A DNA stretch of 39,849 nucleotides, taken from assembly GCA_025928585.1 (NCBI GenBank), contig JAICJG010000013.1, positions 1 to 39,849 of the forward strand, read 5' to 3'. Positions 1-39,849 of the stretch are shown piece by piece. Origin of the DNA: Rhodanobacteraceae bacterium (GTDB lineage: Bacteria; Pseudomonadota; Gammaproteobacteria; Xanthomonadales; Rhodanobacteraceae). A model generated the notes under the pieces. It ran no database searches, was not told where the DNA came from, and worked only from the letters and a program-made list of their open reading frames with translations. Made by a program: the position numbers and the translations under genes. How positions within the stretch are numbered: position 1 is the stretch's first letter; the number at the start of each line of letters is the position of its first letter.

Positions 1-776
<776 letters not shown>

Positions 777-892
777 AGGCCGCCGGCGGATCGCCATGCG
801 CGGCGGCTGAACCCGCCATTCACCTCGCCGTGACGCATGCTGCATACACTGGACCGACCCCCGTGGCCCACATTTCCCGAAGGAGGCCCGCC

Positions 893-1474
893 ATGGCCAT
901 CCAGAAGCCGTTCCTTACCGACATCAAGGCAATCCGCGCCCGCGCGCGCGAACATATCGAAAAGGGCGCGGTGACCCAGGGCTACCAGGCCGATCGCGAA
1001 ACGGTGATCAAGGTATTGAACGAGGCGCTGGCAACCGAGCTCGTCTGTGTCCTGCGCTACAAGTACCACTACTACATGGCCGCGGGCATCCACGCGCAGA
1101 GCGTCGCGGCCGAGTTCCTGCAGCACGCCGGCGAGGAACAGCAGCACGCCGACCGGATCGCCGAGCGGATCACCCAGCTCGGCGGCGCGCCCAACCTGAA
1201 TCCCGAGGGGCTGACCGCGCGCGCCCACTCCGATTACGTCGAGGGCGACGACCTCGTCGACATGATCAAGGAGGATCTGGTCGCCGAGCGCATCGCGATC
1301 GACAGCTACCGCGAAATCATCCAGTACCTCGGCAACGACGACCCGACCACCCGCCGGGTCATGGAGGAAGTGCTCGCCCAGGAAGAAGAGCACGCCGAGG
1401 ACATGAAGACGCTGCTCGAGGAACTCGGCAAGAAGGGCGAACCGCCCAAGCCGCGCGAAGCCGCGCGCAAGTAG
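893..1474 (+). CDS. ferritin-like (bacterioferritin-type) four-helix protein
   Basis: A 193-residue protein of the ferritin-like superfamily, predicted to oxidise and store or sequester iron in the cytoplasm. The diiron ligands follow the usual two-helix-pair pattern: E49, E82 with H85 (EEQQH), E132, and E164 with H167 (EEEH). The C-terminal 15 residues are Lys/Pro-rich and probably disordered. The start is fixed by a perfect AGGAGG at 881-886, 6 nt before the ATG. An earlier in-frame start inside thiC gives only low-complexity Arg-rich sequence and was not used. A TACACT -10-like hexamer at 845-850 may start its own transcript. The exact subfamily (Bfr, Dps-like or another ferritin-like group) is not settled by eye, and I see no obvious haem-binding Met. 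Confidence 0.9.
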   Translation: MAIQKPFLTDIKAIRARAREHIEKGAVTQGYQADRETVIKVLNEALATELVCVLRYKYHYYMAAGIHAQSVAAEFLQHAGEEQQHADRIAERITQLGGAPNLNPEGLTARAHSDYVEGDDLVDMIKEDLVAERIAIDSYREIIQYLGNDDPTTRRVMEEVLAQEEEHAEDMKTLLEELGKKGEPPKPREAARK

Positions 1475-1483
1475 CAGCCCCTC

Positions 1484-1502
1484 CGCACTTCACCGAAGTG
1501 CG
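1484..1502. terminator. perfect 8-bp hairpin after the ferritin-like gene
   Basis: CGCACTTC / GAAGTGCG with a 3-nt ACC loop, 10 nt after the stop at 1474. No T-tract follows, so it may be a pause or RNA-end-stabilising hairpin rather than a strong intrinsic terminator. Confidence 0.5.
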
Positions 1503-1620
1503 CAACCCTCCAGGGTGCCGGGCGTCGGTGCGGCCATGCAGGGTCACCCGCGCTCGAAGCGACACGCGCTGCCACCGGCATCGCGTAAACGCCGTTGCTC
1601 CCCCGCTATCCTTGCGCGCG

Positions 1621-3204
1621 ATGAACGACTTCTCGAATTCCGGGCGCTTCGGACGCTTCGGGGAATGGCCGTGGCTCGCATTGTGGTTCGTGCTGCTGCT
1701 GCCGCTGGCGATCCTGTTTCCGCCGATCCCGATCGACGAGACCCGTTACCTCACCGCCGCCTGGGAGATGTTCAATTCCGGGCAGTGGCTGGTGCCGACC
1801 GTCAACGGCGCGTGGTATTCGGACAAGTCTCCGCTGCTGTTCTGGCTGATCGCGGGCGGCTGGAAGATCGTCGGCGTGCACACGTGGGTCGCACGCGTCG
1901 AAGCGCTGATCGTCGCCCTCGGGATGTTGCTGACGCTGCGCCGGCTGGCCGCGCGGCTCGGCATGGAGGCGCGCGGCGCCGACATCGCGATGTGGCTGCT
2001 GGCCGGCTGCCTCGGCTTCACCGTGTTCTCGACCGCGATCATGTTCGACCTGCTGCTGTCGCTTTGCGTGTTGGGCGCTTTGCACGCACTGCTCGACCTC
2101 GACGCTGCCCGTTGGACGCGCGGCATCGTCGCCCTCGGCCTCACGATCGGCCTCGGCATCCTCGCCAAGGGCCCGGTGATGTTGCTGCACATCGTGGCCG
2201 CAGGGCTGCTGGCGCCGGCATGGAGCGTTACCGCGCGCGGGCACAAGGCACGCTGGTATGTCGCGTTGCTCGCCGGGTTGCTGATCGGCGTAGCGATGGC
2301 GCTCGCCTGGCTGCTCCCGGCCGCGTGGTACGCCGGGCCGGCGTACTGGCAGCCACTGGTCGACAAGGTCACCGGACGCATCGCGCACAGCTTTGCCCAC
2401 CGGCGACCCTTCTGGTGGTACCTGCCGCTGGTGCCGTTGCTGCTGTTGCCATGGGTGCTGGCCGTGCGCGCGCCGCGCGCGGCGTGGGGGGGATTGTGGC
2501 GCGGACGCTTCGGCCGCTTCCTCTGGTGCTGGTGGATCGTGCCGTTCGTCGCCTTCTGCGCGATCAGCGGCAAGCAGATCCATTACATGCTGCCGCTGCT
2601 GCCGGCCTGGGCGTTGGCGGGGGCGTGGCTGCTGCAGCAGGCCGGAGCGCGGCTGCGGCCTTGGCTGTACGCACTGTTGGCGCTGCTCGCGGCGGTCGGG
2701 ATCGCCCTGCTGCCGTGGCAGGCGGCGAAGGCATTCGGTTTTCCGCCCCGACCCGCGATCGCGTGGCTGGCGCTGGCGGCGCTGCTCGTCGCGATCGCCG
2801 TGTGGCGATGGGGCCGTGATCCGCGCTGCCTGGCGTTGTCGGCGACGGCGCTCGTTTCGGCGGCCATGCTGGCGGGCGCTCTGGCGTATTTGCCCGCACT
2901 GGACGTTCGCCCCGAGGCTGCCTTCGTGAAGCAGGCGTTCGAGCAACGCGTCGCGATCGCGCATGTCTCCTGGCACAACGGTTTGTTCGGATACACCGGT
3001 CGCCTGCACCGGCCGCTGCCATGGATCCCCCGTGACCAGGTGCAGGCCTGGTGCCGCGCGCATCCGGCCGGCATCCTGCTGACCAGCGACCAGAGCGATG
3101 AACCGAAGGGCGTGGCGCCGTTCGCAACCTGGCCGTATTTCCTCTCCGGCGACCATCGCATCGCAGCGTGGCACGCCGCACAGTTGCTGGCAGCGGCACA
3201 CTGA
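1621..3204 (+). CDS. ArnT/PMT-like integral membrane glycosyltransferase (GT83 type)
   Basis: A 527-residue polytopic inner-membrane protein resembling ArnT-type, polyprenyl-phosphate-dependent glycosyltransferases that modify lipid A or other envelope glycans on the periplasmic side. The first periplasmic loop carries the acidic motif PPIPIDETRY (about residues 35-44), and the family-typical WYSDKSPLLFW follows near residue 60. About 10-12 hydrophobic helices follow, then a soluble C-terminal domain of about 90 residues. The ATG at 1621 was chosen because it directly precedes the N-terminal hydrophobic segment. Upstream codons in the same frame are Arg/Cys-rich and unlike the family. There is no clear Shine-Dalgarno; a TATCCT hexamer at 1607-1612 lies 8 nt before the ATG. 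The sugar donor cannot be predicted, and there is no arn operon nearby. Confidence 0.85.
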   Translation: MNDFSNSGRFGRFGEWPWLALWFVLLLPLAILFPPIPIDETRYLTAAWEMFNSGQWLVPTVNGAWYSDKSPLLFWLIAGGWKIVGVHTWVARVEALIVALGMLLTLRRLAARLGMEARGADIAMWLLAGCLGFTVFSTAIMFDLLLSLCVLGALHALLDLDAARWTRGIVALGLTIGLGILAKGPVMLLHIVAAGLLAPAWSVTARGHKARWYVALLAGLLIGVAMALAWLLPAAWYAGPAYWQPLVDKVTGRIAHSFAHRRPFWWYLPLVPLLLLPWVLAVRAPRAAWGGLWRGRFGRFLWCWWIVPFVAFCAISGKQIHYMLPLLPAWALAGAWLLQQAGARLRPWLYALLALLAAVGIALLPWQAAKAFGFPPRPAIAWLALAALLVAIAVWRWGRDPRCLALSATALVSAAMLAGALAYLPALDVRPEAAFVKQAFEQRVAIAHVSWHNGLFGYTGRLHRPLPWIPRDQVQAWCRAHPAGILLTSDQSDEPKGVAPFATWPYFLSGDHRIAAWHAAQLLAAAH

Positions 3205-3270
3205 CCTTCGCCACGTGCAATCGCGACGCCGGCAGACTACGCTCGTACGGTTGCCTCTGGAGGGACTGCC

Positions 3271-4758
3271 ATGTCGCGTATTCGTTCATTGTCCGCGCTC
3301 GTTGCCGCATCGTTGGTGACCGCGGTTGCTTTCGCCGCACCGCCGCCCGTCAACACCCATCCGGAGCTGCACGCGATCGCGGGTGCGGTGCGGGCGTCCA
3401 ACCTGCGTGCGACCGATGTGGCACTGGTCGGTTTCGGCACCCGCCACACGCTTTCGACCACCACCTCGAAGACCCGCGGCATCGGCGCGGCGCGGCGCTG
3501 GGTGGCCGCCCAGTTCGGTGACATCTCGAAGGGCTGCGGCGGTTGCCTCGAAATCGTGAAGCCCGCGCAATCGTTCACGGGTCCGCGGATGCCCAGGGCC
3601 GGCGCCGAGGTGATGGACGTCGTCGCGATCCAGCGCGGCACCAGCGATCCGGATCGCGTGATCGTGATGACCGCGCACCTCGACTCGCGCCGCAGCGACG
3701 TCACGGACGCGACCGGCGATTCGCCCGGCGCCGACGACGACGGTTCCGGGGTCGCGGCGCTGCTCGAGGCCGCGCGGGTGCTGTCGAAATACAAGTTCCC
3801 GGCCACGCTCGTGTATTCGGCCGATTCGGGCGAGGAGCAGGGCTTGTACGGGGGCAGGATCATCGCGCAATACGCGGTCGACCACGGCTGGAAGGTCGAA
3901 GCCGACCTCAACAACGACATCGTCGGCAACTCGCACGGCGGCAACGGCGCCCGCGACCCGCACGCCATCCGGGTGTTTTCCGAAGGCACCAAGAGCAACG
4001 AGACGCTGGAGCAGGCCGCATACCGCCGCTACCACGGGGGCGGCGTGGACTCGCCCTCGCGCAACCTCGCCCGCTACATGGCCGCACTGGCGGAAAAATA
4101 CCTCGACGACTTTCACGTGCGCATGGTCTATCGCACCGACCGCTGGGGCCGCTCGGGCGACCAGGTGCCGTTCCTCGAGCAGGGTTTTCCCGCGGTGCGG
4201 CTGACCGAGTCGAACGAGGCTTACGATCGCCAGCACCAGGACGTGCGGGTCGAGAACGGCGTGCACTACGGCGACGTCGTTTCCGGCGTCGATTTCGACT
4301 ACCTTGCCAACGCCACGCGCCTCGATGCGATCACCATGGCTTCCCTGGCGATGGCGCCACCGCCGCCGGCCGATCTCGAGGTGAAGGGCGCGGTCGCCTA
4401 CGACACCACGTTGTCATGGAAGCCCTCCCCCGGCGCCGGGCGCTACGACGCGTGGTGGCGCGAAACCACCGCGCCGCAATGGCAGCACGTGCAGAAGGCC
4501 GGCGACACCGATTCGGTAATGTTGAAGAACATCATCCTCGACGATTATTTCTTCGGGGTATCGGCCGTCAGCAAGGATGGCTGGGAAAGCCCGGTCGAGT
4601 TCCCGGGTTTTGCCGGCAGCTTCGCCCGCTCCCCGAAACTCGGGCCCGACGGCAAACCAACCGGCCAGCGCTATCCCGGGTTGTCCGGCAAGTACGGCGA
4701 CCATGCGGTGGGGCCCGCATCCTGGCAGCAGCCGGCGCCAGGGCCCGCCACCCATTGA
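3271..4758 (+). CDS. secreted M28-family metallopeptidase
   Basis: A 495-residue zinc-dependent exopeptidase of family M28, exported through an N-terminal signal peptide (residues 1-22, ending AFA). The metal and catalytic residues are in order: H136 in TAHLDS, D155 in GADDDGSG, E188/E189 in SGEEQG, D216 in NNDIVGN and H322 in YDRQHQD. The region after about residue 365 looks like a fibronectin-III-type beta domain. An early Cys pair (CGGC, residues 89-92) precedes the catalytic core. A strong GGAGGG at 3259-3264 sets the start at 3271. It converges on hrpB, with a hairpin in the short spacer. Substrate is unknown; it probably degrades peptides in the periplasm or outside the cell. Confidence 0.93.
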   Translation: MSRIRSLSALVAASLVTAVAFAAPPPVNTHPELHAIAGAVRASNLRATDVALVGFGTRHTLSTTTSKTRGIGAARRWVAAQFGDISKGCGGCLEIVKPAQSFTGPRMPRAGAEVMDVVAIQRGTSDPDRVIVMTAHLDSRRSDVTDATGDSPGADDDGSGVAALLEAARVLSKYKFPATLVYSADSGEEQGLYGGRIIAQYAVDHGWKVEADLNNDIVGNSHGGNGARDPHAIRVFSEGTKSNETLEQAAYRRYHGGGVDSPSRNLARYMAALAEKYLDDFHVRMVYRTDRWGRSGDQVPFLEQGFPAVRLTESNEAYDRQHQDVRVENGVHYGDVVSGVDFDYLANATRLDAITMASLAMAPPPPADLEVKGAVAYDTTLSWKPSPGAGRYDAWWRETTAPQWQHVQKAGDTDSVMLKNIILDDYFFGVSAVSKDGWESPVEFPGFAGSFARSPKLGPDGKPTGQRYPGLSGKYGDHAVGPASWQQPAPGPATH

Positions 4759-4770
4759 CGGTGGCGCTGG

Positions 4771-4802
4771 CGGCGGCACGAGCCCCGCTCGCGCTGCCGC
4801 CG
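4771..4802. terminator. bidirectional hairpin between the M28 peptidase gene and hrpB
   Basis: CGGCGGCA (4771-4778) pairs with TGCCGCCG (4795-4802), and an inner CGAG/CTCG pair extends the stem. It sits in the 93-nt spacer between two converging stop codons, where a terminator working on both strands is expected. There is no T-tract. Confidence 0.45.
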
Positions 4803-4851
4803 TCGCGGCGGCCGGGAGACGCCGTGGGCGGCTCCATCCGGGACGCATGCT

Positions 4852-7473
4852 TCAGCGACGAGGCTTCGGTCGGTGCGTCGGCACGGCGGACCATGGATCC
4901 TCGGGCCAGGGGTGTTTCGGGTAGCGCCCCTTCAATTCCTTCTTCACTTCGGGATAGGTGCGCTCCCAGAAACCGCGCAGGTCCTGGGTCACCTGGATCG
5001 GCCGACCGGCTGGCGACAGGAGGTGCAGGGTGACCGGCACGCGTCCGCCCGCGACCCGCGGGGTTTCCGCAAGGCCGAACAGTTCCTGGAGTTTGACAGC
5101 CAGGACCGGCGAAGCGACTCCCTCGCCCGTCCTGGCGGGCTCCGCGTAATCGAGCTTGCGGGTCATGCCGCTCGGCACCGCGATCGTCTCCGGCGCGGCC
5201 TCGTCGAGCAGTTTGCGCTGCGGCCAGTCGAGGAGGCCCCCGAATGCGTTCGACAAGTCCTGTGGGGACAATGCGGCGAGCTTGCGCTTGCCGGCGAGCG
5301 CGGGCGCCAGCCACGATTCCAGCGACTCCAGCAGCGTTGCGCCCGACACGTCCGGCAAGCCGGCCTCCGGCAGCACCTGCCGGAGCCATGCGATGCGCGC
5401 GCGCAGCCGGGATGCGGCATCGCTCCATGGCAACATGGCAAGGCCGCGCGCGCGGATCGTCGCCAGAAGTGCCGCCAGCGCGTCGTCGGGATTCGTGGGC
5501 ACCGCGCGGCGCTCCAGCACGATCGCGCCGAAGCAGGTTTCCTCGAAGGCTTCGAGCACGCCGTTCGTGTTCGCGCGCAGCACGCGTTCGTGCGCGACCC
5601 GGGACGGATAGTCGCGCTGCAGGAGTTCGCGATCGAACGGCGCGGCGGCCAGCACCAGGCTGTCGCGCACGTCGAAGCGCGCCTCGGCGATCACCAGCCA
5701 GGGTTCGCCATGCAGCGTCGAGTCCTCGCGCAGCCGCACGCCCCGCCCGTTCGCCAGCCGGTAACGGCGCGGGTCCTGATCGTCGCGCCTGGCGACGCGG
5801 TCCGGAAACGCGTGCAGCAATCGGTCGCCGACGACGAGCGCGCCCGGCGTCCCGCTGGCGCCGTGCCGCAGGCGAAGACGCTTGCGCCAACCGCGCGCCG
5901 TCTGTTCGATCGCCGCCAGCGCTGCCGCATCCGCGTGGCCGGCAGCGCGCATTCCGCGGTCGCGGAAGCGGTGCAACGCCTCGAGGCGCGCACGCAGGTC
6001 GTCGTTGAATCCGCGCAAAGGCGAACGCGATTCCAGCAGCGCCAGCAGGTCCGCGACCAGCGCGCGCTGCGGCTCCGGTGCGCGCAGCACGGCGTTGCCG
6101 AGGCGCGGCGCGGCCCCGAGTTGCAGGATGTCCCGGCCGAGCGGCGTGATGCGCAGATCCCCGGTGAGTGCGCCGAGCCCCTGCAAGAGCCCGCGTGCCT
6201 GGGCGAGCGCACCCGGAGGCGGCGGGTCGAGCCACGACAGCGCCCCGACGTCGGCACCGACACCCCACGCCGCCAATTCGAGCGCCAGCCCCGACAATTC
6301 GGCTTGTGCGATCTCCGGCGTGCGAGCGGGGTCGAGCCGTCGGCTTTCCGGCCACAGCCGAAACGCGATGCCCGGCGCCAACCGCCCCGCGCGACCGGCG
6401 CGCTGATCGGCGGATGCCCGCGACACCTGGACGGTCGCGAGCCGCGTGAAACCGGAGTTCGGATCGAAGCGCGGTTCGCGCGCGAGGCCCGAATCGACGA
6501 CCGCGCGCACTCCCGGAACCGTCAGCGAGGATTCGGCGAGGTTGGTGGCGAGGATCACGCGACGCGTGCCTGGCTCCGCCGGGGCCAACGCAGCCTGTTG
6601 CTCGGCCAGCGACATCTCGCCGTGGAGGGCGAGAATTTTGATTCCGGGGATTGAAGCCCCTCGTCGCTCGGGAGCGGGGTTGGGTTGAGGGTTCGGGTCC
6701 TGCGCACGATCCCGGAGTCTGGTCCCGCCTCCGGCCACCCTCTCCCGAGGAGAGAGGATCTCCGTAAGCAGCCTTTGCGCCTGCGCGATCTCGCGCCGGC
6801 CCGGCAGGAACGCCAGCACGTCGCCATCGGTGTCCGCGAGCGCCTGCTGCACCGCGCGCCGCACCTGCGATTCGAGCGCCTCGTCGCGGCGTGGCAGCAG
6901 ATGCTCGATCCGTATGGGGAACGCGCGGCCTTCGCTGCGCAGCACGGGCGCCGAAAGCCATTCGGCGACGCGGTTGCCCTCCAGTGTCGCCGACATCACC
7001 ACCAGGCGCAGGTCCGGCCGCAGGCCCGCCTGCACGTCCAGCGCCAGCGCCGCGCCCAGATCGCCGGCGAGGTGCCGCTCGTGGAATTCATCGAACAGGA
7101 TCGCACCGATGCCGGCGAGCGCCGGATCATCCTGCAGCATGCGCGTCAGGATGCCCTCGGTGACGACCAGGATGCGCGTGGCCTCCGATACGCGCGACTC
7201 GAACCGGATGCGATAGCCGACCGTCCGGCCGACGGCTTCGCCAAGCTGCGCCGCCATGAACTCCGCTGCGGCACGCGCGGCGATCCGGCGCGGTTCCAGC
7301 AGCACGATCCTGCCACCCGCCAGCCATGCTTCGTCCAACAATGCCGGAGGCACCCGCGTGGTCTTCCCCGCGCCGGGTGGCGCCTCGAGCACCAGCCGCG
7401 GGTGTTCGCGCAGACTGGCGCGAATCGCCGGAAGCAAGGGCGTGATGGGAAAATCGTCGGCTTCAACATGCAT
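4852..7473 (-). CDS. hrpB: ATP-dependent helicase HrpB
   Basis: An 873-residue DEAH-box helicase of the HrpB family; its cellular role is poorly defined. Motif I is GAGKTT (34-39), motif II is DEFH (128-131) and motif III is SAT (161-163). The second RecA domain includes the TNLAESSLTV and DQRAGRAGR blocks, followed by the HrpB C-terminal region rich in Arg and Leu. Residues about 240-275, between the two halves of the second RecA domain (after LLTEI, before ILALHG), are a Pro/Arg-rich stretch encoded by an inserted repeat (6650-6757) that keeps the frame. The start is ATG at 7473. A TACAAT hexamer ends 6 nt before it, so the mRNA may be leaderless. Confidence 0.95.
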   Translation of the reverse strand: MHVEADDFPITPLLPAIRASLREHPRLVLEAPPGAGKTTRVPPALLDEAWLAGGRIVLLEPRRIAARAAAEFMAAQLGEAVGRTVGYRIRFESRVSEATRILVVTEGILTRMLQDDPALAGIGAILFDEFHERHLAGDLGAALALDVQAGLRPDLRLVVMSATLEGNRVAEWLSAPVLRSEGRAFPIRIEHLLPRRDEALESQVRRAVQQALADTDGDVLAFLPGRREIAQAQRLLTEILSPRERVAGGGTRLRDRAQDPNPQPNPAPERRGASIPGIKILALHGEMSLAEQQAALAPAEPGTRRVILATNLAESSLTVPGVRAVVDSGLAREPRFDPNSGFTRLATVQVSRASADQRAGRAGRLAPGIAFRLWPESRRLDPARTPEIAQAELSGLALELAAWGVGADVGALSWLDPPPPGALAQARGLLQGLGALTGDLRITPLGRDILQLGAAPRLGNAVLRAPEPQRALVADLLALLESRSPLRGFNDDLRARLEALHRFRDRGMRAAGHADAAALAAIEQTARGWRKRLRLRHGASGTPGALVVGDRLLHAFPDRVARRDDQDPRRYRLANGRGVRLREDSTLHGEPWLVIAEARFDVRDSLVLAAAPFDRELLQRDYPSRVAHERVLRANTNGVLEAFEETCFGAIVLERRAVPTNPDDALAALLATIRARGLAMLPWSDAASRLRARIAWLRQVLPEAGLPDVSGATLLESLESWLAPALAGKRKLAALSPQDLSNAFGGLLDWPQRKLLDEAAPETIAVPSGMTRKLDYAEPARTGEGVASPVLAVKLQELFGLAETPRVAGGRVPVTLHLLSPAGRPIQVTQDLRGFWERTYPEVKKELKGRYPKHPWPEDPWSAVPTHRPKPRR
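6650..6757 (-). repeat. in-frame intergenic-type repeat inserted inside hrpB
   Basis: About 105 bp that does not fit the helicase fold. Read on the minus strand it starts with the perfect inverted repeat CTCTCC-TCG-GGAGAG, passes through a GGAGGC-rich core, and ends in an imperfect GCTCCC...GGGGC hairpin. The translation begins SPRERVAGGG and continues with alternating Pro and Asn/Gln/Ala. This wording resembles palindromic intergenic repeats common in high-GC proteobacteria, which I recognise by type, not by database match. Length is a multiple of three within the resolution of the edges, so HrpB stays open. Confidence 0.7.
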
Positions 7474-7479
7474 CGCGGC

Positions 7480-7485
7480 ATTGTA
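7480..7485 (-). promoter_or_regulatory. -10 hexamer of hrpB, leaderless spacing
   Basis: TACAAT on the minus strand followed by exactly 6 nt (GCCGCG) and the hrpB ATG, so transcription would start at or next to the start codon. No good -35 is seen. Confidence 0.5.
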
Positions 7486-7602
7486 GGTGCGGCCTGCTCG
7501 GCCCCTTGCCCGCCAAGGACGTCGCGCGCGATACCTCGCCTTGCCATCCCTTCGGGCGGGTTTGTTACGCTTCGCGAGTCACGAGTCTCCGCTCCTCAAT
7601 TC

Positions 7603-8394
7603 ATGCAACTGATCGATATCGGCGCCAACCTCACCCACGAATCCTTCCGCAACGACCTCGACGCGGTGCTGGAGCGTGCCCGGGACGCGGGCGTCGAGCA
7701 GATGATCGTGACCGGAGCTTCGGGCGTGGGCAGCGAGCACGCGCTGGAGCTTGCGCGCACGCACCCTGGCAAGCTTTACGCCACCGCCGGTGTGCACCCG
7801 CACCACGCTGGTGATTACGGCGCGGAAACGGACAGGCTCCTGCGGACCCTGGCGCGCGAGCCGCAAGTAGTGGCGGTGGGCGAAGCCGGCCTCGACTACT
7901 TTCGGGACCTCTCGCCGCGTCCGGCACAGCGCGCCGCATTCGAGAAGCAGCTCGCGATCGCGGTGGACCTCCGCATGCCGCTGTTCCTGCACCAGCGCGA
8001 CGCCCACGACGACTTCTTCGCGCTGCTGAAATCCGCGCGCGACCAGGTTCCCGGCGCGGTGGTACATTGCTTCACCGACGAGCGCCGCGCGCTGTTCGAC
8101 TACCTCGACCTCGATTGCCACATAGGCATCACCGGCTGGATCTGCGACGAACGCCGCGGCACCCACTTGCGCGAACTGGTGCGCTCGATTCCTTCCAATC
8201 GTCTGCTGCTGGAAACGGACGCACCGTACCTGTTGCCGCGCGACATCCGGCCGCCGCCCGCCGATCGCCGCAACGAACCGATGTACCTCGCTCACATCTG
8301 CGAAGCCGTCGCCCGCGAGCGCGGCGAAGCGCCGGCAACGACCGCGGCGAATGCGACCGCGGCGAGCCGCGCGTTCTTTGGGCTGCCGCTGTAG
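7603..8394 (+). CDS. tatD: TatD metal-dependent DNase
   Basis: A 263-residue amidohydrolase-fold nuclease close to E. coli TatD along its whole length. TatD is a cytoplasmic 3'-5' exonuclease implicated in DNA repair under oxidative stress and is not a Tat translocon component. Diagnostic blocks are DIGANLTHESF at the N-terminus (the TatD-type replacement of HxH), TAGVHPHHAGD, VGEAGLDYFRD with the metal-ligand Glu, HCFT, ITGWICDERRG, and ETDAPYLLPRD with the catalytic Asp. The protein ends ASRAFFGLPL, as in the family. The TAG stop lies inside the GTAG head of a REP element, so that repeat supplies the stop codon. hrpB is divergent. Confidence 0.96.
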   Translation: MQLIDIGANLTHESFRNDLDAVLERARDAGVEQMIVTGASGVGSEHALELARTHPGKLYATAGVHPHHAGDYGAETDRLLRTLAREPQVVAVGEAGLDYFRDLSPRPAQRAAFEKQLAIAVDLRMPLFLHQRDAHDDFFALLKSARDQVPGAVVHCFTDERRALFDYLDLDCHIGITGWICDERRGTHLRELVRSIPSNRLLLETDAPYLLPRDIRPPPADRRNEPMYLAHICEAVARERGEAPATTAANATAASRAFFGLPL

Positions 8395-8476
8395 GAGCGG
8401 TCCGGCGCGCAGCGCCCTCATTACGGTTGGCCGCGACCGCATTGCCCGTGCACGGTCGCGGGCGCGGTCCGCTCCT
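8392..8476. repeat. REP/BIME-like palindromic element with GTAGGAGCGG head
   Basis: Outer arms AGGAGCGG (8393-8400) and CCGCTCCT (8469-8476) enclose a 9-bp inner stem, CCGCGACCG (8431-8439) with CGGTCGCGG (8453-8461). The GTAG followed by a GC-rich palindrome matches REP elements of Pseudomonas and related bacteria that are mobilised by RAYT transposases (established family knowledge; no RAYT gene is in this window). It lies between the converging genes tatD and the methyltransferase and overlaps the ends of both. Confidence 0.8.
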
Positions 8477-9221
8477 GGGTGACACGTCCCGCGCGGATCG
8501 CGAGCGTCCAGCGCACCGGCCGTGGCTGCGCCGCATCGCCCCACACGGCACGCACCTCGTCCGCGACCGCGGCAACGGCATCTACGCCGGTCGCGTTGCG
8601 GTGGCGTTGCGCGGCCGACCACGACGACAGGTAGGCGAGGAACTGCGCGGCGCTCCAGTCGGCGCGCATCTCGAAGGCAGGCGCCGCGACCGGGGCGATT
8701 GGCAGCGCCAGCGACGCATAGCCTTCTTCGACCAGCCTGCGTTCCGGTGGCCAGTACGGACCCAGCACACCGCCGTAGAGCTCCGCGACGATCGCATCGA
8801 GCGCGGGTGTCACGCTGCAGTTCGCGTACGACCACGCCGCGAACAGGGCGCCCGGTTTTGCCACCCGCCGCATTTCGCGTATGAACGCGTCCAGGTCGAA
8901 CCAATGCAGCGCCTGTGCCACCGTGACCGCATCGGCAGCGTGGCCGGCGAACGAGGTGTGTTCGGCCGGCTCGACGCGGTATTCCACCCGCGGGTCGGCC
9001 ACCGCCTGCCCGATCTGCCGCTCGCTCGGATCGGTCCCGACCACGCATTCGAAATGCCGCGCCAGCGCGACGCTCGCCTGTCCGTTGCCGCAGCCTGCAT
9101 CCCACACGCATCCGCGCGCGGGCGCCTCGTCGGCGATCCAGGCAAACAGTGCGTCCGGATAGCGCGGGCGCGCCTTCACGTACAGGTTCGCATGTCCGGA
9201 GAAATGATCCTTGAAGCTCAT
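8421..9221 (-). CDS. class I SAM-dependent methyltransferase
   Basis: A 266-residue Rossmann-fold methyltransferase. SAM-binding motif I is VWDAGCGNGQASVAL (about residues 39-53). Motif II ends in VGTDPS, and AVTVAQALHWF is the post-II block. The Q-A-L-H-W-F wording is typical of small-molecule methyltransferases near the UbiE and trans-aconitate methyltransferase groups; the substrate is unknown. The ATG overlaps the rluE TGA in an ATGA, so translation is probably coupled. About the last 18 residues (from ERTAP to the end) are encoded by the REP element and replace whatever C-terminus the ancestor had. Confidence 0.88.
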   Translation of the reverse strand: MSFKDHFSGHANLYVKARPRYPDALFAWIADEAPARGCVWDAGCGNGQASVALARHFECVVGTDPSERQIGQAVADPRVEYRVEPAEHTSFAGHAADAVTVAQALHWFDLDAFIREMRRVAKPGALFAAWSYANCSVTPALDAIVAELYGGVLGPYWPPERRLVEEGYASLALPIAPVAAPAFEMRADWSAAQFLAYLSSWSAAQRHRNATGVDAVAAVADEVRAVWGDAAQPRPVRWTLAIRAGRVTQERTAPATVHGQCGRGQP

Positions 9222-9811
9222 CGTCGCGTACTTTGCCTGGAGGCGGGTGTGCGCCGCCGGGGCGGTGCCGGGGCGTGGATGCGCGATGTCCCCGGGGCAA
9301 GGCCATCCAGCGCGTGGTCGCCGACACGGATGCGGATCAGCCGCAGGGTCGGCAACCCCACGGCAGCGGTCATGCGCCGAACCTGGCGGTTGCGGCCTTC
9401 GCGGATCGTGAGTTCGATCCAGGCGTCCGGCACCGTCTTGCGAAACCGCACCGGCGGTTCGCGGGGCCACAGCCATTCGGGCGCGGCCGCCAGCAGGCGT
9501 GCCTGCGCCGGTCGGGTCACGCCGTCCTTCAATGCGACGCCCGCGCGGAGCTTCTGCAACGTCGCTTCGTCCGGGCGGCCCTCGACCTGCACGACGTAGG
9601 TCTTCGGCGACGCGTGGCGCGGATCGGTGATCCGGTGCGCCAGCACGCCGTCGTCCGTGAGCAGCAACAGGCCCTCCGAATCGCGATCCAGGCGACCGGC
9701 CGGGTATACGCCGGGCGGCAACCCGAACTCGGCCAGCGTGCGCCGCGGCGGGTCGCTGCGATCGGTGAACTGGCACAACACGTCGAATGGTTTGTTGAAC
9801 AGCACGAGCAT
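9218..9811 (-). CDS. rluE: 23S rRNA pseudouridine synthase RluE
   Basis: A 197-residue RsuA/RluB/E/F-family pseudouridine synthase. It isomerises one uridine of 23S rRNA (U2457 in E. coli numbering, established for RluE). The N-terminus VLFNKPFDVLCQFTD and the catalytic block AGRLDRDSEGLLLLTDDG, with the nucleophilic Asp, are RluE-like. IREGRNRQVRRM is the conserved C-terminal motif. There is no S4 domain, as expected for RluE. The last 25 residues are Pro/Arg-rich and probably a tail. It starts 13 nt after the TraB/GumN stop and ends in a 4-nt ATGA overlap with the methyltransferase. Confidence 0.92.
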   Translation of the reverse strand: MLVLFNKPFDVLCQFTDRSDPPRRTLAEFGLPPGVYPAGRLDRDSEGLLLLTDDGVLAHRITDPRHASPKTYVVQVEGRPDEATLQKLRAGVALKDGVTRPAQARLLAAAPEWLWPREPPVRFRKTVPDAWIELTIREGRNRQVRRMTAAVGLPTLRLIRIRVGDHALDGLAPGTSRIHAPAPPRRRTPASRQSTRR

Positions 9812-9824
9812 CGGTGACCGCCGC

Positions 9825-10925
9825 TCAATGTACCGATGCCGCGGAAGCGGGCGCGACGCTCGTGGCCGGCGCCGCTTCATCCGCCGGCTGTTCGTCGGGC
9901 GACGCGACCGTGTACCCGCGCGCACGCAATGCCGCGAGATAGCCGTCCGGGTCGAGCAGCTCGGGCATCGGCAAGATCGCGAAGCTCTGGGCATTCGCGC
10001 CGAGCGCGGCATCGGCGGCGCCGAGCCAATGCTCCTCGACCTGCATCGGCAGATTGGCGATGCCGAGGGACCTGGCGAAACCGGCTCCGGTGATCGCCGA
10101 TTTGCAGGAGTCGCGATAGCCGCTCTCGGGCACCCGGCGAAGCGTCGCGATGTCGCCGGTGGCCCACGCGTTGGCGCGCGCACGCACGTCGGGAATCTGC
10201 TTTTCCACCATGTCCAGCACCAGTGCGAGGCAGGCGGTCCCGTCGGGCCCGGCCGCGGCGAAAGCCTTGACGGCATCGCGCGGGTGACGGATTTCCAAGG
10301 TGGTGCGGGTGTCGACCAGCTTCACGCCGTGCTGCTTCGCCAGTGCTTTCACGGTGTCATCGATCTCACCTGCCCCGCGCAAACCATTCTGCTTGAACGC
10401 TTCCCTGAGAAGCCTGAGCGCAGCGATGATCGGCTTGTAGCGCTCGATGCCGTGATCGTCGCCGAAGTAGCGCTGCTTTGCGAGCTGCCAGCGGGTGTAG
10501 AGCGGCGGGGGCAGCACGTCGGCGAGCGTCTTGCCGTCGGGGATGCGTTGCGCGCGATACACCGGCAGCAACAGGAACAGTTTCCCGAACCAGTTGGTAT
10601 CGATCTTCAGCTTGACGCCAGGCGACTCCAGTACGGCCTGCGATTCCGCAATCGCCTGCTCGACTTGCGCGGAGTGCCACTCGATCCCGGCAGGGAGCGT
10701 CGGCACCACCCCGAGGATCCACATCACGTGATCGCCGCTGCTGATCTTCCAGAGCCCCGGCCCCGGCACTACGCCGGTAACAGTGATGGCCTGGAGCGTC
10801 GGGATCGAGGAAGCGGGAGCGGGCGTCGCGTTGGCGCTCGCAGCCTGCGCGGGCACGCTGCCGGGCGGTTGCGCCAGCCCCGTGGTGCAGGCGAACAGCA
10901 GGAGCGCGGCGGGAACACGGAACAT
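9825..10925 (-). CDS. TraB/GumN-family exported protein
   Basis: A 366-residue protein with a signal peptide (residues 1-18) and the TraB/PrgY/GumN fold, whose members are thought to be metalloprotease-like. The family hallmarks are the early GLWKISSGDHVMWILGVVPTLPAG block (first conserved GxxxxxWxixGxxHxxp-type region), an AVLESPGV strand, and the late SFAILPMPELLDPDGYLAALRARGY block, equivalent to the C-terminal GxxH-containing motif. The usual catalytic-looking GxxH in the last block is not evident here (ILPMPELL). It lies 71 nt downstream of the alpha/beta hydrolase and 13 nt before rluE in a five-gene minus-strand run. GumN in Xanthomonas sits next to gum genes, but no exopolysaccharide cluster is present here. 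Confidence 0.85.
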   Translation of the reverse strand: MFRVPAALLLFACTTGLAQPPGSVPAQAASANATPAPASSIPTLQAITVTGVVPGPGLWKISSGDHVMWILGVVPTLPAGIEWHSAQVEQAIAESQAVLESPGVKLKIDTNWFGKLFLLLPVYRAQRIPDGKTLADVLPPPLYTRWQLAKQRYFGDDHGIERYKPIIAALRLLREAFKQNGLRGAGEIDDTVKALAKQHGVKLVDTRTTLEIRHPRDAVKAFAAAGPDGTACLALVLDMVEKQIPDVRARANAWATGDIATLRRVPESGYRDSCKSAITGAGFARSLGIANLPMQVEEHWLGAADAALGANAQSFAILPMPELLDPDGYLAALRARGYTVASPDEQPADEAAPATSVAPASAASVH

Positions 10926-10996
10926 GCTGCAAAGACTTCCACGCCGTGGCCGAGTTCCCCGGCAACCGCTGCGCGTGCGCCGCTCCGGACGACCGC

Positions 10997-11983
10997 TCAC
11001 GGCAACAGCACGAAGTGCGTGATCGCGTTCGCGACCTCGTGCGGCTTTTCCATGATCGACATGTGGCCGCAACCGTGGAGTTCGGTGACCCCGATGTCCG
11101 GCGAATGCGTCAGCCCCTTGCGGATGGCATCCAGTGCCGACGGATCGATGATCCGGTCCTGCATGCACCAGATCGCGAGCGTGGGCGCGGTGATGTCGGA
11201 CAGCTTCGGCGCGAGCGCGTAGCGCGAACCGGGCGCGGTGATCTCGCGCATCACCTTGTCCCGGAATGCACGGTTCTGCTGCGAGCGCTCGATGAACACG
11301 TCCTGGATCCGCGGCGGCACCGATGGCGGATCGGCGAACAGCATCGACTCGAGGTGCCGGAATTCGGCACGATTGTCGATGTCGAACGGGTTCGTGCCGG
11401 CTTTGAGCTCGCGCACGAAAGCGTTTTTCTTGAAGCGGACGCCGGCGCTGTCGACCAGCGCCAATGCCGCGACATCCCTCGGGTATTTCGCGGCGTAGAG
11501 ACCCGCGATCGCGCCGCCCATCGAATGCCCGGCCAGCGCGATTTGCCCCAGGTGCAACGCGTCGACGAACCCGTGCAGGCGATCCACTTGCGCCCCGTAG
11601 CCGTAATCCGCACCCGCGATCCGGGTCGAGTCGCCCCACCCCGGCAGGTCGGGAATGATCACGTGGAAATTGGGTGTGAGGTCGCGGGCTGCGAGCAGCC
11701 AGTCGGCGTAGGAGCCGCCATAGCCATGCAGCAACACCAGCGGCGGCCCCTCCTTCTTGCCACCGGCGACATAGTCCCAGCGGGTGTCGCCGACGTTCAG
11801 CGTCTCCTGGTGCAGTCCGTCGCGCCACGTCTGCCACGCGATCGCACCGTCCAGCACTACGCGCGGTGCGATCAGGTACACCGCGAGCCCCGCCACCGCC
11901 ACCGCGATGATCGCGATGCCGAGGATCCTGAGGCGCCGTGCAACGCGCGCGAGTACCGGGTTGCGTGCGGAATCCTGCGCCAT
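10997..11983 (-). CDS. membrane-anchored alpha/beta hydrolase
   Basis: A 328-residue alpha/beta hydrolase with one N-terminal membrane helix (about residues 20-42), so the catalytic domain probably faces the periplasm. The oxyanion region is LLHGYGGSYADW. The nucleophile elbow is GHSMGG, the acid is in IWCMQDRIID, and the catalytic His is in HGCGHMSIMEKP, giving a complete Ser-Asp-His triad. The start at 11983 is 6 nt downstream of the aminopeptidase stop, so the two are surely co-transcribed. The substrate is open; lipase/esterase or C-C hydrolase types fit equally. Confidence 0.9.
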   Translation of the reverse strand: MAQDSARNPVLARVARRLRILGIAIIAVAVAGLAVYLIAPRVVLDGAIAWQTWRDGLHQETLNVGDTRWDYVAGGKKEGPPLVLLHGYGGSYADWLLAARDLTPNFHVIIPDLPGWGDSTRIAGADYGYGAQVDRLHGFVDALHLGQIALAGHSMGGAIAGLYAAKYPRDVAALALVDSAGVRFKKNAFVRELKAGTNPFDIDNRAEFRHLESMLFADPPSVPPRIQDVFIERSQQNRAFRDKVMREITAPGSRYALAPKLSDITAPTLAIWCMQDRIIDPSALDAIRKGLTHSPDIGVTELHGCGHMSIMEKPHEVANAITHFVLLP

Positions 11984-11989
11984 GCGGGG

Positions 11990-13873
11990 TCAGGCCCCGC
12001 TCGGTGCGGTCTGGTTCTTCTCCACGCCCGCCCGCGTGCGCTCGAACAACCGCTCGACCGCCATCCGCGTCAGCGGGTGGTAGCCGTCCTTGGCGCCGGC
12101 GTAGACCTGCTCGGCATAGGCAAGACCCTCAGGCGTCGCAACGAACGCCTTGTACACCGGCATCGTCAAGTAGAGCCGTCCAATCCGGGTCACGTGTTCG
12201 GCGGCCGCCGGCCATGCCGCCTTGTCGCCGGCCCGGATCGCGCGCACGTACCAGCGCATGCCGATCTCGGCATTGGGGGTTCCAGTCAGGTGCCATGCGG
12301 CGTCCAGAGCCTGCATCCTGTCGAGCCGGGGCGCGTCGGGCAGGCGATCGAGGAAGTACATCCATTCCTGGGTATTCCATGACGTCGCGTCGAGCTTGTC
12401 CGCGGCGAGCTTGCGGTCGAGGAATTCCGATCGTTCGCGGTCGATCGCGGCAAAGCGCGGCGAGTCGGGGATCGGCGCATCCTTCGGGATTCCGGCGCCG
12501 TACACCCACGCCTCGACCTCGTCCCAACCCAGCTTGCCGGGATACTCCTCGATCAGGTTGGATTTCAGGTAGGCGAGCATCTGTTCGGTGGTGATGCTGT
12601 GCCACACGAAGTGGTTGAAATACCCTTCGAGGTAGCGGTCGAAGTCCTGGCGCCCGAACTTGTCTTCCAGCGTGCGCAAGAACCACGAGCCCTTGTCGTA
12701 GGCGACATGGGAAAGCTCGTCGTCGGCATCGACCTGGCGCGGCTCGGGTGCGAGGCGCTGCGCGTTCTCCGGCATCGCGCCGATGGTCTTTTCGAGGTTG
12801 CGGACGGCGAGCAGGGTTTCCTCGTTGGCCTGGCGCTGCCCATAGAGGGCCTCGGTGATGCGGCCCTGCACGTAGGTGGTGATGCCTTCGTTCAGCCAGA
12901 TGTCGCGCCACGACGCGGCGGTCACCAGGTTTCCCGACCACGAGTGCGCGAGTTCGTGCGCGACCAGCGACACCAGCGACTTGTCGCCCACCAGTACCGT
13001 CGGCGTGGCGAACGTCATGTTCGGGTTTTCCATGCCGCCGTAGGGGAAGGAGGGCGGCAGCACCAGGATGTCGTAGCGCCCCCAGCGATACGGCCCGTAC
13101 AGCGTCTCGGCAGCCTCGATCATCTTCTCGGTGTCTTCGAACTCATGCGCGGCCTTGGCGACCACCGAGGGTTCCGCATACACCGCGCTGCGCGGCCCGG
13201 TCTCGCGCACGGCGAGGTCGCCGGCCGCGATCGCCATCAGGTAGGACGGCACCGGGTGCGTCTGGATGAAATCGAACGAGCCCTCGAGCGGATGCTTCGG
13301 ATCGTTCGGTGCGCTCATCACCACGCGCAAATCCTTCGGCGCGGCGACGTGGGCGTGCCAACTGAAGCGGACGAACGGCGAATCCTGCAGCGGGATCCAC
13401 GAGCGCGCATGCACCGATTGGGATTGCGAAAACAGGAACGGATGCCGTTTGCCCGCGGTCTGCGCGGACTCGCGCCACTGCAGTCCCGACGCGGACGGGG
13501 AGGTCTTGTACGCGATTCGCACCTGTTGCGGGTGCCTGGGCGCTTCGATCGTGAGCTTCGAGCCCATCGCCTTGACCGGTTCCGCCAGCTTGAACCACAG
13601 GGTGTGTGCATGACCCTCGGGGTCCAGCGCTTCCACCGCCGCAATCTGCAGCGCACTGGTGTCGAGTACCAGCTCGCGCGCTTCGGGATTTCGCCAGTCG
13701 AGCGTCAGGGTTGCCACGCCATCGAGTTGCTTGTGCGCGAAATCCACCGTGAGGTCCAGGTCGAGGTGCTTGACGCGGACGTCCCGCGGCTGCGCGTACG
13801 AATGCGGATCGGCGGCCTGCGCGGCGACCGGCGGCACGAACGCGCCGGGGGCGACGGTCGGAAGAAGGCGCAT
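11990..13873 (-). CDS. M1-family zinc aminopeptidase (LTA4-hydrolase/ERAP-like)
   Basis: A 627-residue gluzincin aminopeptidase. The exopeptidase motif GGMEN is at 279-283. The zinc site HELAHSWSGN gives H306, E307 and H310, with E329 in WLNEG. The C-terminal part is an ARM-like helical domain, as in leukotriene-A4-hydrolase-type enzymes. The chosen ATG gives an N-terminus of Leu, Pro and Ala before AQAADPHSY. It ends like a signal-peptide cleavage site but contains three prolines and a weak hydrophobic core. A GTG 7 codons upstream is an alternative start. It heads the minus-strand run with the hydrolase, GumN-like, rluE and methyltransferase genes. Confidence 0.92.
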   Translation of the reverse strand: MRLLPTVAPGAFVPPVAAQAADPHSYAQPRDVRVKHLDLDLTVDFAHKQLDGVATLTLDWRNPEARELVLDTSALQIAAVEALDPEGHAHTLWFKLAEPVKAMGSKLTIEAPRHPQQVRIAYKTSPSASGLQWRESAQTAGKRHPFLFSQSQSVHARSWIPLQDSPFVRFSWHAHVAAPKDLRVVMSAPNDPKHPLEGSFDFIQTHPVPSYLMAIAAGDLAVRETGPRSAVYAEPSVVAKAAHEFEDTEKMIEAAETLYGPYRWGRYDILVLPPSFPYGGMENPNMTFATPTVLVGDKSLVSLVAHELAHSWSGNLVTAASWRDIWLNEGITTYVQGRITEALYGQRQANEETLLAVRNLEKTIGAMPENAQRLAPEPRQVDADDELSHVAYDKGSWFLRTLEDKFGRQDFDRYLEGYFNHFVWHSITTEQMLAYLKSNLIEEYPGKLGWDEVEAWVYGAGIPKDAPIPDSPRFAAIDRERSEFLDRKLAADKLDATSWNTQEWMYFLDRLPDAPRLDRMQALDAAWHLTGTPNAEIGMRWYVRAIRAGDKAAWPAAAEHVTRIGRLYLTMPVYKAFVATPEGLAYAEQVYAGAKDGYHPLTRMAVERLFERTRAGVEKNQTAPSGA

Positions 13874-13968
13874 GGCGACGATCCTGTCGATCACGGAAAC
13901 GGTCAGTATGCCATCCGTCCGCGGCACCCGCGCTGGCGCACGGGCGCGGTCGGAGCCTCGTTGCGGCG

Positions 13969-13974
13969 TAGAAT
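13969..13974 (+). promoter_or_regulatory. -10 hexamer upstream of the GST gene
   Basis: TAGAAT, 27 nt before the GST start codon, in the 128-nt divergent spacer between the aminopeptidase and GST genes. No convincing -35 is seen. Confidence 0.35.
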
Positions 13975-14001
13975 CGGCGCTTCGTCGCCGGGAGCCATTC
14001 C

Positions 14002-14688
14002 ATGTACAACCTGTACATCGCCAACAAGAACTATTCGTCGTGGTCGCTGCGGCCGTGGGTACTGCTGCACGAGCGCGGCATCCCGTTCGAGGAAAAGCTG
14101 GTGCCGTTCGAGACCGGCTCGAGCTGGCAGGCGTTCCGCAGGTTCTCGCCCAGCGGCAAGGTCCCGTGCCTCGTCGACGGCGCCACCGTGGTGTGGGATT
14201 CGCTGGCGATCGCCGAATACGTCGCGGAACGCCACCCGGGCGTTTGGCCGCACGACGGGGAAGCCCGCGCGTTCGCGCGTTCGGTGGCCGCGGAAATGCA
14301 CTCGGGATTCGCGGCGCTGCGCGAGCAGTGCACCATGAACTGCGGCATCCGCGTGAAGTTGCACCGCGTCGGCGAGCCACTGTCGCGCGACCTTGCGCGG
14401 ATCAACGAATTGTGGATCGAGGGCATTCGCCGTTTCGGCGGGCCATTCCTGGCCGGTGCCGAATTCACCGCGGCCGATGCGTTCTACGCGCCGGTCGCGT
14501 TCCGCATCCAGACCTATGCGCCTCCACTCGATGCCGCCGCGGAGGCCTATGCGCAACGGTTGCTGGCGCTGCCGTCGATGCAGGGCTGGTATGCCTGCGC
14601 GCTGGCGGAAACCTGGCGCGACGCCGGCCATGAAGCCGAGGTCGCGAACTGGGGCACGGTCACTGCGGACTTGCGGGCCGCGGCCTAG
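14002..14688 (+). CDS. glutathione S-transferase family protein
   Basis: A 228-residue cytosolic GST. The thioredoxin-like N-terminal domain starts NLYIANKNYSSWSLRPWVLL, with the Ser that typically activates glutathione. The SGKVPCLVDG cis-Pro motif and the DSLAIAEYVAERHP glutathione-binding block follow. The all-helical C-terminal domain contains the FTAADAFYAPV N-cap/Asp motif. The substrate is unknown. Its TAG stop shares the palindrome CTAG with the stop of the converging pip gene. Confidence 0.93.
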   Translation: MYNLYIANKNYSSWSLRPWVLLHERGIPFEEKLVPFETGSSWQAFRRFSPSGKVPCLVDGATVVWDSLAIAEYVAERHPGVWPHDGEARAFARSVAAEMHSGFAALREQCTMNCGIRVKLHRVGEPLSRDLARINELWIEGIRRFGGPFLAGAEFTAADAFYAPVAFRIQTYAPPLDAAAEAYAQRLLALPSMQGWYACALAETWRDAGHEAEVANWGTVTADLRAAA

Positions 14689-15644
14689 CCGCATCGCGCG
14701 AACCGCCCGGCGAGCCGGTCGGTCGCTTCGACCAGCTTGTCGACGATCGCGGGCTCGGAAGCCGCGTGCCCCGACAGCACGACGTGGAACTCCGCTTCCG
14801 GCCACGCCTCGTGCAGGTCGAACGCGCTCTTGACCGGACAGATGAGGTCGTAGTGGCCGTGCACGATCGTGGCGGGGATGCCGCGAATCCTTCCGATGTC
14901 GCGCAGGAGTTGATCCGGTTCGAGAAATGCATGGTTGCGGAAATAGTGCGCTTCGATCCGCGCCAGGCTGACCGCGACTGCCGGCGCCGAGAATTCCGCC
15001 TCGGTCTCCGGACTCTCCCCCAGCGTGAGCGCCGATCCTTCCCACGCACCCCACGCGCGCGCCGCAGCCAGCCGCTCGGATTCGTCGTCGGACGTCAGGC
15101 GCTTCCAGTACGCCTCGAGCATCTGCCCGCGTTCTTCTCGGGGGACCGTGGCTGCATACCGCTGCCATTTGTCGGGCAGGAGCCGCGAAGCGCCGCCTTC
15201 CTCGTAGAACCAACGGATTTCCGCGGGACGACCCAGGAAAATCCCGCGCAGCACGAGCGCCAACACGCGATCCGGATGCGCCTCGGCATAAGCGAGCGCG
15301 AGCGTCGAACCCCACGAGCCGCCGAACACCAGCCAGCGCTCGATGGCCAGGTGCTCCCGGATCTTCTCGATGTCTGCGACGAGATCACGGGTGGTGTTGT
15401 CTTCGAGGTCCGCGAATGGCGTCGAACGTCCCGCGCCGCGCTGGTCGAACAGCACGATCCGGTAACGGTCCGGATCGAAAAAACGGCGGTGGTAACGCGC
15501 GAGGCCCGCACCGGGTCCACCGTGCAGGAACACCACCGCAAGTCCGCCGGGGTTGCCGCATTCCTCGACATACAACGTGTGCCGGCTGCTTACCGGAAAG
15601 TGTTCGGTGCGATACGGCTCGATGTCGGGGTAATGCTCTCGCAT
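14685..15644 (-). CDS. pip: proline iminopeptidase
   Basis: A 319-residue S33-family alpha/beta hydrolase that removes N-terminal proline from peptides. The family signature is strong: FLHGGPGAG oxyanion region, FDQRGAGRS, nucleophile motif GGSWGS, and PDRVLALVLRGIFLGR after it. The acid and His are near VHGHYDLICP and LSGHAA. Length matches bacterial Pip. The gene converges with GST; both stop codons lie in the same CTAG (14685-14688), so the coding regions overlap by 4 nt. Upstream is one copy of the two-stem repeat, then ubiE on the same strand. Confidence 0.95.
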   Translation of the reverse strand: MREHYPDIEPYRTEHFPVSSRHTLYVEECGNPGGLAVVFLHGGPGAGLARYHRRFFDPDRYRIVLFDQRGAGRSTPFADLEDNTTRDLVADIEKIREHLAIERWLVFGGSWGSTLALAYAEAHPDRVLALVLRGIFLGRPAEIRWFYEEGGASRLLPDKWQRYAATVPREERGQMLEAYWKRLTSDDESERLAAARAWGAWEGSALTLGESPETEAEFSAPAVAVSLARIEAHYFRNHAFLEPDQLLRDIGRIRGIPATIVHGHYDLICPVKSAFDLHEAWPEAEFHVVLSGHAASEPAIVDKLVEATDRLAGRFARCG

Positions 15645-15680
15645 GGATGTGTCGCTGGACGTCGCCTCCGAAGCGGATGT

Positions 15681-15780
15681 TGTGAGAAGTCAGGCCATGG
15701 ATGGCCGTCCTGGTCTTGACGACCCGAGGCGCTGCTACCACCGATCACATTCGTGAGGCAGCGATCAGGGACGATCGCAT
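15681..15780 (+). repeat. two-stem ATGGA element, copy A
   Basis: Stem-loop 1 is GGCC-ATGGAT-GGCC, preceded by AAGTCA and followed by a GTCCTGGTCTT-type box. Stem-loop 2 is GCGATC-AGGGAC-GATCGC near the right end. The right end touches the ubiE stop codon (15780-15782) on the minus strand, so it forms the immediate 3' UTR of ubiE. Confidence 0.85.
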
Positions 15781-16541
15781 CAAACACGGTAACCGCGATG
15801 GATCGCCACGATGCCGGCCGAAAGGTTGCGCACTTCCACACCCAGGAATCCAGCCGCCTCCATCATCGCCTTCAGGGTCGCCTGGTCCGGATGCTTGCGG
15901 ATCGATTCGGCGAGGTAGCGATAGCTGCCCTCATCGTGCGCGACGAGCTTGCCGATCCGTGGCAGCACCCGGAACGAATGGAAGTCGTAGAGCGGTTTCA
16001 GCCAATTCTGGTTGACCCTGGAGAATTCGAGGATCAGCACGCGGCCGCCGGGTTTCAGCACGCGATGCATTTCCGCGAGCGCCTTGTCCTTGTCGGTGAC
16101 GTTGCGCAGGCCGAATGCGATCGTCACCGCATCGAACGATTCATCCGGAAACGGCAGCGCCTCGGCATTGATTTGCGTCCACCGCAGGCCCTCCAGCAAC
16201 CCGCGGTCCAGCAGGCGATCGCGGCCCGCCTGCAGCATGGCGGCGTTGATGTCGCCAATCACCACCTCGCCCTCGCCGCCCACCCGCGGCAGCAGCAAGG
16301 CGGCGATGTCGCCGGTGCCACCGGCAAGGTCGAGCACGCGATCACCTTTGCGGACGCCTGAGGTCGCGACGAAGAACCGCTTCCACAATCGGTGCACGCC
16401 GAACGACATCAGGTCGTTCATCACGTCGTACTTGCCGGCGACCGACGAGAACACCTCGCCGACCAGTTTTTGCTTTTCGGCGACCGGGACTTCGCGGTAG
16501 CCGAAGTGGGTGGTGACGCCGGGGGTGTGCGTTTCTCTCAT
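15780..16541 (-). CDS. ubiE: ubiquinone/menaquinone C-methyltransferase UbiE
   Basis: A 253-residue SAM-dependent C-methyltransferase acting in ubiquinone (and menaquinone, if made) synthesis. Family marks are [21 protein letters not shown]-like N-terminus, [21 protein letters not shown] motif [11 protein letters not shown], the [22 protein letters not shown] block, and [15 protein letters not shown]. The ATG at 16541 follows a TACAAT by exactly 6 nt, with no Shine-Dalgarno, so a leaderless mRNA is likely. It is not linked here to ubiJ-ubiB, which lie about 3 kb away on the other strand; in many gammaproteobacteria ubiE-ubiJ-ubiB form one operon. Confidence 0.97.
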
Positions 16542-16547
16542 GGCTGC

Positions 16548-16553
16548 ATTGTA
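16548..16553 (-). promoter_or_regulatory. -10 hexamer of ubiE, leaderless spacing
   Basis: TACAAT on the minus strand, 6 nt (GCAGCC) before the ubiE ATG. Same geometry as hrpB, trmL and ubiJ. Confidence 0.5.
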
Positions 16554-16758
16554 CGGTGACTTCCCCGGCGGGTTTGCGGCCATCGAGGAGAACCGTCGCC
16601 GGGATGCAGCCAGGCGGAATCCGGGAATCGTGGGACGTTTTCGCGGACCCCGGCGCCGTGCCTCCGTCCAGGTCGCCCGCGCGACCCCATCCCGGAACAG
16701 GAGAATGAGCCGCGGCGGGGGGACCGGTTTACACTGTGTCCCGGCCTCCGGAAAACGC

Positions 16759-17457
16759 ATGCAACGCTGCCTCGTCACAGGCGCCAATCGCGGGCTCGGA
16801 TTGGCGTTCGTCACCGAACTGCTGGAACGCGGTGCGCGCGTGCTCGCCTGCTGCCGCGACCCGGCGCACGCCGGCGTCCTCGACGCCCTGCGCGCGTCCC
16901 ACGAGGACCGGCTGGCGATCCAGCCGCTGGACGTCGCCGACCCGGACGCGATCGACGCACTGCCGGCGGCGGCGGCCAGGCACCTGCAGCGCGTGGACCT
17001 CCTGATCAACAATGCGGGCGTGCTGGTTTCCGGCGAACGCTTCGGCAACGTCATGGCCGCCTCGCTCGCGGAGAGCTTTGCGGTCAACGCCAGCGCGCCG
17101 CTCCTCATCACCCAGGCGCTGGCGCCGCTGCTGGCGCTCGGCAACAAACCGCGGGTGCTCTGCATCAGCTCCCAGATCGCCTCGATCGCGCAGTCGGCGC
17201 GCTTCCGCACCATGAGCTACGCGATGAGCAAGGCCGCGCTCAACATGGCGGTGAAGCGGCTGGCGGCGGAACTCGCCCCGCGCGGGATCGTGGTGCTCGC
17301 CGTCCATCCGGGTTGGCTGAAAACGGCCATGGGCGGCCAGGGGGCGACCCTGGCGCCGGGCGACTCCGCACACGCGTTGCTCGGACTGATTGAACGCGCC
17401 GGCATCGAGGACGCCGGGAAATTTCTCGCCTACGACGGTGCCGAGCTGCCCTGGTAG
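16759..17457 (+). CDS. short-chain dehydrogenase/reductase
   Basis: A 232-residue classical SDR. The cofactor motif is TGANRGLG (residues 7-14), the NNAG motif is present, and the catalytic set is Ser in CISSQIAS with YxxxK in YAMSK. Arg in the TGANRGLG loop and CCRD after strand 2 suggest NADP preference. It is close in layout to CsgA/sniffer-type SDRs. The ATG at 16759 gives the canonical start with the nucleotide-binding strand right at the N-terminus. A TACACT hexamer at 16730-16735 is a possible -10. The substrate is unknown. Confidence 0.9.
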
Positions 17458-17498
17458 CAATTGCCGGAGCGTGACGCCGTTCACGTTTTGCAGTCGTT

Positions 17499-17530
17499 CC
17501 CCCGCCCGCTTTTCGCGGGTCCGGCGGGGG
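17499..17530. terminator. hairpin after the SDR gene
   Basis: CCCCCG (17499-17504) pairs with CGGGGG (17525-17530), and an inner CCCGC/GCGGG stem closes a TTTTC loop. It lies 41 nt after the SDR stop. No T-run follows. Confidence 0.5.
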
Positions 17531-17606
17531 TGGCCGCACCGTGGCACGGGCCGTGCTTCGCATTCCGGGCCGGGACGTCCGGTTTCGACAGCAATGGGCA
17601 GGGGCC

Positions 17607-17696
17607 ATGAAAGTCGAGTCGATCCTCATGCGGAGCATGTTCGCAATGGCGGCGCTCGCCGTCGTCTGCGGCATCGTCGCGATCGGCCTGCACTGA
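17607..17696 (+). CDS. candidate 29-residue single-pass membrane peptide
   Basis: A short open frame (ATG 17607, TGA 17694-17696) in the otherwise gene-free 448-nt stretch between the SDR gene and trmL. The peptide has a short basic/polar N-terminus (MKVESILMRS) and then one uninterrupted hydrophobic helix of about 18 residues ending GLH. This layout is common for small inner-membrane proteins. A purine-rich GGGCAGGGG precedes the ATG by a few nt and can act as a ribosome-binding site. I do not recognise a family. Conservation in relatives would decide; a random hydrophobic ORF in GC-rich DNA is possible. Confidence 0.4.
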   Translation: MKVESILMRSMFAMAALAVVCGIVAIGLH

Positions 17697-17790
17697 TCCG
17701 AAGGCGGGTGACGCATCCGGAGCTCTGGTGCCATCTGCGCACCGGCTGGCGCCTGCGCGCAACCCAAAAGGGGAACGGCTGAGCGCTCAG

Positions 17791-17892
17791 CTTGCGTGGG
17801 CAGTCAGGCCAAGGAAGGCGGTTCTGGCTGGTTCTGCGACTCCATCCAGGCACCGACTTCATTCAGCCCTGCGGCGATCATGGACGATCGCA
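17791..17892 (+). repeat. two-stem ATGGA element, copy B
   Basis: Stem-loop 2 is perfect: GCGATC (17874-17879), loop ATGGAC, GATCGC (17886-17891). Stem-loop 1 is degenerate (GGCC-AAGGAA-GGCG at 17807). Stem-loop 2 directly abuts the -10 hexamer and start codon of trmL. Confidence 0.75.
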
Positions 17893-17893
17893 C

Positions 17894-17899
17894 CATAAT
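17894..17899 (+). promoter_or_regulatory. -10 hexamer of trmL, leaderless spacing
   Basis: CATAAT followed by exactly 6 nt (GCCCGG) and the GTG start of trmL. The upstream promoter region is the right half of repeat copy B. Confidence 0.4.
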
Positions 17900-17905
17900 G
17901 CCCGG

Positions 17906-18370
17906 GTGCTGCACGTCATCCTGTACCAGCCGGAGATTCCACCGAACACGGGCAACGTGATCCGGCTGTGCGCGAACGCCGGTGCATCGCTGCACCTGAT
18001 CCGGCCGCTCGGCTTCGGACTCGAGCATGCCAAGCTGCGCCGCGCCGGACTCGATTACCACGAATTCGTGAACCTGATGGCCCACGACGACCTCGCGGCC
18101 TGCCTCGAACGGCTGCAGCAGCCGCGCGTATTCGCGTTCACCAGTCACGCACGACTCCGCTACACGGAGACCCGCTTCGCCGACGGCGATGCACTGCTGT
18201 TCGGACGCGAAACCAGCGGCCTGCCCGAAACCGTCCTGCGAACCTTGCCCGAAGCCCGGCGCCTGCGCCTGCCGATGCAACCGGACAACCGCAGCCTCAA
18301 CCTGTCCAACGCGGTCGCGATCGCGGTGTACGAAGCTTGGCGGCAGCTGGGGTTTCCCGGCGGCACATGA
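17906..18370 (+). CDS. trmL: tRNA (cytidine/uridine-34 2'-O)-methyltransferase TrmL
   Basis: A 154-residue SPOUT-class (trefoil-knot) methyltransferase that 2'-O-methylates the wobble nucleotide of certain tRNA-Leu species. The N-terminus [24 protein letters not shown], the central FGRETSGLP and the C-terminal [28 protein letters not shown] are diagnostic and form the SAM-binding knot. The start is GTG at 17906. No in-frame ATG exists nearby, and family proteins begin at this strand. The gene is bracketed by two copies of the two-stem repeat in opposite orientation: copy B ends 14 nt before the start and copy C begins at the base after the stop. Confidence 0.95.
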
Positions 18371-18475
18371 TTGCGATCGTCCATGATCGTGGCAGCATGC
18401 GATTGGCGTTTTTCAAACCGTGGATCGCGATAAGCGAAGTGTCCGAACGGCCATCCATGACTCTCCACAACAGCT
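18371..18475 (-). repeat. two-stem ATGGA element, copy C (reverse, degenerate)
   Basis: Reverse orientation, starting at the base after the trmL stop. Stem-loop 2 is GCGATC-GTCCAT-GATCGT on the plus strand, with one mismatch. Stem-loop 1 has lost one GGCC arm (only GGCC-ATCCAT remains at 18449-18458), but the flanking AGTC and CTCCACAACAG-type sequence is kept. Confidence 0.7.
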
Positions 18476-18510
18476 GCTCCCGCTCGGAGCGTTGATCGAA
18501 GAATGCGCGT

Positions 18511-19068
18511 TCAGCGCAGCAGGATCCACGCGCCCAGCGCGGCGAACAACGCCGCAGCGACAAACCGTGTCGCGCGCAGCGGCAGGCGTGTCGCGAAACG
18601 CGCGCCGAGCAACACGACCGGCACGTTCGCAACCAGCATCCCGGCGGTGCTGCCCACGATGACTTGCCAGAGCGGCTGGTAGTGCGCGCCGAGCACCACC
18701 GTCGCGATCTGGGTGCGATCACCCAGTTCGGCAACGAAAAACCCCACCACCGAAGCGAGGAATACGCCATGCGCCGGGCGCGGCGGCGCATCGACGTGCA
18801 CTTCCTTTTCGGGCAACAACGCCCAGGCCGCAACGGCCAGGAACGAAAGCCCGATCAGCCACCGCTGCACGTCCGGCGTCATCCAGTGCGCGAGCCACGC
18901 GCCCAGTTCGGCGGCGATCGCATGGCTCAGCAACGAAGCGACGAGGATGCCGGCGCAGATCGGCCACGGCCTGCGGAACTTGGCCGCCAGCACCAGCGAC
19001 AACAATTGCGTCTTGTCGCCGATTTCGGCGAGTGCGACGGCACCGAGTGAAACGAGGAAGGCTTCCAA
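18511..19068 (-). CDS. UPF0016/TMEM165-GDT1-family manganese exporter
   Basis: A 185-residue six-helix membrane protein with the two signature motifs of the family, AEIGDKTQLLSL in the first half and AELGDRTQIATV in the second (E-x-G-D-[KR]-T). Bacterial members export Mn2+, for example MneA of Vibrio (established family knowledge). The start chosen is TTG at 19068, giving EAFLVSLGAVALAEIGDKTQ, which is how relatives begin. A GTG 9 codons upstream is an alternative. The sequence before the TTG is the palindrome GGGATATCCC (19069-19078), which could hide the ribosome-binding site. A manganese riboswitch lies 72 nt upstream, supporting the function. Confidence 0.9.
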   Translation of the reverse strand: MEAFLVSLGAVALAEIGDKTQLLSLVLAAKFRRPWPICAGILVASLLSHAIAAELGAWLAHWMTPDVQRWLIGLSFLAVAAWALLPEKEVHVDAPPRPAHGVFLASVVGFFVAELGDRTQIATVVLGAHYQPLWQVIVGSTAGMLVANVPVVLLGARFATRLPLRATRFVAAALFAALGAWILLR

Positions 19069-19139
19069 GGGATATCCCGGGGCCGGTGACACGCGACAAT
19101 CCCGGCGTGCGCTCCGGCCCGGACACGCGCGCTGGGACT

Positions 19140-19240
19140 GTCGGTCTCGCCAGCCTCGCGGGCTGCCTGCGCCACGGCCTGCCGGCCGAGTGTGTTGACG
19201 CAGGCCCTTCGGTGACATCCGAAGGCGGCTACTCCCCGAC
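19140..19240 (-). promoter_or_regulatory. yybP-ykoY (manganese) riboswitch
   Basis: Read on the minus strand, P1 is GTCGG (19240-19236) with CCGAC (19144-19140). The L1 signature GGGGAGTAGC follows P1 directly, then a 7-bp P2 hairpin (CCTTCGG/CCGAAGG). A P3 stem GCCTGCG/CGCAGGC encloses GTCAACACACTCG, the hallmark block of the family. A P4 hairpin AGCC-CGCGA-GGCT and the conserved GGCGAGACC close the aptamer. It lies upstream of a UPF0016 manganese exporter, the classic partner gene. It is expected to turn the exporter on when Mn2+ is high. Confidence 0.93.
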
Positions 19241-19295
19241 GGAGTGCGCGCAGGGTAGCGGCACGCCGGTTGCCACGCAACATCGAGCGAAGTAG

Positions 19296-19400
19296 CTGTT
19301 GTGGGAAGTCAGGCCATGGAAGGCCGTTCTGGTATTGCAATGCGCGAGAGACGCCATTCCGCCTCCGTGCTGCGGACCGCGGCGATCAGGGACGATCGCA
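19296..19400 (+). repeat. two-stem ATGGA element, copy D (array of three, unit 1)
   Basis: Stem-loop 1 is GGCC-ATGGAA-GGCC (19312-19325) followed by GTTCTGG. Stem-loop 2 is GCGATC-AGGGAC-GATCGC (19382-19399). The left flank CTGTTGTGGGAAGTCA matches copies G and H. Confidence 0.85.
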
Positions 19401-19498
19401 CAAACATGCAAGGGCAGGATGCCCGTTCTGGCGTTGCTGGAACAGAGTCGTGGCAGTCTTACGGGCGTCTTGTATCGCAGCGATCATGGACGACCGCA
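19401..19498 (+). repeat. two-stem ATGGA element, copy E (array of three, unit 2)
   Basis: Stem-loop 1 is GGGC-AGGAT-GCCC (19412-19424), a compensated version of GGCC/GGCC, followed by the conserved GTTCTGG. Stem-loop 2 is GCGATC-ATGGAC-GACCGC with one mismatch. The central part is unlike units D and F. Confidence 0.8.
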
Positions 19499-19601
19499 CG
19501 ACGTGAGAAGTCAGGCCATGGAAGGCCGGTCTGGTATTGCAAGGCGCGAGAGACGCCATCCACTCTCTGCGTCTCGGGCTACCGCGAGCATGGACGATCG
19601 C
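19499..19601 (+). repeat. two-stem ATGGA element, copy F (array of three, unit 3)
   Basis: Stem-loop 1 is GGCC-ATGGAA-GGCC (19514-19527). Stem-loop 2 is GCGAGC-ATGGAC-GATCGC (19584-19601) with one mismatch. It shares its central GCGCGAGAGACGCCAT with unit D, so D and F are closest relatives. Confidence 0.8.
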
Positions 19602-19630
19602 ACCAGGGATGCCCGCCGCGACGACACGGC

Positions 19631-19636
19631 TACAAT
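19631..19636 (+). promoter_or_regulatory. -10 hexamer of ubiJ, leaderless spacing
   Basis: TACAAT, 6 nt before the second of two adjacent ATGs (19643) and 3 nt before the first (19640). This favours 19643 as the start. Confidence 0.45.
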
Positions 19637-19642
19637 TGCATG

Positions 19643-20299
19643 ATGCCCGACCGCGAACCGAACGCCTGGATTCCCCACCCGCTTCGCAAACTGGGTGGCC
19701 TCGCCCTCACCCTTGCTCTCAACCGGCTGGTGGCGCTCGATCCCGAAACGCACGAGGCCATCGGACGCCTCGAAGGGCACCGGATCGGCATCTACCTGCG
19801 CGGTCCCGAGATTGCGTTCGCGCTGGCCGCGCGCAACAGCACGCTGCAGATCGAACCGCCGCCGGACGCGAGCCGTGACGGCAGCGCCAGCGATTTCGAG
19901 GTCAAGGCGACGCCCGGTTCGCTGCTGGCGATGGTGCTCGGACGCGACGGTGACACGCGTCCGCCCGGCAAGGTGGAGATCGCCGGCGATGCCGAACTCG
20001 CGCGCCAGGTCCAGAAGCTCGCGCGCAATTACCGCCCCGATTTCGAGGCTGCGTTCTCCGCGGTGTTCGGCGACGTGATCGGGACCACGATCGCGCGCGC
20101 ACTGGGTGATGCCGCGAAGTGGGCGGGCGAGGGGGCGCGCCATTTCCGCGACGACACCATCGACTGGTTGCGCGACGAAGCCCGGGTCACGGTCCCGCAC
20201 CCCGAGATGAACGCCTTCCTCGACGACGTGGACGACTTGCGCGAGCGCACCGAGCGGCTGGCGGCGCGCATCGCCCGGCTCGGAACCCGCCAGCCATGA
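19643..20299 (+). CDS. ubiJ: ubiquinone biosynthesis accessory factor UbiJ (SCP2 domain)
   Basis: A 218-residue protein with an SCP2-like lipid-binding domain at the N-terminus (about 15-115) and a charged helical C-terminus with a coiled-coil-like end ([20 protein letters not shown]). UbiJ with UbiK supports the soluble Ubi complex that makes coenzyme Q, presumably by binding the polyprenyl lipid. The [12 protein letters not shown]...[20 protein letters not shown] block is typical. Of two adjacent ATGs, 19643 fits the -10 spacing seen in other genes here. The stop overlaps the ubiB start in ATGA (20296-20299). Confidence 0.92.
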
Positions 20300-22005
20300 C
20301 CCCGCTGCGCCTGTTGCCGCGCGTGGTGCACGTCGCCGCGGTACTGGTGCGCTACCGCGTCGACGATCTGATCGACGAACAGCACGCCTTGCGCCCGCTG
20401 CGCTGGCTGCGGGTGTTCCTGCCGCGTCCGCGCAAGCCGATTGCCGCGTTGCCGCGCGGGGCGCGTCTGCGCGCCGCGCTGACGGAACTCGGGCCGATCT
20501 GGGTCAAGGCGGGGCAAGTGCTCTCGACCCGCCGCGACCTCATTCCCGAAGACGTCGCCGAGGAACTCGCGCACCTGCAGGACCGGGTCACGCCGTTTCC
20601 GGGCAGCGAAGCGCGTGCGATCGTCGAACAATCACTCGGCAAGCCGATCGGCGAGCTGTATGCGAACTTCGATGAAACCCCGCTCGCCTCGGCCTCGGTC
20701 GCGCAGGTGCACGCCGCGCGGCTGCATCCGTCCACCACGGTTTCGGCAGCCGGCGGGCGGCCGATTGCCTCGACGGCCGTGGGCCGCGAAGTGGTGGTCA
20801 AGGTCCTGCGTCCGAACATCCACCAGAACATCCGCCAGAACCTCGAACTGCTGGACGCACTGGCCTGGCTGGTCCAGCGCTGGCACCCGCAAGCCGACAA
20901 GATCCGTCCGCGCGACATGTTCGATGAAGTCGCCAAGACCCTGCACAACGAGCTGAACCTCCAGAACGAAGGCGCCAACGCCAGCCTGCTGCGCCGCAAT
21001 TTCGAGAGCTCCGAAGACCTGTACGTGCCCGAGGTGATCTGGTCGCACACCGGCGAAAGGGTGCTGACGATGGAGCGCGTGTACGGCATTCCGGCCGATG
21101 ACCTCGCCGGGCTGGACAAGGCCGGCATCGATCGCCGGGCGCTCGCGGAGAAGGGCATACGGCTGTTCTACGAGCAGGTGTTCCGCGACAATTTTTTCCA
21201 CGCCGACGCGCATCCGGGCAACATCTGGGTCGATCCCACGCGTTCGCGGGATCCGCGCTTCATTGCGCTCGATTTCGGGATCATGGGCTCGCTGCCGCAA
21301 GAGGACCAGTACTGGCTCGCGGAAAACTTCATCGCGATGTTCGAGCGGGACTACCACCGGATCGCCGAACTCCACATCGCCGCCGGCTGGATGCCGCGCG
21401 ACATCCGGGTCGATGAGCTGGAGGCCGCGATCCGCACGGTCTGCGAGCCGTATTTCACGCGGCCGCTCTCGGAAATCTCACTCGCCGAGGTGGTGGCGAA
21501 GCTGTTCAGCGTGGCGCGCAAGTTCGAGCTGACCCTGCAGCCGCAACTGATCCTGCTGCAGAAGACCCTGCTGAACGTCGAGGGGCTGGGCCGCCAGGTC
21601 GACCCCGGCATCGATATCTGGTCGGTGGCGCAGCCGGTCCTGGAGCGGATTTTGGCGGACCGCTACAGCGCCCGGCGTGCCCTGAAGGAAATGCGCAAGC
21701 GCATCCCCGAGTGGCTGCGTATCGCGCCGCTGATTCCGGAGAAGATCCACGACGCACTCGAAGCGCTCGCCGAAGGCAACGGACCGCTGCAGTTCGGCGA
21801 ACGCGAACTCGAACACCTGCGGATGCTGCAACGCGAAGTCCAGCGCCGGATCCTTGCGGCGGCGTTCGGCGGCGCGCTGCTGGTCGGCGCGGGCCTGATA
21901 TTCGCGCTGGGCGACCGCTATGGCATCTGGCCACCGATCATCCTCGCGGTGATCGGCGTAGCGAGCTTCGCCGTCGCCTGGCCGTGGAGCCGCACGAAGC
22001 AATAA
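20296..22005 (+). CDS. ubiB: ubiquinone biosynthesis ATPase/kinase-like protein UbiB
   Basis: A 569-residue ADCK/ABC1-family protein kinase-like enzyme needed for ubiquinone synthesis, probably as an ATPase acting on membrane-bound intermediates. Visible marks are the KxGQ motif in [17 protein letters not shown] (about 75-80), [12 protein letters not shown] (the family's Ala-rich P-loop equivalent), [10 protein letters not shown] with the ATP Lys, [11 protein letters not shown], and ALDFGIMG (DFG). Two C-terminal membrane helices end the protein, as in E. coli UbiB. An insertion near residue 145-160 ([15 protein letters not shown]) lengthens the loop before the Lys strand. Its start overlaps ubiJ by 4 nt. 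Confidence 0.96.
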
Positions 22006-22009
22006 AGCT

Positions 22010-22082
22010 GGGGTCAGAGTGCAATTTCGTCGGCGGCTCGACGATTCTCGATGCGTTCGGCGCGAAATTGCACTCTGACCCC
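22010..22082. repeat. 20-bp perfect inverted repeat around a 33-nt core
   Basis: Arm 1 is GGGGTCAGAGTGCAATTTCG (22010-22029); arm 2 (22063-22082) is its exact reverse complement. It fills the 80-nt gap between the converging stops of ubiB and gpmA. The GGGGTCAGAGT ends are familiar from short non-coding elements scattered in proteobacterial genomes, often near Y1/RAYT-type transposases (inference from pattern). It can also serve as a two-way terminator. Confidence 0.85.
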
Positions 22083-22085
22083 GTC

Positions 22086-22835
22086 TTAGCCCGCGTTTGC
22101 ACGCCCCTGGTTCGCCACCGCCGCTTCCTTCGCGGCGATCGCCTCGGCGTCGCCGAGGTAGAAATGCCGGATCGGCTTCATGGCATCGTCGAACTGGTAC
22201 ACGAGCGGTATGCCATTCGGTATGTTGAGGCCGACGATGTCGGCGTCGGAAATGCCGTCGAGGTACTTCACCAGCGCGCGCATCGAATTGCCGTGCGCCG
22301 ACATCAGCACGCGCTGGCCTGAGCGGATCGCCGGCGCCAGCAGCTCGTGCCAGTAGGGCAGGACCCTCGCGACGGTGTCCTTCAGGCATTCGGTCAGCGG
22401 GATTTGCGCGCGGTCGAGCTTGGCGTAGCGCGGATCGGCGGCGCAGAAGTCATCCTTCGGGTCGAGCGGCGGCGGCGGCACGTCGTAGCTGCGGCGCCAG
22501 ATGTGCACCTGCTCCTCGCCATGCCTGGCCGCCACTTCGGCCTTGTTGAGGCCGGTCAGGGCGCCGTAGTGGCGTTCATTCAAGCGCCAGTCGGTCACCA
22601 CCGGCAGCCAGGCGAGGTCCATCGCATCCTGCACGCCCCACAGGGTATGCACCGCGCGGGTCAGGACCGAGGTGTGCGCGACATCGAAGGAATAGCCTTC
22701 CCGTTTCAGCAGTTCACCGGCCTCGCGGGCTTCGCGGCGTCCCTGTTCGGAGAGGTCGATGTCGGCCCAGCCCGTGAACCGGTTCTCCTGGTTCCACAGC
22801 GACTGGCCATGGCGAATCATCACGAGGGTATGCAT
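22086..22835 (-). CDS. gpmA: 2,3-bisphosphoglycerate-dependent phosphoglycerate mutase
   Basis: A 249-residue dPGM that interconverts 3- and 2-phosphoglycerate in glycolysis. The phosphohistidine motif is [10 protein letters not shown] (His9). [39 protein letters not shown] and [14 protein letters not shown] are all present. The ATG at 22835 gives the standard N-terminus. A purine-rich AAAGGG precedes it, and TAGAAT at 22864-22869 on the minus strand is a plausible -10. The gene faces the repeat-type lipoprotein gene across a 353-nt divergent spacer holding two copies of the two-stem repeat. Confidence 0.97.
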
Positions 22836-22890
22836 GGCATGGCGCCCTTTCGCGAAATGGATCATTCTAGCGAGGCTTGGTTTGAGGCGG

Positions 22891-22995
22891 CTGTTGTGAA
22901 AAGTCAGGCCAGGGACGGCCGTTCTGGTCTTTCATGTTTCGGTGCGGATGCAGAGGCCGGTGAATTCGAGGATGCAGCGATCAGGGAAGATCGCA
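22891..22995 (+). repeat. two-stem ATGGA element, copy G (array of two, unit 1)
   Basis: Stem-loop 1 is GGCC-AGGGAC-GGCC (22907-22920) followed by GTTCTGGTCTT. Stem-loop 2 is GCGATC-AGGGAA-GATCGC (22977-22994). Left flank CTGTTGTGAAAAGTCA. Confidence 0.85.
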
Positions 22996-23000
22996 GGCAT

Positions 23001-23101
23001 AGGTGAAAAGTCAGCCCATGGATGGGCGTTCTGGTCTTCACGAGCTTCGCGCGGTGCCGCTGACGAACCATCCAGCGGAGCAGCGATCAGGGAAGATCGC
23101 A
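23001..23101 (+). repeat. two-stem ATGGA element, copy H (array of two, unit 2)
   Basis: Stem-loop 1 is GCCC-ATGGAT-GGGC (23014-23027), a compensated stem, with GTTCTGGTCTT after it. Stem-loop 2 is GCGATC-AGGGAA-GATCGC ending at 23100. It lies 88 nt before the lipoprotein start. Confidence 0.85.
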
Positions 23102-23188
23102 AAAACATCGATGACCAAGGGCCTATTGGCAAGCCACCCGGGTTCGGGCACGATCCTCCCGAACCACGCGCCAGCGCAGGAGGTTCCC

Positions 23189-23917
23189 ATGCGACACGCA
23201 CGTCTTTGCAGCTATGCCTTCGCCTTCATGGCCTTTCCGCTGGTGCTCGCGGCCTGCGTGAGCGGCGTGAACGGCTCGGTCGACGTCGCAGCCGGTTCCA
23301 GTGTTTCCGATGCGACGACCGTGAACGGGTCCGTGCACGTCGGCCCCAAAGCCAAGGCCAGGAAGGCATCCACCGTCAACGGATCGGTCGAACTGGCCGA
23401 CAGCGCCCAGGCCGGCGAAGTCAGCACCGTGAACGGGCATGTCACGCTGGGTCAGCACGCCAGCGCCGGAAGCATCGACACCGTCAACGGTGCAGTCACC
23501 CTGGAAACGGGCGCCACGGTTTCGGGTGACGTGACGGCGGTCAACGGCGCGCTCAGCCTCGAATCGGGTTCTGCCGTCAAGGGAGCGCTGACCAACGTCA
23601 ACAGCCACATCACCGTGGATGGAGCGCACATCGGCAACGGCATCACTACCGTCAACGGTGACATGGACATCACCGGCAACGCCGTGGTCGATGGCGGCAT
23701 CAAGGTCAAAAAGCCGAGCGACAACGGCGTCTTCGGCATCCACTTCGGCAACGACAATGTTCCGCGCATCGTGATCGGCCCCGGAGCCACGGTGAACGGC
23801 CCGCTGACCTTCGAGCGGCCGGTCCAGCTTTACATCAGCGACCAGGCGCACGTCACGGGACCGATCACCGGTGCACAGGCGATGAAGTACTCGGGCGCTA
23901 CGCCGCCGTCATCCTGA
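23189..23917 (+). CDS. lipoprotein with repeated TVNG motifs (predicted beta-helix)
   Basis: A 242-residue predicted lipoprotein. The signal peptide ends in the lipobox LVLAAC, with lipidated Cys23. After it come about nine imperfect repeats of 16-20 residues, each built on [TAN]-V-N-[GS]-x-[VLI]: VNGSVDV, VNGSVHV, VNGSVEL, VNGHVTL, VNGAVTL, VNGALSL, VNSHITV, VNGDMDI and VNGPLTF. This periodicity suggests a right-handed beta-solenoid resembling bactofilin/polymer-forming domains. The start is fixed by AGGAGG at 23178-23183, 5 nt before the ATG. Function is not known; an envelope or outer-membrane location is likely. It converges with the phosphomannomutase gene. Confidence 0.85.
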   Translation: MRHARLCSYAFAFMAFPLVLAACVSGVNGSVDVAAGSSVSDATTVNGSVHVGPKAKARKASTVNGSVELADSAQAGEVSTVNGHVTLGQHASAGSIDTVNGAVTLETGATVSGDVTAVNGALSLESGSAVKGALTNVNSHITVDGAHIGNGITTVNGDMDITGNAVVDGGIKVKKPSDNGVFGIHFGNDNVPRIVIGPGATVNGPLTFERPVQLYISDQAHVTGPITGAQAMKYSGATPPSS

Positions 23918-23971
23918 GAACGCTCGCCGAGCAGGCTGACCCGGAAACGCTGGCCACCCCGGCCGAGCCCG

Positions 23972-26389
23972 TCAGAACGGCAGCGTGAGCGTGCTGTCGC
24001 ACGCGAGGATTTGCGCGCGGAAGGCTTCCTGGATGCGCTTCAGCGCTTCCGGATTGTCGGCGTCGAAACGCAGCACCAGCACCGGCGTGGTGTTGGACGC
24101 GCGCACCAGTCCCCAACCGTCCGGCCAGTCGGCGCGCACGCCATCGATGGTGGTGATGCGGGCGCCGTCGAATTGCGCGCGCTCGCGGAAGCGGGCGATG
24201 AAGGGGTGGTTCTGGCCTTCCTCCATCTGGATGTGCAGCTCGGGCGTGGAAACCCCTTTCGGCAGGGTCGCGAAGATCTCCTCGGGCGTGCGGCCGTCCG
24301 GATCGTCGGCGAGGATCTCCAGCAGCCGCGCGGCGGCGTAGACGCCGTCGTCGAAGCCGTACCAGCGTTCGCGGAAGAAGAAGTGTCCGCTCATCTCGCC
24401 GGCGAGTTGCGCGCCGGTTTCCTTCATCTTGGACTTGATCAGCGAGTGCCCGGTCTTCCACATCAGGGGGCTGCCGCCCGCCTGCAGGATCAGCGGCTGG
24501 AGGTGCCCGGTGCATTTGACGTCATAGAGAACCGTCGCGCCGGGGTTGCGGGTGAGCACATCCTGCGCGAACAGCATCAACACGCGGTCGGGGTACACGA
24601 CCTCACCGTCCCTGGTGACGACGCCGAGGCGATCGCCATCGCCGTCGAAGGCGAGCCCGATATCGGCCCCCGTCTTTTTCACGGTGAGGATCAGGTCGGC
24701 GAGGTTCTTCGGCTCCGACGGATCGGGATGGTGGTTCGGGAAAGTGCCATCGACCTCGCAGTACAAGGGGATCGGCTCGCAGCCGATCGCGCGCACCACC
24801 TCCGGCGCCGTGTTGCCGGCGATGCCGTTGCCGCAGTCGACGACCACTTTCAGGGCACGCCCGGTCTGGATGTCCGAGGCAATGCGCTCGATGTATTCCG
24901 GGGCGATGTCGTACTGGCGCAGGCTGCCCTCGCCTTCGGCGAGCCGGCCCTCGACGATCCGCTGGTACAGGTCCTGGATCGCGTCCTCGGCCAGCGTCTC
25001 GCCGCCGATCACGATCTTGAAACCGTTGTAGTCGGGCGGATTGTGGCTGCCGGTCACCGACACGCAGGACCCGGTGTTGAGCTGGAAGGCGGCGAAGTAA
25101 CTGACGGGCGTCGGCACCGCGCCGATGTCGATCACGTCGACGCCGGCCGCACGCAGTCCCTCGATCAGCGCCTCGGAAAGCTCCGGCCCAGACAGCCGCC
25201 CGTCGCGTCCGACCACGATGTCGGAAAGCTGCTGGTCGCGCACCGCGCTACCGATCGCGCGCCCGAGCTGGCGGGCGACGCCCGCGCTCAGCGTCTTCCC
25301 GAGCACCCCGCGAATGTCGTAGGCGCGGAAGATCCCGCGGTCGAGCATCGCCTCCTCGTGCCGGGCAGGAGCGGCAGCCGGTGCGGCTTCCGTGCTGGCC
25401 TCTGCTGGGGCCGGCGTCGTCGGCGCGCGCCGCGGTGGCGGTGGCGAGGCCGCGATCACCTCGGACAATGCCGGTTCTTCCGCGGCCGGAGCTCCGCCCA
25501 GGCGCCCGCGCAAGCGCGGGCGCGACCACAACAGGGCGAGGCCCGCCAGCAACGCGACGATCGCCAGCACCAGCGCGGCGACGAGTGAACGGGTGATCGG
25601 CAACCAGGACTCGGGGGGCGCCGAGGCCACCACGAACAGGCTGTGGGGAATGGGGATGCCGGCGTCCTCCGCCGCGGAGAGGCTGCTTTCGCCGACGCTG
25701 TCCAGCACCACGTCGCCCGACTTGCCGGTCTGGCGAAGCTCCAGGCGTCCGGCACGAATCCCGGGCATGCTCATCGCAATGCGCAGCGGCGAGTCGCGAA
25801 AATCGACGGTTGCATATGCGAGCACCGTGCCGTCGGGGGCGGTGACCGGGCCTGCGAAACTGAGTGTTCGTGCCACCGGTGATTGCGCGGGCCCGACCCC
25901 GGCGTCGCCGAGCGCAGCCATCAACTGCGCCGCCCGCGCGTAGCCGAGCTGCTGCAGGTTGCCGCGCAGCACCTCGTTCAGCTGGGCGCTGTAGAGGGTG
26001 ACGGCCTGCGCGCCGTCGATGTCGGACTGGATGCGCGCCGCCGCGGCGGTGCGCGACGCGGCATCGCCACCCGGGGAGAGCTGCGCCACCACCGCCGGCT
26101 GCGCGAGCGCGCGCGCGACTTCGGCGCGTTTGGCAGCGACGATCGATGCGATCTTGTGCGCGGCCTGCTGCTTGCCACGCGCCAACGCCTGGGTCGCCGA
26201 CGCCTGGCGGGTGATCTGCCAGGTCTGCCAACCCATGAACAGCCCGAACAGCACCAGCAGCGTGCCGAGCGCGAGCACGAGATCGGCGGTGACCTCGGCG
26301 AGGCCGCGCTGGAGGCTGAAACGGGCGCGCACGGCGCGTGCGGCGGCGTGCACGGTGGGCGCCTTCGTGACCGTGGATTCGTTGTTCAT
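23972..26389 (-). CDS. algC: membrane-anchored phosphomannomutase/phosphoglucomutase (AlgC-like)
   Basis: An 805-residue protein. Residues about 350-805 are an alpha-D-phosphohexomutase very close to AlgC, which interconverts mannose or glucose 6- and 1-phosphates for LPS and exopolysaccharide precursors. Catalytic Ser448 is in TGSHNPPDYNGFK, the metal loop is DGDGDRLGVV, and the sugar-specificity loop is GEMSGHFFF. The N-terminal 345 residues are extra: a membrane helix at about 36-57, a region of about 200 residues probably in the periplasm, a second helix at about 266-288, and a Pro/Ala-rich linker. This extension is seen in Xanthomonadales relatives. The ATG lies 1 nt after the dut stop, so the gene ends the coaC-coaB-dut operon. 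Confidence 0.92.
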   Translation of the reverse strand: MNNESTVTKAPTVHAAARAVRARFSLQRGLAEVTADLVLALGTLLVLFGLFMGWQTWQITRQASATQALARGKQQAAHKIASIVAAKRAEVARALAQPAVVAQLSPGGDAASRTAAAARIQSDIDGAQAVTLYSAQLNEVLRGNLQQLGYARAAQLMAALGDAGVGPAQSPVARTLSFAGPVTAPDGTVLAYATVDFRDSPLRIAMSMPGIRAGRLELRQTGKSGDVVLDSVGESSLSAAEDAGIPIPHSLFVVASAPPESWLPITRSLVAALVLAIVALLAGLALLWSRPRLRGRLGGAPAAEEPALSEVIAASPPPPRRAPTTPAPAEASTEAAPAAAPARHEEAMLDRGIFRAYDIRGVLGKTLSAGVARQLGRAIGSAVRDQQLSDIVVGRDGRLSGPELSEALIEGLRAAGVDVIDIGAVPTPVSYFAAFQLNTGSCVSVTGSHNPPDYNGFKIVIGGETLAEDAIQDLYQRIVEGRLAEGEGSLRQYDIAPEYIERIASDIQTGRALKVVVDCGNGIAGNTAPEVVRAIGCEPIPLYCEVDGTFPNHHPDPSEPKNLADLILTVKKTGADIGLAFDGDGDRLGVVTRDGEVVYPDRVLMLFAQDVLTRNPGATVLYDVKCTGHLQPLILQAGGSPLMWKTGHSLIKSKMKETGAQLAGEMSGHFFFRERWYGFDDGVYAAARLLEILADDPDGRTPEEIFATLPKGVSTPELHIQMEEGQNHPFIARFRERAQFDGARITTIDGVRADWPDGWGLVRASNTTPVLVLRFDADNPEALKRIQEAFRAQILACDSTLTLPF

Positions 26390-26390
26390 G

Positions 26391-26870
26391 TCAGTCGACT
26401 CCGGTGGAGCCGAATCCCCCGACGCCACGTCCGCTCGGTGCAAATTCATCGACCATCCGCCATGCCACGCGCGCCACCGGCGTCACCAGCAACTGCGCGA
26501 TGCGGTCCCCCGGACGGATGGTAAATGGCACGTTGCCACGGTTCCAGCACGAAATCATCAGCGGCCCCTGGTAGTCGGCGTCGATCAATCCGGTGAGATT
26601 GCCGAGCACGAGTCCGTGCTTGTGGCCGAGACCCGAGCGGGGCAGGATCAGCGCACACCAGCCCGGGTCGGCGATGTGGATCGCGAGCCCGGTCGGGATC
26701 AACGCACTCTCACCCGGGGCGAGCACCACCTCGGCTTCCGGCGCCGCCCGCAAGTCCATCGCGGCGCTGCCCTCGGTTGCATAGCCGGGCAACGGGATGC
26801 TGTCGCCGAGCCGCGCATCGAGGCGCTTCAGGTCGACCGCGACGGCGCGGCCGGGCGCGCGGGGGTTCAT
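26391..26870 (-). CDS. dut: dUTP diphosphatase
   Basis: A 159-residue trimeric dUTPase that hydrolyses dUTP to dUMP, preventing uracil incorporation and feeding dTMP synthesis. All five motifs are visible: AAMDLRAA (I), [11 protein letters not shown] (II), [11 protein letters not shown] (III), RPGDRIAQL (IV) and the C-terminal [11 protein letters not shown] (V). Length is typical. The ATG overlaps the coaB TGA as ATGA, and the next gene begins 1 nt after the stop. The coaBC-dut-phosphomannomutase order is the standard one in Xanthomonadales. Confidence 0.97.
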
Positions 26871-27589
26871 GCGTGCCTCCCCGCGCGGAAACGCCCGGCG
26901 ATCCGCGCGACCAGCGCATTGGCGATTTCCAGCTTGGAGGCGCGCGGCAAGGCTTCGCTGCCGCCGGGCCAGAACAGTTCCACGGCGTTGTCGTCGGCGC
27001 CGATGCCGACGTGTTCGTCGACGAGATTGGCAACCAGCATGTCGAGCTTCTTGCGCTCGAGCTTCTTGCGCGCACGTTCCGCCACGCGCTCGGTCTCGGC
27101 CGCGAAGCCGACCACGAACGGGCGCGGGTCCAGCGCCGCGACCTCGGCAAGGATGTCCGGATTCTCGACGAGCTCCAGCGCCCGTGCGCCGCGGGTGCCC
27201 TTCTTGATCTTGTGGGACGAGTATTCGGCGACCCGCCAGTCGGCGACCGCCGCGGTGGCAATGAAAATATCGGCGCCCCTGACCGCCTCGAGCACCGCGT
27301 CGCGCATCTGCAGGGCGCTCCGCACGTCGACCCGCAACACGACCTTCGCCGGGGTGGCGAGCGCCACCGGCCCGGCGACCAGGGTCACCTCGGCACCCGC
27401 AAGCGAGGCGGCTTCGGCGATCGCAAAGCCCATCTTGCCGGAGCTGCGGTTGCCGAGAAAACGCACCGGGTCGATGTCCTCGTAGGTCGGCCCGGCATTC
27501 ACCACGACCCGCGCGCCAGCCAGCGTGGCCGAGTCGCGTCCAGACGATTTCACGTGCACCCCCCGGCCGTCATCGCCACCGCCGCTCAT
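26867..27589 (-). CDS. coaB: phosphopantothenate-cysteine ligase (CoaB, separate or frameshift-linked part of CoaBC)
   Basis: A 240-residue CoaB domain that joins cysteine to 4'-phosphopantothenate. After a 22-residue non-conserved Gly/Ser-rich N-terminus it reads [45 protein letters not shown] and VGFAAETE, all diagnostic; the Asn of NRSSG and the Lys of KIKK are the catalytic residues known in E. coli. In most bacteria CoaB is the C-terminal half of a fused CoaBC, but here it is in a different frame from CoaC. The first ATG of this frame overlaps the coaC TGA in ATGA (27586-27589), so it can be made by translational coupling or by a -1 frameshift upstream. Confidence 0.9.
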
Positions 27590-28161
27590 GCAAGATGCAT
27601 TCCCCCCGGCGCGAGCAATGCCTGGACCAACTGCTGCGGTTCGAGCATCCGTCCCGGCCCGCTCTCGCCCTCGGCGAGCGGCCCGTCGGCGGGTCCGAGC
27701 ACCGCGACCCCGCGCTCGCGCAAGCACGCAACGTTGGCCTGCGTCGCCGGATGCAGCCACATGCGGTGGTTCATCGCCGGCGCCACCGCAAGCGGGGCGG
27801 TCGCGGCCAGGCACAGGGTCGAAAGCAGGTCGCCGGCGAAGCCGTGCGCGAGCTTGGCCAGCATGTCCGCCGAGGCCGGCGCGATCAGGATGGCGTCGGC
27901 CCAGCGGGCAAGTTCCAGGTGCCCCATTCCCATTTCCGCGGCTTCGTCCCACAGGCCTCCGCGAACCGACTGGCCCGACAGGGCCTGGAACGTCAGCGGC
28001 GTCACGAAACGTCCGGCACCCTCCGTCATCACCACGCGCACGTCGGCGCCGGCATCGCGCAGGCGCCGCACCACTTCGCAAGCCTTGTACGCGGCGATGC
28101 CACCCGAGACCCCGAGCAGAACGTGTCGATTTTCGCTCGAGCGATGCTCGCTTGCGTTCAC
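27586..28161 (-). CDS. coaC: phosphopantothenoylcysteine decarboxylase (CoaC, separate or frameshift-linked part of CoaBC)
   Basis: A 191-residue flavin-dependent decarboxylase domain that makes 4'-phosphopantetheine. It reads [15 protein letters not shown] at the N-terminus, with the catalytic His-region and FMN contacts. [26 protein letters not shown] and [18 protein letters not shown] (the PAMN substrate motif) follow. The start is GTG at 28161. The frame stops at TGA 27588-27586, right where CoaBC would continue into the ligase. A G-GGG-GGA run (27607-27601) lies 4 codons before the stop and in the correct phase for a -1 shift into coaB. Confidence 0.9.
27601..27607 (-). other. possible -1 slippery heptamer between coaC and coaB
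   Basis: G GGG GGA in the coaC frame fits the X XXY YYZ pattern. A -1 slip here would bypass the coaC stop 13 nt downstream and read straight into the coaB frame, giving one CoaBC chain. The homopolymer is also a place where a sequencing or replication indel could occur. I see no clear stimulatory hairpin or upstream Shine-Dalgarno. Confidence 0.4.
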
Positions 28162-28280
28162 GTCGGAATCCGCTGACAGCCCGGCAGGCGGCTAGCTTAC
28201 CGGATTCGAGCATCTTGCCCGCTGGGTGGCGGCGAGCGTTGTCGCGATCATTGCGCCATGGCGAGCAACCATCGACGGCG

Positions 28281-28397
28281 CCGGGCCCCAGCCCGGACTT
28301 TTGCGGCTCCGCAGCCGGCTTCGCCGCCAGAGGCCGGCCTCCGCAAATGGCCGCTGGCGCGCTGCGCAGCCAGCCCGCCTCCGCGCTGCACCCGGGC
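28281..28397. other. GC-rich multi-hairpin spacer between coaC and radC
   Basis: Several nested inverted repeats occur in 117 nt: CCGGGC/GCCCGG (28281-28296), TTTGCGG/CCGCAAA (28300-28347) and GCTGGC/GCCAGC (28353-28374). It ends 19 nt before the radC ATG. It may be a decayed palindromic repeat or a structured radC leader. Confidence 0.4.
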
Positions 28398-28415
28398 TCC
28401 TGCCGGTCCGCCACC

Positions 28416-29081
28416 ATGAGCATCAAGGATTGGCCCGCAGGCGAGCGGCCCCGCGAAAAACTGCTGGCGCGAGGCGGCGCCGCGTTGACACCCGCGGAAC
28501 TCGTCGCGATCCTGCTGGGCAGCGGCGTGCGCGGCACCAGCGCCGTCGATCTGGGACGCGCGCTGTTGAGCCACGCGGGCAGCCTGTCCGCACTGCTCGC
28601 CGCGGAGCCGGCGAGCCTGCCGGGGCTCGGCCCCGCCAAGCGCGCGCGGCTGGTGGCGGCGCTCGAACTCGCGCGGCGCTGTCTCGCCGAGGAGCTCTCC
28701 GCGCGTCCGTCGCTCACGAGTCCCCGCGACAGCGCCGCGTTCCTGAAGGCGCAGCTCGCGCACAGACCCTACGAAGTGTTCGCCTGCCTGTTCCTCGACA
28801 ACCGGCACCGGGTATTGGCGTTCGAGGAACTGTTCCGCGGGACCCTGGACGGCGCGAGCGTCCATCCGCGCGAGGTCGTGCGGGCGTCGCTGAAGCACAA
28901 CGCAGCGGCGGTGATCCTCGCGCACAATCATCCGAGCGGCGTCGCGGAGCCTTCGGCAGCCGATCGCAATATCACCCACCAGCTCCGCGACGCCCTGCAA
29001 CTGGTCGGCGTGCGGGTACTCGACCATCTGGTGATCGGCACCGGCGAGCCAACCTCGATGGCGGCACGTGGGCTGATCTGA
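28416..29081 (+). CDS. radC: RadC-family JAB-domain protein
   Basis: A 221-residue RadC-family protein. The N-terminal half has a helix-hairpin-helix-like segment ([13 protein letters not shown]). The C-terminal JAB/MPN domain keeps the zinc motif in [18 protein letters not shown] (H-x-H-x10-D) and an upstream Glu. RadC is widespread, but the old link to DNA repair in E. coli was not confirmed, so its real role is open. The ATG at 28416 gives the family N-terminus [16 protein letters not shown]. It is divergent from the coaC operon, as usual in this lineage. Confidence 0.95.
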
Positions 29082-29143
29082 AGCAGCCCCGGTTGAACTT
29101 CTGCCCGCTGCCCCTTGACATCCGCTCCGCCCGCCGATCCCAC

Positions 29144-29152
29144 TTATTCACA
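29144..29152 (+). promoter_or_regulatory. DnaA-box-like site 1
   Basis: TTATTCACA, one mismatch from the consensus TTATCCACA, in the AT-richer radC-argS spacer. A TTGACA hexamer lies at 29115-29120, but no -10 is correctly spaced from it. Confidence 0.3.
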
Positions 29153-29307
29153 ACACGACCGCACAAGCGTTTGCCGGGCAATTTTCTCGTGTTTTCGTTA
29201 AACAGCGCGCAAGTGGTTGTAGTTAGTAATGTTTGCTAACTGACTCCTTGCGTAACGGGCTCTCCGAGGTCGTCCCAGGCGCAGGACCCGCATGAGTATC
29301 CACCAAG

Positions 29308-29316
29308 TTATCCACA
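29308..29316 (+). promoter_or_regulatory. DnaA-box-like site 2
   Basis: TTATCCACA, an exact match to the DnaA-box consensus, in the same orientation as site 1 and just upstream of the argS promoter. Confidence 0.4.
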
Positions 29317-29325
29317 GGAAGCGAT

Positions 29326-29355
29326 TTGGTCGCAGACCATCCGCTGCGCTACGAT
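29326..29355 (+). promoter_or_regulatory. putative argS promoter
   Basis: TTGGTC (29326-29331) and TACGAT (29350-29355) with an 18-nt spacer. The -10 overlaps the upstream ATG at 29354, which argues that the real argS start is the GTG at 29387. Confidence 0.4.
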
Positions 29356-29386
29356 GCCGGATCGTCCCGTTCCTGCCCATTCTCAC

Positions 29387-31150
29387 GTGAAAGACGCCCT
29401 GAGCGAGTTGCTGCTGCGTGCGCTCGAAAGCCTGCGCCGCGCCGAAGCGGTCGATGTTGCCACCCCCGATTTCGTGATCGAACGGACCCGTTCACGCGAG
29501 CACGGCGACTTCGCCTGCAACGCGGCGCTGGTGCTCGCCCCCACTTTGCGCCAGAAACCTCGCGACATCGCCGGGGAAATCGTCGGCGCCCTGCCCGAAA
29601 GCCCGCTGGTCCACCGGGTCGAGGTGGCGGGGCCCGGGTTCATCAACTTCTTCCTGACCGACCGCGCATGGCAGGACGAAATCCGCCGCGTCCTCCACGA
29701 GGGGGCGAACTACGGGCATTGCCAGATCGGTCGCGGCCGCCCGGTGGGGGTCGAATTCGTATCGGCCAATCCCACCGGCCCGCTGCACGTCGGGCACGCC
29801 CGCAATGCGGTGATCGGTGACACGCTCGCTCGCCTGCACGCCGCGACCGGCTGGCAGGTATACCGCGAGTACTACTACAACGATGCCGGCGCGCAGATCA
29901 ACAACTTGGCGCTGTCGGTGCAGGCCCGCATCAAGGGGATCGAACCGGAAGACCCGCGCTGGCCGGCCGACGGCTACCGCGGGGAGTACATCCGCGACAT
30001 AGCGCGCGATTACGCGAGCGGCGCGGCGGTCGAGGCCGGTCACCCCCACGGCGATTACAACCGTGAACACACCCGCGAACTGGCGCGCGACGACGTCGGC
30101 GGGGCGGCGCCCGGGACCACGGGTGACCGCCTCCCCGGCAAGCAGGATCCGGACGATCTCGATGCGATCCGTGACTTCGCGGTGGCGTGGCTGCGCCGCG
30201 AGCAGGACGAGGATCTGCGCACCTTCGGCGTCGAATTCGACAGCTATTTCCTCGAGTCTTCGCTGTACCGCGAAGGCCAGGTGGAACGCGTGGTGGAGCG
30301 CATCGCGCAGCAGGGACACAGTTACGAGGACGACGGTGCGCTGTGGTTGCGGAGCACGGATTTCGGCGACGACAAGGACCGCGTGATGCGGAAGTCGGAC
30401 GGCGCCTACACCTATTTCGTGCCGGACGTCGCCTACCACCTCTCCAAGTGGGAACGCGGCTACAAGCGCGCAATGACGGTACTTGGCGCCGACCACCACG
30501 GCTCGCTGACGCGGGTGCGCGCCGGACTGCAGGCGCTCGAGATCGGCATTCCGAAGGACTGGCCGGAATACGTGCTGTACCAGATGGTGACGGTGATGAA
30601 GGGCGGCGAGGAAGTGAAGATTTCCAAGCGCGCCGGCAGCTACGTCACGCTGCGCGACCTGATCGGGATGGCCGGGCTCGACGCCACCCGCTATTTCATG
30701 GTCGCGCGCAAGAGCGATTCGCAACTGGTGTTCGACATCGACCTCGCCCGTTCGCAAACCAACGACAACCCCGTCTACTACATCCAGTATGCACACGCGC
30801 GGGTGTGCTCGGTGCAGCGGCAAATGCACGAGCGCTCGCTCGTGTTCGAGCAACACGAGGCGCTGAAGCATCTCGACCGGCTCGACAGCGCACCCGCGCG
30901 CAACGTGATGGTCGGGATATCGCGCTTCCCGGAAATCGTCGCGGCCGCGGCCGGCAACTTCGAACCGCACCTGCTGGCGCAATACCTGCGGGAGCTGGCC
31001 GGCGCGTTCCACGTCTGGTACAACGCCGAGCAGTTCCTGGTGGACGACGAGGCCTTGCGCAACGCCCGCGTGGCATTGGCCTACGCGACGCGCCAGGTGC
31101 TCGCCAACGGGCTCGGGATGCTCGGGGTATCGGCACCCGCGTCGATGTGA
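29387..31150 (+). CDS. argS: arginyl-tRNA synthetase
   Basis: A 587-residue class I synthetase charging tRNA-Arg. The HIGH motif is HVGH (134-137), and the KMSKS-equivalent is KISKRAG, the degenerate form usual in Arg[21 protein letters not shown] and the DALR-type anticodon-binding C-terminus with YAHAR are present. GTG at 29387 is preferred because family proteins begin at [12 protein letters not shown] and the ATG at 29354 sits in a predicted -10 box; with that ATG the protein is 11 residues longer. Residues about 211-255 (Gly/His/Asp-rich, containing [18 protein letters not shown]) look longer than the equivalent loop of relatives. Confidence 0.95.
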
Positions 31151-31226
31151 CGATCCGGTTCTTTCTTCAACGATGTGAAGCGGCCCGTGGCCGCGCCGCA
31201 CGCACACACGCATTCGAGGGCAGGCA

Positions 31227-31850
31227 GTGGCAAACCAACGCAACGGCAGACAGGCGGTACGCAACGGCGGCTCCGGGATTCCCGGTTGGGGGCTGTTCCT
31301 CGGCGGTGTGGTGCTCGGCATCATCCTGTGCGCACTCGTGGTGTGGAGCGGACGCCTGCCCAGCCTGCGCCGCAACGACCAGCCGCAGGCCAATCCCGAT
31401 GCGGTCGCCGAAAAGGGCAGCGCGCCCGGCATCGCCGGCAGCAGCGCGGCGTCGAGCGCGTCCCAATTCGACTTCTACAAGGTGTTGCCCGAGAAGGAAG
31501 TGGTGATTCCGAGCACGGAACTCTCCGCGATGGCCAAGGCCGAGCAGCAGAAGGCCGCGGCGGCCAACAACGCCACCGCGCCCGCCCCGGCCAGTGCGGC
31601 GCCCACGGCCTCTGCACAAGGCGGATACGTGCTGCAGGTCGGCGCGTTTCCGAGCGCCAGCGACGCGGACGCCATGAAGGCCAAGCTCGCCCTCCAGGGC
31701 TTCACCGCCCACGTGCAGAAGGTGACCCTCGATGGGCAGACCTGGAACCGCGTCCGGATCGGGCCGTTTTCCTCGGCGACGCAACTGCAGGCGGTGCAGA
31801 AGCAGCTTTCCGGCGCCGGCATCCACGCGATTCCGCTGAAGGAAAAATAG
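31227..31850 (+). CDS. SPOR-domain membrane protein (FtsN-like)
   Basis: A 207-residue bitopic protein with a short cytoplasmic N-terminus, one membrane helix (about 19-41), a low-complexity Ala/Pro/Gln periplasmic linker, and a C-terminal SPOR domain (about 131-205: YVLQVGAFPSASDADAMKAKL ... VRIGPFSSATQLQAVQKQL). SPOR domains bind denuded peptidoglycan at the division septum, so a role in cell division is likely. FtsN-like proteins follow argS in many gammaproteobacteria. The start is GTG at 31227 with GAGGG 9 nt upstream. There is no in-frame ATG before the helix. Confidence 0.9.
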   Translation: MANQRNGRQAVRNGGSGIPGWGLFLGGVVLGIILCALVVWSGRLPSLRRNDQPQANPDAVAEKGSAPGIAGSSAASSASQFDFYKVLPEKEVVIPSTELSAMAKAEQQKAAAANNATAPAPASAAPTASAQGGYVLQVGAFPSASDADAMKAKLALQGFTAHVQKVTLDGQTWNRVRIGPFSSATQLQAVQKQLSGAGIHAIPLKEK

Positions 31851-31983
31851 GGGCAGGTGACCGCTGGCGGGGGCGCAGGTCCCGGGTGCATTTCGTGGTG
31901 CCGGATTCTCCAACGATGCGCCCCTCCCACCGCCGATCCGCGTTTGTCGAGCCGGATCGCCCGATGCAATGGAAGGACCGTAC

Positions 31984-32739
31984 ATGCAAGAAAAAACCAT
32001 CCTCGTCACCGGCGCCTCCGCCGGCTTCGGCGCCGCGATCGCGGCGAAATTCGCTGACAGCGGCTGGCGCGTCGTTGCCTGCGCACGGCGCACGGAGCGG
32101 CTCGGGGAATTGACCGGCCGCTTCGGTTCCGGCCGCGTGCATGCGAGCGCATTCGACATCCGCGACGAGGCGGCGATGCGCCAGGCGCTCGACACGCTCC
32201 CCGAAGGCTTCCGCGACATCGACGCCTTGGTCAACAACGCCGGCCTGGCGCTGGGCACGGCGCCCGCGCAAGCCTGCGATCTCGCGCAATGGCGCCAGAT
32301 GATCGACACCAACGTCACTTCGCTGGTCACGCTGACCCGCCTGCTGTTGCCGAAGCTCATCGACCGGCGCGGTGCGATCGTCAACGTCAGCTCGATCTCC
32401 GGCACCTATCCCTACAGGGGCGGCAACGTGTACGGCGCCACCAAGGCGTTCGTCACCCAGTTTTCGCTCGGCCTGCGCACCGACCTGCACGGGACCGGCG
32501 TGCGGGTGACGAATGTCGAACCCGGCATGGCCGAAACCGAATTCACCCTGGTGCGCACGGGAGGCGACCGGTCCGCATCCGACAAGCTGTACCAGGGCGC
32601 GCACCCGATCACGCCCCGGGACATCGCCGACACCGTCTGGTGGGTGGCCAACCTGCCGCCGCACCTCAACGTCAACCGCATCGAGATGATGCCCACCAGC
32701 CAATCGGCGGCGGGGCTGCAGGTCGCGCGGGAATCCTGA
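31984..32739 (+). CDS. ydfG: SDR oxidoreductase, YdfG-like (3-hydroxy acid/serine dehydrogenase)
   Basis: A 251-residue classical SDR that matches E. coli YdfG block by block: TGASAGFGAAIAAKF, DALVNNAGLALG, INVSS-type Ser motif, GGNVYGATKAFVTQFSLGLRTDLHGTGVRVT, and the C-terminal WWVANLPPHLNVNRIEMMPTSQSAAGL. YdfG oxidises L-serine and other 3-hydroxy acids with NADP+ and reduces malonic semialdehyde. The YxxxK is YGATK. The ATG at 31984, with GGAAGGA upstream (31972-31978), gives the correct N-terminus. It converges on speA with only 3 nt between the stops. Confidence 0.9.
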   Translation: MQEKTILVTGASAGFGAAIAAKFADSGWRVVACARRTERLGELTGRFGSGRVHASAFDIRDEAAMRQALDTLPEGFRDIDALVNNAGLALGTAPAQACDLAQWRQMIDTNVTSLVTLTRLLLPKLIDRRGAIVNVSSISGTYPYRGGNVYGATKAFVTQFSLGLRTDLHGTGVRVTNVEPGMAETEFTLVRTGGDRSASDKLYQGAHPITPRDIADTVWWVANLPPHLNVNRIEMMPTSQSAAGLQVARES

Positions 32740-32742
32740 CGG

Positions 32743-34620
32743 TCAGGTTTCCCGCAGGTACGTGTAACCCGTGAGACCGGCTTCCAGCGCGGCCTCGATG
32801 CGCTGCGCGGCTTCGCCCGTGACGCCGGCGGCGCCGATCTTGTCGCGATACGCCGCGCGCAGGTCGTCGCACCGGTAGCCGACATAGTCGAGCAGCATGT
32901 CGGCGGAATCGCCGCGGCGCGCGCCGTCGAGTTTCCAGCCGTCGCCGTCGATGCGGACGTTCACCGCGTCGGTATCGCCGAACAGGTTGTGGATGTCACC
33001 GAGGGTTTCCTGGTACGCGCCGACCAGGAAAATGCCGAGCCGGTAGGGCTCGCCGGGACGCAACTCGTGCAGCGGCAGGCTGACGTCGAGGTCGCCGCAG
33101 TCGACATAGGTATCGATGCGTCCGTCGGAATCGCAAGTCAGGTCGACGAGCGTGCCGCGCCGCGCCGGCCTCTCGCCGAGCCGCGCAAGCGGCATGATCG
33201 GGAAGATCTGATCGATCGCCCAGACATCCGGGATCGACTCGAACACCGAAAAATTGCAGAAATACTTGTCGACCAGCTTCAGGTCCAGCGCATCGATGAT
33301 CTCCCGGTGCGAGCGTTCATCGGGTTTCAGGCGCGCGCGGATGCCGATGGCGATCGCGTGGAACAGCGCGTCGAGCTTCGCGCGTTGCGCGAGATCGAGC
33401 TCACCCCGTGCGTAGCGCGCCTGCCCCTCGCCGAGATCGTGCTGGGCGTCCTGCCACACTTCACGCACCGGGCGCCGGTCGAGTGCCGCGAGCGTCGCGC
33501 GCAGGCTGCGCAGCACCGGCGGTTCGTCCGGCTGTGACGGCGGCACCGCACCGTCGGGCGCGGCTTCGACCTCGCTGACATTGACGACCAGCACCGCATG
33601 GTGCGCGGTCATCGCGCGTCCGGATTCGGTCAGCACGTGCGGCGGATCGAGCTGCCATTCCGCGCAGGCCGCGGACAGCGGCGCGACCACCGCGTCGGCG
33701 TATTGCTCGAGGTCGTAGTTGACCGAACACTCGCCGCGCGAACGCGTACCTTCGTAGTCCACGCCGAGCCCACCGCCGACATCCACGTGATCCAGCGGCA
33801 AGCCCTGCGCGCGCAGTTCGGCGAAATGCCGTACCGCCTCGCGCATGCCTGCGGCGATGTCGCGCAGGTTGGAAATCTGCGAGCCCATGTGGAAGTGCAG
33901 CAGGCGCATCGTGTGCGTGAGGTTGGCCTCGCGCAGGCGCGCCACCAGTTCCAGCAACTGCGCTGGGGTCAGGCCGAACTTGCTCTTGTCGCCGCCCGTG
34001 TTCTGCCACTTGCCCGCGCCGATCGAGGCGAGGCGCACGCGCACGCCGAGCTTCGGCTCGACCCCGAGCACACGCGATTCGCGGATCACGTGCTCGAGTT
34101 CGGACGGCTTCTCGATCACGATGACCACGTCGATCCCGAGCTTGCGGCCGATCAGGGCGAGGCGGATGTAGTCGGCATCCTTGTAGCCGTTGCACACGAC
34201 GAGAGAACCCGCGGCGGCGAGCCCGAGCACCGCCAGGAGTTCCGGCTTGGAGCCGGCCTCCAGCCCGAATCCCTCGCCGCCCGCGAGCGTGCCCGCGACC
34301 GCGCGCTGCTGGTTGACCTTGACCGGATAGAGCGCCGTGTAACCCCCGGCGTAGGCGTGCGCGCGCATCGCGCCGGCGAACGCGGCGCGCAGTTTCGCGC
34401 GGCGGTCGAGCAGGATGTCGGGAAAGCGCAGCAGCAATGGCAGTCGCAACCCGAGTTCCTGCGCGCGCGCCACGGCGTCTTCCAGCGCGATCCCGGGTCC
34501 GCCTGCGGCGCGCGGGCGCAGCACGGCGCGGCCGTCGGCGCCGATGTCCACGTAGCCGTCGCTCCAGTGCACGACCGAGTATGTCGCGCGGGCGTCGTCA
34601 ACGCTCCAGTCCTGTGGCAT
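32743..34620 (-). CDS. speA: biosynthetic arginine decarboxylase
   Basis: A 625-residue PLP-dependent fold-III (alanine-racemase-like barrel) decarboxylase turning arginine into agmatine, the first step of the agmatine route to putrescine. PLP-Lys is in LYPVKVNQQ. HFHMGSQISNLRDI, DVGGGLGVDYEGT and the C-terminal LVDLTCDSDG (catalytic Cys and Asp at the dimer interface) are canonical. Length equals E. coli SpeA. It is divergent from speE across a 90-nt spacer with mirrored TACAAT boxes, which suggests joint control of polyamine synthesis. Confidence 0.97.
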   Translation of the reverse strand: MPQDWSVDDARATYSVVHWSDGYVDIGADGRAVLRPRAAGGPGIALEDAVARAQELGLRLPLLLRFPDILLDRRAKLRAAFAGAMRAHAYAGGYTALYPVKVNQQRAVAGTLAGGEGFGLEAGSKPELLAVLGLAAAGSLVVCNGYKDADYIRLALIGRKLGIDVVIVIEKPSELEHVIRESRVLGVEPKLGVRVRLASIGAGKWQNTGGDKSKFGLTPAQLLELVARLREANLTHTMRLLHFHMGSQISNLRDIAAGMREAVRHFAELRAQGLPLDHVDVGGGLGVDYEGTRSRGECSVNYDLEQYADAVVAPLSAACAEWQLDPPHVLTESGRAMTAHHAVLVVNVSEVEAAPDGAVPPSQPDEPPVLRSLRATLAALDRRPVREVWQDAQHDLGEGQARYARGELDLAQRAKLDALFHAIAIGIRARLKPDERSHREIIDALDLKLVDKYFCNFSVFESIPDVWAIDQIFPIMPLARLGERPARRGTLVDLTCDSDGRIDTYVDCGDLDVSLPLHELRPGEPYRLGIFLVGAYQETLGDIHNLFGDTDAVNVRIDGDGWKLDGARRGDSADMLLDYVGYRCDDLRAAYRDKIGAAGVTGEAAQRIEAALEAGLTGYTYLRET

Positions 34621-34647
34621 CGCGGTTCCGGGCTCAATCCAAACGCC

Positions 34648-34684
34648 GATTGTAGCGCCGCGTGGCGCACCGGCCGTTACAATC
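34648..34684. promoter_or_regulatory. symmetric divergent promoter region of speA and speE
   Basis: GATTGTA (34648-34654) and TACAATC (34678-34684) are perfect 7-bp inverted arms. They place a TACAAT -10 box on each strand, 29 nt before the speA ATG and 27 nt before the speE ATG. No clear -35 elements are seen. Confidence 0.45.
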
Positions 34685-34710
34685 GGGCGCCTGTCCAAAA
34701 GGTTTTGCGC

Positions 34711-35562
34711 ATGTCGCCGTCCAACTGGTTCACCGAGCAACACGAGGCTTCCGGTTCGTCCATCGGCTACCGGGTCGGCGCCAGGCTCGCCGACGAGCAG
34801 ACGCCGTTCCAGCACATCGAGGTCTGGCGTACCACCGATTGGGGCAACCTGATGGTGATCGACGGCTGCATCATGCTCACCAGCCGCGACAATTTCTTCT
34901 ATCACGAGATGATGACCCACCCGGCGCTGTTCACCCACGCGGCACCGCGCGAGGTCGTGATCATCGGCGGCGGCGACTGCGGAACCCTGCGCGAGGTCTT
35001 GCGCCACGCCGAAGTGCAGGCGGCGGTACAGGTCGAGATCGATGAGCGCGTGACCCGGCTCGCCGAAGAGCACTTTCCGGAGCTGTGCGAATCGAACGCC
35101 GACCCGCGCGCGCGGCTGCTGTTCGACGACGGCATCCGGTACATGGCCGACGCCGCGCCCGAGTCGCTGGACGTCGTGATCGTCGATTCGACCGATCCCG
35201 TCGGACCGGCGGAAGGCCTGTTCAACGCGAAGTTCTACGCGAGCTGTTTCCGTGCGCTGCGTCCCGGGGGCATCCTGGTGCAGCAATCGGAATCGCCGCT
35301 GGTGCTGCTGGACCTGATCCAGTCGATCCACGCGGCGACACGTGAGGTCGGCTTTGCCGCGACCCGCACCCTGGCGTTCCCGCAGCCGTGCTATCCGACC
35401 GGCTGGTGGAGTTGCACGCTCGCGCGCAAGCAGGCTTCGCTCGACGATTTCCGTGAAGACGCGGCGGCGGGCAAGCCGTTCGCCACCCGTTACTACAACG
35501 CCGCGATCCATCGCGCGGCGCTGGCGCAGCCCGAGTTCATGCGCGAAGCGCTCGGCGCCTGA
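34711..35562 (+). CDS. speE: spermidine synthase
   Basis: A 283-residue aminopropyltransferase that moves the aminopropyl group of decarboxylated SAM to putrescine. The Rossmann core shows VVIIGGGDCGTLREVLRH, the polyamine-binding VDSTDPVGPAEGLF, and DNFFYHEMMTHPAL. Length and the WFTEQHE N-terminus are typical of the bacterial enzyme. AAAAGG lies 8-13 nt upstream of the ATG at 34711. No speD gene is in the window, so the decarboxylated-SAM supply is encoded elsewhere. Confidence 0.97.
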   Translation: MSPSNWFTEQHEASGSSIGYRVGARLADEQTPFQHIEVWRTTDWGNLMVIDGCIMLTSRDNFFYHEMMTHPALFTHAAPREVVIIGGGDCGTLREVLRHAEVQAAVQVEIDERVTRLAEEHFPELCESNADPRARLLFDDGIRYMADAAPESLDVVIVDSTDPVGPAEGLFNAKFYASCFRALRPGGILVQQSESPLVLLDLIQSIHAATREVGFAATRTLAFPQPCYPTGWWSCTLARKQASLDDFREDAAAGKPFATRYYNAAIHRAALAQPEFMREALGA

Positions 35563-35641
35563 CGAATCGCACCGAGCCGGCCCGGCAGGCGAGGGTTCAT
35601 CGGCGCATCTTTACGGTCAGCAGCTCGCTCCGGAGCACGAC

Positions 35642-36679
35642 ATGCACAGACTTGCCCCGATTGTCGCCTTTACGGGCTTGCTGATCGCCGGCCACGCGTC
35701 GGCGACCCCACCGCCGGCAGCGGCGGGTTCGACTGCAGGCACGAGCGCCTCGCCCGCCGACCAGAAGCGCGTCGCCGCGATCCAGCAGTACCAGCATGAC
35801 CTGGTCAGCGTGGTCGCGCTGCGGGCGGAGCCCGATTACCTGCTCGGCGCCGCGATCCTCGCCAAGCCCTTCGAGAACCAGACCCCCGGCCTCGAATTCG
35901 ACGCCTTGAGCCAGCGCGCCGCGGCGGCGCCCGGTGCCGGTCCCGCGGTCCACTGGCAACGCCTGGTCGCCTGCAAGACCCAGGCGGATTGCCCGAACCA
36001 GGACGCCCTCGCCTATCTCGAGCAGCACGCTGCCGACAACGCCGCGGTCTGGATCGTGGCGATGGATGTCGCCGCCCAGGACAAGGATGCCGCCGCGGAA
36101 CGCGCGGCGCTGAAAAAAGCCGCCGCCGCGCGGTCCTATGACGACTATTACGGCAAGGCCCTGGCGGGCGTCGCCGAGGCCGTGGCGGTGCTGCCGCCCC
36201 TGGACGACACCACCAAGGGCGCGCACGATGGCCAGCCCGACAATCCGGACGGCGTGCGGGTACTGGTCACGCTCATGAACATGCAGGCGTACACCCGGCC
36301 GGATTTCGGGCCGGTGGACAAGCTCTGCGGGAAACCGGGTGCCGGCAAGGACGCCGAGCCCGCGGCCGACTGCCTGAAGCTCGCGCATACCTTGCAGTGG
36401 GGCTCGAGCCCCATCGCGCGCGCGATGGGGTTGCGCATCCAGGCTGTCTTGCAGCCGGCCCGCAAGGCGCAGGCCGAGCAGGCCAGCCGCGATCTCGAGT
36501 GGCAGGTGCAGCAATATTCGCACCTGCTGCAGCGCTCGCTCACCGATCCGGCGCGGGCCTCGCGCTGGCTCGCGGCGGCCCGCAACGGCGGGACGGAACT
36601 CAGCTTGATCCTCGCCACCTTGCGCGCGAACGGAATTCCACTCGACGCGCCGGCCTCCGCCGGCAGCGCCGCCCGATGA
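35642..36679 (+). CDS. secreted protein of unknown function
   Basis: A 345-residue protein with a clear signal peptide (residues 1-21, ending HASA) followed by an Ala/Gly/Ser/Thr-rich spacer. The mature part is mostly alpha-helical and Ala-rich and has two Cys pairs (ACKTQADC near residue 118 and LCGK...ADCLK near 225-245), so it probably forms disulfides in the periplasm. WIVAMDVAAQDKDAAAERAALKKAAAA resembles helical TPR/Sel1-like packing, but I cannot name a domain. The start at 35642 was chosen because it begins the signal peptide. It is followed 12 nt later by the sixA-like gene and may be in one transcript with it. Confidence 0.8.
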   Translation: MHRLAPIVAFTGLLIAGHASATPPPAAAGSTAGTSASPADQKRVAAIQQYQHDLVSVVALRAEPDYLLGAAILAKPFENQTPGLEFDALSQRAAAAPGAGPAVHWQRLVACKTQADCPNQDALAYLEQHAADNAAVWIVAMDVAAQDKDAAAERAALKKAAAARSYDDYYGKALAGVAEAVAVLPPLDDTTKGAHDGQPDNPDGVRVLVTLMNMQAYTRPDFGPVDKLCGKPGAGKDAEPAADCLKLAHTLQWGSSPIARAMGLRIQAVLQPARKAQAEQASRDLEWQVQQYSHLLQRSLTDPARASRWLAAARNGGTELSLILATLRANGIPLDAPASAGSAAR

Positions 36680-36691
36680 AGGGACACGGCG

Positions 36692-37165
36692 ATGCGTGAA
36701 TTGTTGCTGCTGCGCCATGCCGAGGCGATGTCGGCCGGACCCGACACGCGCGACATCGAGCGGCCCCTGAGCGTCCACGGCGAACGCCAGGCGCGCGCAG
36801 CGGGAACCTGGCTGGCGGGCCAGGCCGCGCCTGACGCCCTGCTGTGCTCGCCGGCACGGCGCGCGCAGATGACCTTCGACGCGCTCGCCCGGTCGCTGCC
36901 GGTGCGCCCCCCGCTGTTCCTGCCTGGAATCTACGAGGCCACCCCGGGCGACCTGCTGACGTTGCTGGAGACGCACGCCGGCGCGGCGCGCCAAGTGCTC
37001 CTGATCGGGCACAACCCGGGGCTCGAGCAATTGCTCGCGCTGCTGACCGAAGGGCGTTCCGCCGGGGCACGCGGACTGGCGCCCGCGACCCTCGCCTGGG
37101 TCGAGTTTGCCGGGGACGCATTCGAACCAGGCGGCGGCCGGCTGCGGGCTTTGTGGTCGCCATGA
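36692..37165 (+). CDS. sixA: phosphohistidine phosphatase, SixA-like
   Basis: A 157-residue small histidine phosphatase. The catalytic His is in LLLLRHAEA (residues 4-12), Arg in SPARRAQMT, and the second His in LIGHNPGLEQLL. SixA removes phosphate from phosphohistidine, for instance on ArcB or the nitrogen PTS protein in E. coli (established for that species; the target here is unknown). GAAGGGA upstream sets the start. The stop overlaps the yceI-like start in ATGA (37162-37165). Confidence 0.9.
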   Translation: MRELLLLRHAEAMSAGPDTRDIERPLSVHGERQARAAGTWLAGQAAPDALLCSPARRAQMTFDALARSLPVRPPLFLPGIYEATPGDLLTLLETHAGAARQVLLIGHNPGLEQLLALLTEGRSAGARGLAPATLAWVEFAGDAFEPGGGRLRALWSP

Positions 37166-37743
37166 ATGCAGCCTGGGTCCTGGCGTTGCTGCTGCCGGGC
37201 CTGGCGCTCGCGGCGGCCCCGGCACCCGACCTGCAAACCCGGCCGATCGATCCGGCGCGCTCGCAGGCGCAATTCAGCGTGCGCAAGCTTTGGTTCGCGC
37301 ACGAACGCGGCACCTTTCCGGACCTCCATGGCACGCTCCGCCGGACCGAAACGCCGGACGGCGGGGACTTCGTGACCGTCGATGCCACGCTGGACGTCGC
37401 CGAGCTCGAAATGGACGACCCCGACCACCGCGCCCGCGCGCTTGGCCCCGATTTCTTCGATCAGACCAGCTACCCGTGGATCGGTTTCGATTCGAATCCC
37501 TTTCCGCTCGCGGAACTCGCGACCGGCGGGGCCGTCAGCGGCACGCTCGCCCTGCACGGCGAGCGGCAGCCGGTGACGCTCACCTTGCAGGCATCCACCT
37601 GCCCCGCCGAGCCACTCGCCTGCGTGATCCGGGTGCGCGGAACGATCGAACGCTCGAAATTCGGCATGCGCGGGCTGCGCGGGGTGTTGTCCGACCGGGT
37701 CGAACTGCGCTTGCGGATCGTATTGTCGGACGCTGCCCCGTGA
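37162..37743 (+). CDS. YceI-family periplasmic lipid-binding protein
   Basis: A 193-residue protein with a signal peptide (about 1-17, ALA) and a YceI lipocalin-like barrel. Family cues are the opening PARSQAQFSVRKL(W)FAHERGTF, the DFVTVDATLDVAELEMDDPDHRARALGPDFFD stretch (the usual D..DxhlrspdFfd), the SYPWIGF strand, and KFGMRGLRGVLSDRVELRLRIVL at the end. YceI proteins bind isoprenoid quinones or similar long lipids. Two Cys near the C-terminal third (TCPAEPLAC) could pair. Translation is coupled to sixA by the ATGA overlap. Confidence 0.9.
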   Translation: MNAAWVLALLLPGLALAAAPAPDLQTRPIDPARSQAQFSVRKLWFAHERGTFPDLHGTLRRTETPDGGDFVTVDATLDVAELEMDDPDHRARALGPDFFDQTSYPWIGFDSNPFPLAELATGGAVSGTLALHGERQPVTLTLQASTCPAEPLACVIRVRGTIERSKFGMRGLRGVLSDRVELRLRIVLSDAAP

Positions 37744-37854
37744 GCGCGGCAGCGGCCGCGCACGGACGGGCGGATCAGTGCCGATCGCCGGCCGCCCCCA
37801 CCGAACGGCATGGGTGCGCGCGCTGCCCCAGCGCCGGCGATGGAACGCGCCGCG

Positions 37855-37860
37855 TATGAT
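37855..37860 (+). promoter_or_regulatory. -10 hexamer of the phospholipase D-family gene
   Basis: TATGAT, 7 nt before the ATG at 37868. It overlaps the earlier in-frame ATG (37856), which supports 37868 as the start. Confidence 0.4.
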
Positions 37861-37867
37861 CGCGTCG

Positions 37868-39703
37868 ATGAACCGCAATGTGCGCACACGGATCGGCGTA
37901 TGCCTTTGCGTTTTCACGCTGGTCCTCGCCGCCTGTGCGCCGTTGTCGCCGCGCCGCATCCAGCGCGCCGACCAGATCGTCGCGATGTCGGTCGATCAGC
38001 GCATCGACTGCGCCCGCGCCGACCATTGCGCCGAGCCATCGCCGTTCCTCGAGCAGGCGCATGCCGCACTGGCGGCGTCGAGTCCCGGGCACCCGCACAA
38101 CGTCGTCACGCTGCTGGACATCGGGCAGAACGCACTGGCTGCGCGCATCAACCTGATCCGGGCGGCGCGCAAATCCATCGATATTCAAACCTACATCTGG
38201 GTCGACGATGATGCCGGAATGCTGGTGCTGGACGAGCTGGTCAAGGCCGCGCGCCGTGGCGTGGTGGTCCGGATCCTCGCCGACCAGCTCGGTTCGTTCA
38301 ACAATCCCGAACTGCTTTCGCAACTCGCGCGCGCCAGCAACAACCTGCACATCAAGCTGTACAACCCGACCTTCGACAGCGCGCGCAGCAACTTCGTCGA
38401 ATACACCGCGAGCGTGCTGTGCTGCTTTCACAAGTTCAACCAGCGCATGCACAACAAGCTGTTCCTGGTCGACGACGAGGTCGGCATCGTCGGTGGACGC
38501 AATTACCAGGACGACTATTACGACTGGGATTCGCAGATGGACTTCCTCGACCGCGACGTGGTCGTCGCGGGCGCCGCCGGGCGGCAGATGGAAAAAAGCT
38601 TCGAGCTCTTCTGGCACCACCCCCGCTCGCTGCCGCTGACGCACCTGAGGGACGTCAACGCGCAGATCCTCGCGCATCCCTTCGACGCCAAGTCGTGGAG
38701 CGAGCCGCGCTTCGCCGATCCGCAGCGGGTTGCCAAGGTCCGCGCGCAGGCCGAGGACCGCGATTGGCTCGAGTCGAACCTCGTCGACCACAGCCTCAAA
38801 GTCGGACTGGTCGACTACTTCTACGACCTGCCGTCCAAGGACGAAGCGGTGCACGGTCCGGATTCGCGCGAGCTGACCCGCGACCTGATGGCGATGCTGG
38901 CGGGTGCCCGGCACCAGATCGTGCTGCAGACCCCGTACCTCGTGCTGACTGATCGCGCAGGCAAGGTCTTCAGGGCGCTGCAGCGCAAGCGGCCGCCGGT
39001 GCAGGTGATCGTGTCGACCAATTCGCTGGCCTCGACCGATGCGATGGCGGTGTATGCGCTCTCCTACAAGCACCACAAGAAGTTCGTGGTGGACTACGGC
39101 TTCCGCATCCATGAGTTGATGCCGCACCCGGCCGACGCGCCGGAAATGCTGGCCGACTACAACCGCCTCTCGGGCATCGGGTCCGAGCGATCTTCCCTCC
39201 ACCGCGGCGGACGGGTGCCGATCGAGGCCGGCCATCCCGGACCACGCGTCAGCCTGCACGCAAAATCGCTGGTGGTGGACGACCAAATCGCGATGGTCGG
39301 CTCGCACAATTTCGATCCGCGCTCGGACAACTACAACACCGAGTGCGGCGTGATCATCCCCGACCGGGCGTTTGCCGAGGAGTTGCGCGCGTCGATCCTG
39401 CGCGATACGGCGCCCCGCAATGCCTGGCGGGTGGCGCCGCGCCACCCGACCCCGGTGATCGGCGACGTGAGCCGGGCTATCGGCGTGGTCTCGCGCAGCC
39501 TGCCGATTTTCGACCTCTGGCCCTGGGCCTATGCCACCGATTATCAGTTGAAACCGGGCGCCACGCCGGTGCCGCCGAGTGATCCGAAATTCCTCGACAA
39601 CTGGGAACCGGTCGGCGACTTCCCCGAGGTCAACCTGTCGTTGACGGCGATCATCACTCGCTTCATCACTGCCTTTGGCGCCGGCATCCAGGGGATCCTT
39701 TAG
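37868..39703 (+). CDS. phospholipase D-family lipoprotein (cardiolipin synthase C-like)
   Basis: A 611-residue protein with a lipoprotein signal (lipobox LVLAAC, Cys23) and two PLD domains. The first HKD motif is H195-N-K197 with D202 (HNKLFLVDD, then GGRNYQDDYYDW). The second is HAKSLVVDD followed by GSHNFDPRSDNYNTECG. The layout with GQNALAARINLIRAARKSIDIQTYIW matches YmdC/ClsC-type enzymes that make cardiolipin from two phospholipids at the inner-membrane surface, but a periplasmic lipase role is possible. ATG 37868 is preferred over 37856 because of the -10 box. The stop is followed after 2 nt by a copy of the two-stem repeat. Confidence 0.9.
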   Translation: MNRNVRTRIGVCLCVFTLVLAACAPLSPRRIQRADQIVAMSVDQRIDCARADHCAEPSPFLEQAHAALAASSPGHPHNVVTLLDIGQNALAARINLIRAARKSIDIQTYIWVDDDAGMLVLDELVKAARRGVVVRILADQLGSFNNPELLSQLARASNNLHIKLYNPTFDSARSNFVEYTASVLCCFHKFNQRMHNKLFLVDDEVGIVGGRNYQDDYYDWDSQMDFLDRDVVVAGAAGRQMEKSFELFWHHPRSLPLTHLRDVNAQILAHPFDAKSWSEPRFADPQRVAKVRAQAEDRDWLESNLVDHSLKVGLVDYFYDLPSKDEAVHGPDSRELTRDLMAMLAGARHQIVLQTPYLVLTDRAGKVFRALQRKRPPVQVIVSTNSLASTDAMAVYALSYKHHKKFVVDYGFRIHELMPHPADAPEMLADYNRLSGIGSERSSLHRGGRVPIEAGHPGPRVSLHAKSLVVDDQIAMVGSHNFDPRSDNYNTECGVIIPDRAFAEELRASILRDTAPRNAWRVAPRHPTPVIGDVSRAIGVVSRSLPIFDLWPWAYATDYQLKPGATPVPPSDPKFLDNWEPVGDFPEVNLSLTAIITRFITAFGAGIQGIL

Positions 39704-39705
39704 CC

Positions 39706-39810
39706 TTGCGTTCCTCCGTGAACGCTGCATCACGAGGCGCCGGGGATCCCTATGCATTTGCGCCCCCGTGTAGACCAGGGCGGCCATCCATGGCCTGACT
39801 TTCCGCAAAA
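39706..39810 (-). repeat. two-stem ATGGA element, copy I (reverse)
   Basis: Reverse orientation after the phospholipase D-family stop. Stem-loop 2 is GCGTTC-CTCCGT-GAACGC (39708-39725), a fully compensated stem that differs from the GCGATC/GATCGC of other copies. Stem-loop 1 is GGCC-ATCCAT-GGCC (39782-39795), followed by TGACTTTCCGCAA. The last 39 nt of the window hold further short palindromic pieces (GGCCGTC/GACGGGCC) that may start another unit. Confidence 0.8.
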
Positions 39811-39849
39811 GCCGCTACGGCGGGCAGGCCGTCATTGACGGGCCAGAAG

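Follow-up and report, generated by a model that had tools for sequence, protein, structure and literature searches.

The window analysed here, a 39,849-nucleotide stretch of contig JAICJG010000013.1 from a soil bacterium of the Rhodanobacteraceae, raises the question of what a recurrent intergenic palindrome with two stem-loops is, and of what keeps it. The first-pass annotation had described at least nine copies (A to I) of one plan. We searched with a covariance model (R1) built from 30 copies of the window's genome, including window copies A, D, F, G, H and I. Within the window R1 recovered A, B, C, D, F, G and I (the weakest, C, at E = 2.2e-10), and the whole-genome search with the same model added H (E = 1.0e-21) and E (19411-19504, E = 6.6e-8). 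The 5′ motif matched seven times in the window at up to two mismatches against 0.08 expected, with 0 of 100 shuffles reaching seven, while stem 2 matched 11 times at up to three mismatches against 1.8 expected, one of these 11 being the other strand of B and one lying outside the elements at 5509. Model and motif counts together confirm all nine copies (Table 1).

Table 1. Element copies in the window, with their two hairpins (HP1, HP2) and immediate setting
Copy	Position	Strand	HP1	HP2	Setting
A	15672..15785	+	15693-15706, loop ATGGAT	15761-15778, loop AGGGAC	HP2 end adjoins stop codon of opposite-strand gene 15780-16583
B	17786..17898	+	17807-17820, loop AAGGAA, imperfect stem (GGCC/GGCG)	17874-17891, loop ATGGAC	Gene 17906-18370 just downstream, same strand
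C	18366..18478	-	degenerate	18373-18390, loop ATGGAC	Between convergent genes; HP2 begins 2 nt past TGA of gene 17906-18370
D	19291..19406	+	19312-19325, loop ATGGAA	19382-19399, loop AGGGAC	Unit 1 of three head-to-tail units
E	19411..19504	+	19412-19424, GGGC/GCCC, 5-nt loop AGGAT	19480-19497, loop ATGGAC	No left flank
F	19493..19608	+	19514-19527, loop ATGGAA	19584-19601, loop ATGGAC, imperfect stem	Left half of its middle shared with D
G	22886..23001	+	22907-22920, loop AGGGAC	22977-22994, loop AGGGAA	
H	22993..23107	+	23014-23027, GCCC/GGGC, loop ATGGAT	23083-23100, loop AGGGAA	
I	39701..39816	-	39782-39795, loop ATGGAT	39708-39725, GCGTTC/GAACGC, loop ACGGAG	Directly 3′ of TAG of gene 37856-39703

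The plan of stems and loops first described holds overall, the short first loop of E being an exception, and stem 1 pairs in most copies, with B and C departing from it. The loops ATGGAT, ATGGAC and AGGGAC named at the outset are present within a wider variety that also includes ATGGAA, AAGGAA, AGGGAA and ACGGAG; across the nine copies, each of the 17 six-nucleotide loops conforms to ANGGAN. Several later array units share with E the missing left flank. The copy at the H site in genome G008 carries the identical GCCC/GGGC stem, and the C site is occupied in G004 and G008 and empty in G014, G013, G011 and G009. The start of contig C178 carries the copy-I stretch with one base different.

Beyond the window, the family proved considerably larger than nine copies. 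R1 returned 142 matches in the window's genome, 137 of them at E ≤ 0.001, and matches occurred in 16 of 16 genomes searched of the genus (17, in G010, to the 137 of the window's own genome at that threshold) and in 110 of 147 searched of the family Rhodanobacteraceae. The palindrome is intergenic, only 6 of 215 unique copies lying inside called genes. A search of the whole window against Rfam 15 at gathering scores matched a yybP-ykoY riboswitch alone and none of the elements, and at E ≤ 10 over 15600-23200 (elements A to H) no match fell on an element; the literature searched yielded no description of the family. None of the repeat families used for comparison accommodates the element and the family is without an Rfam 15 match, in agreement with the first-pass annotation, which could not match it to a named family.

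Each element spans about 116 bp and consists of two unlike hairpins pointing in the same direction, an HP1 module with an AAAGTCA head and a GTTCTGG tail and an HP2 module with a GCA tail. The middle had been described as variable over 40-55 nt. Its sequence is indeed free, but its length is nearly constant: of 162 copies measured in the genus, 143 have their two stem starts 69-71 nt apart. When the query placed no constraint on loop 1, ANGGAN appeared in 71 of 84 matches, positions 2 and 6 being variable; the second hairpin of the same 84 had a six-nucleotide loop in 48 (46 of them ANGGAN), another loop length in 23 and none in 13. With anchors set outside the loops, ANGGAN occupied 143 of 176 first and 144 of 162 second loops in the genus. 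Outside it, where copies were retrieved by a model covering the loops as well, the counts were 81/84 and 66/72 parsed from 96 copies, and 26/34 for loop 1 parsed from a further 44. The core A.GGA. was kept about equally across four gene contexts in the genus (71-86% for both loops). HP1 is preceded by AAG (92, 97 and 96%) and then by TCA, the latter fixed by the search anchor, and in other genera by AGTGC; conservation is slight upstream of about -28.

Stem pairing is maintained by matched changes well beyond the window. Cells changed on both sides numbered 6 against 0.7 in shuffles (30 copies), 29 against 2.5 (124 matches), 40 against 3.5 (96 copies of other genera) and 31 against 3.9 (44 weaker copies), with 0 of 500 shuffles reaching the observed value in any alignment, although the 124-, 96- and 44-copy alignments were fitted to the model structure, which favours pairing. 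Counted by pairs with two-sided change, the observed value was reached by 4 of 500 shuffles for the 30 copies and 6 of 500 for the 124 matches. This supports one family with two covarying stem-loops, and with it the earlier proposal of selection on, or templated copying of, a folded strand. The ratio of two-sided to one-sided standard-pair changes was 100:23, compared with 31:26 in SRP RNA. Wobbles showed no strand preference (G.T 29 versus A.C 37 overall, 16 versus 17 in the genus, and 13 versus 20 outside it, p = 0.30), against 118 versus 0 in the SRP RNA control (20 distinct sequences, same bacterial family); a DNA hairpin therefore fits better than RNA, within the limits of small counts, a single control and short stems that may tolerate few wobbles even as RNA. 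The G.U excess on the functional strand that is expected of a structured RNA was seen on neither strand.

Placement and orientation follow genes. The HP2 end often lies at a stop codon or a tRNA 3′ end; among the 117 genus copies with a gene end on that side, 93 have it within -21 to +8 nt of the stop. Between co-directional genes outside the genus, with the transcribed strand inferred from gene direction only, 105 copies have the UCC strand transcribed (antisense) and 7 the GGA strand; tandem contexts of the genus give a weaker bias, 88 to 26 (26/114). A tRNA gene stands at the HP2 side in 22 of 82 antisense copies (part of the 105), and 15 of these 22 neighbours are tRNA-Glu at 1-6 nt, so the antisense copies are not all independent. 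In G014 orientation follows the genes by 29 to 14 and shows no replication-strand bias, 32 of 64 copies running with the fork as taken from 20 GC-skew samples. The shared ANGGAN rule, the fixed spacing, the gene-end placement and the orientation bias are features that the first-pass annotation did not mention.

In elements behind tRNA-Glu the hairpins persist across genera and the middle drifts. Over 18 pairs between the two genera that share their neighbours on either side, identity was 99% for HP1 and 90% for HP2, against 53% for the middle and 27% for the spacer, although choosing these sites by model matches biases them towards conserved hairpins. In front of the element, spacer identity ranged from 22 to 27%. 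Together with the scant conservation upstream of -28, this leaves no shared promoter in view. In G004, 21 of 57 copies carry a long variant HP1, judged by length. Nineteen of them compared were 80% identical in their 5′ modules, 91% in HP2 and 33% in the middles, 14 of the 21 long-type middles being unrelated; the variant at many G004 loci reflects its past spread. Among 125 middles (7,750 pairs), the clearly alike ones (score ≥ 19) were the same stretch twice, tandem or local copies, or between-species pairs, and two unlinked G000 pairs scored 14 and 13.5 against 12.5 for the largest of 6,000 shuffles. Clear recent whole-element copying is not shown among the copies compared.

These results bear on four other explanations and on the three options first offered, a mobile element, a regulatory RNA module and a protein-binding site. 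It is unlikely, in our estimate, that the element is a non-autonomous mobile repeat of REP, PATE or MITE type with no host function, its ends kept for a transposase only. The uneven genus counts, patchy occupancy of orthologous sites, head-to-tail arrays in the window's genome and common G004 variant speak for it, as do 19 copies in which a neighbouring gene's stop lies inside HP2, 15 of these proteins ending in DRP or DHP. Against it stand the unrelated unlinked middles within a genome (the two borderline G000 pairs apart), the tRNA-Glu hairpins kept between genera, the absence of replication-strand bias in G014 and of the exact genus pattern from viral contigs, and the Y1 transposases, matched in 7 of 16 genus genomes (6 above the cut-off), with an element match at 0 of 13 Y1 loci checked. 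Of what a mobile element would show, past spread of a variant is seen and clear recent whole-element copying is not, and there is also conservation at single sites. Non-autonomous IS200/IS605 elements (PATEs) carry a subterminal hairpin near each end and a conserved motif 5′ of the hairpin. The element shares both traits, but differs in that its middles are not shared between copies, a linked Y1 transposase was not found and G014 showed no bias to one replication strand. Quite improbable, as we see it, is template switching that makes inverted-repeat arms alike, with selection on primary sequence (loops and heads) only. As described in PMC8604942 and PMC8794818, it yields spacer inversion and alike arms. 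Nearly all stem changes are full Watson-Crick exchanges, intermediates of both kinds being scarce. In copy L497 of G004, moreover, the long HP1 has its entire loop inverted between the arms (reverse complement 0.86-0.89, forward 0.51-0.57 against three other copies), which points to this process. It leaves the conserved loops, near-fixed spacing and gene-end placement unexplained, however, and none of the off-consensus six-nucleotide loops listed is an inverted ANGGAN.

Two explanations place the function in RNA. One, rather unlikely in our view, is a 3′-UTR element of the UCC strand: the nascent mRNA or tRNA trailer would fold both hairpins right behind the gene, and these would then terminate, process or protect the transcript, much as REP does in mRNA or as a weak terminator would. 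The 105 to 7 orientation argues for it, and on that strand HP1 is followed by TGACTTTTC, terminator-like for copies G and H (minus strand). Yet such calls total 7 in the stretch against 4.8 in shuffles (sd 2.1), a terminator needs neither conserved loops nor an HP2 at fixed spacing, loop retention in the genus is about the same whatever the gene context, and the UCC strand shows no clear wobble excess (A.C 37 versus G.T 29 overall, against 118 to 0 in SRP RNA). The other, very improbable, is a CsrA/RsmA-binding RNA module whose hexaloops would serve as RsmA sites, the copies acting as decoys or mRNA sites. ANGGAN is the published RsmA/RsmN consensus, a five-nucleotide loop being tolerated (PMC3791407); its frequency in loops left free in the query, the C-G closing, the pairs or arrays and the presence of one CsrA gene fit Csr/Rsm decoy RNAs and CsrA/RsmA sites. 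In most tandem contexts, however, ANGGAN lies on the untranscribed strand (88:26 in the genus and 105:7 outside it), antisense copies retain the loops about as well, a shared promoter is not in evidence, strand-specific wobbles (a G.U excess) are absent, and the copies are dispersed over more than 100 loci in their own genome. Orientation argues against the RNA module offered earlier if it is read from the ANGGAN strand, and neither strand carries an RNA-type wobble signal. The TwoAYGGAY RNA motif of Rfam consists of two hairpins with AYGGAY loops. It differs in that the element gave no Rfam match (E ≤ 10, 15600-23200) and takes any base at loop positions 2 and 6.

We tentatively read the family as a REP-like DNA element of gene ends with paired hairpins, which would have spread in the distant past and been maintained by selection since. 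REP/BIME superfamilies include GTAG and CGTC, the latter described as lacking a linked transposase (PMC3733652), and a share of REPs lies close behind stop codons (PMC12306157). Like the element, they are intergenic, multi-copy and clustered, with a hairpin, an unpaired 5′ motif and a share behind stops. REP/BIME units measure 20-40 bp, whereas the element has about 116 bp with two unlike, same-direction hairpins at near-fixed spacing, an AAAGTCA or AAAGTGC head in place of GTAG or CGTC, an A.GGA. loop rule, a gene-orientation bias and a free middle of near-constant length. The distinction drawn earlier from the GTAG-type REP is borne out by the bases before HP1. Neither a GTAG nor a CGTC motif stands at the palindrome end, and none of the 13 Y1 loci has an element match, unlike the GTAG class with its linked, repeat-flanked RAYT/Y1 transposase.

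Under the DNA-element reading, copies would derive from an old transposition-like spread with module exchange; the hairpin would act as DNA, either single-stranded or as a cruciform, once transcription exposes it at the end of the gene; a putative loop-reading host protein would dock on both hairpins as a pair; and copies may owe their retention to an action on the end of the transcription unit upstream. A transcription-linked orientation is more natural for RNA, and this counts against the DNA-element reading, as do a protein partner looked for in vain, the weaker genus bias and the window copies B, D-F, G and H, which lie upstream of genes. Template switching can explain part of the pairing, given the inverted L497 loop. 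A bolder form, to which we attach a low probability, is a new class of gene-end element in which a loop-specific protein reads the hairpins as a pair, at a fixed distance, on transcription-exposed DNA, modules being exchanged among more than 100 loci (concerted evolution) while the constant-length spacer drifts; if true, transcript ends in one bacterial family would carry a direction-aware mark across the whole genome.

The family is large within that bacterial family and combines, unusually, covariation and single-site conservation with gene-end orientation and a free spacer whose length is nearly constant. Its example also warns that the strand should be checked before ANGGAN hexaloops are called CsrA sites. 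The copy behind tRNA-Glu offers a locus at which function can be tested.

The element is a real, large family of paired hairpins, often situated at gene ends. All nine window copies (A–I) reported by the first-pass annotation were confirmed by pattern counts against shuffled sequence and by a covariance model trained on 30 copies from the window's own genome (2.73 Mb), which recovers A, B, C, D, F, G and I in the window search and E and H in the genome-wide search. The 5′ pattern, allowing up to 3 mismatches, occurs 77 + 49 times in that genome versus 13 + 15 times for its reversed control, and the model yields at least 142 matches there at E ≤ 0.1 (at least 137 at E ≤ 0.001). The wider search of Xanthomonadales with an Infernal-type model, proposed at the outset, revealed a large family in genus, family and order. 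All 16 genus genomes carry the element, with 17 to at least 60 matches each; a second model, made from 14 copies of several genera, locates it in 110 of 147 family genomes and 20 of 26 genera; an order-wide search found it in 61 of 299 genomes, 7 of these outside the family. A pattern with the loop left free matched MAGs labelled Rhodanobacteraceae, Rhodanobacter, Lysobacteraceae, Lysobacterales or just Gammaproteobacteria/Proteobacteria, along with two chance matches (Actinoplanes and an archaeon).

Read 5′ to 3′, the element comprises a left flank CGRAGCGGCTGTTGTGRAAAGTCA (its TCA fixed by the anchor), a first hairpin (HP1, GGCC-ANGGAN-GGCC), GTTCTGG, a middle of about 40 free bases, GC.GC, a second hairpin (HP2, GCGATC-ANGGAY-GATCGC) and a terminal A. 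The left flank is missing in several tandem units, and HP1 in other genera reads GTGCGGCC-loop-GGCCGCTTYTGG or close to that. Hairpin start-to-start spacing is 69-71 nt in 113 of 128 copies, including the parsable ones of 14 other-genus copies, and in 143 of 162 genus copies under a looser search. The free-loop query (80 of 89 stretches used, giving 84 matches with the two chance matches included) returned ANGGAN in 71 cases, with base 2 being T48 G15 A11 C10 and base 6 T47 A28 C6 G3; anchors outside the loops gave ANGGAN in 143/176 and 144/162 genus loops. Conservation of the loops showed no difference between gene contexts, as judged without a statistical test (44 of 184 copies unparsed; 14 other-genus copies included where parsable). 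A third stem within the middle was rejected, its pairing not exceeding that of shuffled middles on either strand (67 copies, including the parsable ones of 14 from other genera). By eye, a middle hairpin is visible in some copies of other genera, and two stretches from other genera (L056, L057) hold arrays with extra co-oriented hairpins bearing different stems and GGA loops.

Rfam returned nothing on the elements, in agreement with the initial statement that they match no named family, and the sequence letters of the HP1 core found no match in the literature. The closest known kind is the REP element: a proportion of REPs lies close behind stop codons, a likeness to the present family, and reportedly stalls ribosomes within 15 nt (excerpt of PMC12306157); CGTC REPs without a transposase are also described (excerpt of PMC3733652). 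Our element differs in its head motif, in its size, in combining two unlike hairpins at a near-fixed distance and in its orientation, and the defining REP head is lacking, which upholds the distinction originally drawn from GTAG-type REP. It is a REP-kind variant by behaviour, not a member by defining head, and is absent from Rfam and from the literature searched on REP, Xanthomonadaceae-type repeats and CsrA with repeats (subscription journals mostly outside this scope).

Gene contexts were assigned with our own codon-usage caller, not from annotation. The placement set comprised 237 matches, 215 of them unique (25 at edges, 6 inside genes, 14 from other genera); a genus-only recount retained 201 unique copies, 170 placed and 31 at edges or inside genes. 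Among the 170, copies between tandem genes lie on the opposite strand in 88 cases versus the same strand in 26, with 29 convergent and 27 divergent sites. The complete genome G014 gave 29 versus 14 (11 divergent, 5 convergent, 4 inside genes; 63 of 64 copies). Outside the genus, 96 copies split 82 opposite to 5 same (5 convergent, 4 divergent), and 44 weaker copies 23 to 2 (9 convergent, 6 divergent, 4 at edges). The 82 are not all independent, since 22 have a tRNA gene at the HP2 side, 15 of them tRNA-Glu at 1-6 nt. These counts indicate that transcription mostly yields the UCC strand, the complement of the ANGGAN strand.

Of the 117 genus copies that face a gene end, 93 place the end of HP2 between −21 and +8 of the stop codon. 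The stop codon falls inside HP2 for 19 copies, 18 of them from the genus (L112, L117, L123, L124, L169 and others), so that the element supplies the stop and the last residues of the neighbouring gene; 15 of these proteins have DRP or DHP directly before the stop. Within the window the orientation bias does not show, since B, D-F, G and H are positioned upstream of genes. The end of the window's contig (39690-39849) and the start of another contig, C178 (L084, 150-345), share one stretch that differs by a single base; the two contigs probably adjoin, which would set copy I between two plus-strand genes.

The tRNA-Glu(CTC) site offers the best evidence for selection at a single locus, its 13 sequences having been picked by model match and covering only genomes that match there. 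Across them, HP1 is 98-99%, HP2 87% and the tRNA 95-98% identical; identity is 40-47% in the middle and 22-24% in the spacer before the next gene. The left neighbour differs in sequence groups g16 and g41; both neighbours are common to g6 and g19 alone, and between these two HP1 is 99%, HP2 90%, the middle 53% and the spacer 27% identical. HP2 occurs here either as GCGATC/GATCGC or as GCAATC/GATTGC, and no form between the two was observed. Several g19 sequences bear an extra small hairpin, CTCTT-GTG-AAGAG, in the left flank.

Features in the window and at the conserved tRNA site
Feature	Location	Strand	Basis
yybP-ykoY manganese riboswitch (RF00080)	window 19149-19246	-	Rfam match, 61.5 bits
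Second repeat family, inverted repeat GGGGTCAGAGTGCAATTT...AAATTGCACTCTGACCCC	window 22004-22083
tRNA-Glu(CTC) 3′ end with conserved element, four genera	L050, L052, L258, L263, L267, L270, L271, L276, L278, L280, L289-L291		13 aligned sequences

Occupancy of the same site varies between species. When middles were compared in 7750 pairs, clear likeness was confined to one stretch present twice, tandem or local copies, and pairs between species (irrespective of synteny); two unlinked pairs in genome G000 just exceed the largest shuffle. The score distribution is slightly shifted (median 4 versus 3.5, parsable ones of 14 other-genus copies included), as an old common origin would lead one to expect. 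The G000 and G002 middles at site A have 24 of 44 bases in common, more than in any of 2000 shuffles, and the two elements are equally long; an ungapped comparison of G000 with G008 at site H gives 16 identical bases of 40, within the range of the shuffles (mean 10.5, largest 21).

Matches of about 140 nt make up 21 of 57 in genome G004 versus 3 of 64 in G014. In 19 of these 21 G004 copies, all with a longer HP1, the 5′ modules are 80% and HP2 91% identical, and the middles 33%; this variant may reflect either ancient spread or module exchange between loci. A separate comparison covered 14 of the 21 long-type middles, which proved unrelated. In the long HP1 (L353, L357, L489-L506, all G004), an outer GGCC stem encloses ANGGAGCTCTTGGCC-ATGGAT-GGCGGCTC, which makes the hairpin branched and adds a second GGA; GACC/GGTC and GTCC/GGAC versions of the outer stem also occur.

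The paired stem changes noted at first sight were borne out: in each of four alignments, three of them fitted to the model, the count of two-sided-change cells was higher than in any of the 500 shuffles or any slid control. Wobble cells number 16 G.T and 17 A.C in the genus (HP1 parsed in 176 and HP2 in 162 of 212 copies; 178 and 162 of 226 before genus restriction), and 13 and 20 outside it (p 0.30). SRP RNA of the same bacterial family, as a control, has 118 G.T and 0 A.C (20 distinct of 30 sequences), and its one-sided versus two-sided changes are 26 versus 31, against 23 versus 100 in the element. The rare, near-equal wobbles and few one-sided changes, unlike SRP RNA, indicate stems unlike those of an RNA read from one strand only. 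A DNA hairpin explains the stems better than a one-strand RNA, and template switching also fits; with small counts and short stems, this is evidence, not proof.

We tentatively lean towards a DNA element that would be kept for a role at gene ends. A 3′-UTR RNA read from the UCC strand is rather doubtful, the wobble comparison with SRP RNA standing against it. That the family is a mobile repeat without function seems unlikely: a Y1 transposase as driver is not linked to the element, replication-strand insertion bias is absent in G014 (32 of 64 copies with the fork), and, as to phage carriage, the genus pattern has no exact match in viral contigs.

Template switching as the cause of stem pairing gains from the stem changes being nearly all complete exchanges, and from L497 of G004, where the whole long-HP1 loop is inverted between the arms. 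Such inversion is a reported effect of template switching (excerpts of PMC8604942, PMC8794818), and the L497 loop may be a mark of that process or of hairpin inversion; because of it we weighted template switching higher, and the DNA-element, 3′-UTR RNA and CsrA readings slightly lower, yet still regard it as quite improbable. Binding of CsrA/RsmA, the first reading from the loops, is invited by the loops themselves, ANGGAN being the reported RsmA/RsmN recognition motif, with a 5-nt loop tolerated and a 4-nt loop bound weakly (excerpt of PMC3791407). However, transcription mostly makes the UCC strand, which speaks strongly against it, and with the wobble test also unfavourable we consider it very unlikely.

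No sigma-70 promoter was found at window positions 15500-23300. Copies G and H look terminator-like on the minus strand, but the number of such sites in the stretch, 7, does not exceed that in shuffles (4.8, sd 2.1). The riboswitch directly adjoins copies D-F and precedes an opposite-strand gene (18511-19092), and multiple matches to the second repeat family are listed for G000, G001 and G009 among the 16 genus genomes.
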